DNA of 64,000 nt from Caldilineaceae bacterium (GTDB taxonomy: Bacteria; Chloroflexota; Anaerolineae; Caldilineales; Caldilineaceae). This document shows positions 1 through 64,000 of this stretch, one piece after another. Below the pieces are notes generated by a model. The model worked only from the letters and a program-made list of their open reading frames with translations. It searched no databases and was not told where the DNA came from. Both the position numbers and the translations under genes were made by a program. The stretch spans positions 1 through 64,000 of the forward strand of contig JAJDXQ010000014.1 of the NCBI GenBank assembly GCA_022823185.1, read 5' to 3'. Position 1 is the first letter of the stretch; each line of letters opens with the position of its first letter.

Positions 1-48
1 GATGGGGGCGGGGTCGGTTTGGGGGATGGGGGCGGGGTCGGTTTGGGG
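1..48. repeat. Two 24-bp tandem repeats encoding IPQTDPAP
   Basis: Two identical 24-bp units (1-24, 25-48) lie inside the frame of the zincin gene and encode an eight-residue Pro/Asp unit. A third partial unit follows. The array probably continues beyond the window start. Confidence 0.85.
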
Positions 49-2475
49 GATGGGGAGTTCGGCGGCGTGGTGGGGGGCGATGTTTTCGACGTGGCGGCTG
101 GCGGCGGCGAGGTAGCCGGCGGGGCAGCCGGCGGCGGGGTCCCACTGGCGGCGGGCGACGGCGAGGAGGAAGTATGAAACGGGGTCGCCTGCGCCGGTTT
201 CCTGGCGCAGCTGATTCCGGAGCGAGGCCAGACGGGGCCTGTTTATGGTGACGAGATAGGCGCCGTCGGACCCGGTGGGAAAGGAGTGCGAGACGGAGCT
301 GTAACCGGAACGGTCGGAGGCGTTGAGGACACGCAGGTGGGCGGAGACGGTGATGCCGGCGAGAGGCTGGCCGCCGGGGCCGGTCAGTTGTCCGAAGAGT
401 CTGAGGTAGATAGGTTCGCAGTGCGGGAGCGCGGCGGCGCGGAAGACGTCCTGGACAGTGGCGGCAGCCCTGGGATCGTATTCGGCGAGTTGGGTGACGC
501 TGGCCGGGGTGCGGACTTTGCCGGAGAGCATGTCGGGCAGGAACCAGAACATGACGGTTTCAGCCCAGTATTCTTTATAGTTGGTGGAGGCGTAGGCGTC
601 GGGATAGAGGCCGGCGCGCATGGCTGCGCTGTAGGCGCTTTTGAGGCGGGCGTCGAAGGGCGAGTCGAAGAGGGGCCGGCTGCCGGCGAGGGCGGTTTGG
701 ATTGTGAGGGCGTAGTGGACCATGTGGGCGAATTCGTGGATGAAGACGACATTGCAGTAGGGCTGGCGGATCGCCGGCGCGGTTCCGACCACGTCGATGA
801 TCAGCAGGACCTCGCCTGTGTACCTGTTGTGGAGCCAGCGAACGGTGGCTGTACCGGCGATGCTGGTGCAGCGGCCAGGAGGGAGCTCGGCCCTGAGCTC
901 CGGTGTTTGGAAGGGGCCGCGACAGCCGTCATGTCTGTAGATGACGACGCGGAAGCGGTTGGCGGCCATGGTTGCTCGGAGGTCCGGGCGGTGGGCGAGC
1001 ATGGCGTTGATGATGTCGCGGGCGTGGTAGAGATGCTGGTCATCGACGTCTGAGGAGGCGACGACGGGAATGCCGCCGGCGTCGAGGTATTTGCGGTAGT
1101 AGGGGTCGAGGTCGAGGGAGGCGGGGGGCGGGGGCAGGTGGCGGCCCGGCGCGGCGGTTGGCGTGGGCGTCGGGGTGAGGGTTGGCGTTGGGGTTGAGAC
1201 GGGGAGCGGAACTGCGGAGGCGTAGGCGGACCATGGGCCGGCACTGGCGGCGGCGTCGAGAGCGCGAAGGGCGTAGTAGAAGGTTATGCCGGGGGCGACT
1301 TCGGTGTGGGTATAGGCGGTTTCGGTGATGCTGTCGCTGATCAGTTGCCAGCCGGTTTCTTCGTTCCACCAGGTCCAGAGTTCGTAGCGGGCGGCGCCGG
1401 GGATTTCGGGCCAGCGGAGTTCGACTGCGCCCGGGACGGGCTGTGCGGAGAGGTCGGGGGCGGGGAGTTCGCGGGCGGGCAAGGTGGATGGCGTCGGTGT
1501 GGGGGTCGGCGTCAGTGTCAGCGTCGGTGTCAGCGTCGGTGTCGGCGTCGCGGCCGGCGGCTGGGTCGAAGCAGGCGTCAGGGTCGCGGTTGGCGAGTGG
1601 GCCGGCTCCGGGTCTGAGGGCGGGGACGGGGTTGGCGTTGGCGTTGGGGTGGAAGCGGGGAGCGGAACGGCGGAAGCGTAGTCGGACCAGGCGGTGAGGG
1701 CCTGGCCGGCGTCGTCGAGAGCGCGGACGGCGTAGTAGTAGTTGACGCCGGGGGTGACTTCGTTGTGGGTATAGCCGGTATCGGTGATGCTGTCGCTAAT
1801 GAATTGCCAGCCTGTGTCCTGGTCCCACCAGGTCCAGAGTTAGTAGCGGGCGGCGCCGGGGATTTCGGGCCAGCGGAGTTCGACTGCGCCTGCGGCGGGC
1901 TGGGCGGTGAGCTGGGGGGCGGCGGCGGTGGATTCTGAGCGAGTCTGCCGCGGCGCCGGCGTGGAAGTTGCCGTCGGGGTTGGCGTTGACGCGGACAGCT
2001 GCGGCTGGTCGGCCGAGACGGCGGGGATGGTTGCGGGGACATTTTGGGACCAGGCGCTGACGGGTTCGCCGGCGTCGTCGAGGGCGCGGACGGCGTAGTA
2101 GCAGGTGGCGCCGGGGGTGGTTTCGGTGTGGGTGAAGGCGGCCCCGGTGAGGGTGTCGCTGACGAGCTGCCAGCCGGTCTCTTCGTTTTTCCAGAGCCAG
2201 AGTTCATAGCGTGCGGCGCCGGGCATTTCGGTCCAGCGCAGTTCGACCGCGGCTGCGGCGGGCTGGGCAGTGAGGGTAGGGGCGGGCAGGGCGGGTTCGG
2301 CGGTCTGTTGCTGCGGGGCGCGTGCGTTTGGTCCTGGGGCGGCAGCGACGGCGGAGGCAAAGGAGACGGCAAGGGCGACGGCGACGGCCAGGGGGGCCCA
2401 GAGGGCGAGCGGGTGGACGCGAGGAGGCGGGGTGAATGACGGGCGACGAACTGATGTTGACATCGGGGCTCGCAT
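1..2475 (-). pseudogene. Secreted FN3-repeat zincin metallopeptidase, interrupted by one in-frame stop; 3' end outside the window
   Basis: The reading frame stays open from 2475 to base 1 except for one TAA at 1840-1842. There the repeat motif RYELW reads RY-stop-LW; the equivalent place in the next repeat (about 1380) has GAA, so one base change broke the gene. The N-terminus is a signal peptide with an Ala/Val-rich core. Three FN3-like modules follow (about 2290-2030, 1920-1665 and 1450-1205), joined by Thr/Pro linkers. Next comes a zincin domain with HEFAH at 724-738 and a downstream EYWAE (about 559-573), a likely third metal ligand as in gluzincins of the anthrax-lethal-factor type. The product was probably exported and surface-anchored. 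Start is ATG 2475 or ATG 2463; neither has a strong ribosome site. The stop could be a sequencing error. The truncated 5' part alone would encode only about 1.5 FN3 modules. Confidence 0.75.
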
Positions 2476-2947
2476 TTTCGGGACCAGGATGAAGGTAGAT
2501 GCAGGGTACTCTTTTGCAACGTTGTAAGCGAGAGTTGCGTTGACGCCGGTTGCAGGACGCCCTGCCTTGCCGGCGCCAAGGTTGTCTATGAGGCAATCGG
2601 GATTGTGATCCGGAAGCGAGTCAGCCACCGGTCGCGGACGGCGATCATCTCAGTATACAGCATGGAGATGTCATTGGCATGTCAAAGAGGGGAGTTTTTT
2701 GAGTCAGTATTGTGTCAACATTCGTGCAGATGGCAGAGTAAGGATTTTTTGTGCCGTGCGCGGCTGTTGGGTTGGTTGGCGGCGAAGAGCCGAACGGCAG
2801 TTTTTGGCAGTCAGCTTTTGGTTTTTAGTGAACGGCGAAAAGGCAGTTTTTGGTAGTCAGTTTTTCGTTCCTAGTGAACGGCTGGGTATGTGGGGGGAGG
2901 TTGTGGGCGCACTTGGCTGTGGATTGCGCGCCGGGGGCCCGAGGCTC
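2476..2947. other. Intergenic region with an imperfect tandem repeat
   Basis: No convincing gene. At 2792-2875 two imperfect copies of a T-rich unit begin with GAACGG and contain CAGTTTTTGG; a third GAACGG follows at 2876. The short plus-strand frames here have no ribosome site or recognisable product. Confidence 0.5.
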
Positions 2948-3655
2948 TTAGTCGTGGACCCAGACGAGGGTTGCGTCATTGGGGGTGGAGCGGAGCCAGG
3001 CGGTGGAGCCGTTCCAGTCGGGGAATGCCCAGTTGAAGAGCCATTCGGCGTCTTCGTTGGTGAGGTTGACACAGCCGCGGCTCATGGGGGTACCGAAGTT
3101 GCTGTGCCAGTAGGCGCCGTGGAAGGCGTAGCCGTGGTAGAAGTACTGGACCCACCGGACGTTGGGCAGGCTGAAGTCGGTACCGGCGTCGGGGTCGCCG
3201 CCGTCCATGGTCTGTGAAACGGTGCGTGCCCAGATGCGGAAGAGGCCGGTGACGGTGGGACTGTCGTCCTTGCCGGAAGAGATGAGGAACCGGTTTGCGA
3301 GCTGATCGCCGGTCCAAGCGTAGAGCGTCTGGTCGCTCAGGCTGACCTCGATCCATTTTTCGCCCCTGGCGCGGGCGCGGTCGACGTTCATGTGGAGGAG
3401 CGTGAGGCCGTTGTAGGTGACGGGGTTGCGGGAGTCGCTCTCGGGCAGGTTGCGGTATTTGGCGGCGGCCAGCCTTGCGCGGTCTTCATGGCGGATGCGG
3501 GGCGGGTCCATGGAGGGGCCTGCGGTGGGGAGAGGGGGGAGCCGGTCGAGGGCGCGTGCGGGGGCTGTCTGGGGGCGGGGACTGCGCCAGGCAACGGTGG
3601 ACAGCGCGTAGAGGAGGATGAGTGCGAGGGGGAGAAGCGGCTTTCGGGATTTCAT
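2948..3655 (-). CDS. L,D-transpeptidase (YkuD domain), exported
   Basis: A 235-residue protein with an N-terminal membrane segment/signal (residues 7-24, [17 protein letters not shown]). A YkuD catalytic domain follows, from about residue 95 to the end. The catalytic block [15 protein letters not shown] holds the invariant His, Ser-Arg-Gly and nucleophilic Cys. The family makes or edits peptidoglycan cross-links, or anchors proteins to peptidoglycan, outside the cytoplasmic membrane. ATG 3655 was chosen over the upstream ATG at 3709 because GGAG sits about 7 nt before it and the signal peptide starts there. It is a single-gene unit by spacing. Function is confident; the exact substrate is unknown. 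Confidence 0.9.
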
Positions 3656-4476
3656 GAGGGAACTCCGGCAGCGGATGAGTGCGATGAATTCGGTTATGAA
3701 TGGGGGCAATATTATGGAGAAGGGGAATGAAGGCCCAATGATGTTTGGCTATAAGGGCAGGGGAGCTGCGGGGGGCCAGGAGCCAGGGGCGAGGGGTCAG
3801 GGGAACGGCGGGGAACTGCGGGGGGAGGGCGGCGCGGTTACGCGCGGTGGTTTGGCCCGTGGATTGTCTGGGCCGGAGGATATTCGGCGCGGTGGCGAAC
3901 GCGCCGGGGGCAGGCGCAATGAATGCGATAAACGCCGTGAGGACGGTCAGCGTTCGCCGGACGATGGGCGCAACCATATCCTCCACCTACTCTTTGGGTG
4001 AAAGTATGCGAGATGGACAGATGATTAGACGGCTGCAGACGTTCGATTCTTGTATAAAGCGCAGCCAAGTATAAGACAAATTTACCGGAAAAGTGGGGTA
4101 TGGACAATTTGCCGGCTGCATTGGGCAGGCACGGTTGCGCGGGTGGAAGGGCAGGGGGTGGAAGGGGGCAAGGAAGGGCATCTACAGGCTTGAATTGGAG
4201 TAGCGGGGCGTTTGAAACGGGCCGTCGATTCCGGCTGCGCGGCGGGCGGACGCGTATCCGTCTTTGGTTGACAGTTGGCGGGCCGATGGGGGGCGAGTAT
4301 TGAAAACGGTGGAGGAATGGAGCTGTTTCATTGGGATGGCGAAAGGGAAGGGCAGTGGGAAACGGCAGAGGATAGTGGATAGTGGTCAGTTGAACGGCGG
4401 GTGATCGGCGGAGTGTGGGGGACGGTGGGTAGGGTTTGCGGGGTGTGCACGGGATTGAGGGGAGTGGTGTTGGGGG
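3656..4476. other. Gene-free stretch with dispersed repeats
   Basis: About 820 bp with no supported gene. It holds a G-rich dispersed repeat (about 3771-3830, core CCAGGGGCGAGGGG) related to one at 8164-8270, and an AGTGG-type repeat at 4371-4404. A minus-strand frame running through 3986-3486 has a hydrophobic start but Pro/Arg-rich repeat-derived sequence, and it overlaps the transpeptidase. Confidence 0.5.
4371..4404. repeat. AGTGGWY heptamer repeat with TTGAACGGCGGGTGAT tail
   Basis: Tandem 7-bp units (AGTGGAT, AGTGGTC) are followed by TTGAACGGCGGGTGAT. The same composite recurs at 6533-6576 and 7108-7176, which makes it a dispersed intergenic element. Confidence 0.75.
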
Positions 4477-5514
4477 TCAGGGGCTTTGCTGGCGGAGGCG
4501 GGCGAGCTTGGCTTGCAGGGCTTGGGCCTGTTTTTCGGCCCTTTCGGCCCGTTCTTCAGCCTGGCGGCGAGCGGCGGTGAGGATTGCGGTCCGTTCTTTG
4601 GCCTGGAGGCGGGCAATCTCGGCTTGGAGGGCTTGCGTTATTTCTTCGGTCAGGCGGCGAGTTTCGGCTTCAACTGCGGCCTGTTCTGTGGCATTTGGCG
4701 TTGGTTCTTCGGCCAAGCGGCGGGCCTCTGCTGCGGCGGCGGCCCGTTCTTCCTCTTTTTGGACCCTAAGCACTGAATCCAGGTAGCCGGGGAAGACGTA
4801 GTCGGCGTAGATTTCGTCGAGGGCAAGTTGCGCTATGGCGGGCTGTTTGCGCAGGTCGGCGCGGCGGAACTGGAAGCCTGGAAGGACGTGTGAACGGAGA
4901 ATGCCGAGGGCGTCGGGCTGGATCTCCTCGTAGCGACGGTCGGGGGTGAGACGGTAGAAGCGCATGTGGCGGTCTTCGGGGTCGAGGATGTAGTACTCTT
5001 TGACGCCGGCGATGGCGTAGCCTTTTTTCTTTTCGTGGGTATCGCGGCGCACTTCTTCGGGCGCGGCGTCTGAGATCTCTTCGACGCAGATGTCGCAGAC
5101 GCCTTCGAAGGCGTACTGGCAGACTGCGCCCCACGGCGCGGGGTTGTCGTGCCGGATGACGCCGAGATCGGGTTTGTAGACGACATCCCACTCTCCTGAC
5201 GGTTGGGAGGGATCGGGGACGGTCATGCTGACGCCGCAGTTGAGATTGATCAGGTCGGCGATGGGAAAGGTCTCGGTGTACAGGGAGATGAGTGAAAGGA
5301 ACCAGTGATACTGTTTGATTTGGGGGTGGTTGGAGGGGGGTTTGGCCTGCAGAATGCCGTTGATCCATTCGTAGCTGACGTCGATGCGCGGGTAGGGGTT
5401 CTGGTACCATTTGGCCCAGTATTCTTCTTTGGTGACGCGGCGGCCTTCGTCGGGCGCGAGGGGGTTGGCCGGGGAGGCGGATGTGGGCTGTTGCGGCGCT
5501 TTTGTCGACGTCAT
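4477..5514 (-). CDS. Uma2-family putative PD-(D/E)XK endonuclease with coiled-coil tail
   Basis: A 345-residue protein. Residues about 25-215 form the Uma2 (DUF820) fold, with the hallmark order KPDLGVI, CVEEISD (acidic residues at the nuclease core) and a Lys-rich stretch before YAIAGVKEYYILDP. From about residue 250 to the end is a charged Ala/Glu/Arg coiled coil. Uma2 proteins are predicted restriction-like nucleases that are heavily duplicated in cyanobacteria and Chloroflexota; their biological role is unsettled. The next gene upstream is a close paralogue sharing the coiled-coil tail. Cytoplasmic. Family assignment is confident; activity is inferred from motifs only. Confidence 0.88.
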   Translation of the reverse strand: MTSTKAPQQPTSASPANPLAPDEGRRVTKEEYWAKWYQNPYPRIDVSYEWINGILQAKPPSNHPQIKQYHWFLSLISLYTETFPIADLINLNCGVSMTVPDPSQPSGEWDVVYKPDLGVIRHDNPAPWGAVCQYAFEGVCDICVEEISDAAPEEVRRDTHEKKKGYAIAGVKEYYILDPEDRHMRFYRLTPDRRYEEIQPDALGILRSHVLPGFQFRRADLRKQPAIAQLALDEIYADYVFPGYLDSVLRVQKEEERAAAAAEARRLAEEPTPNATEQAAVEAETRRLTEEITQALQAEIARLQAKERTAILTAARRQAEERAERAEKQAQALQAKLARLRQQSP

Positions 5515-5543
5515 GGTTGCTCCACAGTGGATGGTGGTTCGTG

Positions 5544-6461
5544 TCAGGGGCGTTGCCGGCGGAGGCGGGCGAGCTTGGCTTGCAGGGCTTGGGCCTGTTC
5601 TTCGGCTCTTTTGGCCTGTTGTTCGGCCCTTTCAGCCCGCTCTTCGGCTTGACGGCGGGCGGCGGCTTCGGCTGCGGCCTGTTCTTCGGCCCTTTCGGCA
5701 CTGTGAACAGAATCCAGATGGCCGGGTGTGACGTAGTCTGCGTAGACTTCGTCCAGTGACAGGTCTTTCTGTCCAGGCTTTCTGAGCAGGTCGGCGCGGC
5801 GGAAGCGGAAGCCGGGCAGGACGTGCGAATGGATCACGCCCGCGGCGTCAGGCTGGATCTCGATGTAGCGCCCGTCGCTTGTCAGACGAAGAATATGCAT
5901 GTGCCGGTCGCTGGGGTCGAGAATGAAGTATTCCTGCACGCCGGCGCGGGCGTAGCCGCTCCTCTTCTCCTCTGTGTCCCGCCGCACTTCGGCCTGCGTC
6001 GAATCGGAAACCGCTTCCACGATCAGGTCACATATTCCTTCATAGGCGCGCTGTCCACTCGCGCCCCACGAGGCAGGGTTGTCATTCAGGACGATGCCAA
6101 GGTCCGGCTTGTAGACGACTTCCCACTTTCCCGACGGCTCATCGACATCCAAGATCGTCATGCTAACGCCGGTTTCCAGATCGATCACTTTGGCGATGGG
6201 ATTGACCTCAAGAAAGTGGCCAAGGAGCTGGCTGAACCAGCGATACAGCATGATTTGGGGGTAGTCGGGCAAGGGTTTGGCCTCCAGGATGCCGTTGTTC
6301 CATTCGTAGCTGACGTCGAGGTCGGGGTAGGGACTCTCATACCATCTGGCCCAGTATTCTTCCTTGCTGACGCGGCGGCCATGGTCAGGCGCGAGGGGGT
6401 TGGGATGGGCCGGGGCTGCCCGGTCCTGGGGCACGTTTTGCGGCGGCTTGATGGATTGCAT
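5544..6461 (-). CDS. Uma2-family putative endonuclease, tandem paralogue
   Basis: A 305-residue paralogue of the next gene downstream, 29 bp away and on the same strand. It keeps the same core motifs (KPDLGIV, IVEAVSD, EKRSGYARAGVQEYFILDP) and the same Ala/Glu/Arg coiled coil, which ends QALQAKLARLRRQRP. The tandem order and near-identical tails point to local duplication. An extended -10 promoter lies about 50 bp upstream. Nuclease activity is a family prediction. Confidence 0.88.
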   Translation of the reverse strand: MQSIKPPQNVPQDRAAPAHPNPLAPDHGRRVSKEEYWARWYESPYPDLDVSYEWNNGILEAKPLPDYPQIMLYRWFSQLLGHFLEVNPIAKVIDLETGVSMTILDVDEPSGKWEVVYKPDLGIVLNDNPASWGASGQRAYEGICDLIVEAVSDSTQAEVRRDTEEKRSGYARAGVQEYFILDPSDRHMHILRLTSDGRYIEIQPDAAGVIHSHVLPGFRFRRADLLRKPGQKDLSLDEVYADYVTPGHLDSVHSAERAEEQAAAEAAARRQAEERAERAEQQAKRAEEQAQALQAKLARLRRQRP

Positions 6462-6514
6462 GTTCGCTCCTGGGGCAGTACGAACGGCGGCGGGGGGATC
6501 AGGTGTGTGCGGGG

Positions 6515-6523
6515 ATTATAGCA
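6515..6523 (-). promoter_or_regulatory. Extended -10 promoter (TGCTATAAT) for the Uma2 pair
   Basis: On the minus strand the bases read TGCTATAAT, a consensus extended -10 element, about 50 nt before the Uma2 start at 6461. No clear -35 box is seen, which is normal for extended -10 promoters. Confidence 0.5.
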
Positions 6524-6532
6524 CGGCGAGGG

Positions 6533-6576
6533 GGATAGTGGATAGTGGATAGTGGTCAGTTGAACGGCGGGTGATT
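6533..6576. repeat. AGTGGWY heptamer repeat with TTGAACGGCGGGTGAT tail
   Basis: Same composite as at 4371-4404: three GATAGTG-type units, one GGTCAGT unit, then TTGAACGGCGGGTGAT. It lies just upstream of the Uma2 promoter. Confidence 0.8.
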
Positions 6577-6812
6577 GTCTGAACGGGGATTTGGGGGGAT
6601 GCAGGGGATTTGGGGGATGGCTGGACGAGGGGTTTGGGGCGAGCGGCGGGGTGTGGAGGGACAGGAGGGAACGGCAGGGGAACGGCGGGGATGATGCAGG
6701 CGGCCAGGTATCGGGCGAGGCCAGGTCTGCAAGGTCCGGCGGGTTGGGGAGATCCTGGCGCCTGGATTGGACAGTCTCGGAAGCTGGAAATTCCGACCAA
6801 GAGATCTCTTGA

Positions 6813-7025
6813 CTAAATCCCAAACCGTTGCAATAACTCAGGAAGAATCAATACCGCACCGACGATCCACAACCCAATTTTGATTCCTTTCATCTCTCCT
6901 TTGATTTCAGAGATATCGGATTTGGTCGCTAACTGAGAGTATGCCCCTTCAAGTCTACTCGCTTTATTTGCAGCATCATCAACTCGATCCTCCAACCGCG
7001 TAAATTGCTCTGCAGATACCGCCAT
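6813..7025 (-). CDS. Small coiled-coil protein with C-terminal membrane anchor
   Basis: A 70-residue protein. Residues 1-45 are a charged helix (QFTRLEDRVDDAANKASRLE), likely a coiled coil. Residues about 48-66 (IGLWIVGAVLILPELLQRF) form one membrane segment. The start is well supported: AGAGGAG lies about 8 nt before ATG 7025. Base composition is lower in GC than its neighbours. The layout resembles small XhlA-like membrane proteins, but no family is certain. Its role is unknown. Confidence 0.7.
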   Translation of the reverse strand: MAVSAEQFTRLEDRVDDAANKASRLEGAYSQLATKSDISEIKGEMKGIKIGLWIVGAVLILPELLQRFGI

Positions 7026-7107
7026 TTCAACTCTCCTCTATTCGATCTACGGTCCATCTTCCTCGTTATCATATCCCAACATCTGCATCTTGACAATGGA
7101 TGGTCAA

Positions 7108-7176
7108 GCAGTGGTCAGTGGGCAGTGGATAGTGGATAGTGGATAGTGGTCAGTGGTCAGTTGAACGGCGGGTGAT
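7108..7176. repeat. AGTGGWY heptamer repeat with TTGAACGGCGGGTGAT tail
   Basis: The longest of the three composites. Seven or more GTGGTCA/GTGGATA-type heptamers precede TTGAACGGCGGGTGAT, followed by a GCGAAGG-type repeat (about 7172-7205) also seen near 43173-43206. Confidence 0.8.
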
Positions 7177-7235
7177 CCGCGAAGGGGCGCGAAGAAAGGC
7201 GAAGGGCGAGGGGCGGGCAGGTGGGGGGTGGGTGG

Positions 7236-8294
7236 TTATTGGTTGGGGTTGGGGGGTGGGTCGATGGCGGGGAGGTCGGGGATGGGGATGGTGGTTTGGA
7301 CGAGGGTTGCGAAGATCCAGGCGGGGCCGTTGGGGGTCTGGAGCTGGAGCCAGTCGCCGGCCTGGTTGCGGCCGAGGAGGGCGGCTGTCTCGTCCTGGTA
7401 GAGGCCGCCGACGACAGGGTAGTCGGTGCCGGGGCCTGCGCGCAGGTTGGCGCCCTCGACGATGATGGTGAGGGCGGGGCCGGTTATTTCGGGGGCGGCG
7501 GGCGTTTCGGGGTTGGATGGGTCGTCAGCGGCGGCGGTGTCGGCGGCGGCTGGGTCGGTGGGGGCGGGGGTTGGGGTGAGCCGGGCGATGACGGTGGCGA
7601 CGGGCTCCTGGGGCAGGCTCGCCTGGGCGATCAGGGTGGCGACGACGGCGGGGCCGAGGGATTCGTCGACGGTTTCGAGGTCGGCGACGTCGCCGAAGAG
7701 GCGGACCTGGGCGGCTGGCACCCAGCCGGCGGCTCCGTTGGCGAGGTAGGCGGCGAACCAGGCGCGGTCGGCGGAACGGCCGGTGATGGTGAGGGTTGCG
7801 CCGAGCTGGAGGTTGGCGGTGATTGCGCCGCCGGGCGCGTTGTAGAGGGCTCCGCCGCGGGAGAGGATGCCGAGGGCGGTTGGGCGTTCGAAAACGCGGA
7901 GGCTGGCGTAGGTGTCGAGGAGGGCGGCAGGGGTCGGGGGCGCGGGGTCAGGGCTCAGGGGGGATTGCGGGGACGGGGTCGTCTGCTGGGCGAGGCGGGT
8001 GCGGAGGGCCTGGGCAGCCTGGTTGGCGGTCTGGGTGGCGGAGCCGACCTGGGCGGGTGCGCCGAAGTCCGGGGTGGGCTGGGCGACGCGGGTGCCGGGG
8101 GGCAGGGGGGTGGGTTCGCTGGGGGGGCGTCCGCAGGAGGCGAGGAGGAGGAGGAGAACGGCAGGGACTAGGAGCCAGGGGCGAGGGGAAGGCCAGGGGC
8201 GGGGGGCCAGGGGCGAGGGGCCAGGGGAACTGCGGGAAACTGCGGGAGAACTGCGGGGGCGGGGCGGGGTTGGGGGAGGGGATGGGTTATTCAT
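7236..8294 (-). CDS. Lipoprotein with two SH3b-like domains
   Basis: A 352-residue protein. ATG 8294 overlaps the stop of the upstream permease gene by 8 bp, suggesting coupled translation. The lipobox LLLLASCG marks lipid anchoring. Before it lies an unusually long Pro/Ser/Arg stretch of about 40 residues encoded by the CCAGGGGCGAGGGG dispersed repeat. Two bacterial SH3 (SH3b) modules follow, about residues 155-215 and 280-340; the second has the typical ANLRAGPGTDYPVVG. SH3b domains commonly bind cell-wall or peptide ligands. It is the last gene of the MacA/MacB-like operon, so it may be an accessory surface component of that export system (inference). Confidence 0.8.
   Translation of the reverse strand: MNNPSPPPTPPRPRSSPAVSRSSPGPSPLAPRPWPSPRPWLLVPAVLLLLLASCGRPPSEPTPLPPGTRVAQPTPDFGAPAQVGSATQTANQAAQALRTRLAQQTTPSPQSPLSPDPAPPTPAALLDTYASLRVFERPTALGILSRGGALYNAPGGAITANLQLGATLTITGRSADRAWFAAYLANGAAGWVPAAQVRLFGDVADLETVDESLGPAVVATLIAQASLPQEPVATVIARLTPTPAPTDPAAADTAAADDPSNPETPAAPEITGPALTIIVEGANLRAGPGTDYPVVGGLYQDETAALLGRNQAGDWLQLQTPNGPAWIFATLVQTTIPIPDLPAIDPPPNPNQ
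8164..8270. repeat. G-rich dispersed repeat (CCAGGGGCGAGGGG family) inside the lipoprotein 5' end
   Basis: Several copies of CCAGGGGCGAGGGG and GAACTGCGGG-type units in tandem. A related array lies at about 3771-3830 and a shorter one near 49100-49135. Here it is translated as the Pro/Ser/Arg stretch before the signal peptide. Confidence 0.7.
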
Positions 8295-9534
8295 AGCGGA
8301 GGGCGTCGATGGGGTTGAGACGGCTGGCGCGGTAGGCGGGGTAGATGCCGAAGAAGAGGCCGACGGCCATGGAGAAGAAGATGGCGATGGCGATGGCGTC
8401 GAGGCCGACGACGGCGCTGAAGTTGTCGATGAAAGAGGTGGCGGCGACGGCTCCGCCGGCGCCGAGGAGGATGCCGAGCAGGCCGCCGATGAGGGCAAGG
8501 GTGATGGCTTCGATGAGGAACTGGCTGAGGACGTTGCGGCGTTTTGCGCCGACGGCTTTGCGGAGGCCGATCTCGCGGGTGCGTTCGGTGACGCTGACGA
8601 GCATGATGTTCATGATGCCGATGCCGCCGACGACGAGGCTGATGAAGGCGATGGCGCTGAGGAAGAGGGTCATGGCGCTGAGGATGTCGCCGAAGATGGA
8701 GATGAGGTCGGACTGGTTGATGATAACGAAGTCGTCTTCGCCGCGGAAGGCGATGTTGTGGCGTTCGCGCAGGAGGTCGGTGATCTGCTGTTGGGCGGCT
8801 TCCATGCGGTCTTCGGAGATGACGGCGGCGTAGATGAGGTTGACCTGGTATTCGCCGCTGACGGTGCGGAGGCGGAAGAGGCGGTCCTGGACGGTGGTGA
8901 GGGGGATGAAGATCATTTCGTCGAGGTTTGCGCCGCCGACGCCGGCGCCGCGTTCTTCCATGACGCCGATGACGCGGAAGAGGATGTTGTTGACGCGGAT
9001 GGTCTGGTCGAGCGGGTCTTCGTAGGGTTCGAAGAGTCTGCCGAAGACGTCCGAGCCGATGACGACGACGCGGCTGCGCTCTTCGACGTCGGCATCGGTG
9101 ATGAAGGTCCCGATGGCGGCTTCGCCGGACAGGGCGTCCTGGTAGGAGGCGGTGACGCCGCTGACGGAGACGTCCATGTCATTGCCGGCGCGGGCGATGA
9201 GGGCGTTGCCGCGCACTTCGGGGGCGACGGCGATGACGTCCGGGACGCGCAGGGGGTTGTTGATGGCGTGGCTGTCGGCGAGGGTGAGGACGCCGCGTTC
9301 GCGGCCGCGTTCGCTGGGGGGGCCTTCGCTGAGCTGGCCGGGGAAGACGTAGAGCAGGTTGGTGCCGAGGCTGGTGAACTGGTCTATGAAGAATTTTTCG
9401 ACGCCGCGGCCGATGCTCATGAGCGCGATGACGGCGCTGACGCCGATGATGATGCCGAGCATGGTGAGGGCGGAGCGCAGCTTGTTGGCTGCGAGGGCGA
9501 GCATTGCGACGCGTGTGGATTCGAAGAGGTTCAT
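8287..9534 (-). CDS. MacB-type ABC transporter permease
   Basis: A 415-residue FtsX/MacB permease. One membrane segment lies near residues 20-40 (LTMLGIIIGVSAVIALMSIG). A large extracytoplasmic MacB core domain follows, then three C-terminal membrane segments (about 285-400), the first ending in a typical GIMNIMLVSVTERTREIGLRK block. It acts with the ATPase gene 46 bp upstream and the membrane-fusion adaptor further upstream, as in MacAB-type export or mechanotransmission systems. The substrate cannot be told from sequence; peptides, lipids and drugs are all possible. The full family length is present. Confidence 0.93.
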   Translation of the reverse strand: MNLFESTRVAMLALAANKLRSALTMLGIIIGVSAVIALMSIGRGVEKFFIDQFTSLGTNLLYVFPGQLSEGPPSERGRERGVLTLADSHAINNPLRVPDVIAVAPEVRGNALIARAGNDMDVSVSGVTASYQDALSGEAAIGTFITDADVEERSRVVVIGSDVFGRLFEPYEDPLDQTIRVNNILFRVIGVMEERGAGVGGANLDEMIFIPLTTVQDRLFRLRTVSGEYQVNLIYAAVISEDRMEAAQQQITDLLRERHNIAFRGEDDFVIINQSDLISIFGDILSAMTLFLSAIAFISLVVGGIGIMNIMLVSVTERTREIGLRKAVGAKRRNVLSQFLIEAITLALIGGLLGILLGAGGAVAATSFIDNFSAVVGLDAIAIAIFFSMAVGLFFGIYPAYRASRLNPIDALRYE

Positions 9535-9537
9535 GAC

Positions 9538-9602
9538 GGCAGTGGTTAGTGGATAGTGGTTAGTGGATAGTGGTTAGTGGTCAGTGGTCAGTGGTTAGTG
9601 AC
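9538..9602. repeat. AGTGGWY heptamer tandem array overlapping a gene end
   Basis: About nine GTGGTTA/GTGGATA/GTGGTCA heptamers lie between the ATPase and permease genes. The array supplies the last ATPase codons (SLTTDH) and its stop codon at 9581-9583. Confidence 0.85.
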
Positions 9603-10369
9603 TGCTGGGCGGGTTGGGTTTGGTTGGATTGGTCGCGTTCGATGCGGCCGTCGCGGAAGTGGATGACGCGGCCGCAGTATTGGGCGATTTCGGGGTCGTG
9701 CGTGACGAAGACGATGGTGATTCCCTGTTCGCGGTTGAGGCGTTGGAGGAGGTCCATGATTTCGTCGCTGGTTTTTGTATCGAGATTGCCGGTGGGCTCG
9801 TCGGCGAGGATGAGCTTGGGCTGGTTGATGAGGGCGCGGGCGATGGCGACGCGCTGCTGCTGTCCGCCGGAGAGTTCGTTTGGTTTGTGATCGCGGCGGT
9901 CGTCGAGGCCGACGAGGCGGAGGGCCTGGGCGGCGCGCTGGTGGCGGTCGCGGCCGCTGATGCCGGCGTAGAGGAGGGGGAGCTCCACGTTGGCCTGGGC
10001 GGTGGTGCGGGGGAGGAGGTTGAAGCTCTGGAAGACGAAGCCGATTTTGAGGCTGCGGATCTCGGCGAGGCTGTTGTCGTCGAGGACGCCGACGTCGGCG
10101 CCGTCGAGGCGGTAGAGGCCGGTGGTGGGCACGTCGAGGCAGCCGATGATGTTCATGAGGGTGGATTTGCCGCTGCCGCTGGGGCCCATGATGGCGACCA
10201 TTTCGCCGAAGCGAATGGTGAGGTCGACGCCGCGGAGGGCGTGCACCTCCATGTCGCCCATTGTGTAGACTTTGGTAAGCTCGAGGGCTTCGATGACGGA
10301 ATGCGCGCCGGCGGGGGGATCGGAGCCGTTGGGTGATGGGTTGTCTGTGTCAGAGAAGCGTTTGAACAT
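9581..10369 (-). CDS. MacB-type ABC transporter ATPase
   Basis: A 262-residue nucleotide-binding protein of the LolD/MacB class. Walker A is GPSGSGKS, the Q-loop lies in [10 protein letters not shown], the signature is [15 protein letters not shown], Walker B is [12 protein letters not shown], and the switch His is in VTHD. It energises the permease encoded just downstream. Its final six residues (SLTTDH) come from the heptamer repeat, so the natural C-terminus was probably slightly different before the repeat arrived. A TATATATA promoter-like element lies upstream. Confidence 0.94.
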
Positions 10370-10479
10370 GAGGGGCAGTTATTAGTTTCCGGTTTCGAGT
10401 TTGTCGTGGCTGGCGGCTGCGTGAATGGTTATGTTGAATATCATTTTGTCCATAGCGGGGCACGGAGCGTTTCTTTCCT

Positions 10480-10514
10480 TATATATATAGGGGCCGGGAG
10501 GGGTCGGTTGCCAA
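10480..10514 (-). promoter_or_regulatory. Possible internal promoter before the ABC ATPase
   Basis: On the minus strand TTGGCA (10509-10514) precedes TATATATATA (10480-10489) by about 19 bp. The 189-bp gap between the adaptor and ATPase genes is long for one operon, so an internal start is plausible. Confidence 0.35.
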
Positions 10515-10558
10515 GTCTGGGTTTATTTTGGGTATATTGCGGTTTGTGTCAAGGGCGG

Positions 10559-12034
10559 TTAGTTGCCGCCGAAGATGGCGCTGCGCAGCTGGTCTTCGCT
10601 GCTGGAGCGGATGAGGGCGATCTGGTCTTCGTCGCTGAGGCCGGCGAGGACCTGGGTGAAGCGGTCGTTGCGCAGGCCCATTTCGATCTCCTGGAGGGAG
10701 GGGACGTCGTTGATGATTTTCTGGACGAAGGCGCGGCCGGATTCGCGGTCGAGCTGGATGAAGCGGTTGGGGACGCGGAGGATGTTGTCGACCTGGGCGG
10801 TGGTGATGATGGCGGTGGCGCTCATGCCGGCGCGCAGCTGGGCGTCGGTGGTGTCAGGCACGATTTCGACTTCGTAGGCGACGACGCCGCCGACGTCGCG
10901 TGCGGTGGGCGAGACTTTGGTGACCTGGCCGGTGATGTCGGCGTCGGGCAGGGCGTCGAGGCTGAGGCGGACGATCTGTCCGATCTGGACCTGGCGGACG
11001 TCGAGCTCGTCGACGAGGACGGTCATGTGGAAGCTGACGAGGTCGGTGAGGACGATTGCGGGCAGCGCGCCGCCGCCGTAGAGCTCGCCCTGGCGCAGGT
11101 TGACCTGGCTGACGACGCTGGTGATGGGGGCGTAGAGCATGGCGTTGTTGAGGGTGATCTCGGCCTGCTGCTTGCTGAGCTCGGCCTGGCGGACCTGGGC
11201 GCGAGAGATTTCGAGGTCTTCGGCGGAGGGGCCTTCGAGGAGCGCGTCGAGGGCGTCCTGGGCGACGAGCAGGTTGCTGCGCGCCTGGCGGACGCCGAGC
11301 TCGGCCTGGGCGATTTGGGCGAGGGCGGCGGCGATCTGGGCTTCATCGGCTCCCTTTTGCGTGAGCGCGAGCTGGGCCTGCGCGACTTCGAGGGCGATGG
11401 TGTTCTGTTCGAGCTGGACGGCCTGGGGGGAGGCGCCGGCGTCGGGGAAGTTCTTGACTTCATCGTAGGCGCTCTGGGCCTGGCGCACGTTGACGGCGGC
11501 CTGGCGGACCTGGGATTCCTGGACGGCGATCTCTTCGGGGGAGGCGCCGGCGATGAGCTCGCGATAGCTGGCCTGGGCGCTGGCGAGGGTGGCTTCGGAG
11601 CTGGCGACGCTGGCCTGGGCGACGGTTACGTTGGCCTGGGAGGCGATGATATCGGAGTCGGAGGGCGGTTTTTCCAGTTTATCGAGCTGGGCACGGCTGA
11701 TTTGGAGAGAGACTTCGGCTTGTTCGAGCGCCAGGGAGGCGTCGGTGACGTCGAGCTGGGCGAGGAGCTGGCCGGCCTCTACGGGCTGGCCGACGGAGAC
11801 GAGCACCTGCTCTACGCGGCCGCTGGCGCGAAAGGAGAGGGCGACCTCAGCTTCGGGTTCGATGCTGCCGGTGGCGCTGACGGTGCTGCTGATTGTGCCG
11901 CGTTCTACGGAGACGGTTTCGTAGGAGGGCTGTTCGTCGAGTTGGGCGCGGCTTTCCTGGAAGCGCTGGAAACCGAACCAGCCGGCGGCTCCGAGAACGG
12001 CGAGAGTGATGATCGCGGTCAACAGTCTTTTCAT
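10559..12034 (-). CDS. MacA/HlyD-type periplasmic adaptor (membrane fusion protein)
   Basis: A 491-residue protein with an N-terminal membrane anchor (residues 4-22). The biotinyl-lipoyl-like half-motif (ASGRVEQVLVSVGQPVEAGQ) comes next. Residues about 95-290 form a very long alpha-helical hairpin rich in Ala/Gln, followed by the second lipoyl half and beta-barrel (LYAPITSVVSQVNLRQGE). Start ATG 12034 has GGAGG upstream. In MacAB-like systems this adaptor couples the permease to an outer envelope layer. The unusually long hairpin, with several repeated QxxL segments, is suited to spanning a thick wall (inference). First gene of the operon. Confidence 0.92.
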   Translation of the reverse strand: MKRLLTAIITLAVLGAAGWFGFQRFQESRAQLDEQPSYETVSVERGTISSTVSATGSIEPEAEVALSFRASGRVEQVLVSVGQPVEAGQLLAQLDVTDASLALEQAEVSLQISRAQLDKLEKPPSDSDIIASQANVTVAQASVASSEATLASAQASYRELIAGASPEEIAVQESQVRQAAVNVRQAQSAYDEVKNFPDAGASPQAVQLEQNTIALEVAQAQLALTQKGADEAQIAAALAQIAQAELGVRQARSNLLVAQDALDALLEGPSAEDLEISRAQVRQAELSKQQAEITLNNAMLYAPITSVVSQVNLRQGELYGGGALPAIVLTDLVSFHMTVLVDELDVRQVQIGQIVRLSLDALPDADITGQVTKVSPTARDVGGVVAYEVEIVPDTTDAQLRAGMSATAIITTAQVDNILRVPNRFIQLDRESGRAFVQKIINDVPSLQEIEMGLRNDRFTQVLAGLSDEDQIALIRSSSEDQLRSAIFGGN

Positions 12035-12097
12035 CTCTAAGGGCCTCCGCGGCTCGGGATGTCGTTTTCAGCCTGTCGCGAAAGGATGGGCAAGGCA

Positions 12098-12103
12098 ATT
12101 ATA
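12098..12103 (-). promoter_or_regulatory. Probable -10 box (TATAAT) for the export operon
   Basis: A perfect TATAAT on the minus strand lies about 65 bp before the adaptor start. Any -35 box (TTCGCG, 18 bp upstream) is weak. Confidence 0.4.
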
Positions 12104-12283
12104 GCGACAGACCGCGCTGCGCGCGAATCGCGCCGGTCTCGAACTGGCCAGCCATTCGTTTGCCGGTCCTCTTTAATGCAGTACGGAAACCGGTGACAGC
12201 GGTTTCATGTCACGGGGAGCCGGCATCTGTTTTTGTATTTCGGATATGATACAGCCGGCGGGAGGGGGCGTCTGTAAGGGTAA

Positions 12284-12320
12284 CCCCATTCCCGCGGCTC
12301 AGGCGCTGGCGGGAATGGGG
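12284..12320 (-). terminator. Terminator-like hairpin after the six-FN3 gene
   Basis: A perfect 12-bp inverted repeat, CCCCATTCCCGC (12284-12295) and GCGGGAATGGGG (12309-12320), with a 13-nt loop. It begins 8 bp past the stop at 12329. The T-tract is short, so it may slow rather than fully end transcription. Confidence 0.6.
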
Positions 12321-12328
12321 ATTGGGGA

Positions 12329-14110
12329 TCAGGGGGTTGCGCTTACATGTTCGGACCAGGCGCTTTCCTTGCTGTCGCCGGCGTGGGCGCGCAGGGTGTA
12401 GTAGTAGGATGTGCCGGCGGCGCCGCTGGAGTGGGTGAAGGTTGTGGCTGTGAGGGCGCCGTCATCGAGTTGTTGCCAGCCGCTCACGCTGTCGGCGACC
12501 CAGAGCTCGTAGGTTTCGGCTCCGGGAACAGGCAGCCAGGTGAGGAGGACCTGGCCGGCGGAGGCGGTTGCGGAGAGGACGGGGGTGGTGAGTTCGCCGA
12601 GCACGGTGGCTTCGGCATGGTCGGACCACAGGCCCTCTTTGTCGTCTGCGGTGAGGGCGCGGAGGGCGTAGTAGTAGGTGTTGCCGATGGTCAGGCCGGT
12701 GTGATTGTAGGTGGTGACGGTCAGGGAGCCGTCGTCGAGCCGGTACCAGTCGGCGCTTTCCTCCCAGGCCCAGAGCTCGTATTTGGCGGCGCCTGCCACG
12801 ACATCCCAGGAGAGGGTATTCTGGCGGACGCCGGGGGTGGCGGTGAGGTTGGGGGCGGGGAAGGCCCCTTCAACGATGGACTCAGTTTCCTGGGACCAAG
12901 GGCCTGGCGTGCCGTCGGCAGCAAGGGCGCGAACGAGATGGTGGTAGTGCGTTCCGGGGGTCAGGTCGTCATGGGTGAAGGAGGTCGCGGTGAGGGCGCC
13001 GTCGTCGAGGCGTTCGCGGTCGGCGTGGTCTTTTTCGGCCCAGAGTTCATAGGCGGCGGCGCCTGTCACCGGCTGCCAGCTGAGCGAGATGAAGCCGATG
13101 GCGGCTGTGGCGGTAAGGGCGGGGGCGGTGAGGCCATTGGTGGGTGTGGCTTCGGCTTGCTGGCCCCACGGGCCCTTGTGACCGGAGGCGGCAACGGAGC
13201 GTGCAGTGTAATAGTATGTCTGTCCGATGCCAAGACCCGAGTGGATGAAAGAGGTGTCTGTTCCTGAGAGAGAGCCATTGTCGATCTGTTGCCAGGCAGC
13301 GTCGCTCTGGCGCGTCCAGATTTCGTAGCCGGCGGCGTCGGAAACGGTCTGCCAGGTGAGCGTAACCTGGGCGGCGCCGGCGGTTGCGGTGAGAGTGGGG
13401 GGAGACAGAGCGGCATTGGTGGTGGCGTATACTTGCGCGGACCAGGGGCCGGGCGCGTCGTCCGCGTTGAAGGCGCGGATCTGGTAGTAGTAGGTGACAC
13501 CGACGGTGAGATTGGCATGGGTGAAGGAGGTGGTTGCGCTAATCAGCTGGCCGGCGTCTATCCGCTGCCATTCGCCGTCGCTTTCCCAGGCCCAGAGCTC
13601 ATAGGTGTTGGCGTCTGTGACGGGCTGCCAGGAGAGGTCGTTCCTGGCGGGGCCGGGGGCCGCGGTGAGGACCGGGGCGTCGAGGTCGGCGAGTACGGTG
13701 GCATGGACTTCGGAGGACCAGGGGCCTTTTTCGCCGGAGGAGGAGACGGCAAGCCCGGCGTAGGTGTAGATGTCGCCGGGGAGGAGGTTTGTATGGGTGT
13801 AGATGGTGGTCGTGCTGATGAGCGTGCCGGCGGCGAGTTCTTCCCAGGGGTTGGCTGCCAGCCGGAACCAGAGCTCGTAGCTGTGGGCGTCGGTGACGGG
13901 CTGCCAAGCGATGGTGATTTCTCCCTCGCCGGCGGTGGGGACGAGTTCGGGCGCGGCGAGCGCGGTCGCGGGCTGCGACGCTCCCGGAACGAGCGGTTCC
14001 GGCTCTGACAGGGGGAAGGAAAGGTCGAACTGGTTGGAAGGGAGCGCGTAGGCCAGGACGGCGAATACAGCGGCGATGAGAAAGGCGCTCAGGGTAAGTA
14101 GACGTTTCAT
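12329..14110 (-). CDS. Exported protein made of six FN3-like repeats
   Basis: A 593-residue protein with a signal peptide (residues 1-23, KRLLTLSAFLIAAVFAVLAYA). Six beta-sandwich modules of about 90 residues follow. Each has the pattern W..V..A..YELW..., a THxxL..G..YYY turn and ending W(S/G).. before the next module. The modules match those of the broken zincin gene at 1-2475 and the LRR protein at 21554-22969, so they form one local exported family. No enzyme domain is visible. Likely role: adhesion or surface display (inference). The upstream region carries no obvious operon partner. Confidence 0.85.
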   Translation of the reverse strand: MKRLLTLSAFLIAAVFAVLAYALPSNQFDLSFPLSEPEPLVPGASQPATALAAPELVPTAGEGEITIAWQPVTDAHSYELWFRLAANPWEELAAGTLISTTTIYTHTNLLPGDIYTYAGLAVSSSGEKGPWSSEVHATVLADLDAPVLTAAPGPARNDLSWQPVTDANTYELWAWESDGEWQRIDAGQLISATTSFTHANLTVGVTYYYQIRAFNADDAPGPWSAQVYATTNAALSPPTLTATAGAAQVTLTWQTVSDAAGYEIWTRQSDAAWQQIDNGSLSGTDTSFIHSGLGIGQTYYYTARSVAASGHKGPWGQQAEATPTNGLTAPALTATAAIGFISLSWQPVTGAAAYELWAEKDHADRERLDDGALTATSFTHDDLTPGTHYHHLVRALAADGTPGPWSQETESIVEGAFPAPNLTATPGVRQNTLSWDVVAGAAKYELWAWEESADWYRLDDGSLTVTTYNHTGLTIGNTYYYALRALTADDKEGLWSDHAEATVLGELTTPVLSATASAGQVLLTWLPVPGAETYELWVADSVSGWQQLDDGALTATTFTHSSGAAGTSYYYTLRAHAGDSKESAWSEHVSATP

Positions 14111-14490
14111 TTGTTTCCTGTTTGTGCGATCAGTATTGTGTTGCGTCGTACTTTACAGTGTTGGAGAGACCAAGAGAAGTCTCAGGCGGGAAACACTTGC
14201 GAAATGTCTGATGGCTCATTGTAAAACGGGAGGGGAAAAAAATAAATCGGTTCGAGGGCGGATGGGAGCGGGTTTCCGGACATGTTGGCATATCGGCTGG
14301 GATTTGGAGGGGATTGGGATGTGAAGCGTACAGGAGCGATCACTCGGGGCGAAGTTTAACAGCGGGCGCGGCAGGCATTTTCAAGGCGGGTTCAGCGGAC
14401 GGGTTGGCACCCGTTGCCGGGAATCCAGGGGGCCTGGAGCCGGCAACGGGCGGTCTGTTTTTGGCGGGCCGCGGTGACGGCAAGCGGCGT
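14111..14490. other. Intergenic region, no gene seen
   Basis: It separates the FN3 gene from the dehydrogenase gene and holds one strong hairpin at 14410-14450. No coding frame has a ribosome site or family signature. Confidence 0.6.
14410..14450 (-). terminator. Hairpin downstream of the beta-hydroxyacid dehydrogenase
   Basis: A perfect 11-bp inverted repeat, CCCGTTGCCGG and CCGGCAACGGG, with a 19-nt loop, 40 bp past the stop at 14491. A T-rich run follows only on the plus side. Confidence 0.45.
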
Positions 14491-15378
14491 TCAGGCGATC
14501 TTCATGCCGCTGAGGTTTTCAAGGGCTTTGACGAGGGCATGGTTGCCTTCTTCGCCGAGCCCCATCTGCTGGAGTGTGCGATAGAGGTTGAAGATCTGGC
14601 CGGTGAGGAGAACGGGGACGCCGAGGGCATCGGCTTCCTGCAGGATGAGGCGGACGTCTTTTTGCTGGAGGTCGATGGTGAAGCCTGGGCGCCAGTCGCG
14701 CTGGATGATTTGCGGGCCGCGGTTGGCAAGCATCCAGCTGCCGGCGGCTCCGCCGGAGACGGCGTTGAGGCATTTTTCGAGGTCGACGCCGCCGGCCTGG
14801 GCGAAGACGAGGGCTTCGCTCATGGCGAGGCAGTGTCCGACGACGAGGATCTGGTTGACGAGTTTGACGGTCTGGCCGGCGCCCTGGTCACCGACGTGGG
14901 TGATGGTGTTGCCCATGGCTTCGAAGACGCCTCTGGCGCGTTCGACCTGGTCGGCGTCGCCGCCGATCATGATGCTGAGGGTACCGTTGGCGGCGCCTTC
15001 GCTGCCGCCGCTGATGGGCGCGTCGAGCATTTTGACGCCTTTGGCGTTGAGCTGGGCGGCGATTTCGATGGTTGCCTGGGGGCTGATGGTGCTGCAGTCG
15101 ATGACGAGGGAGCCCTCGTTGGCGCCGGAGAGGATGCCGTTTTCGCCGAGGATGACTTCCTGGACGTCCGGGGTGTCGCTGACGCAGACGATGGTGATGT
15201 CGCTGTTGGCGGCGACGTCAGCGGGGCTGGCGCCGGCGGTTGCTCCTGCCTCGACGAGTGGGTCCATGCGGCTGGAGGTACGGTTCCAGACACGCACGCT
15301 GAATCCGGCTTTGAGAAGGTTGCGGGTCATGCCCTGACCCATGATGCCAAGGCCGACAAACCCGACGCGCTGATTCAT
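14491..15378 (-). CDS. NAD(P)-dependent beta-hydroxyacid dehydrogenase (3-hydroxyisobutyrate dehydrogenase / tartronate semialdehyde reductase family)
   Basis: A 295-residue enzyme of the normal family length. The N-terminal Rossmann dinucleotide site is GFVGLGIMGQGM. The substrate-binding block is DAPISGGSEGA at about residue 120. The catalytic Lys lies in GQTVKLVNQ at about 170. The C-terminal domain is all-helical. The family oxidises or reduces 3-hydroxy acids such as 3-hydroxyisobutyrate, 2-hydroxy-3-oxopropionate or glyoxylate. The neighbours do not fix the substrate, so a narrower name is not justified. Cytoplasmic. It stands alone, with a hairpin downstream. Confidence 0.9.
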   Translation of the reverse strand: MNQRVGFVGLGIMGQGMTRNLLKAGFSVRVWNRTSSRMDPLVEAGATAGASPADVAANSDITIVCVSDTPDVQEVILGENGILSGANEGSLVIDCSTISPQATIEIAAQLNAKGVKMLDAPISGGSEGAANGTLSIMIGGDADQVERARGVFEAMGNTITHVGDQGAGQTVKLVNQILVVGHCLAMSEALVFAQAGGVDLEKCLNAVSGGAAGSWMLANRGPQIIQRDWRPGFTIDLQQKDVRLILQEADALGVPVLLTGQIFNLYRTLQQMGLGEEGNHALVKALENLSGMKIA

Positions 15379-15514
15379 GCTATTGTTCCTCCTGTTGTGA
15401 TCGGTGTGGAGTCGATGCTCGCGGAGGGCTTATGATATGCGCGTTTGGGGGAAAAGACAAAGGGCGGTGGTCGGTGGGAAGTGGGCAGAAACTGCAGGGG
15501 CGGGGTAGGGGGCG

Positions 15515-15787
15515 TTAGTCGGGCGGGGGCGCGTCGGGCGGGGGCGGGTCGCCGGTGGGTGAGTCGGGCGGGGTTGGGTTGCCGGGGGGTGAGTCGGGCG
15601 TGGGCGAGTCGCCGGGGGATGAGTCGGGCGCGGGCGGGGGCGTTGGATGATTGACCGGGTCCGGGTCCGAGCCGTTTGGGAGGGGGCCCAGTCCGCTGAA
15701 GAGGGCGGTTAAGAGCGCCAGGGCTGCGATGGAGATGAGGACCAGCGCCAGAATCGTGAGGCCGGCTTTTTTGTTGCTTGCAGCCAT
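15515..15787 (-). CDS. Small membrane protein with Pro/Asp/Ser repeat tail
   Basis: A 90-residue protein. Residues 9-33 (LTILALVLISIAALALLTALF) form one membrane helix. Residues 40-90 are a degenerate repeat around SP-GD-PTPPD, made almost only of Pro, Asp, Ser, Gly and Thr. GAGAG lies about 9 nt before ATG. The DNA of the tail is a G-rich degenerate tandem repeat. It lies 130 bp downstream of clpC on the same strand. No known family; real coding is likely but not certain. Confidence 0.5.
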   Translation of the reverse strand: MAASNKKAGLTILALVLISIAALALLTALFSGLGPLPNGSDPDPVNHPTPPPAPDSSPGDSPTPDSPPGNPTPPDSPTGDPPPPDAPPPD

Positions 15788-15918
15788 TGTTATCCGCTCT
15801 CTTCAGCTTTTGTGTCGGGACGGGGGTTCATGGAGTTCAGAGGGAGGAAGAAACGAGGACTCCGCGGGCGGAGTCCTCGATTGGTTGCGCGTCTGCGCGA
15901 TGCAGGCAGGGGCGGGGG

Positions 15919-18534
<2,616 letters not shown>

Positions 18535-19048
18535 GGGTTCATTCCCTCGATAATCGTTTTCCTGCTTGTATGCAAACGGACAGAAGGTACTATACCATAG
18601 AGGCCAACCGGCTGCCGTAATCGGAATTCCGTTTTGCTCCGCCGCGTCGTTCGGCGTCCGTTTGCCGTTGATGCCGAATATGCTGACCTCAGGCGACGGA
18701 CAAAATGGAGGCGCATCGCAGCGCATGGCCGCAAGAAGAAGGGACCGGGCGCTTATCGGAAGGTAAGGTGCGATTGGCGGCCTGGGGTCGGGGAACCGTT
18801 GGACTGGACCGGCGCGGTGGTGGAAAGTGGGGGCCGGGCCGGCGGTTTTGGCTCACCATGCTGGCACTGTTGGCTGCTGATGTATTGTACCGACGGCCCG
18901 GCAGTTTTGTCAATTCAGCAAAAAACGTGTCGGACGGAATGTCCGACACGTTTTGGCGGTTTTGGTTCCTGCCAGGCGCGTAGGCTGCTGGCGGCAGAAT
19001 GGCGGCGCGGCACCTCTTTTCGGGGGAGGGGGAGGCGGCGGCCGGGCT
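18535..19048. other. Intergenic region between clpC and the S1 gene
   Basis: No gene seen. It carries the S1 terminator at 18926-18950. The part nearest clpC has a TATAGT-type box on the minus strand (about 18591-18596) but no well-spaced -35. Confidence 0.5.
18926..18950 (-). terminator. Intrinsic terminator of the ribosomal S1 gene
   Basis: A perfect 10-bp stem CGTGTCGGAC/GTCCGACACG with a 5-nt loop. On the minus strand it is followed by six T, and four T follow on the plus strand, so it could act in both directions. It lies about 100 bp past the S1 stop. Confidence 0.85.
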
Positions 19049-20452
19049 CTACATTACGGCTTCAACGACTTCCGGGGCTCCGGAGGGTTCGGTCTGTTCA
19101 TCAGCGGCGTTGTCCGGGCTGGTCGCGTTTTGGGCGTTTTCGGTGGTTGCTTCGATTTCGGCGGCGCCGTTTTCGGTGATTTCAGCGGCCGGGGCGCCCG
19201 TTTCGTTTGACGCGCCGGCGGAGTTGTCCGCTTTTTCTTCAAGTGGGGCGGGTTCCCAATCGAACTCGACCGTTTCCTCTTCGGGCGCGACCTGTTTGAG
19301 GCTGAGGCCCATGCGGCGTCTTTCGGTATCGATGCGAATGATACGAAGCTCCAGCTCCTGACCTTCGGAGACGACCTCGCTGGGATGGGTGATGCGCTGT
19401 TCGGCGAGTTCGCTGATGTGAATGAGGCCCTCGATTGAGTCACTTTCGAGGCGTGCGAAGGCGCCAAAGTGGACCAGTTTGGTGATGAGGCCGCGCACGA
19501 TCTGGCCGACTTCGTAGCGGTCGGGCACGGTTTCCCACGGTTCGGGCAGCAGTCGGCGGAGGCTGAGGCCGATGCGTTTGCGGTCCCGGTCGACGTTGAG
19601 GACCATGACCTGGAGTTTTTCTCCGATGGAGACCACTTCGCTGGGATGGTTGATGCGTCCCCAGCTGAGTTCGCTGAGATGGATGAGGCCGTCAGCGCCG
19701 CCGAGATTGACGAAGGCGCCGAAGTCGGCGAGGCTGCTGACGACGCCCTCGCAGACGGAGTTTTCTTCGAGTGTTTTGAGCAGTTTCTCCTTTTGTTCGC
19801 GACGCCATTCGCGGATGGCGACGCGCTCAGACAGGATGAGACGGTTGCGGCGGCGGTCAAGGTCGATGACCTTCATGCGCAGTTCGGCGTCCATCAGTTT
19901 CATCCAGCGGTTGTCGGGTTCACCTTCGGTGATCTGCTGGGCCTGGCTTTCGCTGCTGAGCTGGCTGGCGGGGACGAAGCCGCGCACCTGGCCGATTTTG
20001 ACAATCACGCCGCCCCGGTTGAAGCCGGTGACGGAGCCAGTGAACATTTCCTGCGATTCCAACAGTTCTTCGGCGTGTTTCCAGTCGCTTTCGGCGCGGG
20101 CCCTGGTGATACTGAGGAGCAGATTGCCGTCGCGGTCTTCGCGCATGACGTAGACGGGCACCTCGTCTCCGACGGTCATTTCCCGGAATTCGCCTTCGAG
20201 ACGGTCGACCTCGCGGCCGGTGACGATTCCTTCGGATTTGTATCCGATGTCGACCAGGAGTTCGCCGGCGCGTTTATCGACGACAACGCCATGGCGGATG
20301 TCCCCGGATTGGGGCTGGTTGACATAGGAATCGTCGAATTCCTGCAGGAGGAGGGCCATTGGATGGTCGTCGCTGGGTGGGGCCTCATCCAAATCTTCTT
20401 GCAAGAAATCTGCGTTTGGATCCATTACTGCGGCTGCTTGCTGGTTTGACAT
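19049..20452 (-). CDS. rpsA: 30S ribosomal protein S1 (four S1 domains)
   Basis: A 467-residue protein with four S1 RNA-binding beta-barrels at about residues 50-118, 135-215, 230-300 and 315-385. Barrels 3 and 4 have the classic [15 protein letters not shown] and [19 protein letters not shown] signatures. The Ala/Glu/Thr-rich tail of about 75 residues is presumably unstructured. S1 helps the 30S subunit bind mRNA; four-domain forms are usual outside the Proteobacteria. It is a single-gene unit with a strong terminator downstream. Confidence 0.93.
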
Positions 20453-20693
20453 GACTGTCTTACTTCCTCCAATAAAAATAGATTTTAACGGCAGTTACGT
20501 GCTGACGTTGGCGGAAAACATATGGACGCGAAATAGATACGGAACTCCAGGGTAAACTGATTTTGATTAAGCGCAATCCTGCCAGCGTTGGGCGCGCTTT
20601 TCGACATTCTAATCAGTGCAAGCCAGGGGGAATGCACTACTCTGAACGGTATTTGTGGGGCGAAGACGGCTCTGTCTTCTTTGTGGAAAGGTA

Positions 20694-21098
20694 CTACGTT
20701 TCGCCGGCGGAAGCGCTACAGGCGCGTAGAGCGATCGCCTCAATTTCGATCAGGGCGCCGAGTGGCAAAGCAGCGACCTGCACTGTGCTGCGAGCAGGAG
20801 GTTCGTCCTGGAACGCTTGCGCGTAAATCTCGTTGACAGTGGAAAATTCGGCGATGTCGGTCAGGAAAATCGTTGTTTTGACGATGTTGCCCATGCTGGA
20901 GCCGGCGGCGTCGAGGACGGCGGCGAGGTTATCCAAGACTTGCTGGGTCTGTTCGACAATGCCTGGTCGTAGTTGACCGGTAAGGGGATGGATACCGATC
21001 TGACCCGAAGTGAAGATCAGATGCTCTGTTGCGACGGCCTGAGAATAGGGGCCGACAGCAGCAGGCGCTTTCTCGGTGCGAATTGTTTGTCGTGTCAT
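20694..21098 (-). CDS. RidA/YjgF/Rid-family enamine/imine deaminase
   Basis: A 134-residue protein of normal family length. Family blocks are GPYSQAV, FTSGQIGI, a VLDAAGSS-NIVKTTIFLTD segment, and the C-terminal signature (ARSTVQVAALPLGALIEIEAIA) with the substrate-binding Arg and Glu. RidA hydrolyses reactive enamines formed by PLP enzymes. That fits the PLP-dependent Cys/Met enzyme encoded nearby at 24035-25273, now separated from it by an inserted module (inference). Cytoplasmic trimer in known members. Confidence 0.93.
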   Translation of the reverse strand: MTRQTIRTEKAPAAVGPYSQAVATEHLIFTSGQIGIHPLTGQLRPGIVEQTQQVLDNLAAVLDAAGSSMGNIVKTTIFLTDIAEFSTVNEIYAQAFQDEPPARSTVQVAALPLGALIEIEAIALRACSASAGET

Positions 21099-21272
21099 GC
21101 AGGGTATCAGCGAGGCGTCAGCTGAATCAGTTCCTTTTCTGGTTGCAGCCGGTTGGAAAATGTAGGCAATTTCCCGTTGGCTGCAAATTGTCGGCTATTG
21201 TATGCGATCATCCAATGTTTGTCAAAATCCGATTTTGGTCATTTTGTAATTGGGAGGAGGGGTGTGGGGAGA

Positions 21273-21401
21273 GGTCAGATTTCGAGGGCGGCGGAGATGT
21301 CGGCGGTGATGTCCTGGGGGTCTTCGGCGCCGAGGGCGCGGCGGACGTGGCCGTCGGAGATGCCGACGGCGGCGCGCGGGGCGGGGGAGAGGGCGCGGTG
21401 G
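21273..21401 (-). pseudogene. Displaced 3'-end copy of the Cys/Met PLP-enzyme gene
   Basis: These 129 bp match 24033-24161 without gaps and with about five mismatches by eye. The match starts right at the stop codon (TCA on the plus strand, 21275-21277) and covers the last 40-odd codons, still in frame (ending ADISAALEI). Beyond 21401 the similarity ends abruptly. The piece has no start and cannot work alone. It lies on the far side of the LRR module from the intact gene. Confidence 0.9.
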
Positions 21402-21553
21402 GGGTTCGGGGTATTGTAACCATTTAGCCTATGTAACGAAAGAGGGCGAATGTGCGTTGGCTCTTGGTCGTTACAATCGGTTCAGATAAGAAGCCCGTAC
21501 GCGCCTTTCTTGTTCGCAAGGGCCCTGATCGGGAAGACGCCTTGCTTGATAGC

Positions 21554-22969
21554 CTAACCCGGTGTCGGTGTAGGCGTTGGTGTCGGAGTTGGCGTGGGTG
21601 TCGTTGTAGGCGTCGCTGTGGGCGTCGCTGTGGCCTCCCCGCAATACGTCAGGCCCAAGCTGGCCAGATCGGAATTGCTCACACTGCGCAACGACGCGGG
21701 AATACAACCGCTCAACCGATTGTTGGCGAGGTAGAGATGGGACAAGACTTGAAGGTCGCCAAGCGAACTGGGGACTGTTCCGGTCAGCCTGTTGTCGTTG
21801 AGGTACAGTTTGACAAGGGTTCGGTTGTTGCTCAGATCAGGAATCGAGCCGGTCAGCTTATTGTTGTTGAGGCGCAATTCCTGAAGACCTCGGAGAGGAC
21901 TCAGATTAGGAATGGTTCCGCTCAAAGTGTTGTTTTGGAGGTACACAAAAGTCAGACGTGTATAGGAACTCAGAGTCGGGAAAGAGCCGCTCAGTTTATT
22001 GTCATTGAGAAGCAACAATGTCAGCTTGGGTTTCGTCCCCAGACTTGGAATGGAGCCGCTCAGCTGGTTCTTGTAAAGAGACAATACTATGAGTTCTGTA
22101 TGGGAACTCAGACTGGGAATCGATCCGCTCAGCTTGTTTTCGCGCAAGTACAGATATTGCAGCTTGGTGAGGGAACTCAGACTCGGTATTGACCCGCTCA
22201 ACCGGTTTTGGCTGAGATTCAACCAGGTCAGATTTGTAAGGGAACTGAAACTCGGCACAGACCCGGTCAATTTGTTGTTCTGGAGATCCAAGTGTTGCAG
22301 TTCGGTAAGGGAACTCAAACTGGGGATCGTTCCGATCAGATTGTTGCCGTAAAAGCGCAATGCTGTGACGCGTCCGTTTTCGTCGGTGGTGACGCCATAC
22401 CATGTGCCTAACGGCTCCGCGCTCAACCAATTGTCGTTATTGGTCCAGTTGCCGCCGTCCATCGCATTGTAGAAGGCGACGAGCGCCGCCCTGTCTCTCG
22501 CCGGACTGGCATGCGTGGCGGTGGGCGTGATGGTCGGTGTTGCCGTGGCCCCCGGATCGGTTGTGGGCGTGATGGTCGCGTGTACATAGTCCGACCAGTC
22601 GCTTTCATCGCCGTAGGCGTTGATTGCACGGGCGGAGTAGAAGTAGGTTGTGCCGACCGTAGCGTCAGCGTGCGTGAAAGTCGTGCCCGTCAGGTTGTCG
22701 CCGCCGCTCTCCCACCAACCGTCGGCTCTGGTCCAGGCATACAGGTCATAGCTTGATGCGCCCTGAACAGCCGTCCAACTCAGGTCCACGCCGCTGCTGC
22801 TGGCCTGAGCCGTCAGCGTCGGCCTGGAAAGAGTGAATTCGGTCGATTGCGCCGCGGCCTGGTCTGTGGCTGAAAGAATGGCTGCGGCAGTGAACAGGGC
22901 CAGAGCCAGCCATACGCTCAGCCCGATGGCAAGAGTACAGGCATTTCGCTTTCTCAACATCGTTCGCAT
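21554..22969 (-). CDS. Exported FN3 plus leucine-rich-repeat protein with Thr/Pro tail
   Basis: A 471-residue protein with a signal peptide (residues 14-41). One FN3-like module follows (about 48-135), then a Thr/Pro linker. An LRR cap (DRAALVAFYNAMDGGNWTNNDNW) precedes nine or ten plant-type leucine-rich repeats of the form L..L.L..N.LSGSIPSLSSLT (about 205-445). The C-terminus is (TP)n. Plant-type LRRs in bacteria usually bind proteins or glycans at the cell surface. Base composition is clearly lower in GC than its neighbours, and the gene sits between the two copies of a duplicated gene end, so acquisition or transposition is likely. It shares the FN3 module with the proteins at 1-2475 and 12329-14110. 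Confidence 0.88.
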   Translation of the reverse strand: MRTMLRKRNACTLAIGLSVWLALALFTAAAILSATDQAAAQSTEFTLSRPTLTAQASSSGVDLSWTAVQGASSYDLYAWTRADGWWESGGDNLTGTTFTHADATVGTTYFYSARAINAYGDESDWSDYVHATITPTTDPGATATPTITPTATHASPARDRAALVAFYNAMDGGNWTNNDNWLSAEPLGTWYGVTTDENGRVTALRFYGNNLIGTIPSLSSLTELQHLDLQNNKLTGSVPSFSSLTNLTWLNLSQNRLSGSIPSLSSLTKLQYLYLRENKLSGSIPSLSSHTELIVLSLYKNQLSGSIPSLGTKPKLTLLLLNDNKLSGSFPTLSSYTRLTFVYLQNNTLSGTIPNLSPLRGLQELRLNNNKLTGSIPDLSNNRTLVKLYLNDNRLTGTVPSSLGDLQVLSHLYLANNRLSGCIPASLRSVSNSDLASLGLTYCGEATATPTATPTTTPTPTPTPTPTPTPG

Positions 22970-24034
22970 CCTTCAAGCTCGAGATGCGCTTTTGTGGCCG
23001 TGAACTCTAATTGGACTGTGAAACCGTCCCCTTTGGCAGGGTCTCCGCTGCCTTCCGATCTGGACCAAAAGGTATGTCACCCTGGCTATCGCTTCTGATG
23101 CCGGGATTGACATCCACTCTCAATCTTTTTCCAGCTCCTACTGCGATCCTTGGATGGCTTCTCCAGACATTTAAGCCAGCAGAGTGGCTCTGGGATTCTA
23201 GTACGTAGATAAAGACTAATTCAATCGATCTGTATATTTTCGGTCTTATTGTACAGTATGCAATCTCAAATAAAAAACAGCATTCGCATATTTGGATTCT
23301 TTGTATAATTTGGCTTTGTAGGGCCTACATGGCCATCTTGTGAACATTTCGGGGCCCAAACGCTTTCCTATACACTTAGGGTTTGAAACAGTCGGGGCAC
23401 ATGCCTGAATATGGGAAGAGTCATGATTGAGAGGACCAATTCGGGATTAGAGGCGCCGTAGTTCTTTGCCGACCGTTGCGTATGGACTTGGCAGGGAAGT
23501 CAAGGGCCTGTTTAACGGACTACCGATCGGGCACTCGGCTGCTTCACGAGTGGACAGCCTTCATGAATGCGCGCAGACGGTGCCAGGCAGCTCAGAGTGA
23601 ACGAGGAGGCGGCAAGTAAGCGCGGAGAGTGTCGCGTTCCCTGATGACGACGGGCCGCCTACGATGGACGGTGGCCCCTTGCCATTGGCTGACTCAAAGC
23701 GGAAGTTCAACTCTTCTTCTTTAGCTAATTCGATGTTTGGGATATCAGATGATGGGCCGCCGCAAATATGTCTGAGCCGGCGCGCGGTCATAGTAGGGGA
23801 TATCTGTGGCTGTCAGAGGGACTGCAGCATGGCCAGAGAGAATCAAGTTTGTGGGGTCTTGGGGAGGGAAGACAGTTCGAATCGAGCGTTGCAGGCGGCC
23901 AAACTTCAATTTGGATGAAGGGTACACTGGCTACGGTGCTGGTGTCAGAGGGCGTTGCCGGGGGAGAAGCTCCCCCGCGCAAGGGAAGCAGCCTGCGGCT
24001 GACCGCAGGACTGGAGTGCGCAGGACCGCAGTGG
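22970..24034. other. Lower-GC gene-free region inside the LRR module
   Basis: About 1.06 kb with no convincing gene; short frames at 23561-23927 have no signature. An AT-rich stretch at about 23210-23330 may hold the LRR gene promoter. It contrasts sharply with the surrounding high GC and may be decayed mobile DNA, but no transposase motif or terminal repeat could be recognised. Confidence 0.5.
23959..24008 (-). terminator. Two hairpins downstream of the PLP-enzyme gene
   Basis: An 8-bp stem CGGGGGAG/CTCCCCCG (23959-23977, 3-nt loop) and a 6-bp stem CTGCGG/CCGCAG (23993-24008) lie 27-76 bp past the stop at 24035. No T-tract. Confidence 0.35.
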
Positions 24035-25273
24035 TCAGATTTCGAGGGCGGCGGAGATGTCGGCGGTGATGTCCCGGGGGTCTTCGGCGCCGACGGCGAG
24101 GCGGACGAGGCCGTCGGAGATGCCGACGGCGGCGCGCTGGGCGGGGGAGAGGGCGCGGTGGGAGGCGTGGCTGGGGTAGAGGACGAGGGAGTAGACGTCG
24201 CCGACGGTTGTGGCCGGTTGGACCATTTGGAGGGCTTCGAGGAAGCGGAAGACTTCGGGCCGGCCGGCGTCTTTGAGCTCGAGGGCGACGACGGCGCCAT
24301 AGCCGCGCTGGCCGAAGAGCCGGGCGGCCAGCTGGTGTTGGGGATGATCGGGGAGGCCTGGGTAGCGGACGCGGGCAAGGGCGGGATGGCGGCTCAACTG
24401 TTCGGCGACAGCGACAGCGTTGCCGCACTGGCGCTCGACGCGCAGGGGCATGGTTTTGAGGCCGCGGTGAAGCAGCCAGGCTTCGTGGGGGCCGAGGTTG
24501 GCGCCGGTCTTTTTGAGAAAATCCCAGAAGGCGGGGCGGAGCTCGTTTCGGGCGACGACGACGCCGCCCAGGACATCGCCGTGGCCGCCGATATACTTGG
24601 TGGCGCTGTGAATGACGACGTCGGCTCCGTGGGCGAGGGGCCGGAAGAGCATGGGGGTGGCGAAGGTGTTGTCGACGAGCAGACGTGTGTTGTGGGCGCG
24701 GCAGAGCTGGGCAAGTCGGGGGATGTCTACGACTTTGAGGAGTGGATTGGAGATGGTCTCGACGACGAGGACGACGGGCGCCTCTTCAACGAGCATGCGC
24801 TCGACGGCATCAAGGTCGGTGGCGTCGACGAAGAGGCCCTTTGCGCCATATTGGGGCCAGAGGCTGTCGACGAGGGAGTAGGTGGCGCCGTAGCAGTCCT
24901 GGGCGGCGGCGACGGTTACGCCGGCCTGGACGCCGCAGGCAGCCATGGCGAGGTGGATTGCGGCCATGCCGCTGGCGGTGGCGAGCGCGAAGTGGTCTGC
25001 GGCCTGTGCGGGCATGTCGTGGCATTCGAGGTCGACGATGGCGTTTTCAAAGGCGGCGACGGTGGGGTTGCCGTAACGGCCGTAGACATAGAGGTCGGGG
25101 TCTCCGCCGAGGGCGCTGTCAAGGTGGGTGGAGTCCTCGTATACGTAGCCGATGCTGGGGATGATGCCGCTGACGACGGGCGCGGGGGTGGCGCTGGGGG
25201 CAGGCGGGGCATAGCGGCGTTCTTCGCCGCCATGGACGGCTTTGCTGTCTATTGATTTGGGCGTGAATGACAT
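24035..25273 (-). CDS. Cys/Met-metabolism PLP-dependent enzyme (cystathionine gamma-synthase/lyase family)
   Basis: A 412-residue fold-type I PLP enzyme. Landmarks are YGRYGNPTVAAFE (residues about 58-70), the ATASGMAAI phosphate-binding loop, the VETISNPLL and DNTFATP blocks, and the cofactor lysine in HSATKYIGGHGDVLGG. The family includes cystathionine gamma-synthase, cystathionine lyases and methionine gamma-lyase; sequence alone does not settle which. ATG 25273 starts the homologous region (MSFTPKSIDSKAVHGG); the longer in-frame extension to 25531 would overlap the MreB-like gene and looks like its shadow. The last 129 bp are duplicated at 21273-21401. Confidence 0.92.
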   Translation of the reverse strand: MSFTPKSIDSKAVHGGEERRYAPPAPSATPAPVVSGIIPSIGYVYEDSTHLDSALGGDPDLYVYGRYGNPTVAAFENAIVDLECHDMPAQAADHFALATASGMAAIHLAMAACGVQAGVTVAAAQDCYGATYSLVDSLWPQYGAKGLFVDATDLDAVERMLVEEAPVVLVVETISNPLLKVVDIPRLAQLCRAHNTRLLVDNTFATPMLFRPLAHGADVVIHSATKYIGGHGDVLGGVVVARNELRPAFWDFLKKTGANLGPHEAWLLHRGLKTMPLRVERQCGNAVAVAEQLSRHPALARVRYPGLPDHPQHQLAARLFGQRGYGAVVALELKDAGRPEVFRFLEALQMVQPATTVGDVYSLVLYPSHASHRALSPAQRAAVGISDGLVRLAVGAEDPRDITADISAALEI

Positions 25274-25307
25274 GGTCAAGGGTGGGGCGTTGGGTGGTTC
25301 GGGATGG

Positions 25308-26318
25308 TTATGAGTAGAGCATGGGCAGGCTGCGGCGCATGATTTCGTAGTTTTCGAGGGCGCGCCCGGCGCCGAGGGCGACGCAGGCCATGGGGTTTTC
25401 GGCGACATAGGCGGGGACGCCGGTTTCGTGGGTGAAGAGTGAGGCGATGAGGCGGAGCTGCGCGCCGCCGCCGGTGATGACCATGCCGCGATCGATGATG
25501 TCTGCGGCGAGTTCCGGGGGCGCTTTTTCAAGGGTGGCGCGCACGGTGCGCACGATGGCCTGGAGGGGCTCCATCATGGCCTCGATGACTTCGCTGTTGG
25601 TGATTTCGATGGTTTTCGGGAGACCGTTGATCTGGTCGCGTCCGCGTACTTCGATGGCGCGGTCTTCTTCGGTGGGGAGGGCGGAGCCGATGGCGATTTT
25701 TATCTCTTCGGCGGTCTGTTCGCCGACGTGGAGGTTATACTTTTTGCGGATGTAGCTGACGATCGATTCGTCGAGCCGGTTGCCGCCGACGCGCACGCTG
25801 CTCCAGACGACGATATCGTACATGGAGACGATGGCGGCTTCGGTGGTACCGCCGCCCATATCGACGACCATATTGCCGGTTGGCGTGCCGATCGGGAGGC
25901 CGGCTCCGTAGGCGGCTGCGAGCGGTTCGGGGATGAGGTAGGCTGCGCCGGCGCCGGCCTGCATGGCGGCGTCGTGGACGGCGCGTTCTTCGACGGAGGT
26001 GACGCCGCGCGGGGTGCTGATCATGACTCTTGGCTTGAAGAGAGGGAAGCGGCCGACGATGTCCTGGATGAATTTGCGCAGCATGGCTTCGGTGACGACG
26101 AAGTCGGCGATCACGCCGTCGCGCATGGGGCGGACGACTTCGATGCTTTCGGGGGTGCGGCCGAGCGTGTCGTAGGCTTCATGGCCGATCAGCACCATCT
26201 TGTTGGCCTCGCGGCGAATGGCCACGACAGACGGTTCGTGCAGCACGATGCCCCGCCCCCGCACGTGTACAAGAACGTTTACCGTACCGAGGTCGATTCC
26301 GATCTGTTTTTCAAACAT
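25308..26318 (-). CDS. MreB-like actin-family rod-shape protein
   Basis: A 336-residue protein of normal MreB length. The N-terminus is [21 protein letters not shown] (phosphate-1 loop). [16 protein letters not shown] follows in the middle. [16 protein letters not shown] is the phosphate-2 loop, and VITGGGAQL is the adenosine loop. MreB filaments organise side-wall synthesis at the membrane. No mreC or mreD follows, unlike the usual mreBCD operon, so this may be a paralogue with a separate role. A promoter-like element lies about 115 bp upstream. Confidence 0.93.
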
Positions 26319-26433
26319 AGACTTTTTTCGTATCTGTGGTCATTCAGGGCGCAGGGGAAACGGTTGTCATCGAGCGGGGCGCAACCATAACAGCGCGGTC
26401 ACCGGTCGCGTCCATTTTCGACCATAGACATTC

Positions 26434-26463
26434 ATTATAGCGTCTACCATTCAGGAAGGACAA
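26434..26463 (-). promoter_or_regulatory. Likely promoter of the MreB-like gene
   Basis: On the minus strand TTGTCC (26458-26463) and TATAAT (26434-26439) are separated by 18 bp, giving a leader of about 110 nt before the start at 26318. Confidence 0.45.
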
Positions 26464-26506
26464 ATCAGTTTCTGATTTTCCATGTCCGTTTACGCAGGTG
26501 AGCGGT

Positions 26507-26701
26507 TCAGCGTTTTGTCCGTGCGTAGCTGGCGGCGCCGTACGAGCCGATAATCAGGCCGGCCAGGGAGGAGCCGTAGGCGAGGAAGCTGAGCAGGAAA
26601 CCGGCTTCGATGACTTTGATGACCATGGCGAAGGCGAGCAGAAAGCCGGCGAGGAGGAGGAAGAAGCCGTAGAGTATCAGATGAACCGGGGAGGTGGGCA
26701 T
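26507..26701 (-). CDS. Small two-helix membrane protein
   Basis: A 64-residue protein (67 if it starts at GTG 26710). Two hydrophobic segments are visible, residues about 8-30 (ILYGFFLLLAGFLLAFAMVIKVI) and 35-56 (FLLSFLAYGSSLAGLIIGSYGA), with a basic C-terminus (ARTKR). No known family. The heptamer repeat lies immediately upstream, so neither start has a ribosome site. It lies between the MreB-like gene and the oligopeptide transporter locus, on the same strand. Confidence 0.65.
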   Translation of the reverse strand: MPTSPVHLILYGFFLLLAGFLLAFAMVIKVIEAGFLLSFLAYGSSLAGLIIGSYGAASYARTKR

Positions 26702-26710
26702 GGGGGACAC

Positions 26711-26757
26711 CAGTGGATAGTGGGTAGTGGATGGTGGATGGTGAATAGTGGATAGTG
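26711..26757. repeat. AGTGGWY heptamer array
   Basis: Seven heptamers of the GTGGATA/GTGGGTA/GTGGATG/GTGAATA type lie between the small membrane protein and the OppF-type ATPase gene. This array is more degenerate than the others. Confidence 0.75.
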
Positions 26758-26768
26758 GCGGACTGCCT

Positions 26769-27806
26769 CTAATCCTGGTAGAGGAAGCAACGGGCGCGAT
26801 GGTCGGGTTCGGGCTCGAAGTCGAGGGGCGTCTTCAGTGCGCACAGGTCTTCGATGAAATGGGTGCAGCGCGGGTGGAAGCGGCAGCCTGAGGGCGGGTT
26901 GACCAGGCTGGGGGGTTCGCCGGGCGGCACGTCGCGAAAGACGCGCGCGTTTTCCGGGTCCGGGTCGGCGATGGCGGCGAGGAGTGCGCTGGTGTAGGGG
27001 TGGAGGGGGTTGCGGAGCAGGTCGTCCATCTGCGCCTGTTCGACGATTTCGCCGGCGTACATGACGAAGATACGCTCGGAGAAGTAGCGCACGGTGGAGA
27101 GATCGTGGGTGATGTAGACGACGGCGAGGTTGTGGGAACGCTGGAGCCCCTGCAGGAGGCGGAGAATTTCGACGCGCACGGACATGTCGAGCATGGAGAC
27201 GGGTTCGTCGGCGACGATCATGCGCGGGTGCAGGAGCATGGCGCGGGCGATGACGACACGTTGCTGCTGGCCGCCGCTGAGCATGTGGGGAAAGCGGGGC
27301 AGGATGTCATCGACAGGTGTGAGGCGGACCTCCTCCATGACCTCGTAGATGCGTTTTTGGCGGCCGGCCTCGTCCATTTGGCCGTGGATTTTGAGCGGTT
27401 CGCCGAGGATGCGGCGGATGTCCATAAAGGGCGGGAGGGCGCCGAAGGGGTCCTGCTGGACATAGCCGACCTGTGAGCGGTACCACTGCATCTCCTTCGA
27501 GTCAAGGGTACTGAGATCGCGGCCTTCGAAGATGACGGAGCCTTCGGTTGGCATGTGCAGGCCCAGAATGGTCTTCATGAGGGTGGATTTGCCGCAGCCG
27601 CTTTCGCCGACGATGGCGATGGCTTCGCCGGCGTGGAGGTCGAAGCTGACGTCGTCGACGGCGCGGACGGTGCCGGCGCGGCCGAAGCCCCAGCGCCTGA
27701 GCTCGAACCAGGTGCGCAGATTGCGCAGGGAGAGGAGGGGTTCGGTCTGCGCCGCGGAGCCGCCGGCGGGCCGGGCCGGCGCGGTTTCAGGGGTTGCCGT
27801 TGTCAT
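26769..27806 (-). CDS. Oligopeptide/dipeptide ABC transporter ATPase (OppF/DppF type)
   Basis: A 345-residue ATPase. Walker A is GESGCGKS, the signature [15 protein letters not shown], Walker B MIVADEPVSMLD, and the switch VYITHDLS. The C-terminal extension characteristic of peptide-import ATPases has PPSGCRFHPRCTH, the Cys-rich block that often binds an iron-sulphur cluster or metal in this family. It forms the nucleotide-binding pair with the OppD-type protein encoded 67 bp upstream. Last gene of the transporter locus. Confidence 0.94.
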   Translation of the reverse strand: MTTATPETAPARPAGGSAAQTEPLLSLRNLRTWFELRRWGFGRAGTVRAVDDVSFDLHAGEAIAIVGESGCGKSTLMKTILGLHMPTEGSVIFEGRDLSTLDSKEMQWYRSQVGYVQQDPFGALPPFMDIRRILGEPLKIHGQMDEAGRQKRIYEVMEEVRLTPVDDILPRFPHMLSGGQQQRVVIARAMLLHPRMIVADEPVSMLDMSVRVEILRLLQGLQRSHNLAVVYITHDLSTVRYFSERIFVMYAGEIVEQAQMDDLLRNPLHPYTSALLAAIADPDPENARVFRDVPPGEPPSLVNPPSGCRFHPRCTHFIEDLCALKTPLDFEPEPDHRARCFLYQD

Positions 27807-27873
27807 CGCGGGCCTTTCTGCGGGCGGCGGATTTCCTTTGCGGGGGCGGCAGCGAGGCGGGCAGCTGGACGCA

Positions 27874-28853
<980 letters not shown>

Positions 28854-28854
<1 letters not shown>

Positions 28855-30215
28855 TACAGCTCTCTCAGTCTGGGGTTGAAGACTCTGTCCAGGGCAAAGC
28901 CCACCATGGCAAAGCCGATGCCGGAGATGAGCAGGAGGGCGGCGGGCTCGAGCACCCAGTAGTAGTGGCCCTGGTAGAGGGCGTCGTTGACGCGTGCGTC
29001 ACTGAGCACTTTGCCCCAGGTGGGCAGCAGGGGGTCGCCCAGGTTGAGCACGGCGAGCGTAGCTTCCACGAAGACGAAGGAGGGGATGGCAACCACGAAG
29101 CCGGGCACGAGGGTGGGAATGATGCGCGGAATGAGATAGAGAAAGATGATGCGGAAGTTGCCGGCTCCGTAGGCGCGTGCGGCTTCGAAGTAAGGATCCT
29201 CTTTGATCTGGAGGAAGATGGCGCGGCTGGTTTTTATGCCCGAACTGAAGACGCTGAGGACAATGAGGGCGCCCAACATGACCCAGATGCTGCGGGAGTA
29301 GAATATCCCAATCATAATCAGGATTGGCAGAACGGGAAGGATGAGGTTTACCTCGGTGATACGCTGGATTGTTGCGTCGACGATGCCGCCGAACCAGACC
29401 CCGATCGCGGCCATAATCAGTGTGCTTATTGAGGTGCCGACGGCTGCCATGAGGCCGAAGGCGAGGGCGACGGGCATCCCCCACATGAGGGCAAGCGTCA
29501 GGTCGCGGCGCAGGTGATCGGTTCCGGCCAGACCATAGACCTGGCCGTAGACGACCAGGCGGGCGTCGACATCGGCATCATCCTCGAAGACGAGCCCGGC
29601 GGCGACGAGCTGGTAGGTACCCTTGAGCGGCCTGGGGTCATCTTCGTTGGAGGCGGGATCAGCGAAGAGGCCGATTTCCGGTCTGACCCCGTCAAGGCGC
29701 CTTTCGAGCTTATCTTCTTGCGAAAAGCGAACGGTAACGGGTCCTTCGACGGTGACATCGGCGATGCGGATTTCGCGGCCGTCGGGTGTCAGCCAGGTGA
29801 GCGACACGAGGGGCCGCTTCTGTTCGTGCTCCGAGGTGAGGAAGAGGGAGATTTCCTGGGGAAACTCGTCGGCCGTAAAGTCGAAGGTGAAGGTGGTGAT
29901 GACGTCGGTGATCTCTTCGGAGACTATCTCGCGCGTCTTCCGGACGGAGTCGACGTCGGTTTCGCCGGCGGGGCCCAGGATAATCGTCTCGGGCTGATTG
30001 ACGCCGGGGAACAGGTTCACCCATATGGGCATGGCCGTGCGCGGGTTTTCCAGCCAGACGCCTTCGCCTCCCCTCCAGAGGTTGACGGCTTCGCTGTAGG
30101 GAATGGCGATCACGGTATAGATGGAAAAGAAGACCATGGCCGCGATGATGGCCAAGCCGGCGACGGCGGAAGGGTATTGTGATAGCGCGGCGAGCGTCCG
30201 TCTGATGGCCGTCAT
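28854..30215 (-). CDS. Oligopeptide ABC transporter permease (OppC/DppC type) with a large periplasmic insert
   Basis: A 453-residue permease, about 150 residues longer than usual. Membrane segment 1 lies at residues 16-38. An acidic, beta-rich extracytoplasmic insert of roughly 190 residues (about 45-235) follows. The five-helix BPD_transp core then carries the EAA loop EAARAYGAGNFRIIFLYLIPRI at about 345. The insert contains no recognised family. Its presence next to the oversized, permuted binding protein suggests a specialised docking surface (inference). ATG 30215 overlaps the upstream permease stop by 4 bp. Confidence 0.9.
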
Positions 30216-31354
30216 ACCTGTCCTCCCGGGTTGCCGCCAACCTTGACGCGAGGGTCGATGAGGGCATAGACGATATCGAGGAAGAAGACAGTGATGCCAA
30301 GCAGATAGGCATAGATGACGGTAGAGCCGACGATCACCGCGGTTTCGAAGATGTTGGCGGCCAGATAGAAGAGCCGGCCCAGGCCGGGCCAGTTGAAAAT
30401 CGTTTCAAGCACGATCGAACCGAACCAGAGGCCAATGATTGAAAGCGCCAGGCCGGTCACGATGGTGGGCATGGTCGGCCGCAAGATGTAGCGGCGCTCG
30501 ATCACGCGGTCGGGCAGACCTTTGGCGCGGGCCATGTCGACATAGTCTGCGTTGGAAAAGATGAGGAAGAAGGTGCGCGAGCCATAGATACCGAGGAATA
30601 TGGAGCTGAGAAATGTGGCCGTGACGGGCAGCACCATGTGGTTGAGAACGCTGAGGGCGTAGCCGGTGGTTGTGTCCGGCGGGGGCGCGGAGACTAGCCC
30701 GCCGAATGGGAACCAGCCCAAGAGGGCGGCAAAGAGCAGAATGAAGAAGAGGCCGTAGAACCAGCTGGGGGCGGCGGAAGTGGGGGCCAAGGCGACGATG
30801 ACCCGGTCGATCAGGCTTCCGTAGTTGCGTGAAAGATAGAGGGAAACGAAGAGTTGCACAAAAAAGGACAGGAAGAAGGTGGTGGAGAAGAGAAGAATGG
30901 TGGCGGGCAGCCGCTCCAGTATGATGTTACGCACCTGGCGCGAGCCGCTGTCGCTGGACATGTTATCAGCCCAGCCAAGGTTGAGGGTCATGGCCCCCAA
31001 CAGAAAACGGAAGCTGCGGAGGAGGAAGGGTTGGTCGAGCCCCATCCGTTTCTCCTGCAGAGCAACCAGTTTTTCTGCATGTTCGCGCCGTTCTTCGGCG
31101 GTCATGTTTTTGATATCGGGATCGAACCCCAATGAGATTGCCACTTGCTCGCGGATATAGTTTCTGCGAATGTCATCGACATGGCCGCCCATATTGGCGA
31201 TCAGGATGGTCAGATAGACGCCGATCAGCACGGTGAAGAAGAGGGCAACCATACGAAGCCCGGTGTAATGGACAACGCGGGCGAGCGTGCTTTGCGTCTG
31301 CTGACGTTCGCCGCTCTCGGCGCCGGGTTGGAGGGGCAGAGCCGCATCTGTCAT
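30212..31354 (-). CDS. Oligopeptide ABC transporter permease (OppB/DppB type)
   Basis: A 380-residue permease with membrane segment 1 at about residues 36-56. An extended extracytoplasmic stretch of about 90 residues (DPDIKNMTAEERREHAEKL...) precedes the core membrane domain. The EAA-like loop is DYVDMARAKGLPDRVIERRYILRPTMP, and the end is the family-typical DPRVKVGG. ATG 31354 was chosen over the upstream in-frame start because GAGAGG lies about 8 nt before it. It forms the translocation path with the OppC-type subunit. Confidence 0.93.
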   Translation of the reverse strand: MTDAALPLQPGAESGERQQTQSTLARVVHYTGLRMVALFFTVLIGVYLTILIANMGGHVDDIRRNYIREQVAISLGFDPDIKNMTAEERREHAEKLVALQEKRMGLDQPFLLRSFRFLLGAMTLNLGWADNMSSDSGSRQVRNIILERLPATILLFSTTFFLSFFVQLFVSLYLSRNYGSLIDRVIVALAPTSAAPSWFYGLFFILLFAALLGWFPFGGLVSAPPPDTTTGYALSVLNHMVLPVTATFLSSIFLGIYGSRTFFLIFSNADYVDMARAKGLPDRVIERRYILRPTMPTIVTGLALSIIGLWFGSIVLETIFNWPGLGRLFYLAANIFETAVIVGSTVIYAYLLGITVFFLDIVYALIDPRVKVGGNPGGQV

Positions 31355-31378
31355 AGGGTGACCTCTCAGGAGCAGGAG

Positions 31379-31430
31379 AGAGTGAAGAGAAGTGAGGAGA
31401 GAGGGGACCCCTCTCTCACTTCTCACTCCT
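31379..31430 (-). promoter_or_regulatory. Inverted repeat between binding protein and permease genes
   Basis: GAGAGAGGGG (31397-31406) pairs with CCCCTCTCTC (31408-31417), and flanking GAGTGA.../TCACTC extends the pairing with bulges. It begins 13 bp past the SBP stop. Such hairpins commonly protect the upstream mRNA or partly stop transcription, so that binding protein exceeds permease. Confidence 0.6.
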
Positions 31431-31442
31431 TGCGTTTCAGGG

Positions 31443-34025
31443 TTAGTTCGTGGTTACGAACTCGAGGGACGAGAAGGTGGGGATGCTGACGCGCAGGGGC
31501 GCGACGGCCACCTCCAGTTTATTTGCGCCGGTTTCGAGGCCGGCGGTGTCTTCGGCGCTGAGGGTGATCTGCCAGAGACCATCCTCAACGGCTTCGGCGG
31601 CGCCGGTCAGGGCCAGTTCGCCGAGGGCGTCGAAGACGAGGTACTTGACTTCGTCGATGTCGGCGGTGGCGTAGGCGTCGCCGCCAAAGTCGATCATTAC
31701 TTCGAATATGGCCTCATCGCCTGAGGTGACGCGGGCCGGGCCGTCGACCGAGACTTCGGCGATCATGGGTGTGTCAAAGCCTTCCCACTTGCTGGAGGCG
31801 TCGGGGAAGCTTTCGACACGGATCAATTGGACGGTCTTCTCGGTGGTGAAGGCCTTTTCGAGGTAGAAGGGTCCGTTGCCGACCCAGAAGTGCCCTTTAT
31901 CTTCGTACCAGGCGCTGAGGTTTGCCCAGCGTGCATCCGCTTCATCGGCGCTGATATAGTCGCCGAGTGTGGACGCGTAGGGGATATGTCCATCGGCGGC
32001 GGCGGACTCGAGATGGCCTTGGAGGATCTCGATGCTCGGCCCGGCGATGTAGCTCATCCACTCGACTTCGTTGGCATCGGCCTTGTCGGACGAGAAGGCG
32101 AGGTCACCGGCGGCTTCGGCCAGGAGCCCAACCGCCAACGAATGCCAGGGTGTGCCGGGGAAGAAGTTGGCCACGTTCAGCTCGGCGTCCAGGGTGTACT
32201 GGTCACTGTAATACTCGATGACGAGCGGGCTCGTCTGCGCGATCCGGTAGCCCCGGAAGTGGCTCTGGAAGTTGTTCAGACTCGGCACCTGGGCCTCGTC
32301 GAAGACGGCGCTCTCTTCCTTGGCCAGGTCGAAGGTGGTGATCATGCCCAGGACGACGTCGGCGAGACTGATCGGGCTGCCGTCGTGCCAGGTCAGATCG
32401 GAGAGATCGCCCGGATAGTAGACGACACTCTTGAGGTTGGCTGTGAGGCCGTCGGGATGGAGGTCGCCGACGGTTACGAATTGCTGTTCAACGGCGTCCC
32501 AGTCGAGCCAGGCATCTTCGGGCACCTCGATCTGTTCGGCGAAGGTCAGGTCGACCCAGTCATGGGTGCTGCCGACGGGGAGCCCTTCCTTGACCGTAAC
32601 CTCGGCTCTTTCGAAGCGCTGCGGCCACTGGAGCCCGGTGAAGGGGTCGGGCATTGCGCCCAGATCGGCGGTGGCGCGGATCAGCATGGTGTCGTAGATC
32701 CAGTTGGAGCCGGCTACGGGATTCCAGGGCTCAGGCAGCATGCTGGGCATGGCGATGGTCAGGATACCGCCCTCTTCGCCGGCGCGGCGCAGTGTGTAGG
32801 GCCAGAGGCGGGCGCCGTTGAGGCCGCCGGCCAGGTCTGTGGAGACGGAGACATCGTCTCTGTAGGCGGTGAAGCCAAGCTGGTTCACGAGCCAGACGCG
32901 CACCGAGTCCTGCATGGAGAGGGCGAGGACGTCGCCGAAGAGCTCGCGCCGTTCATCCATGGTGGTGAAGTCGCGCAGGTCCAGTTTTTCGGACATGGCG
33001 TCGAATTCTTCGGACGGGGTGTAGGCCTGCCAGAGTGGGAAGGGCAGCCCGCGGTTGGTGTAGAAGAAGTCGAAGTTGCCGGCCTGGTCGCGGCTGATGG
33101 CGGTTGTGATCCAGCCGCCGGTGTAGATGTGGAACATTCCTTCGTTGGGATCGGTGCCGATCCAGATCGGGGAGGCTTCCGAGGAGGTCTTGTAGTCACG
33201 GACGACGCTGAATCCAAGGTCTTCGAGCATGGTGGAAACGTAGTCGCCGATTTCCTTACGCTCATCCTCGGTGCGGATGAGGAAGATTACCTCGACCGGC
33301 TCGTCCTCGTAGTTCCAGACGCCGTCGACCAGTTCGGCGCCCAATGCTTCCATTTCCTCGTTGATGATCTCGGCCGCTTTGTCGGGATTGTGCGCGTACT
33401 CAAGCTCAAGCTGGCGCACGATGTCGACGAGGCGTGCGTAGTCCGGGAAGGCATTGGTGATGGCCATGTAGCGCGGTGAGGCGAGGCCGCCGTAAATTTC
33501 CTGGGAGATGAAGTCGCGGTCAACCAGGTAGTTCATGGCCTCGCGGATGCGCGGCACGGCGAAGGGGTTGAGTTTGCCGGTGCCGTCGAAGACCGGTCCG
33601 GCGGGGTTGAAGGTCAGCTCTGCGTAGACGCCGAAGGAGTTGGAATATGTCAGGCTATCCATTCCCTGGACGGTGGCGTAGACCTCGGCATCGCTGATGG
33701 AAAATGCGTAGGCGTCGATCTCTGCGAGATCCATGCGTGTGACGGCAGCGGCGGCTGAGGGTTCTTCGATGGCGATGACTTCGTCGACCCAGGCGCCGGT
33801 GCGCTCGCTCATGGCTGCGGGTTCTTCTTCCTCAGCCTCGGCCACTTCTTCGGTTTCTTCCTTTTCTTCTGCGGCCACTTCTTCGGTCTCTTCGGCGGCC
33901 TGTTCCTCCTGTGCGGGCGCGGCCGGCTCCTCGGCCATTTCCGTATCACCGCCGCCGCCGCAGGCGGCGAAGGCGAGCGCGGCGATCAGGAGGATCGCCA
34001 GGAAGGCAAAACGTTTCTTGGACAT
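31443..34025 (-). CDS. Very large oligopeptide-binding lipoprotein (SBP_bac_5 type) with apparently permuted lobes
   Basis: An 860-residue lipoprotein (usual length about 520-600). The lipobox is LAFAACG with Cys22, followed by a Glu-rich linker to about residue 75. Residues 80-395 look like the second half of an SBP_bac_5 protein (DEVIAIEE..., then RIREAMNYLVDRDFI, MLEDLGFSVVR, MQDSVRVWLV). Residues 419-755 look like the first half (GGILTIAMPS, LTWHDGSPISLADVV, VGNGPFYLEKAF). The order is therefore circularly permuted. A beta-rich C-terminal domain of about 100 residues is added. Start ATG 34025 has AAAGGAGATAAGCGA before it. It delivers peptides (presumed) to the OppBCDF proteins downstream. 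Confidence 0.88.
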   Translation of the reverse strand: MSKKRFAFLAILLIAALAFAACGGGGDTEMAEEPAAPAQEEQAAEETEEVAAEEKEETEEVAEAEEEEPAAMSERTGAWVDEVIAIEEPSAAAAVTRMDLAEIDAYAFSISDAEVYATVQGMDSLTYSNSFGVYAELTFNPAGPVFDGTGKLNPFAVPRIREAMNYLVDRDFISQEIYGGLASPRYMAITNAFPDYARLVDIVRQLELEYAHNPDKAAEIINEEMEALGAELVDGVWNYEDEPVEVIFLIRTEDERKEIGDYVSTMLEDLGFSVVRDYKTSSEASPIWIGTDPNEGMFHIYTGGWITTAISRDQAGNFDFFYTNRGLPFPLWQAYTPSEEFDAMSEKLDLRDFTTMDERRELFGDVLALSMQDSVRVWLVNQLGFTAYRDDVSVSTDLAGGLNGARLWPYTLRRAGEEGGILTIAMPSMLPEPWNPVAGSNWIYDTMLIRATADLGAMPDPFTGLQWPQRFERAEVTVKEGLPVGSTHDWVDLTFAEQIEVPEDAWLDWDAVEQQFVTVGDLHPDGLTANLKSVVYYPGDLSDLTWHDGSPISLADVVLGMITTFDLAKEESAVFDEAQVPSLNNFQSHFRGYRIAQTSPLVIEYYSDQYTLDAELNVANFFPGTPWHSLAVGLLAEAAGDLAFSSDKADANEVEWMSYIAGPSIEILQGHLESAAADGHIPYASTLGDYISADEADARWANLSAWYEDKGHFWVGNGPFYLEKAFTTEKTVQLIRVESFPDASSKWEGFDTPMIAEVSVDGPARVTSGDEAIFEVMIDFGGDAYATADIDEVKYLVFDALGELALTGAAEAVEDGLWQITLSAEDTAGLETGANKLEVAVAPLRVSIPTFSSLEFVTTN

Positions 34026-34122
34026 TCGCTTATCTCCTTTTCTTAGAGCTTGCAAAAAAGTCAGCATTGGGCGCGCAACTGATTGAAAGTATCTTACAGA
34101 AAAGCCGTGCGCACAATCCTGT

Positions 34123-35151
34123 TTACCGAATATTCTTCATCATCGGATCGAGCGCGTCGCGCAGTCCGTCACCGATGAGATATAGGGCCAGAACCGTCAG
34201 TGTGATCAGCAGGCCGGGTCCGACGAGCAGATGTAATGCCAAATAGGCACCCGTTTCCGGGTCGCGCAAGAAGAGAAAGTTGTTGGCCCTGTTAAGCATA
34301 CTACCCCATGTTGCCGTTGGCGGCTGTACTCCCAATCCCAAAAAACTGAGCGCGGACTCAAGCAGAATCAGGTTTCCGATATCTATGGCGGCATTGACAA
34401 TAATGATTGGCAGGCTGTTGGGGATGACATGTTGGAGCATTATGCGTGCATCCCGTGTGCCGACAGACCGGGCGGCGAGCACAAAGTCCAGGGCGCGCAC
34501 TTTGAATACGTTACCCCTGATGAGCCGGGCGGTTCCAAACCAGCCGAGCAGGCCGAGGAAAAGCGTCAAAGTGATGGGATTCGGTTTGAACATCGCGGTA
34601 ACGATAATGAGCAGATAGATAGCCGGGATCGAAAGTGCCGTATTGACAAACCACATGACGAGGTCGTCAACAATGCCGCCAAAGAAGCCGGCAACGGCGC
34701 CAACAGTCACGCCTAACACGAGGGTGAGGGAGGCGGCAGCAAGGGCGATACCCAGGCTAACGCGGCCCCCGTAAAGGAGGCGTACCAATTGATCGCGGCC
34801 TAGCTGATCGGTTCCGAGCCAGTGGGGGACGCCATCGGATTTGCCCAGCATAAGCGGGGCTTGAATCGGGTTCTGACCGGTGCGCCACTGGATATAGGGG
34901 CCCAAATAGGGTTGTTGGAATGCGTTGTCAGGGTTGGTGTCGTTGGGGCCAACACCGATGCTATTAGAAATGACAGAGGCGAGCGAGGATATGACAGCCA
35001 TCAAGGCCAGAAACCCGATCGCGACCAGTGTAATCAGATCGCGACGCAGTGTCTGGAGCGCCATACTCCAATATGTTCGGGGTTTGCGTTGCAGTTGGGG
35101 TTCGGCCGCAAGAGATTCCAGCGCCGAACTGTCTGCTTGAGCTACAGTCAT
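34123..35151 (-). CDS. Oligopeptide ABC transporter permease (DppC type)
   Basis: A 342-residue permease with six predicted membrane segments and the family EAA loop (FVLAARSVGTRDARIMLQHVIPN). The periplasmic stretch HWLGTDQLGRDQLVRLLYGGR is the DppC hallmark. It lies 22 bp after the DppB-type gene. No ATPase genes follow directly; the binding protein of the other locus comes next, so this transporter may use the OppD/OppF-type ATPases encoded at 26769-28854 (inference). Confidence 0.94.
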   Translation of the reverse strand: MTVAQADSSALESLAAEPQLQRKPRTYWSMALQTLRRDLITLVAIGFLALMAVISSLASVISNSIGVGPNDTNPDNAFQQPYLGPYIQWRTGQNPIQAPLMLGKSDGVPHWLGTDQLGRDQLVRLLYGGRVSLGIALAAASLTLVLGVTVGAVAGFFGGIVDDLVMWFVNTALSIPAIYLLIIVTAMFKPNPITLTLFLGLLGWFGTARLIRGNVFKVRALDFVLAARSVGTRDARIMLQHVIPNSLPIIIVNAAIDIGNLILLESALSFLGLGVQPPTATWGSMLNRANNFLFLRDPETGAYLALHLLVGPGLLITLTVLALYLIGDGLRDALDPMMKNIR

Positions 35152-35173
35152 GATAAAGACTCAGCCCCCATAA

Positions 35174-36235
35174 TCAGAGTCGCACGCGGGGGTCGACGAC
35201 ACCGTACAGGATATCGGAGAGCAGGTTTCCCAGAATAGTCAGCAGCGAGAAGAACATGACGGTACCCATTACGGTAGGATAGTCTCGTTGCACTGCTGCG
35301 CTAAAGGTCATGCGTCCCATTCCCGGCCAGGAAAAGATGGTTTCGGTTATCACTGCGCCGGAGAGGATCCCTAAGATGCCCGGGCCAAGAATGGTCATAA
35401 GGGGGATGAGGGCGTTACGCAGCGCATGGACGAACCAGACGCGACTGGCGGCCACGCCTTTGGCCTTTGCCATACGGATGTAATCGGTGCGGATCACTTC
35501 CAGCGTCTCTGTGCGCATGAACCGACTGATCAAAGCTACGCCTCCTACGGCCAGGACAATCGTCGGCAGAACTAGATGCCTGATCCGATCCGCCAGGTCG
35601 AACTCATTGGTGAGAGACACGGTGCGCATTCCACCGGTGGGCAGCCAACCGAGGACAACGCCAAAGAAGTAGATTAACAGCAGTCCGAACCAAAATGCGG
35701 GCAGAGCATTACCAACGACGGCGAGCACGCGCACGGAAGCATCGAAGATCGAAGCCTGACGGACGGCGCTGATGACGCCCAATGGGACGCCGACCAGCAG
35801 GGAGACAACCAAGGCCGAGACACCCAGTTGAAACGTAGCCCACATACGCTCGACCAGCCGCTCCCAAACGGTCTGATTGGTGGCGATACTGGTGCCCAGA
35901 TTTCCGCGCAAGATGCCGCCGCCGCTATCGCAGAATGTGGCATTCAGGCCGGGGAAGTATGAGCAGCGGATTTCGTCGCGGTCAAACTCTTCGACCACGT
36001 CACCGCCTCTCACAGTAACGCCCGTCAACCAGCCAATATATTGCAGGGCCCAGTGTTGATCGAGCCCTAGTTGCCTTCGCAGAATTTCACGAGTTTCTTG
36101 TGTGATGTTGGGATCGAAGGTGCGGATGAGGATCGGATCACCGGGGGAATTGTAGACAATCACAAAGCTGATAAGGCTCACACCCAGGAGGGTCGGAATT
36201 GCCTGCACCAGGCGACGAACTATGTAACGGGCCAT
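35174..36235 (-). CDS. Oligopeptide ABC transporter permease (DppB type)
   Basis: A 353-residue permease. The N-terminus MARYIVRRLVQAIPTLLGVSLISF is typical of DppB. The EAA loop is DYIRMAKAKGVAASRVWFVHALRNAL, and the end is DPRVRL. A short periplasmic insert (DVVEEFDRDEIRCSYFPGLNATFC) contains two Cys. It follows the binding-protein gene after a 166-bp gap with hairpins. Confidence 0.94.
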   Translation of the reverse strand: MARYIVRRLVQAIPTLLGVSLISFVIVYNSPGDPILIRTFDPNITQETREILRRQLGLDQHWALQYIGWLTGVTVRGGDVVEEFDRDEIRCSYFPGLNATFCDSGGGILRGNLGTSIATNQTVWERLVERMWATFQLGVSALVVSLLVGVPLGVISAVRQASIFDASVRVLAVVGNALPAFWFGLLLIYFFGVVLGWLPTGGMRTVSLTNEFDLADRIRHLVLPTIVLAVGGVALISRFMRTETLEVIRTDYIRMAKAKGVAASRVWFVHALRNALIPLMTILGPGILGILSGAVITETIFSWPGMGRMTFSAAVQRDYPTVMGTVMFFSLLTILGNLLSDILYGVVDPRVRL

Positions 36236-36256
36236 AAACTGTTACAGTCCTTCGAT

Positions 36257-36339
36257 CCGCCTATGGGTTCAGGCGGACGCGACAGATATATAGGTGCGAA
36301 TCCGCCAGCGCCCGCGGGAGGCGAGCGGTGGCGGATTCG
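36257..36339 (-). promoter_or_regulatory. Two inverted repeats between binding protein and permease genes
   Basis: CCGCCT/AGGCGG (36257-36262 and 36271-36276), and an 11-bp stem CGAATCCGCCA/TGGCGGATTCG (36297-36307 and 36329-36339). They sit where an attenuating or mRNA-stabilising hairpin is expected, just after the SBP stop. Confidence 0.55.
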
Positions 36340-36401
36340 TCAGATCTCGTTCGCGGCCTATTCGGCAGGCGCGGGATTCGCCCAGAAAGCTTTACACCGT
36401 T

Positions 36402-38117
36402 CTACTGCGCCAGAGACCAGGTCTCGACGTTGTGGTAGAAGCTCCACGGGCCCGGGTCGGTGCCGTTGAACTTCTTTGAGTAGCCGGTATTGCCGACGGA
36501 GCCGGTCACGAAGACGTAGGGGATGTCGTCGTGAATGATTTTCTGAATCTCGTGGTAGAAGGTGGCCCGTTCGTCGGTTGCACAGCCGGGAACGCTGACT
36601 GCCTGCTCCAAGAGCTCATCGATGCGGGGGTTTTGGTAGCTGACGAAGTTGAAGCCGCTGCCAGGTGTGTCGAACTTGGTGTGCCAGAAGGAGTCATCGT
36701 TGGGGTCGGTGCCGAGACCGGTCCAGCCGATGATGACCATGTCGAAGGTCTGGCCGAGGAGTTCGCCCACGAGGGTGCCGAACTCGATGGCCTCGAACTG
36801 GATGTCGAAACCGATGCTGTTGAGCTGATCCTGAACCAGGGCGCCCAGGTCCTCACGGGTGGTGTTGCCGGCGTTGGTTTGCAGCCGGATGGTGAGGGTA
36901 GCGCCGGCTTCGGCGGTGGCGCAGCCGTTGCACTCGCGCACGCCGTCGCCGTCACTGTCGGTCCAGCTGGCGTCATCCAGAATCTGTGATGCCAGTTCGG
37001 TGTCGAAAGCATATGGCTGGAGTGAAGGGTCGTGGGCCCATCCTACGGCAGGCAGTACATTGGAGGCGATCTGGTAGCCCTGGCCGAGGTAGACCTTGCT
37101 GATGATCGCGTCGTAATCGAGGGCGTGTGCGATGGCCTGCCGCACAGCCAGGTCGCTCAGAACTGGATGGGGATCCTGCGCGACGAGGTTGCCATCTTCG
37201 TCCTGGCCGGCTTGGGGATTTTCGGGGTTGGCCTGATTGAGGCCGATGTAGCTGTAACCGTCGTCCTGGAACTTGTGCAGGTTCAGGTCGGGGTTGAGCT
37301 GGACGGTGGTCAGTTGTTCGGGCTGCACGCCGATGAGGTCGAGCTCACCGGTCTGCAGCTGCGCGAGGCGTGCGCCGGCGTCGGGGACGATCTTATAGAT
37401 CCAACCGTCCATGTTGGGCGCGCCCTTCCAGTAGGTGTCGTTTCGCAGAACGGTTGCGTTATCGTCGCGGATCCATTCGTTGAAGATAAAGGGGCCGGCG
37501 CTGACGGCTGGCTCCTCGTTGAGGGGGCTGTCCATGACGTCGCTGAAATCTTCGGCGTAGAGATGGCTTGGCAGCCAGCCGAGGCCGAGATTATTGAGGG
37601 CATCGCATTTCACTTCCTCGTAAGTGACCTGAATGGTCAAGGGGTCGAGGACGTCGATGCTCGCGATGTTGTCGAGGTTTGCCTTGCGCGGCGTTTCGAC
37701 GAGATCGCTGGCGATGGCGTCATAGGTGAATTTGAAGTCGTCGGCTGTGACCTGCTCGCCGTCGGACCACATGACGCCGTCCTGGAGGTGGAAGGTCCAG
37801 ATGAGTCCGTCCTCGGAGACATCCCAGCTTTCGGCCATCTCGGTGGGGACGATGGCGCCGCTGAAGGGGTCCTGGCCGAGGAGGCTGGGGAAGAACCAGC
37901 CGAGCACGTCGAAGCTGGCGCTGTCGGAGGCGAGGATGGGATTGAGAATGGTTGCGTCGGCGCTGGAGCCTTCTACCCAGACGCCGCCCTGGACCGCGGC
38001 ATCCGAGGCCGGGGCCTCGACTGCCGTCTCGGCGACGGGAACAGGTTGAGGGCAGGCTGCCAGGAGCAATGCAGAGACGAGAAGCGCTGCCAGGATAGAG
38101 ATTCTTTTGTTTTTCAT
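36402..38117 (-). CDS. Oligopeptide-binding lipoprotein (SBP_bac_5 family)
   Basis: A 571-residue lipoprotein of normal length and normal lobe order. The lipobox is LLLAACP. WSDGEQVTADDFKFTYDA is the family signature of lobe I, SAGPFIFNEW the hinge region, and LAVRQAIAHALDYDAII the start of lobe II. An insert DSDGDGVRECNGC looks like a calcium-binding loop with two Cys. It binds peptides or another substrate outside the cell and passes them to the DppB/DppC-type permeases downstream. GGGGG lies before ATG 38117. Confidence 0.94.
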   Translation of the reverse strand: MKNKRISILAALLVSALLLAACPQPVPVAETAVEAPASDAAVQGGVWVEGSSADATILNPILASDSASFDVLGWFFPSLLGQDPFSGAIVPTEMAESWDVSEDGLIWTFHLQDGVMWSDGEQVTADDFKFTYDAIASDLVETPRKANLDNIASIDVLDPLTIQVTYEEVKCDALNNLGLGWLPSHLYAEDFSDVMDSPLNEEPAVSAGPFIFNEWIRDDNATVLRNDTYWKGAPNMDGWIYKIVPDAGARLAQLQTGELDLIGVQPEQLTTVQLNPDLNLHKFQDDGYSYIGLNQANPENPQAGQDEDGNLVAQDPHPVLSDLAVRQAIAHALDYDAIISKVYLGQGYQIASNVLPAVGWAHDPSLQPYAFDTELASQILDDASWTDSDGDGVRECNGCATAEAGATLTIRLQTNAGNTTREDLGALVQDQLNSIGFDIQFEAIEFGTLVGELLGQTFDMVIIGWTGLGTDPNDDSFWHTKFDTPGSGFNFVSYQNPRIDELLEQAVSVPGCATDERATFYHEIQKIIHDDIPYVFVTGSVGNTGYSKKFNGTDPGPWSFYHNVETWSLAQ

Positions 38118-38388
38118 TCTTTAGACCCCCGTAATGGAAGCTACTGGTCGATTCACGGCGAATGAACCCTGGGTTCAGAATCGACAAACGGTGTTGAGCA
38201 TTTGAATGGAGAACATCGTCTGATGCGGCGCCAGTGTCAGCTGGGGCGGCGATACGATCCTGCGCGGATGGAGACGCCGCGCAGACTTCCGGTGAAGCAG
38301 AGACACTACGCCTATCCTACGGGTTGGGGAATATCAGCATGGTAGCATTCCCGTCTGTTGCTGTCAACACGGTGGCGGGAGGGACTGC

Positions 38389-38446
<58 letters not shown>

Positions 38447-38519
38447 CGGGGGCGGGGCTATGCTGCGGGGCAGCGATATGGGGGCGGGGAGAAGACGGAG
38501 CAAGGTGGCGGCTGGCTTT

Positions 38520-38579
38520 GGGAGATTTCGCTGAATGCTGCAGGCGTGTTCTTCTGGCAGGCCCGAGTCCGGGCTGCAC
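38520..38579. repeat. 60-bp dispersed repeat, copy 1 (left of vapBC)
   Basis: Starts GGGAGATTTCGCTGAATGCT and ends CCGGGCTGCAC. It matches 39685-39744 at 58 of 60 positions in the same orientation. A weaker relative lies at about 58041-58097. Confidence 0.85.
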
Positions 38580-38732
38580 CTGTTCCGGTTCCTTGCAAAT
38601 GGCCCTGTGAGGGAACTTCTCGCCGTCAGCGAAGACGGGGGCGTTTGGCCGCGAAAACCGGACGAGAAGATGCATTTGCGCAGTATTTCTTCGAGCAGAG
38701 CGGAAGTAAGGCAAAGGGAAACCCGACACAGC

Positions 38733-39119
38733 TTATGCCGCTTCAATGTCGGTGCGGGCAAAGTCCTCCCCTTTGAATAGAAGCGGTTCACGGCTCGTTT
38801 GCGCGAGCGCGTAGACAAAGCAATCTCCAAAGTTCAACCCGGCTGGATGGTTGCCTTTCCCGAAGCGCCGCCAGGCACGTTGGGCGCTATCCGCTTGTTC
38901 GGCCGTAATGGGGACCAGTTCAATGGATGCCGTTTTCAGGAACCGATCCAGTTCTTGCCCAGCCGCAACACCCCCCCTGCTTTCGACAACCATCGCGGCT
39001 TCGAGCAACGTAGCCACCGAAATGAGCCGGGGCTGCGCCACGGCGATCGCCTCTTCATAGCGTGATGCATCTGGCTCTCCGAACAGAATGGCGAGGATGG
39101 CTGAAGTGTCGATAATCAC
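38733..39119 (-). CDS. vapC: VapC-type PIN-domain toxin
   Basis: A 128-residue PIN ribonuclease. The acidic catalytic set is Asp4 (MIIDTSAIL), Glu40 (ATLLEAAM), Asp99 (NFGDCFVYALA) and Asp119. VapC toxins cut tRNA or rRNA in the cytoplasm. Its start overlaps the antitoxin stop by 4 bp (ATGA), the normal antitoxin-first order. The pair lies between two direct 60-bp repeats. Confidence 0.93.
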   Translation of the reverse strand: MIIDTSAILAILFGEPDASRYEEAIAVAQPRLISVATLLEAAMVVESRGGVAAGQELDRFLKTASIELVPITAEQADSAQRAWRRFGKGNHPAGLNFGDCFVYALAQTSREPLLFKGEDFARTDIEAA

Positions 39120-39373
39120 TTCGGCAACCCTCGCTCATCGTACAGCACATCCCCGTGCTCGACAGCGGACGGGCCCGGCGCGAGCAGAGCGGCGCATCGC
39201 TGCCCTATGGCATGCAGTTCCTGCGCCAGCGCAGTGGCGTCCCTTCGGCGCCGCTCGCGTTCCAGGCGTTCGCGTAACGCAACTGTAACAGCGAAGGTCG
39301 TGGTTTCACCCGTCAACCGGGCCAGTTCGTCGGCCAGCCGGCAAGTCTCAGTGTCGTTGATATTCAGACTCAT
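39116..39373 (-). CDS. vapB: VapB-type antitoxin
   Basis: An 85-residue antitoxin. The N-terminus MSLNINDTETCRLADELARLTGETTTFAVTVALRERL matches Rv0623/PSK-type VapB antitoxins (ribbon-helix-helix DNA binding). The C-terminal tail would wrap around VapC. It presumably represses its own promoter, as is usual for this family. First gene of the pair. Confidence 0.9.
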   Translation of the reverse strand: MSLNINDTETCRLADELARLTGETTTFAVTVALRERLERERRRRDATALAQELHAIGQRCAALLAPGPSAVEHGDVLYDERGLPK

Positions 39374-39982
39374 CAGTTGCCTCCAAGTAAGTCAGGTTGC
39401 CCGCGGTCTACCCTACAACATCGCGACATCACTGGCAAAACCATTCCCCCCGAACTCACACACTGCCCCCTATCGCGCCATCATTTTCACCGTCACACTT
39501 CTTTAATGCGCCACAGAAAACGGTGACCTTTGCGCGCCCGCATACGATATCACTGCCGCGCCTGCCTGCCTGAATACCGAAAATCCCCCAGATCCTGCAG
39601 ATTCTGATTCAGCCGTACCCCCATTCGTGCATGAACCGCCCTTCCGGGCGCAGTCCAAAGTGGGTTGCGTTTCAGGCTGCCTCCGGGAGATTTCGCTGAA
39701 TGCTGCAGTCGTGTTCTTCTGGCAGGCCCGGGTCCGGGCTGCACGCGCGGGAACGGGGGCAGCGGGCGCCGGCACGGCGGGATTCGACGCCTCGTTCGCC
39801 AAGCCGTTATAATGCGTTGAGAAGTTCCGCAGGGGGAGGCGCGGGGTTGAAGGCGCAGCCTGCTGGCCGGATCCTCTTTCGGGCAGGATCCGGAGCGGGC
39901 GGTTGGCGGATCTTCTCCTAAGCGGTTCTTCCACCTTATTTCCAGGCACGAATTGCGGCGCAGGCGCGCCAAGGAGCTCACC
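39374..39982. other. Upstream region of vapB and of the DUF255 gene
   Basis: A divergent promoter region of about 600 bp that holds the second 60-bp repeat. A plus-strand TATAAT lies at 39808-39813 with no good -35 box. No gene is supported; two minus-strand frames across 39503-40014 are repeat-derived. Confidence 0.5.
39685..39744. repeat. 60-bp dispersed repeat, copy 2 (right of vapBC)
   Basis: Direct repeat of 38520-38579 with two mismatches; the two copies are 1,165 bp apart and enclose vapBC. Confidence 0.85.
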
Positions 39983-42052
<2,070 letters not shown>

Positions 42053-42148
42053 TGGTCAGTGGTCAGTAACTGCAGGGTTTGATGTGGCGTGGGCGAATTG
42101 GGTTTGGCTGGGACGTTGTATTGAAAGCGGGATATTTTGGGGGCGAGG

Positions 42149-43045
42149 ATGGGAGACAGGCTGGAGCAGTTTCGGGAGAGTATCGAGGCCGCGTGCCCTG
42201 AACTTGCGCTGGAGAGGGCCGAGCTGTTTCGGGCGGGGCAGAACAATTGGTTGGTTTTGGTTAACGGTGCATGGTTGTTTCGCTTTCCGAAGTTTGCGGA
42301 TGGCGTTGCCCGGCTGCGCCGGGAGGACGCGATTTTGGGGGCGGCGCGGCCGCGGCTGCCGCTGGCGACGCCGAACTACGTTTTCCGCAATCTGGACGAC
42401 GAGGTAGGGCGGGCTTTTGTCGGGTATCGCAAGCTGCCGGGCGAGCCGCTTTGGCCGGAGGCGTTCGCGGGGATCGGTGATGAAGGAACGATCGACCGAC
42501 TGGCCGCGGACATTGCGTCGTTTTTGCGGGCGCTGCACGCGATCCCGCCTGACGCAGTCGCGATTCCCCAGGAGCCGTCCGACTCGCCGGCTGGATGGCG
42601 GGAGCTCTTTGGGCGGATGGAGCAGGTCGTCTTCCCGCGGTTGACGGCCGAGGCGCGGGCGTGGACGACGGAGCGGTTCGACGCTTTCCTGGGGGAGGAT
42701 GAGCAGTTTGCATTCGACAACGTGCTGCGCCACGGTGACTTTGGGTCGAGCAATACGCTGTACAGCGCGGAGGAGCGGCGGGTTGTGGGCATGATCGATT
42801 TCGGTCATGCAGGAATCGGCGACCCTGCCGTCGACTTTGCGGGTCTGTGCGTCTGCTACGGGGAGGCGTTTTTGCGGCGTTGCGCCCGGGTCTATCCGTT
42901 GATGGATCAGTGCTGGGAACGGGTCCGCTTTTATGGCGAGTGCGCTTTTCTGCTGGAGGATGCGCTGTTCTGCATCGAACATGAACTGGAGGAGGCGGAC
43001 GGCGTCGTCAGGGAGATCAATAAGAAAGGGGGTAGGGCAGGTTGA
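42149..43045 (+). CDS. APH/choline-kinase-fold phosphotransferase
   Basis: A 298-residue kinase. The catalytic motif is LRHGDFGSSNTLY (Asp197, Asn202), and the metal-binding DFGHAGIGDPAVDFA contains Asp217. The N-lobe has a shortened glycine loop (FRAGQNNWLVLVNGAWLFRFPK). Family members phosphorylate aminoglycosides, macrolides, homoserine, choline or fructosamines; no substrate can be deduced here, so resistance should not be assumed. ATG 42149 was chosen over the TTG at 42137. It follows the DUF255 gene on the same strand. Confidence 0.88.
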   Translation: MGDRLEQFRESIEAACPELALERAELFRAGQNNWLVLVNGAWLFRFPKFADGVARLRREDAILGAARPRLPLATPNYVFRNLDDEVGRAFVGYRKLPGEPLWPEAFAGIGDEGTIDRLAADIASFLRALHAIPPDAVAIPQEPSDSPAGWRELFGRMEQVVFPRLTAEARAWTTERFDAFLGEDEQFAFDNVLRHGDFGSSNTLYSAEERRVVGMIDFGHAGIGDPAVDFAGLCVCYGEAFLRRCARVYPLMDQCWERVRFYGECAFLLEDALFCIEHELEEADGVVREINKKGGRAG

Positions 43046-43275
43046 GGTTTGTTTGAATTGAGTTTCGCGGGATTGGGATTTGGTTTTTCCGCGGAGGGAC
43101 GGTGAGAACAGGTCAAACTCCTGTCATCCACGGAGGGCCAAAGAGGACCACGGAGAACTGCTCTACACCTTTGATCCGCGAAGGGTCGCGAAGGGCCGCG
43201 AAGAACCGATTGACACCTATGTTTTTCCACGGAAGGGCGGGGCGTATGGCTGGCCCCAAACGCCCACCCTGCACA

Positions 43276-44073
43276 TCATTTGAAGCCTAACTCCACCAGC
43301 TTGCCCACCATGCCCTTGATGCGCGGCTGTTCGCTGTACAGGAAAGCATCTTCGTACACGCGGGCCGATTGCGTATACTGCATGTTCTCCACGTGCTTGA
43401 GGTTGCTTTGGTAGACCCGTTTCAGAAAGTCGATGTGCTCATCCTTTGACGGCTGCGCGCCGAAATTCATGGTGAACATGCGCCGCCCCGTCTTCCCGCC
43501 GAACGCGGCATGCCACAGGTTCTGGTTGAAGAAGACCACATCCCCGGGCTGGGACTCGAGCGGGAAACTGGGCACGCCGGGGCCGTCCGTATCGAACGGC
43601 CTCAGGCCGGACTCGGCGCGCTGCCCATGGAGCGGGTCGAGCGCGGCGTGCAACGGCAGTTGATGCGAGCCGGGGATCACCCGCAGGCAGCCGGTATCCC
43701 TTGTCACCCGGTCCAGGTAGAAGGCGACCTTGATGCGCCCATAGTCTAGTTCCGAGCCGTCAGGATGCCAGTCGGTGTCGCCGACGTAGAGGTTGCCGTC
43801 GGACCCGATCCAGACGAAGCCGGGGCCGAGCAGCTGCTCCAGGGGCTGGTAGATGCGATCATCCTCGACCAGGCCGGACAGCAGCGGCCGCTTCTCGATG
43901 AAGCCGAGGACAGCCTGCCGCGCCGCCCCATCAAACGGCTGGCCCTTGCGGTCGGCGGCCAGCACGTCGTCGAACGCGCGGCTGACCTCCGTCATCTCGG
44001 TCGCGGAGAAGCACTGCCGCCTGATGACGAAGCCAAATGTCTCAAAGTGAGCAATCTGTTCCGTAGTCAACAT
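43276..44073 (-). CDS. Phytanoyl-CoA dioxygenase (PhyH) family Fe(II)/2-oxoglutarate oxygenase
   Basis: A 265-residue double-stranded beta-helix enzyme. Iron ligands are His103 and Asp105 (DWHPDG) and His188 (NLWHAAFGG); Arg198 would bind 2-oxoglutarate. It probably hydroxylates a small molecule; many PhyH proteins in environmental Chloroflexota accompany sugar or osmolyte catabolism. It lies 45 bp downstream of the isomerase gene and behind a sugar ABC transporter, so the substrate is likely imported by that system (inference). Confidence 0.92.
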   Translation of the reverse strand: MLTTEQIAHFETFGFVIRRQCFSATEMTEVSRAFDDVLAADRKGQPFDGAARQAVLGFIEKRPLLSGLVEDDRIYQPLEQLLGPGFVWIGSDGNLYVGDTDWHPDGSELDYGRIKVAFYLDRVTRDTGCLRVIPGSHQLPLHAALDPLHGQRAESGLRPFDTDGPGVPSFPLESQPGDVVFFNQNLWHAAFGGKTGRRMFTMNFGAQPSKDEHIDFLKRVYQSNLKHVENMQYTQSARVYEDAFLYSEQPRIKGMVGKLVELGFK

Positions 44074-44118
44074 CGTGCGCGATTCCCTCCTGCTGTGCGC
44101 CAGCTCTTCATTGTCCGA

Positions 44119-45006
44119 TTATCCGATCCCGATATCGCGCAAGTAGGCGCGCGTCCTTTTGGCAATCGGCAGGGGCTTGTCGAACGGCGCCGGGTACATG
44201 TCCTGCTCGACCACCGCCCAGCCGTCAAAACCGATATTGCGCAGCACGTCGCGGAAGGCCAGAAAGTCAACGTCCCCCAAGGCCGGCTCGACAAACATAT
44301 CCATCCTGACCGCCTCGGCGAACGTGACGCCGGAGGCCTCGACCTTCTGCTGCACGGCGCGGTCGACGCTCTTGATGTGCAGATAGGGGATGCGCGCGTG
44401 ATGCTGGCGCATAAACTCGACCGCGTCGCCGCCGCGATAGGCATGATGCCCCACATCCAGACATATCCCCACGCGTTCCGGGTCGGTCTGCGCCAGGAAT
44501 GTCTCGATCTGCTCCGTATACTCGACGTGCGTCTCGGCATGGGGATGGAACACCAGCTGCAGGCCGAACCGGTCGCGGGCGATGTCGGCCACTCTGTGTG
44601 TCGTATCGATCAACCGTTTCCAGGCGTCGCTGTCCAGCTCGGTCGGCTCCACCATTGCGCCCGTTTTCAGGTCGGAGTACATGCCGTCGATCAGCACGAG
44701 GAAACCGGCGCCCAACTCCCGCAACAGTTCACCCGCGCCCAGCACCTGCCGCTCCAACTCCGGCCACTTCGCCGGGTCTTCCAGGCTCTCGAGGGCAAAC
44801 GTCCCCGCCACCTTCAGGCCGCGGCCGTCCAACTCGCGGCGCAAAGTCGGCAGTTTAGTGGGAAGATAACCGTAAGGCCCCAGTTCGATCCCTTCATAAC
44901 CGGCTTCGGCGGCCTCATCCAGAAAACGATGCCACGGAGTCTGCAAGGGATCATTCGGGAACCAGATGCCCCACGAGTCAGGCCCGGTCCCAATTTTAGC
45001 CGCCAT
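44119..45006 (-). CDS. Sugar phosphate isomerase/epimerase-type TIM barrel (IolE-like)
   Basis: A 295-residue AP-endonuclease-2-like TIM barrel. Landmarks are GTGPDSWGIWFPND at the start, EGIELGPYGYLP, LVFHPHAETHVE, VGICLDVGHHAYRGGD and YLHIKSVD. These carry the His/Glu/Asp metal ligands typical of inosose dehydratases and sugar epimerases. The start resembles IolE in particular. The location between a sugar ABC transporter and a PhyH oxygenase supports a role in breaking down an imported polyol or sugar. Cytoplasmic. Confidence 0.9.
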   Translation of the reverse strand: MAAKIGTGPDSWGIWFPNDPLQTPWHRFLDEAAEAGYEGIELGPYGYLPTKLPTLRRELDGRGLKVAGTFALESLEDPAKWPELERQVLGAGELLRELGAGFLVLIDGMYSDLKTGAMVEPTELDSDAWKRLIDTTHRVADIARDRFGLQLVFHPHAETHVEYTEQIETFLAQTDPERVGICLDVGHHAYRGGDAVEFMRQHHARIPYLHIKSVDRAVQQKVEASGVTFAEAVRMDMFVEPALGDVDFLAFRDVLRNIGFDGWAVVEQDMYPAPFDKPLPIAKRTRAYLRDIGIG

Positions 45007-45287
45007 CTCTGCGCCTCCTCATCCAGTTTGGGTTCACCTTGAGATTCGCTTCGTCCATTGCTGCGTACTCAGTTTTGGCGCAGAGGCAGGCAGGTTGTCT
45101 ATGCACCTGAGACGCGGACCGCGCGCGAAGTCCTGGTTTCCAACGAGATCCACAGCAACAGTCGTTTGGCGGCAGCGTCCAAGATTATCCAACCAGACAG
45201 AAGATCGCGGCGGTGTTCACTGACTTCGGGAGACTGCGCCGCTTCTGCGGGCCATGCAAAGGTTACAGTGGGGCGCAAACGCCTCCG
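45007..45287. other. Gap between isomerase and sugar permease genes
   Basis: 281 bp with no gene or clear hairpin. It is long enough for a separate promoter for the isomerase-PhyH pair. Confidence 0.4.
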
Positions 45288-46229
45288 TCATCCTTTGATC
45301 CCGCTGATCACGACGCCCTGGATGAAATAACGCTGGGTGAAAAAGAACAGGACCACCGGTGGTATCGTCAGCACGGTCGCCATCGCCATGATCGCGTTCC
45401 ACGTCGGCGGCACATAGGCGCCCGCGCCCCACACCGCCACCTGCTGCCATTGCCGGATCGCGATCGCAAGGGTGTACTTTTCCTGCGAGTTCAGATAGAT
45501 CAGCGGCGCCAGAAAATCATTCCACTCCGCCATAAAGGTGAAGATCGCCACCGTCGCCAGCGCCGGTTTCGACATCGGCAGAATGATCCGCCACAGTATG
45601 GCGAAGGTCCCCGCGCCGTCGATGCGCGCCGCATCGTCGTAATCGCGCGGGATGGTCATAAAGAACTGTCGCAACAGGAAGATGAAGAAGGCGCCCCCGC
45701 CGAAAAAATGGGGCACAATCAGCGGCCTGAATGAGTCCAACCAACCCAAATTGCGAAACAGGAGATACTGCGGGATCAGCACCACGTGATAGGGGATCAT
45801 CATCGTGCTCAGCACCAGCAGAAAGAGCGCATTGCGGCCCGGGAAACGCAGCCTGGCAAAGACATAGGCGGTCAGGCTGGCGCTTAGCAGACGCCCCGCC
45901 TCCACCCCTATCACAATCGTCATCGTGTTTAGCAAAGAGCGCCAGAAGGGAAACTGGTTCCACGCATCCACGTAGTTCCACCACTGGATCTGTTCAGCGA
46001 TCAGCCGCGGCGGATACTCGAAGACAAAGCCCTCCGGCTTAAACGAGGCGCTCACCATCCAGACCAGAGGCGCGACGAGAACAATGGTCAGGACGGCCAG
46101 CGCCAGGTACAGGAAGGTCCTGCCGAGCAGACGTTGCCCCAGCTCCTGGCGGCGTATCCACGCCCCGCCCATCTCGGGCGGCGGTTGAGCCAGCGCTCCT
46201 CCAGCTTGCGCGCTTCCTGAATCTGACAT
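45288..46229 (-). CDS. Carbohydrate ABC transporter permease (MalG type)
   Basis: A 313-residue permease with six membrane segments and the EAA loop DYDDAARIDGAGTFAILWRIILPMSKPAL. The end (FFFTQRYFIQGVVISGIKG) is diagnostic of MalG/UgpE-type subunits. It follows the MalF-type gene by 3 bp. No ATPase gene is present; a shared MsmK-like ATPase elsewhere is likely, as is common for these systems. Confidence 0.95.
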   Translation of the reverse strand: MSDSGSAQAGGALAQPPPEMGGAWIRRQELGQRLLGRTFLYLALAVLTIVLVAPLVWMVSASFKPEGFVFEYPPRLIAEQIQWWNYVDAWNQFPFWRSLLNTMTIVIGVEAGRLLSASLTAYVFARLRFPGRNALFLLVLSTMMIPYHVVLIPQYLLFRNLGWLDSFRPLIVPHFFGGGAFFIFLLRQFFMTIPRDYDDAARIDGAGTFAILWRIILPMSKPALATVAIFTFMAEWNDFLAPLIYLNSQEKYTLAIAIRQWQQVAVWGAGAYVPPTWNAIMAMATVLTIPPVVLFFFTQRYFIQGVVISGIKG

Positions 46230-46232
46230 GTC

Positions 46233-47138
46233 TTACTCCTGCGCGCCCTCATAGAAGACAGTTGTGCGCGAAATGCGCAGCGAAAGCAGCGTGATCACCA
46301 GCAGGATGACAAAGAGCAGCCAGGCCATCGCCGCGGCATAACCCATTTGCAGATATTCCCAACCGGTGCGGTACAGGTAGAGCAAATAGAACAGACTGGC
46401 TTCGCCCGGCCCGCCATTGGTGGTGACAAACGCCACCGTAAATACCTGGAAGGTGCCGATCATGCCGGTCAGGAAGACAAAGAAGATGACCGGCGAGGTC
46501 ATCGGCAAGGTCACGTTGAGGAATCGACGCCAGGCATTGGCGCCGTCGACCTTGGACGCATCATACAGTTCGGTGGGCACGCCCTGCAGGGCCGACAGAT
46601 AGAGCAGAAGCGTACCCCCGACCGCCCATGCCGACATGAGAATGAAGGCGGCAAGCACCCAGTTGGGATCGCCGAACCACTTGGGGCCCGGCAGGCCGAT
46701 GGCGCGCAGCGACTGATTGAGCAGCCCGACGTCGGACTGCAACATCCACGAAAAGACGTAGGCGACAGCCATGGCAGGCACGACGGCCGGCATGTAGAAG
46801 GCGGTGCGCCAGAACGAGAGGCCCTTGACCTTCAAGTTCAGGAGCAGCGCCATGGCATAGCCGACAATCACCTGCACCGGCACGGCCACCATTGTATAGA
46901 TCACAGTGACCCGTAACGACTGCCATAGCGTTTCGTCGCCGGACGCCATGCGCGCGTAGTTCTCGAAGCCGCTCCAACGCGGCGCCGAGAGAATGTCGTA
47001 GCGCGTGAATGACAGATAGAATGAATAGATCAGGGGGCCGGCGGTGAAGATCACGAACCCCAGCAGAAAGGGGAGCAGACCGATGTAGGCGTCGAGCGTC
47101 TCGCGCGCTTGCAAGGTTAGATCTCGTTTCCAGAACAT
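46233..47138 (-). CDS. Carbohydrate ABC transporter permease (MalF/UgpA type)
   Basis: A 301-residue permease with six membrane segments and the EAA loop ELYDASKVDGANAWRRFLNVTLPMTSPVI. It dimerises with the MalG-type partner. ATG 47138 was taken as the start because the homologous region (FWKRDLTLQARETLDAYIGLLPF) begins there and a G-rich ribosome site precedes it; ATG 47162 is the alternative. Confidence 0.94.
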   Translation of the reverse strand: MFWKRDLTLQARETLDAYIGLLPFLLGFVIFTAGPLIYSFYLSFTRYDILSAPRWSGFENYARMASGDETLWQSLRVTVIYTMVAVPVQVIVGYAMALLLNLKVKGLSFWRTAFYMPAVVPAMAVAYVFSWMLQSDVGLLNQSLRAIGLPGPKWFGDPNWVLAAFILMSAWAVGGTLLLYLSALQGVPTELYDASKVDGANAWRRFLNVTLPMTSPVIFFVFLTGMIGTFQVFTVAFVTTNGGPGEASLFYLLYLYRTGWEYLQMGYAAAMAWLLFVILLVITLLSLRISRTTVFYEGAQE

Positions 47139-47207
47139 CGGTCGCCCCCCCCTTTCAAACACTGTTTGATCGCGTCCTCTGACCGCGTAATTCTGCGGCT
47201 TGCCGAC

Positions 47208-48593
47208 TCAGGCGCGGTCGATCTCGGCGTCGATGGCCGCGTCTGCGTCCTGCATCGCCTGCTCCACGCCCTTCTCGCCGATGAGCACTTTCTCCAGCTC
47301 TGAGCGAATCGTGTCCTGCAGGAATCGTCCGTTGCGGCCGAATCCGGCGCGATTGAACATGTTCACATCTTCTGAACAGTAGTCGCAGTCGGACATGCCG
47401 GCCAGGCGCGACAACATGATGCGCGTGATTACGCCCAGATCGCCTTCCGGCAGCGTGTCCAGGTAGTAGGCGGGGTCATAGGCGGAAATCGTGGCCGCCA
47501 GATCGACCAGAGCCTGTCCAACCTCGTAGTCGGTGGTCTGGATGAGCGCCGCCTGCTGCGCCTGCGGAATCAGGTCGGATGCCTTGTTTACGCTCCAGTG
47601 GTTTGCGCCAACGCCATGCACGCGACGGTCCACGAACGGCATGTGCATGAAGCCCAGCTCGAAGGGGAGTTCAGCCATGAGATAGGTCTGGTTGGTCCAA
47701 CTGATGACCGCGGCGGCCAGCCCCGCTCTGAACAGGCCTCCCTCGACGCCTTGCTGGGCTTCCAGCGTGGGCGCCACCCCATGCACGAGCGTCAGATCGA
47801 CGATATCGTGCGCCGCCGAGATAGCCGCCTCTGCATCCAGCAACGCCTCGGTTTCAGCGAAGGCCCACGGATCATCGACCAGGTCGGCTCCGTAGCTGGC
47901 CATCTGGTATGCCAGACTGGTTGCGTCTGTGATGGCGCCGGCATAGCCATACTGCTCGTAGGTTCCGTCGGACGCCTTGATGGTGACAGCCTGGAGGAAG
48001 GCCACGAAGTCGTCCCAGTGCCACATGTCGAAGTTGTCCCTGCCGTACAAGGGCAGTTCATCTTCAGGGTACCCGGCCTCCCGCACCAGGTCCAGATTCA
48101 GATAGACCGAGCGGCCCTGCATGGTGAAGAGGCTCAACGCCAGGATATCGCCGTTGTAGCCAACCTCAAGCGCCGGATCAACGTTCCACTTGCTCATGTC
48201 CAAATCGGAGGCTTCCAAGAAGTCATTGTAGGGTACAAAAATGTCCTTGGGGAAGAAATCTGCGTTGTGGCTCTGGTCAAGCTGGATGATATCCGGCGCC
48301 ACACCGCCTGCCACCTGGGTCAGGACTTTGGTCAGATACTCGCCCCAGGGATAGATCTCCTGCGCGACCGTGACGTTGGTCTTTTCCTCAACGATGGGCA
48401 GCCAATGGTTGTGCTGCTCACCCCACCAGTGTGACAGTCTGATCTCAACAGCCTCTTCGGCCATCGCGTCCCCGCTCTCTTCGGCGGCGGGAGCGGCTGC
48501 CGGCTGGCCGGCGCAGGCGGAGAGCAGCGCGCCGGCTGTGCCGGCTGCTGAAAGCTGCAGAAAACCACGTCGGCTCATTCTTTTCGCAGTCAT
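47208..48593 (-). CDS. Carbohydrate-binding lipoprotein of an ABC transporter (SBP family 1), Tat-type signal
   Basis: A 461-residue binding protein. The N-terminus has a twin-arginine motif (SRRGFLQLSAAG) followed by the lipobox LLSACAG, so it is probably folded before export and then lipid-anchored. The body has the family-1 pattern (GEYLTKVLTQVAGGVAPDIIQLDQ, YEQYGYAGAITDA). It hands substrate to the MalF/MalG-type permeases downstream. The imported sugar is unknown. Confidence 0.94.
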   Translation of the reverse strand: MTAKRMSRRGFLQLSAAGTAGALLSACAGQPAAAPAAEESGDAMAEEAVEIRLSHWWGEQHNHWLPIVEEKTNVTVAQEIYPWGEYLTKVLTQVAGGVAPDIIQLDQSHNADFFPKDIFVPYNDFLEASDLDMSKWNVDPALEVGYNGDILALSLFTMQGRSVYLNLDLVREAGYPEDELPLYGRDNFDMWHWDDFVAFLQAVTIKASDGTYEQYGYAGAITDATSLAYQMASYGADLVDDPWAFAETEALLDAEAAISAAHDIVDLTLVHGVAPTLEAQQGVEGGLFRAGLAAAVISWTNQTYLMAELPFELGFMHMPFVDRRVHGVGANHWSVNKASDLIPQAQQAALIQTTDYEVGQALVDLAATISAYDPAYYLDTLPEGDLGVITRIMLSRLAGMSDCDYCSEDVNMFNRAGFGRNGRFLQDTIRSELEKVLIGEKGVEQAMQDADAAIDAEIDRA

Positions 48594-49129
48594 CGTCGAA
48601 ACTCCTCCTTGTCGTTGCGCGCTGACAGGTTGCGCTCATCTGACAACGTGCCAGCACATTGAACATTGTCCCGAAGCGCAGACTACATTACGGCTCATTT
48701 CGGAAGACATCACCCCCTTGGCGCCCAGATCCTTCCACGTCAACTGTGATTGTTGTGATGAGAGTGACCAGCGGCATAGAACGCTCGCTGCGCAGGGCAA
48801 TGAACTGCGTCAATCAGTGTCCTTGTTGGACGGTCTCAACTGCGGTCCGTTTGTATCGAGGATATGGAATATAATTACAAATTTACCACACGTGACCTGT
48901 CTTGCCAATCGCATTTTTGATTCCGGGCGCAGTCCGGAATGAGGGTGAGATATACTGACAGGACGGGATGGGTGGTTTTATGGAAGAGGAAAGGGATAGT
49001 TGGAAGAGTCAATGGGGGGAGAAGGGCGGGGCGCGGAGGGGCCGCCGACACAGGGCAAGGCGACAAGGTGGAAGGGCGGGGGTTGGGGGAGGCCCCGAAT
49101 TGCAGGGGTCAGGGGCAAGGAGCCCGGGG
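48594..49129. other. Upstream region of the sugar transporter, no gene
   Basis: About 535 bp. An AT-rich patch at about 48855-48895 stands out and could hold promoter or operator sites. Near 49100-49135 there is a short G-rich repeat of the CAGGGGTCAGGGG type. No LacI- or ROK-type regulator gene lies nearby. Confidence 0.45.
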
Positions 49130-49765
49130 TCAGTTGTTGTCGGCTCGGGGCGCGAGTCTGTTCCAGAGCAGGTCGAGTTTGAAGAGATTGATGTGGAGGC
49201 TGCGGACGGCGTTCCACATGGTGTTGCGGGCGGTGACGGCTGCTTCCTGGTTGTTGGCGGCGTGTGCCTGGCGCCAGTTCTGGGCCTGTTGGGCGTGGGT
49301 GTCAGCGGCGCGGCGGGCTTCGGCGGCGAGGGCTTCGGCGTCGCGCACGAAGGCGTCGAGCTGGTCTGCGAGAGGGCCGGTGTCGTCCACGTCGTCGTAG
49401 AAGGTGTTGGTGCGGAACTGCGGCGGGTGGACGGAGCCGTCGGGGTCGCGGCCGGTGTGCGTGGGCTGGATGTGGGGGGTTACGGAGAGGAACATCACGG
49501 TGCGGCGGTCGGGCAGCAGGTTGCGCACCTGGTGGATTTCGTCGGCGAGGGCGATGCACAGCTGGCCGGCTTCGAGGACTTCGGTATGGCCGGCGATCAT
49601 GAACTCGGCTTTGCCTTCGAGGATGAGGAATATTTCGTGGCCGAGATCATGGCTGTGGAGCCTGTCGACCTGGCCGGGCTCCATGTGATAGAGGCGGGCG
49701 CGGATCTCCGGGGTCGTCAGTACGTTCTTGTTTACGTCGCGGAAATCATAGACTTCGAAGGGCAT
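49130..49765 (-). CDS. Cupin-domain protein
   Basis: A 211-residue protein. The cupin barrel (residues about 20-110) has motif 1 in RLHSHDLGHEIFLILEGKAEFMI (two His and a Glu as metal ligands) and a shorter motif 2 near DEIHQVRNL. A C-terminal helical region of about 85 residues has no assigned family. It could be a metal-dependent isomerase, oxygenase or sensor. ATG 49765 has AGGAG at 8 nt; the longer frame to 49924 runs into the divergent promoter region. It is divergent from the LLM oxidoreductase gene. Confidence 0.85.
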   Translation of the reverse strand: MPFEVYDFRDVNKNVLTTPEIRARLYHMEPGQVDRLHSHDLGHEIFLILEGKAEFMIAGHTEVLEAGQLCIALADEIHQVRNLLPDRRTVMFLSVTPHIQPTHTGRDPDGSVHPPQFRTNTFYDDVDDTGPLADQLDAFVRDAEALAAEARRAADTHAQQAQNWRQAHAANNQEAAVTARNTMWNAVRSLHINLFKLDLLWNRLAPRADNN

Positions 49766-50026
49766 GGGGTTCGCTCCTGTAACGGGATGGTCGCGCAGAC
49801 TTGATCGGGTCCGCCGCAGCGCTGAGGGAGAAGAGGCCATGTAATGCGGCTCCGCCCGGCGCCGGCTACGGGCTGTTTGCGCCTGCTCTGGTATGATTGT
49901 GATGGAAGCGGATATGAAATGCAAGCCGGCAGGGCGGGCAGTCTGCCGGCAGCGGACTCTCTAGCTGACCCAACGCGCGTCTGGCGCTGTGAAGGCGGGG
50001 CGCGCGCCATCTCTGAGGAGGCAAGT

Positions 50027-50920
50027 ATGGGCATCCCTGTGGGCATCAACACGTGGTCCCGCCACGTGACGGAGCTTTTTCCCTATCTGGACCAGATCAT
50101 TCATCCGTTCGATTCGCTGTGGTTCCCGGACCATGTGCAGTACAACGGGCACAACGTGGCGGAGGGGTGGACGATGGCGGTGTACGCGCTGGCGCGCTAC
50201 CCGGACAAGCTGGTGGGGCACGACGTGCTGTGCAACAGTTTTCGCAACCCCGGGCATCTGGCGAAGATGGCGGCGACGGCGCAGGCGTTCTCCGGCGGGC
50301 GGGTGGTGATCGGGATCGGCGCGGGCTGGAATGAGGAGGAGTACCGGGGATATGGCTGGCCGTTCCCAGGGGCGAGGACTCGAATCGAGCAGCTGGCGGA
50401 GGCGATCCAGATTTTGCGGGCGATGTGGACGGATACGCCGGTCAACTTTGCGGGCAAGCATTACCAGATGGAGAACGGGTATTGCGAGCCGAAGCCGGAA
50501 ATTGTGCCGCCGATCATGGTTGGGGGCGGCGGGGAGCGGTATCTGCTGCGGGTGGTGGCGGAGCATGCGGACTGGTGGAACTGGGTGTGCAGCGACGTGG
50601 AGATGTATGCGCACAAGCAGTCGGTGCTGCAGGAGCACTGCCGCGCGGCGGGGCGGGATTATGACGAGATTTTGCAGGTGATGCACGTGAGCGTGCTGAT
50701 CGCCGAGAATGAGAGCGAGCTGCAGCGGTTGCGAGAGGACCCTGACGTGCGTCCGTCGGGCGAGGGCACGATTGAGGGGACGCCGGCGCAGGTGACGGAT
50801 GCGCTGCTGCGGATTGTGGAGCAGGGCGCGCAACGGCTTACGGTCAATATCGCGGATTCGCCGCGGGTGGAGGGGTCTTTCTTGTTCGCGGCGACGGTGC
50901 TGCCGCATTTGAGTGGGTAG
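50027..50920 (+). CDS. Luciferase-like (LLM class) flavin/F420-dependent oxidoreductase
   Basis: A 297-residue TIM-barrel oxidoreductase. Family blocks are LWFPDHVQ, LVGHDVLCNSFRNPGHLAKMAATAQAFSGGRVVIGIGAGWNEEEYRGYGWPF, and PPIMVGGGGERYLLRVVAEHADWWNW. The GIGAGWNEEEY block and lack of a monooxygenase partner favour the F420-dependent subgroup, but FMN use cannot be excluded. Start ATG 50027 has a perfect GAGGAGG 5-6 nt upstream. One of only three plus-strand genes; it converges with the enolase-superfamily gene at 50954. Confidence 0.93.
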   Translation: MGIPVGINTWSRHVTELFPYLDQIIHPFDSLWFPDHVQYNGHNVAEGWTMAVYALARYPDKLVGHDVLCNSFRNPGHLAKMAATAQAFSGGRVVIGIGAGWNEEEYRGYGWPFPGARTRIEQLAEAIQILRAMWTDTPVNFAGKHYQMENGYCEPKPEIVPPIMVGGGGERYLLRVVAEHADWWNWVCSDVEMYAHKQSVLQEHCRAAGRDYDEILQVMHVSVLIAENESELQRLREDPDVRPSGEGTIEGTPAQVTDALLRIVEQGAQRLTVNIADSPRVEGSFLFAATVLPHLSG

Positions 50921-50953
50921 TTTGAGGGCGCTGCAGTGGCGCTTTTCGCAGGC

Positions 50954-52090
50954 TCAGTCGGTGGCCACGGTGAGGGAGCGCACGCGATCTTCGTCCCAGA
51001 CGGCGCCCCAGCCAGGGCCGTTGGGCGGGGCGATGCGGCCGTCTTCGATGAGGGGGGCGTTGAGGAGACCCCACGCCTCGCCCTCGGCGCGCAGGTCGCG
51101 GGGACCGTTTGCGCCGAAGAGTTCGAAAAAGTCGGTGTTGTCGATGCAGCAGCCGGCTGCGGCATGCCCGATTCCGTAGAGATGGCCGGGACCGTGCAGT
51201 TCGACGTTTGCGCCGTGCAGCTCGGCGAAGTGGGCCAGTTTAAGGACCAGAGTGAGGCCATGGCCTACGCGTGCGCGCAGCCGGTCTGTTGCGCCCTGGA
51301 TGAGCCACTGGGCGGAAAGGTCCACGTCGTGGCAGAGCCGTTCGGTGGCCATGATGGGGATGGTGAGCGTGCGGCAGAGCTCCTGGTACTGGTTCATCTT
51401 CTGTTCGTGCATCGGCTCTTCTAGCCAGACGTAGTCCAACTCCTCCATTGCTTTTCCCACTTCGATGGCTTCGCGCAGGGTATAAGAGCAGACGGGATCG
51501 TTGAGCAGGTCGTAACTGTCGCCTACGTTTTTGCGAATTTCGGTGAGCAGGGGGATATCGCCCTTGCCGCCCCGGTAGGTGTGCAGTTTGTAGGCGTTTA
51601 CGCCGAAGGCGCGGCCGCGCTCGATGTGATCGAGATAGCCCTGTGGGGTCAGCTCGTGGTCGGTGAGGTAGACGGGCAGGCGGTCGCGCACGCGGCCGAT
51701 GAGGGCGTAGACGGGCAGGCCGGCGGCTTTGCCGGCGATGTCCCAGAGGCAGTTGTCGAAGTCACCGAACCAGCCGGGCTGCTGGTAGACCCAGCGCGTG
51801 CCTTTTTGCAGCATCTGGAAGAGCCGTTCGCGGGCGAAGGGGCTTTCGCCGATGGCGTGGGTCTTGAGGATGTCGAGCTGGGCCCTGGTGATGGAGGCGG
51901 GGGCGACGCGGCCGGTGATGCCCTGGTCGGTTTCCACGTCGAGAATCTGCATCTGCATGGGTGTGGTGGAGGACAGTGGGGTGTGCGTGTACTGAATGCG
52001 GCGCAGGCCGGCGGTCTGTTTCAGCCGGTAGTCGGGTTGGGTGAGGGTTGGGTGTTGGAGTGTGCGGAGTTTGACGTCGGTGATTTTCAT
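50954..52090 (-). CDS. Enolase-superfamily sugar-acid dehydratase/racemase (mandelate racemase/MLE group), copy 1
   Basis: A 378-residue protein with the N-terminal capping domain and TIM barrel of the superfamily. NAYKLHTYRGG carries the base Lys. Metal ligands lie in LLNDPVCS (Asp), WLEEPMHE (Glu) and MATERLCHD (Glu). Near the end HGPGHLYGIGHAAAGC replaces the usual second-base region. It probably dehydrates an acid sugar. Roughly 80% identical by eye to the next gene upstream, from which it is separated by 195 bp including a heptamer repeat just before its start. Confidence 0.92.
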   Translation of the reverse strand: MKITDVKLRTLQHPTLTQPDYRLKQTAGLRRIQYTHTPLSSTTPMQMQILDVETDQGITGRVAPASITRAQLDILKTHAIGESPFARERLFQMLQKGTRWVYQQPGWFGDFDNCLWDIAGKAAGLPVYALIGRVRDRLPVYLTDHELTPQGYLDHIERGRAFGVNAYKLHTYRGGKGDIPLLTEIRKNVGDSYDLLNDPVCSYTLREAIEVGKAMEELDYVWLEEPMHEQKMNQYQELCRTLTIPIMATERLCHDVDLSAQWLIQGATDRLRARVGHGLTLVLKLAHFAELHGANVELHGPGHLYGIGHAAAGCCIDNTDFFELFGANGPRDLRAEGEAWGLLNAPLIEDGRIAPPNGPGWGAVWDEDRVRSLTVATD

Positions 52091-52093
52091 AAC

Positions 52094-52121
52094 GGCAGTG
52101 GTCAGTGGTCAGTGGTCAGTG
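52094..52121. repeat. AGTGGWY heptamer array between the two enolase-superfamily genes
   Basis: Three AGTGGTC units and one AGTGAG end, preceded by AACGGC. It starts only 4 bp before the gene start at 52090, replacing any ribosome site. Confidence 0.8.
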
Positions 52122-52285
52122 AGGCGCTGGGTAGGCCCGGAGTTGGCGCCGTTTTAGCCCGCGCATGCGGGCATTGCTGGCGAACGCGCAGATTGCTCGA
52201 GAGGTCTGGTTAAACCATCTTGGCCCTTTGTTGAGCCTAGTGCTTTCACTAACGCGTGCCGGTAAATCCCCACAGTTCACTTCAT

Positions 52286-53422
52286 TCAGTCGGTGGCGAC
52301 GGTGAGGGAGCGGATGCGATCTTCGTCCCAGGCGGCGCCCCAGCCGGGGCCGTCGGGGGGCGCGATTTGGCCGTCTTCGATCAGGGGGGCGTTGAGCAGG
52401 CCCCACTCTTCGCCTTCGGCGCGCAGGCGCTTGGCGTCGGCCTGGCCGAGAAGCTCGTAGAAGTCGGTGTTGTCGATGCAGCAGCCGGTATGGGCGTGGA
52501 CGAGCCCGTAGAGTCCGCCGGGCCCGTTCAGCTCGACGTTGGCGCCATGGAGCTCGGCGAAGTGGGCGAGTTTGAGGATCTGGGTGAGGCCGAAGGTGGC
52601 GCGGGCGCGCAGACGGTCTGTTGCGCCCTGGATGAGCCACTGGGCGGTGAGGTCCATGTCGTACATGAGACGCTCGGTGGCCATGATGGGGATGGTAAGC
52701 GTGCGGCAGAGTTCCTGGTACTGGTTCATCTTCTGCTCGTGCATGGGCTCTTCGAGCCAGATGTAGTCGAGCTCTTCCATGGCGCGGCCGACTTCGATGG
52801 CTTCGCGCAGGTTGTATGAGCAGACGGGGTCGTTGAGCAGGTCGTAGTCGTCGCCGACAGCTTTGCGCACGTCGGTCAGTATGGGTATGTCGGCCTTGCC
52901 GCCTTTGTAGGTGTGCAGCTTGTAGGCGTTGACGCCGAAGGCGCGGCCGGCCTCGATGTGGTCGAGGTAGCCCTGCAGGTCCATGTCGCCGCCGGTGAGG
53001 TAGACGGGCAGGCGGTCGCGCACGCGGCCGATGAGGGCGTAGACGGGCAGGCCGGCGGCTTTGCCGGCGATGTCCCAGAGACAGTTGTCGAATTCGCCGA
53101 ACCAGCCGGGGTCCTGGTAGACCCAGCGGGTGCCCTTGTGCAGCATCTGAAAGAGGCGTTCGCGGGCGAAGGGGCTTTCGCCGATGGCGTGGGTCTTGAG
53201 GATGTCGAGCTGATATTTGTTGATGGTGGTGGGAGCGATGCGGCCGGTGATGCCTTCGTCGGTTTCCACTTCGAGGATGTGTGCTTGCATGGGCGCGTCG
53301 ATGGGCCGTCCGGTGTGCGTGTACTGAATGCGGCGGAGGCCGGGCACCTGGATGAGGCGGTGGCGGCTCTGGGTGAGGGTTGGGTGTTGGAGGGTGTGGA
53401 GTTTGACGTCGGTGATTTTCAT
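52286..53422 (-). CDS. Enolase-superfamily sugar-acid dehydratase/racemase, copy 2 (tandem paralogue)
   Basis: A 378-residue protein of exactly the same length as its neighbour, with the same active-site blocks (NAYKLHTYKGG, LLNDPVCS, WLEEPMHE, MATERLMYD). Differences cluster in the first 60 residues and around residues 280-320 (VELNGPGGLYGLVHAHTGC against VELHGPGHLYGIGHAAAGC). These are near the substrate-capping loops, so the two copies may differ in substrate. GGAG lies before ATG 53422, which makes this the likely ancestral, properly translated copy. Confidence 0.92.
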   Translation of the reverse strand: MKITDVKLHTLQHPTLTQSRHRLIQVPGLRRIQYTHTGRPIDAPMQAHILEVETDEGITGRIAPTTINKYQLDILKTHAIGESPFARERLFQMLHKGTRWVYQDPGWFGEFDNCLWDIAGKAAGLPVYALIGRVRDRLPVYLTGGDMDLQGYLDHIEAGRAFGVNAYKLHTYKGGKADIPILTDVRKAVGDDYDLLNDPVCSYNLREAIEVGRAMEELDYIWLEEPMHEQKMNQYQELCRTLTIPIMATERLMYDMDLTAQWLIQGATDRLRARATFGLTQILKLAHFAELHGANVELNGPGGLYGLVHAHTGCCIDNTDFYELLGQADAKRLRAEGEEWGLLNAPLIEDGQIAPPDGPGWGAAWDEDRIRSLTVATD

Positions 53423-53708
53423 TGGTGAACTCCTGGAGGGCAGGGGATAGGAGTTAGTTAGAGCGGTAAAGTTTTTGGGCGCGATATGGATGGGCAGGTA
53501 CTAATTCGTGAAAGGGTGGGGTTGGGACTGGGCGTTCTCATAGCCTCCCAGACACGGTCAGAAGGAGCCTTGGTACGACATAGTCGACATCTTGGCGCGA
53601 TTGGTGCGGGCACAAGCGACACCTTCCCGTTGTTATACTATATCGGGGTCGGTGGGCGAAAATGGTCGGATAGATTGGTCAAGTTTCGTGTACGGGACGG
53701 TGCAGAAG
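53423..53708. other. Junction between catabolic genes and the accessory island
   Basis: 286 bp with no supported gene; GC content drops here. A plus-strand frame (53486-53752) ends inside the nuclease-like gene and has no family features. Confidence 0.4.
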
Positions 53709-54323
53709 TCAACTGGGAGAAACGGAAAGATGCTCTGAAATCAGCTTGCTGAAATAAAGAGAATTACTCCGGTATATTTTCAGAAAACCTGCAGGCGTGT
53801 TGTGCAGTCCCCCTTGGGACTGAATATAGAAGGGATAATGACGTGTTTTCTTGATCTCTCTGGCTGAAGAGATGTCAACAATGCTTACATGCCGGTACTG
53901 GTAGTCATCAAGAAATACTTTCGATTGCCAGAACATTTTTCCTATGCAATTGCAGTAACTCATAAAGCAGGCCGCACCCTTCAATTGCTGCTCAACATGG
54001 GTTCGCGTTTTGGAGTTCCCTGCTTGTGTTTCAATACAAATAATCCACTTTCGTATCCCGTCGATGGCAACAATTACAAAATCAGCCCTCTTTCGCTCCC
54101 CTTTTGAACCATTGAAGATAGTGAGAGGATTTTCAAAGTCCTCTGCTCTGATAACGACTGAGTCATGAGGTATACCTTTGATTTCTACAGTTGTTTTGGC
54201 CTGTTTATCTGTTAGTTTGACAGAGGGTCTGCCCGGACTAGGGTGCAACGGAATCTGGGCAGTGGATACAAGCATTTTCCTCAACATTGCAATCTCATTC
54301 ACAGACCCTACTCCGCCCCCCAC
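53709..54323 (-). CDS. Putative PD-(D/E)XK-like nuclease partner of the AAA ATPase
   Basis: A 204-residue protein with no firm family. A pattern Asp81 (RKRADFVIVAIDG), then Glu98-x-Gln100 (WIICIETQ), then a helix with EQQLKGAACFM is what a PD-(D/E)XK nuclease core with an ExQ variant would look like. GTG 54323 overlaps the ATPase stop by 16 bp; ATG 54287 is an alternative that gives no overlap. GC is lower than in the core genes. The tight link to an AAA ATPase suggests a two-gene effector system such as anti-phage defence (inference). Nuclease identity is tentative. Confidence 0.6.
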   Translation of the reverse strand: MGGGVGSVNEIAMLRKMLVSTAQIPLHPSPGRPSVKLTDKQAKTTVEIKGIPHDSVVIRAEDFENPLTIFNGSKGERKRADFVIVAIDGIRKWIICIETQAGNSKTRTHVEQQLKGAACFMSYCNCIGKMFWQSKVFLDDYQYRHVSIVDISSAREIKKTRHYPFYIQSQGGLHNTPAGFLKIYRSNSLYFSKLISEHLSVSPS

Positions 54324-55708
54324 ACAATTTCTTCAAGAATGTTATTCATTTGGTCGATTGTTTTGTCGAAGCTGCTGGCTTCAATCCCAAGCTGTGGATC
54401 AATATCGGCCGGAACAAGGGTATGGCCTCTTCTTCGTCTCTTCTGACCTTTTTCCAGCGGCATAAGGTCTTCTTGGGCCATGTACACTCTAACCTGATTG
54501 GACGATATCAGATCGTCCTCCTGATAGCCGTTGGCACGGGCGATTCTCTTCAGATGGGGCTTATCGTGGTTTAACATGATGAGCGTGTTAAGCTCTCTTA
54601 TGATGTAGTCGCTATGGGTGGTTATGAAAACCTTTACGCCCACATTCACCAAGCGAGCTAAGAGTCTGGCAATACGACGCTGATTCTCTGGGTGTAGGTT
54701 TAATTCGGGTTCATCCACCATCAATATTTGACCCGGGGCTGCGACATGACGTAGATAAAAGCCAATGTCCAAAAGGGAACGCGCCGCGCTGGAACTCTCG
54801 TCCATTGTCAACTTAAGTCGTTGGCGGTCAGGTCTAAAGTAGATCGAATCGTCACTCCCTGCGATGTATTCGCCTCCAATGATGTCGGCGAAGTCATTCA
54901 AAATGCGGGGATGATCTTTTGCAATGAAGCTGTCTTCCTTGGCAACGTCTTCAAGTCTCCGTATAAAATCGACATTCACTTTGACCGGCAGTGGGTAATC
55001 CTGGTAGGACTTGAACAATAGATCCAATGGGTCGATATTTCTGTCTGTCCGACTCATTTCTTCGAGGAGTCGGTTGCGAGCGAAATTCAGTTCCTTGCGA
55101 AAAATCGCCGCGCCGGTGCGCTCTGCGCTGGCGATAAATGGATGGGGAAAAAATCTTTCAAAGAGCAGTTCTAAAATGTGATCAGATAGCATTTCCTGGA
55201 CTATGTGCACCGGTGGTCCTGGGCTTCCTTCACCCAACAACAGCGATATCACCAGTTCCTTTTCGCCTTCGGCCTTGGAAAGAGAGAGAATATCATCTTC
55301 GCCGAAGCGAATTGTACGCTGAAGTATTTCTCCAACCACTGCCGCCGCTGGTACTGTCCCAACATCTACTTGAAAGACCGTGTTCTTAAAGTGGTTCGCT
55401 CTTGACGCGAAAATCCTTGGCAATTGCTCCGTGTAGTCCTGGGAACCCCGCTTCAAGATATTGCCGGAATTCCTGACAAAAGATGTAATATCGATCCGCG
55501 TGACGCCGTCCTTAAACAAGGCTTCAATTGCTTGACTGGAAATTTGGACGCGCAGGAAGTTTTTCCAACTCCACAAGTAACCGAATAAGGCATAGGTTGC
55601 ATAGGTCTTGCCGGTATTGTTTTTGCCACAGATGATGGTCATATCTCCTAACGAAAAATCTGCCTGCCTTAGAATCCCAAGGTTTTTCAAGCTAACCCTT
55701 ATCGCCAC
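54308..55708 (-). CDS. OLD/ABC-type AAA ATPase (AAA_15/AAA_21 group)
   Basis: A 466-residue ATPase. Walker A is GKNNTGKT (residues 28-35). A long helical middle region follows. Near the C-terminal third are the signature-like DESSSAARSLLDIGFYL, Walker B ILMVDEPELNLHPE, and FITTHSDYIIRELN with the switch His. Such SMC/OLD-like ATPases pair with nucleases or toxins in several phage-defence systems. GTG 55708 was chosen as the start because GGAGGT lies exactly 6 nt before it and family members begin near this point (IRVSLKNLG); the longer TTG start at 55804 overlaps a decayed upstream frame. It is translated together with the downstream nuclease-like gene. Confidence 0.85.
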   Translation of the reverse strand: MAIRVSLKNLGILRQADFSLGDMTIICGKNNTGKTYATYALFGYLWSWKNFLRVQISSQAIEALFKDGVTRIDITSFVRNSGNILKRGSQDYTEQLPRIFASRANHFKNTVFQVDVGTVPAAAVVGEILQRTIRFGEDDILSLSKAEGEKELVISLLLGEGSPGPPVHIVQEMLSDHILELLFERFFPHPFIASAERTGAAIFRKELNFARNRLLEEMSRTDRNIDPLDLLFKSYQDYPLPVKVNVDFIRRLEDVAKEDSFIAKDHPRILNDFADIIGGEYIAGSDDSIYFRPDRQRLKLTMDESSSAARSLLDIGFYLRHVAAPGQILMVDEPELNLHPENQRRIARLLARLVNVGVKVFITTHSDYIIRELNTLIMLNHDKPHLKRIARANGYQEDDLISSNQVRVYMAQEDLMPLEKGQKRRRRGHTLVPADIDPQLGIEASSFDKTIDQMNNILEEIVWGAE

Positions 55709-55727
55709 ACCACCACCTCCGCTATCG

Positions 55728-56012
55728 TCATTTCGGCGCACTTCCCAAGATGTCCCCGACTCTGGCCAAGACTTTTCGTCCGCGTCTTGTGTAATCGTCG
55801 ACAAGGCCGGTCATTTCCTGTTCGTAGCACTTCATGGTACGGATGTGCGGCCTCTCGCTCTTGAAGATAACGTTGCCCAGCCCTTGCTCCCCCTTTTTGC
55901 TGAATCAGTGCTTTGCAAGCCGAAGGTTCCACTCTGGCTTTAAGAATTGAATTCTTCGGACCTATAGCCCCTCTAGTCGGTCCAAAGCCGGGGTGAGAAA
56001 CGTGAAGTTCAC
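55728..56012 (-). pseudogene. Decayed small gene with two in-frame stops upstream of the ATPase
   Basis: GTG 56012 has an excellent ribosome site (AGAGAGGAGCGATACT). It opens a frame of 95 codons (MNFTFLTPALDRLEGL...) that is interrupted by TAG and TGA and ends with LARVGDILGSAPK at 55728, 19 bp before the ATPase start. The segments between stops read like protein, so this was probably the first gene of the ATPase operon. The last part alone could be read as a 35-residue ORF from ATG 55835. No family recognised. Confidence 0.5.
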
Positions 56013-56108
56013 AGTATCGCTCCTCTCTATAGAACATAGACATTTGAGACCGTGCCTCGCCGAGCTTTTAGGCCACTGTTTGTCCACCATTCAGTTAGCT
56101 TGAAAAGA

Positions 56109-56276
56109 CTACACGAAATTTGGGATGTTGTAGATTTCGTCAGTCTTGCCATTCCAGACCAGTTCAATTACGCGCTTATCCTCAAACAACAGAAAGCGAT
56201 ATCTGTCCGGCAGTGGTTTGTCCGCCTCCATGAAGCGGATGACTTCCCGTTGCTCCTGCTCCGTCAGGCGTGGCAT
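56109..56276 (-). pseudogene. N-terminal remnant of a site-specific DNA methyltransferase
   Basis: Fifty-five codons starting ATG 56276 (MPRLTEQEQREVIRFMEADK, then RYRFLLFEDKRVIELVWNG). From memory of the family, this closely resembles the first residues of a group of restriction-modification type DNA adenine methyltransferases. After DEIYNI the match is lost and a stop follows, so the catalytic domain is missing. It indicates that a restriction-modification gene once stood here. Recognition is by pattern only. Confidence 0.55.
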
Positions 56277-56389
56277 TCGTTTATCACATTTCTGTTCAAT
56301 GACATTGAAGAATGAGAGGATTGAAGATTCTTCAGAAGAAACCCTTTGTCAGCGCTGGAACTCCAGTTTACCAGTGTCTGAAGCCACGC

Positions 56390-56734
56390 TCAAACTGTCT
56401 CCCGTCTTCCTTTCATCACCCACAGCGTCCACAGGACGGTGGGGACGACGCTGATGGCGGCCAGGAACCAGATGATGGAGGAGATGGTGAGACTGGTGTC
56501 GAGGGCGGCGCCGACGAGGCTGGAGGCGAGGGCGCTGCCGAGATAGAAGAACATGAAGTCGCTGGCGAAGACGCGGCCGCGTATTTCGTCGGGGACCATT
56601 TGGAGGAGCAGGTGGGTTGAGAAGACCCAGATAACGCCGCTGCCGATGGAGCGCACGAAGGAGCCCAGCGGAGAACTTCGGGCCTCGATTGAGATGGTGA
56701 ACGCCTGTTGCTCCTTCGCGGTCAGGGGAACCAT
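56390..56734 (-). pseudogene. Chimeric ORF: foreign 22-residue start fused to the C-terminus of an MFS exporter
   Basis: Bases 56390-56668 copy the 3' end of the MFS gene at 59699-59977 with no gaps and about 13 mismatches in 279. The copy starts at the stop codon and keeps the reading frame. Upstream of 56668 the frame continues into unrelated sequence (MVPLTAKEQQAFTISIEARS), making a 114-residue fusion with an AGGA-type site before it. It would carry only the last two or three MFS helices and cannot transport. It is the far-side partner of the intact MFS gene across the 3-kb module. Confidence 0.85.
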
Positions 56735-56805
56735 GTGAATTTCGCTAATCAGATCCTGTTAATGGGAATAGGCGTGTGCGAGGAGTAAGGTAGCGCACCC
56801 GATTG

Positions 56806-57240
56806 CTATATCTTCTCGCCCTCCTGTTTCCGTCCTCTCTCCCGAATAATTTGAACGACGGAATCTCCTGTGCTCACTTCTCTGCCCTCTTCCCAGATTC
56901 TCTCGCCTGTATTGAGTGTTTCATATTCAACTAACCATGAAGGGGGCATGAGGAAACGAGAGAAACGACCGAGGGCGCGAGAGCCATCGATCCTCGGAGT
57001 CTTGGTCTCGCGGTAGGTAGATGCCACTGCCAGTCTTTCCTGGACATCAGTAACCCGTACTCTGACCTTGGGAAGCTCTATGAGACCTAGCATTTCCTCC
57101 GTATCAGGATCCTTTATTTCCGCTTGCTCGATGACATCAAAGTCCATACCAACAGCGACTCCATTTGCAGAGCCAACGTTTAGCGCGATGTCATGTGAAC
57201 TAAGCACTTGCGCGACCTTGCCGCGGATTGGTTCTGTCAT
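56806..57240 (-). CDS. Small beta-rich protein with FlgT C-terminal-like motif
   Basis: A 144-residue protein. The first 70 residues (RGKVAQVLSSHDIALNVGSANGVAVGMDFDVIE) fit the G-x-V...VxINxGxxxGVxxGMxF pattern seen in FlgT_C-like domains, a small beta-barrel. The rest (RVRVTDVQERLAVASTY...) may extend it. No flagellar genes are near, so the role must differ. Its start overlaps the stop of the upstream membrane-protein gene by 4 bp (ATGA), so the two form a pair. Function unknown. Confidence 0.6.
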   Translation of the reverse strand: MTEPIRGKVAQVLSSHDIALNVGSANGVAVGMDFDVIEQAEIKDPDTEEMLGLIELPKVRVRVTDVQERLAVASTYRETKTPRIDGSRALGRFSRFLMPPSWLVEYETLNTGERIWEEGREVSTGDSVVQIIRERGRKQEGEKI

Positions 57241-57728
57241 CGTCTCTCCTCCGTTGCATTGACAGCGGAGAGTTTTCTGTCCAACTCTTTCACTTCATCG
57301 GGCACGATATCTTTCCAGTCTTCCAGAGCATCGTCTGCTGTAACCAGTTTCCAAAAGACAATTCCTTTGAGCTCGGCAAGTATCACTTTGTCGCTGTCAA
57401 GAGACTCAGCATTCCGTGATAGCTCGATAATGCGCCCTACTTCAGAGATACTGCGATAGAGTGAGAGAAGGCGCCTGAATGCGGATCGGGCGTGTGGCTT
57501 GATTATCTCTCTTGCCGCCTCGCGAACTGACAGGCGAGCAGAATAAAACGAAACGGCAATGCCTATCAAGGCGACACAAATCTGCAGAAAGTAGCTCTCC
57601 AGATTTGTGTAGTTTCGCGTATTTGCCACATGCCAAAAGGCGCCCAAAACCCCTAAGGAAACAATGACGAGCAACGATGGCCAAATTAACCGGTGTAGAA
57701 TCGACCTGAGAGGTTCGACAGTTTTCAT
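57237..57728 (-). CDS. Two-helix membrane protein with cytoplasmic helical domain
   Basis: A 163-residue protein. Membrane segments lie at about 14-34 (LIWPSLLVIVSLGVLGAFWHV) and 46-68 (YFLQICVALIGIAVSFYSARL). A charged helical region of about 95 residues follows and ends ELDRKLSAVNATEERR. No family recognised. It is the first gene of a two-gene unit with the FlgT_C-like protein. An extended -10 promoter with a palindrome lies about 45 bp upstream. Confidence 0.65.
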   Translation of the reverse strand: MKTVEPLRSILHRLIWPSLLVIVSLGVLGAFWHVANTRNYTNLESYFLQICVALIGIAVSFYSARLSVREAAREIIKPHARSAFRRLLSLYRSISEVGRIIELSRNAESLDSDKVILAELKGIVFWKLVTADDALEDWKDIVPDEVKELDRKLSAVNATEERR

Positions 57729-58377
57729 TTTTCACCAGTGTATCAAAATGAATGAGCGATTTCAACCCCAATTATAGCACATTTGTGCAGGCATGGGTCT
57801 GACATGAATATCATGGCAACGTCTCCCGTGCAAACACGATGCTCAGACGGATGCCGTTGTCGGTGGGTGGCGGAGCATGTACACGCCGCGGGGCAGGCAC
57901 ATGGCGGAACGACTGTAAGGGCGCTGATGGGAAATGTAAACTTCGTGGGGCGACCATATTGAGGGTTACGGGGCAGGCGCACGCCGCGGGGCGGGCGTAT
58001 GGGGGCGGGGCAAAATGGGGGCGAGTTTCGGGCTATCTCGTGGAGATTACATTGAGTCCTGCAGCCGGCTTCTCCTGGCGGCCTCAAGGCTAAACTGCGC
58101 CCCGAGCCGTGGTGGTTAGCGGGCAGAGAGTGGGGCGCGAAGATGTCGGGGTTACGCTGAGGCATTTCGGGGAAGCAGGTTGGGTCGGTCTCAGTCTTGA
58201 TGCGGATGAAAACCAAGCCATTGCCTGGCAGGGTTCTTTTGACTTCATCGCACCGCTAGCGCACGGGACGATGGCGCTTACCCGTTTCTATCCGGCGCGG
58301 CAGCTTTATGGTCTGGATCCAGCGGATTGACTGGTCGAGATTCCTGCGGAGAAAGACCAGGGTAGAGATCTTCGGAG
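57729..58377. other. Gene-free region inside the accessory module
   Basis: About 650 bp. It contains the promoter of the membrane-protein pair and a diverged relative of the 60-bp repeat at about 58041-58097, preceded by ATGGGGGCGGGG as in copy 1 near 38479. No gene is supported, and GC is high and G-rich unlike the flanking genes. Confidence 0.5.
57771..57788 (-). promoter_or_regulatory. Extended -10 promoter overlapping a GCACA-TT-TGTGC palindrome
   Basis: On the minus strand it reads GCACAAATGTGCTATAAT: a consensus TGCTATAAT extended -10 whose upstream side is a palindrome (57777-57788). The same arrangement stands at 59659-59676. It drives the gene starting at 57728. Confidence 0.6.
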
Positions 58378-58914
58378 TCAAACCAGCAGCTTCTTATTCG
58401 CGGTCAAAATAGGGACTGCTGAACCTTTGAAGTCGCCGTCATGCGTAATCAGTGTCAGCCCTTCTGTTTTGCATAACTCCGTAATGACTTGATCATTGAA
58501 ATCAAAGCCACCTGCCGCGTACTCGTCCAGCAGATCATTGATCTCCAGTCTAGCGAACCCGCTTTCTACTGGAGAACAGTGTTGCATAACCAGCTCTGCA
58601 TCAGAAGCGATGGTTGGAGCGATCCGTTTGAACTGTGTGCTGTTGCGATACCTTTTGAAGTCGATATTCGATCTTGAGTTTCTCCACATAATTCTGGCAT
58701 AGCTGTTAATGAATTCTGAAACGATAAGGACATCTATATGGATGTGGCTCTTCGCGATAAGTATGCGCTTGAACGCCTGGGAGTAGGTCTTCACACGGTT
58801 CCGGACGGGCGACTGCTGCGGGCCATGCAGGAACAACCAGATATTCGCATCAAAAAACAGTCTATCTTCAGAACGAAAATTGTAGTTGCTCACCGACAGT
58901 GCTCTAATCGTCAT
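58378..58914 (-). CDS. PIN-domain putative ribonuclease
   Basis: A 178-residue protein. PIN-type acidic residues stand in order: Asp22 (RLFFDANIWLFL), Glu67 (IVSEFIN), Asp141 (FDFNDQVITELC) and Asp159/Asp161 (LITHDGDF). It is larger than VapC toxins, with an extra helical middle (residues about 75-125). ATG 58914 has GGAGG at 6 nt and overlaps the STAS-like gene by 11 bp, so translation is coupled. It is the last gene of the kinase/STAS-like/PIN operon and the likely effector (inference). Confidence 0.82.
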   Translation of the reverse strand: MTIRALSVSNYNFRSEDRLFFDANIWLFLHGPQQSPVRNRVKTYSQAFKRILIAKSHIHIDVLIVSEFINSYARIMWRNSRSNIDFKRYRNSTQFKRIAPTIASDAELVMQHCSPVESGFARLEINDLLDEYAAGGFDFNDQVITELCKTEGLTLITHDGDFKGSAVPILTANKKLLV

Positions 58915-59266
58915 CGTCGTCCTCCAGCACTTCCCTAACCGCTTGATCAAACCTGTGGCGATCCTGAAAGTACAACTTGGCTGTTTCGACGACGCGCTTC
59001 AGCAGTGCCGCATCTTGGGGTTCTATGTCCTCGACCTTCAACATTGACCGAACTTGGTCTTCAGTAAAGGTCCCATAAAGTTGACCGATCGCCGCATTAA
59101 GAAAGGCGGAAGTCATCGTTGAAACGTTGAGAAATGAGAGTGCAACGCGTCGATCCCTTCCAAAGGCGACGGCAAGGCGATCATGTACTTTCTGCCCATC
59201 GTCCGAGGCGACGCATAGAGGGCTGCCCACAACCTCATAGACCGAAACTTTCGTGTCTTTCTGCAT
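58904..59266 (-). CDS. STAS-like protein (DUF4325 type)
   Basis: A 120-residue protein. The core VALSFLNVSTMTSAFLNAAIGQLYG matches the STAS-like DUF4325 pattern (lDF.gv....+FlneaigrL). The C-terminus is strongly acidic (VLEDDDDD), encoded partly in the overlap with the PIN gene. STAS-like proteins are usually partners of GHKL anti-sigma-type kinases; the decayed kinase frame lies 9 bp upstream with a GAGGG site between. Likely role: phospho-switched binding partner (inference). Confidence 0.78.
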   Translation of the reverse strand: MQKDTKVSVYEVVGSPLCVASDDGQKVHDRLAVAFGRDRRVALSFLNVSTMTSAFLNAAIGQLYGTFTEDQVRSMLKVEDIEPQDAALLKRVVETAKLYFQDRHRFDQAVREVLEDDDDD

Positions 59267-59275
59267 TCCGTTCCC

Positions 59276-59502
59276 TCAAAAGATGTCGTCGACTTTCGAT
59301 TCAGGAGATAAGATGTAGGTCTGTTCTGTCTTGGAAAGAACTGTCCGCAACTGAAGATTCCCATACTTGTGCTTGAGTGAAGCACGGCATTGCTGAATAT
59401 CTCGAAAATACTTTGGCGGATTCTCTTCAGCAGCGCTTTCGACATTTCAGGCATCTCGGATCTATGGTCGTGGCGAATTTGCCGTGGCAGCACCAGTCTC
59501 AT
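59276..59502 (-). pseudogene. Decayed GHKL-type ATPase (anti-sigma-kinase-like) with internal deletion
   Basis: ATG 59502 starts a frame whose residues 25-55 carry the ATP-binding N-box (SIFEIFSNAVLHSSTSMGIFSCGQFF). The frame then leaves the family. In another frame a plausible C-terminus (SKTEQTYILSPESKVDDIF) runs to a TGA at 59276-59278, immediately before the STAS-like gene. So the middle of the kinase, including the rest of the ATP site, was deleted and the frame lost. The complete protein would be over 200 residues; only about 75 codons remain. The frame that runs on to 59113 is an artefact. Confidence 0.7.
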
Positions 59503-59645
59503 TGTTTTACCTCCGCAGAGGCCGCCATTTCCTTGCCGGTAAGGTCCATTTGAATGCCCGCCATTTCTGTGGGCACGGGAAACACTCGTTTGCGACTCCA
59601 GTCAACTTCCAGCGAGAGAATCTCCCTTTTTGAGGGAACTTAGTA
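59499..59645 (-). CDS. Possible short first ORF of the kinase/STAS/PIN operon
   Basis: An open frame ends at TGA 59499-59501, overlapping the kinase ATG (ATGA). It reads EILSLEVDWSRKRVFPVPTE and so on to AASAEVKQ. There is no ATG before residue about 21; AGGGAG is followed by ATT and then CTG, so either a rare start codon is used, translation starts at an internal GTG/ATG (about 22-28 residues), or this is the tail of a lost gene. A promoter-like element sits just upstream, which favours a short leader gene. Confidence 0.35.
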
Positions 59646-59658
59646 TCACACCCGAATG

Positions 59659-59676
59659 AGTATAGCACACATGTGC
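59659..59676 (-). promoter_or_regulatory. Extended -10 promoter overlapping a GCACA-CA-TGTGC palindrome
   Basis: On the minus strand it reads GCACATGTGTGCTATACT: an extended -10 (TGCTATACT) abutting a palindrome at 59665-59676. It is nearly identical in layout to 57771-57788 and drives the kinase/STAS/PIN operon. It lies only about 20 bp from the stop of the MFS gene, so it is close to the module boundary. Confidence 0.6.
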
Positions 59677-59698
59677 AAGAAACTAGAGTGCGGGCAAC

Positions 59699-60967
59699 TC
59701 AGACAACTTCCCGTCTTCCTTTCATCACCCACAGCGTCCAAAGCACGGTTGGGACGACGCTGATGGCGGCCAAGAACCAGATGATGGAGGAGATGGTGAG
59801 ACTGGTGTCGAGGGCGGCGCCGACGAGGCTGGAGGCGAGGGCGCTGCCGAGGTAGAAGAACATGAAGTCGCTGGCGAAGACGCGGCCGCGTATTTCGTCG
59901 GGGACCATTTGGAGGAGCAGGTGGGTTGAGAAGACCCAGATGATGCCGCTGCCGATGGAGCGCACGAAGGAGCCCAACAGGACGATCGGGAGGCTCAGGA
60001 GAGGGGCTGTCACCATGATGCCAGCGATCGCGATTACATAGCCGTATGCTATCCCTTCTTTGAGCGAGCGGGGATCGTCTCCTGTCAGTTTGCGTGCCAG
60101 AATGGGGCCGAGGCCGGAGCCGACGCCGGTGAGGCCGAACATGAGGCCCATGCTGATGCCGCCGCCCTGGCCGACGATAAAGACCTGCTGGGCGATCGCA
60201 ACCTGGATTACCTGGAAGGCGGTTGCGAGGAAGAGCGCCATGGACGCTTTCTGGAGTGCGACGACGAGGACGTCGAGGTGGGCGCGCAGATAGCGGAGAC
60301 CGTTGAAGTACTGACGCACAGCCGCGGCGACGGTTTTGTCGGCGGCGGCGGATGCGAGTTTGGCGGGCATGCGGACCTGCGCGAGCAGGGCGGCTGAGAG
60401 CAGGAAGGTGAAGGTGTCGAGGACGAAGGCTGGATACATGCCAAAGATGCCGGAGAAGAGTCCGCCGAGGGCAGCGCCGAGGGCAAGCATTACGGACCAG
60501 GTGGCGGAGCTGAGGGCGTTGACCGCGCCGAGCTCGCGTGGGTTGGCGATGTCGGGCAGGATGGCGGTATGGGCGGGGTCGAAGAATCCGGTCATCGCCA
60601 TCTGGACGGCTGTCAGAGTGTACAGGATCCACACGTCGCCGGGATCGCGCACGAGGAGGAAGGCGAGGACGACGGCGGCGCGGATGAGGTCGGTTGCAAT
60701 GAGGATGTGCTTTCGGTTGTAGCGGTCGGCCGCGACGCCGGCGATTGGGCTGACTAGGAAGGGCGCGAGCATACGCACGACGAAGAGTGAGCCGACGGCC
60801 AGGCCGGATTGGGTGAGCATGCCTACGAGGGCGGCGGAGGCGACGAGGTTGAACCAGTCGCCCAGCAGGCTTACGATCTGGCCGAACCAGAGGTAGCGGA
60901 AGTTGCGGTTGTCGCGGAGGAGGTCGGTGTAGCTGACGGCGGTCTGCGTCGTGGTATCTGCGGTCAT
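59699..60967 (-). CDS. MFS transporter, exporter-like (copy A)
   Basis: A 422-residue major-facilitator protein with 10-12 membrane segments. The N-terminal block NRNFRYLWFGQIVSLLGDWFNLVA and the loop VADRYNRKHILIATD match the enterobactin-exporter/macrolide-efflux-like group (MFS_3). The substrate is not predictable. The next gene upstream (88 bp) is a close paralogue, and a third copy of only its 3' end exists at 56390-56668. The stop codon at 59699 is the boundary of the inserted module. Confidence 0.92.
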   Translation of the reverse strand: MTADTTTQTAVSYTDLLRDNRNFRYLWFGQIVSLLGDWFNLVASAALVGMLTQSGLAVGSLFVVRMLAPFLVSPIAGVAADRYNRKHILIATDLIRAAVVLAFLLVRDPGDVWILYTLTAVQMAMTGFFDPAHTAILPDIANPRELGAVNALSSATWSVMLALGAALGGLFSGIFGMYPAFVLDTFTFLLSAALLAQVRMPAKLASAAADKTVAAAVRQYFNGLRYLRAHLDVLVVALQKASMALFLATAFQVIQVAIAQQVFIVGQGGGISMGLMFGLTGVGSGLGPILARKLTGDDPRSLKEGIAYGYVIAIAGIMVTAPLLSLPIVLLGSFVRSIGSGIIWVFSTHLLLQMVPDEIRGRVFASDFMFFYLGSALASSLVGAALDTSLTISSIIWFLAAISVVPTVLWTLWVMKGRREVV

Positions 60968-61055
60968 TTAGTTTCGTTTCAGCGGCTGATGAGGATTAAT
61001 TTCGCTTGTACCAGATCAACATACAGTAACAGACTCCGGCAGGGAGCCGAAAATT

Positions 61056-62324
61056 TTATCCCGCTCTTTGCTTTCCTCGCACGACCGATAGCGTCCATAA
61101 CGTCATTGGAATAAGGGTCAGCGCCGTCATCGACCAGATGATGCCGGAGATGCTGAGACTGCTATCGAGCGCGGTACCGACGACGCTGGATGCGAGCGCG
61201 CTGGCGAGGTAAAAGAACATGAACTCGGTGGCGAAGACCCTGCCATGCACGGTGCGGGACACATTTTGCATAAGCAGCTGGGTGGAGAAGACCCAGACGA
61301 TGCCCCCGCCGACACCGCGCACGATCGACGCCAGCAGCACGGCCGGCAGGCTCAGGAGCGGCGCGGTGGCAGCCGCCCCAAGCACGCTGAGCAGGAAGCC
61401 AATAATAATGGCTTTTCTAAGGGTGGGGCCGTCGTCGCCCGTCACCTTACGGGCGAGAATGGGGCCGATGCCGGTTCCGACGCCGGTCAGACCAAACATC
61501 AATCCCATGCTGATGCCGCCGCCTTCGCCGAGGGTAAAGACCTGTTGGGAGATGGCGACCATGACGACCTGGGAGCCGGCGGTCAGGCAGAGAGAGTTGA
61601 GCGCTTTCTGGGAGGCGATAAAGAGGATATTGGGGTGTTTGTGCAGGTATTTGAGGCCATCGATGTACTGGCGTATTCCGGCTGCGATGGTCTTGTCCTC
61701 TGAAAGGGCTGCGGAGGAGGCCGGCATGCGGATCTGCATCAGGAGCGCGGCAGAGATAAGGAAGGTGAGCGTGTCGAGGAGAAAGGCCGGGTAGATGCCC
61801 CAGGCGCCGGCCACGAGCCCGCCCAGCGCGGCTCCGAGGGCGAGCATGGTGGACCAGGTGGCGGAGCTGATCGCGTTCATCGCGCCCAGTTCGCCCTCTC
61901 TTGCCAGTTCGGGCAGGATGGCGTTGCGGGAGGGATAGAAGAATCCGCTCACACAGAACTGGGCGGCTGTGAGGGCATAGAGGAGCCAGACGTCGCCGGC
62001 ATCGCGGACGAGGAGAAAGGCGAGGACGACTGCTGCGCGGACGATGTCGGTCGCGATGAGGATATGTTTGCGGTTGTAGCGGTCGGCCACGACGCCGGCG
62101 ATTGGGCTGACGAGGAAGGGCGCGAGCATGCGCACGACGAAGAGCGAGCCGACGGCGAGGCCGGACTGGGTGAGCATGCCGACGAGCGCGGCGGAGGCGA
62201 CGAGGTTGAACCAGTCGCCCAGCAGGCTCACGATTTGCCCGAACCAGAGGTAGCGGAAGTTGCGGTTGTTGCGAAGCAGATCGGTGTAGCCGACTGCAGT
62301 TTGTGTGTTGGGATTGGCGGTCAT
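61056..62324 (-). CDS. MFS transporter, exporter-like (copy B, tandem paralogue)
   Basis: A 422-residue paralogue of copy A with the same N-terminal block (NRNFRYLWFGQIVSLLGDWF) and the same length. Most divergence is in the middle helices and the C-terminus (LTLIPMTLWTLSVVRGKQRAG). ATG 62324 is the start; an in-frame extension to 63092 only shadows the isomerase gene. It lies 28 bp after the isomerase gene, suggesting co-transcription with it. Confidence 0.92.
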   Translation of the reverse strand: MTANPNTQTAVGYTDLLRNNRNFRYLWFGQIVSLLGDWFNLVASAALVGMLTQSGLAVGSLFVVRMLAPFLVSPIAGVVADRYNRKHILIATDIVRAAVVLAFLLVRDAGDVWLLYALTAAQFCVSGFFYPSRNAILPELAREGELGAMNAISSATWSTMLALGAALGGLVAGAWGIYPAFLLDTLTFLISAALLMQIRMPASSAALSEDKTIAAGIRQYIDGLKYLHKHPNILFIASQKALNSLCLTAGSQVVMVAISQQVFTLGEGGGISMGLMFGLTGVGTGIGPILARKVTGDDGPTLRKAIIIGFLLSVLGAAATAPLLSLPAVLLASIVRGVGGGIVWVFSTQLLMQNVSRTVHGRVFATEFMFFYLASALASSVVGTALDSSLSISGIIWSMTALTLIPMTLWTLSVVRGKQRAG

Positions 62325-62352
62325 TGGTTGTGTGCGCCTGATGTCGGCGACG

Positions 62353-63135
62353 CTATTTGCCCATGGCCTGCAGCGTGCGGAGGCAGCGTTCGACGGCCTC
62401 CAGGGGCGGGTAGGCGTCGCTCTCGTATTCGACGATATACCATTCGGTTCCGCCGACAGATTCGCAGGCTTTGAAAAAGGCGGCCCAATCAGTGTCATCT
62501 TCGCCGATGATGGGGTCGAAGGCGGGATGGGGGTAGTCGTGACCCGGGCCGTCGTGGAGGCGTTTGGTGAAGGGTTTGAGGTGGACGGTGACGGCGCGAC
62601 CGGGGTAGCTGCGGATGACGCTGACGGGATCGGCGCCGCCGAATACGGCATTGCCGGTGTCGAACTGCATAATGACGGATGAATCCGTGTTGCCGAAGAA
62701 GGTGTCCCATGGTGTTTCGCCGTCGAGAGGCAGGAACTCGTGGAAGTGGTTGTGGTAGCCGGTGCGCATGCCTTCGGCGGCCAGGCGTTCGGCGAGGCGG
62801 TTGGTGAATTCGGCCAGTTTGAGCCAGTCGTCGCGGCTTTGGCGCAGCTCTTCGGGGATGCCGGGGATGATGAGTTTGTCGTTGCCGAGCGCATGGTGGA
62901 AGGCGATGGTTTTGGGCAGGGCGTCATCCTGCACCAGGTCGAAGGGCACGTGCCAGCCGGCGCAGGCGAGGCCAAGCTCGTCGATTTCGGCTTTGAGCGC
63001 GGCTGCCGCGTGCTGGGGCGGGCCGGCGAACTCGACGCCGCTGTAGCCCATCCGGGCCGCTGCGGCGAGCGTGCCGGGCATGTCGGCGGCAAACTCGCGG
63101 CGTACAGAATAGAGTTGCAGAGCGATCGGAGGCAT
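62353..63135 (-). CDS. Sugar phosphate isomerase/epimerase-type TIM barrel
   Basis: A 260-residue AP-endonuclease-2-like TIM barrel. Landmarks are MPPIALQLYSVRREF, YSGVEFAG, GYHNHFHEF (metal His and Glu), IMQFDTGNAVFGGADP, VTVHLKPF and WYIVEYES. These residues fit metal-dependent epimerases or isomerases acting on sugars or inositols. It lies between an enolase-superfamily gene and MFS genes on the same strand, so it likely works in a sugar-acid pathway (inference). Confidence 0.92.
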   Translation of the reverse strand: MPPIALQLYSVRREFAADMPGTLAAAARMGYSGVEFAGPPQHAAAALKAEIDELGLACAGWHVPFDLVQDDALPKTIAFHHALGNDKLIIPGIPEELRQSRDDWLKLAEFTNRLAERLAAEGMRTGYHNHFHEFLPLDGETPWDTFFGNTDSSVIMQFDTGNAVFGGADPVSVIRSYPGRAVTVHLKPFTKRLHDGPGHDYPHPAFDPIIGEDDTDWAAFFKACESVGGTEWYIVEYESDAYPPLEAVERCLRTLQAMGK

Positions 63136-63218
63136 GGGAGCGGTTTCCTTTCAAGGGTGAAGAAGATCAGTGGACGGCGGCCGGTTTGCAGGTTGTCGCC
63201 TGGAATCAGTCGATGGGG

Positions 63219-64000
63219 CTATTTGCCGGACTTTTGCGTGTCGACGCTAAGCTGGCGCACGGCGGTTTCGTCTATGTCAACGCCCAGGCCGGGCCCGTTG
63301 GGCACTTCGAGAAAGCCGCCGGCCTGGTCGAATGGTTCAGCGATGCCCTCGCGGATGGGGCTGGGTGTGCGGTCGAACTCCATGACGGGCTCCTGCTGGT
63401 AGGGGCGGGGCGTGCGCGCGGGAGGACATTCGGGCACGGCGGAGGCGACATGGAGGCTGGCGGCGATCATGACGGGGGAACCCCACACATGAGGGTTGCA
63501 GAGGATGCCGAAGGCGTTGGCCATGGAGGCGACGCGGTGCATTTCGGTGATGCCGCCCACCATGACGACATCGGGCTGGATGATGTCGACGCAGCGGCGG
63601 CCGATAAAGTCCTTGAACTCGTAGCGCGTGCGCAGGTTTTCGCCGCCGGAGATGGCCATGGGCAGCGCGGCCTTGACCTGCAGATAGCCTTCTACGTCTT
63701 TGGCGTTGACGGGCTCTTCGAACCAGTAGATGTCGAGCTCGGCCAGCTCGCGGCCGATGCGAATGGCTGTTGTGGCGTTGTAGGCCTGATTGGCGTCCGC
63801 CATGAGGAAGATGTCGGGGCCGATGGCTTCGCGGATGGCGGCGACGCGGCGCACGTCCTGCGCCAAGGGGAGGCCGCCGACCTTGGTTTTCATGCCGGCG
63901 AAGCCGAGCTCCACGTACATGCGGGCCTCATCGAGCAGCCGTTGTGGAATGACGCGGCCGTCGGAGGCGAGGTTCTCTTCGGTGTAGTAGAGGCCGGTGG
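63219..64000 (-). CDS. Mandelate racemase/muconate lactonizing enzyme family protein (5' end outside the window)
   Basis: The C-terminal 260 residues of an enolase-superfamily enzyme. GMKTKVGG has the KxK base pair, LMADANQAY the first metal Asp, WFEEPVN the second ligand and GGENL the third; CNPHVWGSP contains the second-base His. It differs clearly from the two tandem copies at 50954-53422, which have KLH in place of KxK, so a different reaction is likely. The gene runs off the high-coordinate end. Confidence 0.92.
   Translation of the reverse strand, partial: TGLYYTEENLASDGRVIPQRLLDEARMYVELGFAGMKTKVGGLPLAQDVRRVAAIREAIGPDIFLMADANQAYNATTAIRIGRELAELDIYWFEEPVNAKDVEGYLQVKAALPMAISGGENLRTRYEFKDFIGRRCVDIIQPDVVMVGGITEMHRVASMANAFGILCNPHVWGSPVMIAASLHVASAVPECPPARTPRPYQQEPVMEFDRTPSPIREGIAEPFDQAGGFLEVPNGPGLGVDIDETAVRQLSVDTQKSGK

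Follow-up and report, generated by a model that had tools for sequence, protein, structure and literature searches.

Accessory modules and duplicated gene ends after the stop codons of ordinary genes in a genus of Chloroflexota

Repeat-bracketed modules of the window

The window, a stretch of 64,000 bp from a Caldilineaceae bacterium, contains three accessory modules, each bracketed by a pair of direct repeats. The first lies beside CGS, a gene of Cys/Met metabolism:

20694-21098: Rid gene, next after the orphan CGS end
21270-21402, minus strand: orphan end of CGS; the flank downstream of it is the ancestral one and matches relative G013
21403-24029: inserted segment of 2.63 kb, missing from the syntenic site of relatives
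21554-22969, minus strand: cargo gene, fn3/LRR-repeat protein of secreted type (Pfam LRR_4, 2.5e-26; fn3 weak)
24030-24162, minus strand: CGS gene-end repeat, copy on the gene; past the stop the flank is REP-like, unlike that of relatives
24035-25273, minus strand: CGS, PLP-dependent enzyme, intact anchor gene with its stop at 24035 (Pfam PF01053, E 4.4e-106)

The second is a vapBC module:

38510-38579: vapBC repeat, left copy
38733-39119, minus strand: VapC (PIN)
39116-39373, minus strand: VapB-like antitoxin (PF07704)
39675-39744: vapBC repeat, right copy

The third lies beside M1, one of two tandem genes for MFS transporters:

53709-55804, minus strand: two-gene PDC-M47 / PD-T4-4-like defence homologue beyond the M1 orphan (genes 54308-55804 and 53709-54323)
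56389-56667, minus strand: orphan M1 gene end, joined to the context-B flank, which is the M1 flank of G002, G011 and G015
56806-57728, minus strand: two small genes, cargo D; the segment directly adjoins M1 in G001, G003 and G006
58378-58950, minus strand: PIN-domain gene, cargo A
58904-59266, minus strand: STAS-like DUF4325 gene, cargo A
59698-59976, minus strand: M1 gene-end repeat, copy on the gene; context A comes next
59699-60967, minus strand: M1, MFS transporter, intact anchor gene with its stop at 59699 (Pfam MFS_1, 2e-33)
61056-62324, minus strand: M2, MFS paralogue in tandem with M1 and upstream of it (proteins 69% identical)

A scan for direct repeats (blastn, E 1e-8, low-complexity filter on; at least 60 bp, at least 85% identity, 200 bp to 12 kb apart) found 14 pairs in 1.256 Mb of this genome, the three of the window among them. 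The CGS pair is 133 bp long and 95% identical, the M1 pair 279 bp and 96%, and the vapBC pair 70 bp and 93%, so that the predicted bracketing of all three modules by direct repeats is confirmed at these lengths. The CGS and M1 repeats start at the stop codon of the host gene, the first 5 nt of the CGS repeat lying beyond the stop, and both orphan copies are downstream of their own gene, again as predicted. The vapBC repeat is intergenic, as had also been stated; a weak third copy (66%) lies at 58031-58100. Since the vapBC brackets are intergenic sequence with two copies in the genome (E <= 0.001), we dropped the proposed rule common to all three modules and kept it for the CGS/LRR and M1 gene-end pairs. 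Composite transposons, with IS copies at both ends, were rejected as well, the window repeats being either gene ends or two-copy intergenic sequence. The M1 module was thought to carry a kinase; none was recognised, and it holds instead PIN, STAS-like (DUF4325) and small genes without clear families. The ATPase beyond the M1 orphan is a homologue of the defence protein PDC-M47A / PD-T4-4_A.

Several other repeat pairs were set aside. One intergenic pair, around a HicB gene, was rejected as a gene-end case: a dispersed repeat of about 200 bp stands there in full on one side and in part on the other, and G015 and G001 have single-copy sites. A further intergenic pair flanks a nuclease gene that is itself apparently ancestral, the sole novelty being the duplicated piece upstream of it. 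A membrane-protein gene pair adjoins a dispersed repeat, and the pair at C8:264484 is a REP-like repeat.

Empty sites and displaced gene ends in relatives

CGS is conserved across the genus. Eleven relatives have 1.5 kb or more of flank at CGS; in nine of them the CGS/LRR module is absent and CGS adjoins the Rid/S1 region, and G013 and G007 pass from a single CGS end straight into the orphan's flank. It is the orphan that retains the flank of the relatives, while the gene itself has a new one. Because these nine relatives are without the module and their gene leads to the orphan's side, CGS/LRR is a derived insertion accompanied by duplication of the gene end. The insertion occurs in one genome only. 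No donor haplotype, with CGS followed by the LRR module, was found among the matches listed for 16 genus relatives, in all but five of which the far side of CGS is visible.

At the vapBC site, G008 lacks the module and has the 70-bp repeat once, its two sides matching the outer flanks of the pair; no copy of the repeat is among the matches listed for more distant relatives. Modules of this kind could be ancestral and have been removed in relatives by deletion between the repeats. This is possible for vapBC, but as a general account it is improbable: at CGS it requires a loss common to nine relatives, from G013 (98%) to G004, G010 and G012 (77-79%), with retention in G000 alone, and the racemase site described below is empty in four relatives.

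The M1 gene end is a hotspot, with orphan ends at five of 14 loci and varying cargo; a type III restriction-modification-like pair, for example, is seen only at the M1 locus of G015. In the window, M1 leads into context A, an arrangement shared with G008. Its orphan leads into context B, found after the intact M1 of G002, G011 and G015; the alignment with G015 spans 552 bp through the stop at 81%. The context of the gene differs from that of the orphan in all five genomes with an M1 orphan; for G015 the orphan was assigned from a short motif alone. The last 12 nt of the orphan resemble G011 and those of the gene resemble G008; over the last 36 nt, however, the orphan is 78% identical to G011 and 81% to G008, and so no closer to G011. 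The linkage of end to context is partial, G014 having an RRETV end with context A. Two changes common to both M1 copies occur in none of 13 relatives, which calls for a same-species donor or gene conversion.

Gene-end duplications at other genes

The gene-end scan covered 2.06 Mb and 1,405 genes from three genomes; all gene-based counts use hexamer-model gene calls. Partial gene copies are mostly 3' ends with the orphan downstream, and none is inverted, the copies being on the same strand in 20 of 20 protein-level rows and 27 of 27 DNA-level rows. The repeat edge lies within 20 nt of the stop codon in seven of the nine gene-end scars with DNA support, a count that bears on edge sharpness only in view of the fact that the class '3' end' by definition needs an edge near or beyond the stop. 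The scan thus bears out the same polarity outside the window. The orientations agree throughout and 3' ends prevail, yet there are a few 5'-end cases: a 5' fragment lies upstream at G011:270418 (792 bp, 92%) and another downstream at G011:22196, with an ImmA-like/DUF4411 pair.

The gene-end plan recurs at unrelated genes (a racemase gene, yqeC, thrS and a Cas4-like gene), and gene-end repeat lengths vary (133, 279, 126, 172 and about 80-100 bp). For the racemase gene (C6:115240), the empty site with a single copy is present in G002, G006, G007 and G010; the insertion is common to G000 and G008, and the G013 stretch has at least the orphan end. For yqeC of G011, single-copy empty sites exist in G009, G000 and G008. 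The empty sites at CGS, racemase and yqeC bear out the claim that the host gene is kept and its end duplicated, and at these genes it is the orphan's flank that agrees with the relatives, that of the gene being new. At thrS, eight relatives have cargo without a listed orphan and only G011 has the orphan, so this site did not arise by a simple one-step insertion. At FAH (C5:106154, cargo BrnT/BrnA) the repeat extends 62 nt past the stop.

Excluded from the stop-codon scars were tandem or truncated paralogues (C20:179146, C28:89231, G015:21241, G011:204258), paralogue rows (G011:241994, G011:194480), internal pieces (G011:55052, G011:205242), fn3 repeats (C28:1840), the repeat-protein rows at G015:34458, C5:231293, which has no DNA similarity, and the M2 row, whose orphan is the same as that of M1. 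znuB of G011 was left out as an operon-scale duplication whose repeat extends 70 nt past the stop. A HicA-like reading of L145:1180-1443 was discarded, there being no Pfam match. Among 145 small genes (60-175 aa) from five stretches with 920 genes, Pfam assigned three to PIN and two to PemK, counting families with at least two members; a possible enrichment of toxin-type cargo is a lead.

In this genus, small accessory modules lie right after the stop codons of several ordinary genes and have a second gene end beyond them; in relatives that lack the module, the gene has a single end. Such an arrangement might be the remnant of a tandem duplication in which a whole gene was doubled and most of the second copy was later replaced or deleted. 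The tandem array of M1 and M2 fits this reading, as do the truncated tandem paralogues at C20:179146 and G015:21241. It is nevertheless quite unlikely, as relatives have one gene and no cargo at CGS, racemase and yqeC and duplication alone brings no new DNA; at M1, moreover, the context of the orphan is not that of the gene. Misassembly, in which metagenome bins fused two strain haplotypes, is suggested by the fact that the relatives bearing names are metagenome-assembled genomes and that the CGS insertion is confined to a single genome. We regard it as highly improbable, given that G011 and G015, each a single contig, have gene-end orphans as well, and that the racemase insertion is shared between genomes.

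Origin of the modules and comparison with known systems

Genomic islands that target tRNA genes show the same geometry as the gene-end modules described here. The modules might accordingly be relics of integrative elements. A site-specific recombinase, supplied in trans or lost since, would then direct them to the 3' ends of protein genes, each element mimicking the gene end, keeping the gene whole and displacing the old end downstream. The repeat edges at the stop codon and the displaced M1 ends with different cargo agree with this. On the other hand, the target genes are unrelated, no common sequence that could serve as a shared attachment core was apparent by eye at eight junctions, and no integrase or resolvase family was found among the scanned cargo proteins of the window modules and other loci, where only IS-type sequences were seen; pieces of these adjoin the Cas4-like gene, follow CGS of G011, and occur on the contig of G001 and, as a dispersed sequence, within the yqeC insert. 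The statement that the window encodes no recombinase holds for the set scanned, 20 window proteins with the predicted products of all three modules among them; not one matched a recombinase family. We consider such relics unlikely.

The gene-end modules were probably acquired through homologous recombination of incoming DNA at the gene end, combined with an imprecise, non-homologous second junction inside the gene. A relative in which the cargo already lay beside the gene may have been the donor, or else a circular molecule with gene end and cargo. The incoming DNA would pair by homology with the resident gene end, in a single crossover or a homology-facilitated illegitimate recombination, and its other end would be joined imprecisely inside the gene, leaving the last ~130 or ~280 bp repeated beyond the module. 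3' ends might prevail because an insertion past the stop leaves the gene whole, together with a silent fragment. At CGS, M1 and racemase the gene end is common to both copies and the flanks differ. That the target genes are unrelated and the repeats vary in length speaks for general homology and against a single att site. Against this mechanism, the stop-codon edge appears sharper than random breakpoints in intergenic DNA would give, and no donor molecule was found, the listed matches for CGS included; the thrS site, the partial linkage of end to context at M1 and the two changes common to both M1 copies also count against it.

The original prediction suggested a mechanism that captures gene ends without harm to the host gene. 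The host gene is indeed kept and its end duplicated, but no special mechanism is needed, since long target duplication and gene-end duplication by single crossover are already on record (PMC3874152, PMC3240628). A dedicated uptake of small selfish or defence modules, aimed at stop codons, in which the new end restores the gene, the old end is pushed downstream and modules stack up with fossil ends between them without an encoded recombinase, seems to us rather unlikely.

Gene-end scars and empty sites form a readable record of how toxin-antitoxin, PIN and defence modules without mobility genes spread: they show the order of events and which side homology joined, and any genome can be searched for them. 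At an M1-type hotspot, with orphan ends between successive cargos, the order of arrival would be readable. If the recombination mechanism is correct, toxin and defence genes could settle while the host gene stays unbroken.

Insertion with long target duplication is known for restriction-modification systems (Nobusato 2000, Furuta 2010; PMC3874152, PMC3031569, PMC1643837). As described there, modules without a recognised mobility gene are flanked by variable direct repeats on the order of 100 bp and are found by comparing relatives; here too the repeats vary on that order and CGS, racemase and yqeC have single-copy empty sites. The present cases differ in that the duplicated target is repeatedly a gene 3' end from the stop codon, that the cargo comprises PIN, HicA, BrnT/BrnA, LRR, ankyrin and Cache genes, and that displaced ends separate different cargos at one locus. 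As the cargo of the window (LRR, PIN/DUF4325, VapBC) is not of the restriction-modification type, we say that the modules work like long target duplication and not that they are members of that class.

In E. coli, 56 of 60 Lac- clones from a screen for homology-facilitated illegitimate recombination had part of the lacZ end in duplicate (109-950 bp in the 14 sequenced), the product of single-crossover integration that followed trimming and recircularisation (PMC3240628). The gene 3' end is likewise partly duplicated around an insert; that case is a laboratory plasmid integration that made the cells Lac-, whereas here the gene is whole and the event is deduced from genomes. In T6SS effector loci and orphan Rhs 3' ends, a new 3' module lies beside a conserved anchor with the old pieces downstream as orphans, and homology-facilitated illegitimate recombination was proposed (PMC5361080); our anchors are ordinary metabolic and transport genes with nearly unchanged ends, and only the adjoining cargo changes. 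Horizontal-transfer hotspots without mobile elements resemble M1 in their fast gene turnover beside a conserved gene with no integrase seen, and are attributed to exchange via recombination in flanking core genes (PMC5635113), but the double homologous exchange of that model would leave no gene-end duplicate. New here are the anchoring at stop codons, the toxin-type cargo and the stacking of displaced gene ends.

Gene-end repeats and their empty sites

The window covers the start of a 96-kb contig, from which it takes the first 64 kb. The contig belongs to a genome (G000) of 5.17 Mb and 46 contigs, which was compared with 16 relatives in the genus (G001-G016). Metagenome genomes that bear the name Caldilineaceae (Chloroflexota) encode close homologues of its MFS gene. 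All three repeat pairs are present as originally described, with slightly longer limits here:

24035..25273 (-), Cys/Met PLP-enzyme gene (CGS); gene-end repeat 24030-24162, orphan (detached) copy 21270-21402
59699..60967 (-), MFS gene (M1); gene-end repeat 59698-59976, orphan copy 56389-56667
38510-38579 and 39675-39744, 70-bp vapBC repeat

The CGS and M1 pairs are each the end of their gene; the vapBC pair is a different case, an intergenic sequence around VapBC.

In G013 and G007 a single CGS end is continuous with the sequence that adjoins the G000 orphan; G013 is 98% identical to G000 across the CGS and MreB genes and matches the orphan's flank. Eleven relatives have 1.5 kb or more of sequence downstream of CGS, and in 9 of them CGS adjoins the Rid/S1 region, a count that leaves out G002 (1.08 kb flank, no Rid match), G016 (almost no flank) and G001, G003 and G005 (downstream side of CGS not covered). 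These comparisons mark the 2.63-kb LRR segment as a derived insertion. The two exceptions are G008 and G011, and the DNA downstream of CGS in G011 is IS-like in appearance. The flank after the intact CGS is a REP-like sequence, present elsewhere in the genome too. The orphan carries changes absent from all four relatives' gene ends in the alignment, as would be expected for a silent fragment.

The racemase and yqeC genes supply two more empty-site proofs beyond CGS. At the racemase gene, whose cargo includes a PIN gene, one gene end is continuous with the flank of the G000 orphan in G002, G006, G007 and G010; G008 resembles G000 in having both the gene copy and the orphan, and in G013 the orphan is visible in the stretch compared. 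The yqeC insert of G011 spans 7.3 kb, with ankyrin and DUF2339 genes and dispersed, IS-like sequence; in G009, G000 and G008 a single yqeC end is joined to the orphan's flank. The thrS site of G011 is less simple than these two: thrS adjoins the infC side in G002 and G007, and a Cache-domain gene intervenes in the thrS-infC-rpmI neighbourhood of G011 (C1:192197-198622, L235) and several relatives. The thrS cargo is found in eight relatives, with no orphan among the matches listed; the orphan is in G011 only.

The M1 locus as a hotspot

Fourteen M1 loci were studied (G000 and 13 relatives; G004, G010 and G012 were left out), including one, G007, that is not classifiable, as its contig stops 400 bp past M1. 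Orphan C-terminal M1 pieces lie downstream in five.

M1 residues covered by the orphan pieces
G000: 331-422
G013: 381-422
G014: 389-422
G005: 390-422
G015: 347-370 and 372-419

Alternative sequences, contexts A to D, adjoin the M1 end. Context A (the PIN/STAS region; 69-97% identity) is found in G000, G008, G009, G014 and G016; context B, a short flank followed by an ORF that resembles by eye the SLFN_AlbA_2 gene of G014, in G002 and G011; context C, an fn3 gene, in G013 and G005; and context D, a segment at 56800-57834 in the window, in G001, G003 and G006. The last codons of M1 track the downstream context in part. With context B they read RRETV (G011, G015 and the G000 orphan), KREAV (G002) or RRELV (G014 orphan), and with context A RREVV (G000, G008, G016) or RREVA (G009), but RRETV in G014; contexts C and D have distinct M1 ends.

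Gene and orphan contexts differ in all five orphan-bearing genomes, a short motif being the only basis for placing the G015 orphan in A. Context A follows the gene in G000 and context B its orphan. The gene's last 12 nt resemble those of G008 and the orphan's those of G011, but across the final 36 nt the orphan's identity is 78% to G011 and 81% to G008. Since two bases are common to the G000 gene and orphan and absent from all 13 relatives, either the two haplotypes were closely related or gene conversion has acted.

Defence-related genes occur at this locus. A type III R-M-like pair is found in G015, and PDC-M47/PD-T4-4-like genes in G000 and G005, the second gene in G005 only as a partial ORF. 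In the window they are:

54308-55804 and 53709-54323 (-), two genes of a PDC-M47 / PD-T4-4-type phage-defence candidate homologue, beside the MFS hotspot

A palindrome-like TGCACATGTGTGC / GCACATTTGTGC motif, perhaps an operator, lies at 57770-57790 and 59650-59680, close to the genes of cargo A and cargo D, and also after M1 in context-A genomes.

Other repeats and the wider scan

At the vapBC site, G013 has the module and both repeat copies, and G008 has no vapBC and one 70-bp copy, with the left copy's left flank and the right copy's right flank. No copy of the repeat is among the matches listed for more distant relatives, so the site may reflect either insertion or excision. A HicB-bearing gene pair (G000:C34:40860-40938 and 42043-42121; L145) is flanked on one side by a full copy, and on the other by a partial copy, of a ~200-bp dispersed repeat that has many copies in G012; G015 and G001 have a single repeat copy there and no pair. 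Short GTGGTCAGTGG-type tandem arrays (window 4349-9606, 26694-26742, 38371-38440, 42019-42067 and 52079-52127) are scattered between genes and occur in genomes throughout the genus, where some of them sit at contig ends. Tandem 378-aa genes (50954-52090 and 52286-53422, -) are 84-89% identical over long blocks, with apparently three copies in G011.

The scanned DNA comprised 1.256 Mb of G000 (window included) plus 0.4 Mb from each of two relatives, G011 and G015. Fourteen direct repeats (at least 60 bp, 85% identity, spacing 200 bp to 12 kb) were found in the G000 portion. A search at protein level for partial copies within 12 kb of 1,405 genes (879 + 526) gave 20 rows, none on the opposite strand. 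After merging by hand, downstream pieces were 11 C-terminal (including several tandem paralogues or parts of a larger duplication), 3 internal and 1 N-terminal; upstream pieces were 1 N-terminal and 1 internally deleted paralogue. The DNA-level search of the same genes gave 27 rows, paralogues included and none inverted: 3' ends downstream (8) or upstream (2), 5' ends upstream (3) or downstream (1), and 13 internal.

Seven gene-end scars are supported at DNA level and have an edge no more than 20 nt from the stop: CGS, M1, the racemase gene (C6:115240; detected at protein level, then aligned, and outside the 27 DNA-level rows) and a Cas4-like gene (C5:264164; two short pieces) in G000, and thrS and yqeC of G011 and G015:178579 (63 bp) in relatives. 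Two further scars extend 62 nt (FAH) and 70 nt (znuB) past the stop. A 3' bias is clear and no copy is inverted, but the bias is not absolute, 5'-end rows being present, and the class itself is defined by an edge that lies close to the stop or beyond it.

Mechanism and known systems

The anchor genes are unrelated, repeat lengths vary, orientation is always direct, and the cargo that was scanned yielded no integrase or resolvase; these features fit incoming DNA joined on one side by general recombination and on the other by an imprecise junction. This model accounts least well for the sharp repeat edge at the stop codon. Among the papers listed that link partial duplication to TA modules, gene clusters or islands, none concerned a stop-codon-anchored case, which is not proof of absence.

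In an E. coli screen for such events, 56 of 60 clones carried duplicated gene ends, which measured 109-950 bp in the 14 that were sequenced; the explanation given was trimming, recircularisation and a single crossover (PMC3240628). As a general phenomenon, hotspots that lack mobile elements are already documented (PMC5635113), T6SS and Rhs loci undergo sequential displacement that leaves orphan pieces (PMC5361080), and R-M systems insert with target duplications that are long and vary in length, on the order of 100 bp (PMC3874152, PMC3031569, PMC1643837).
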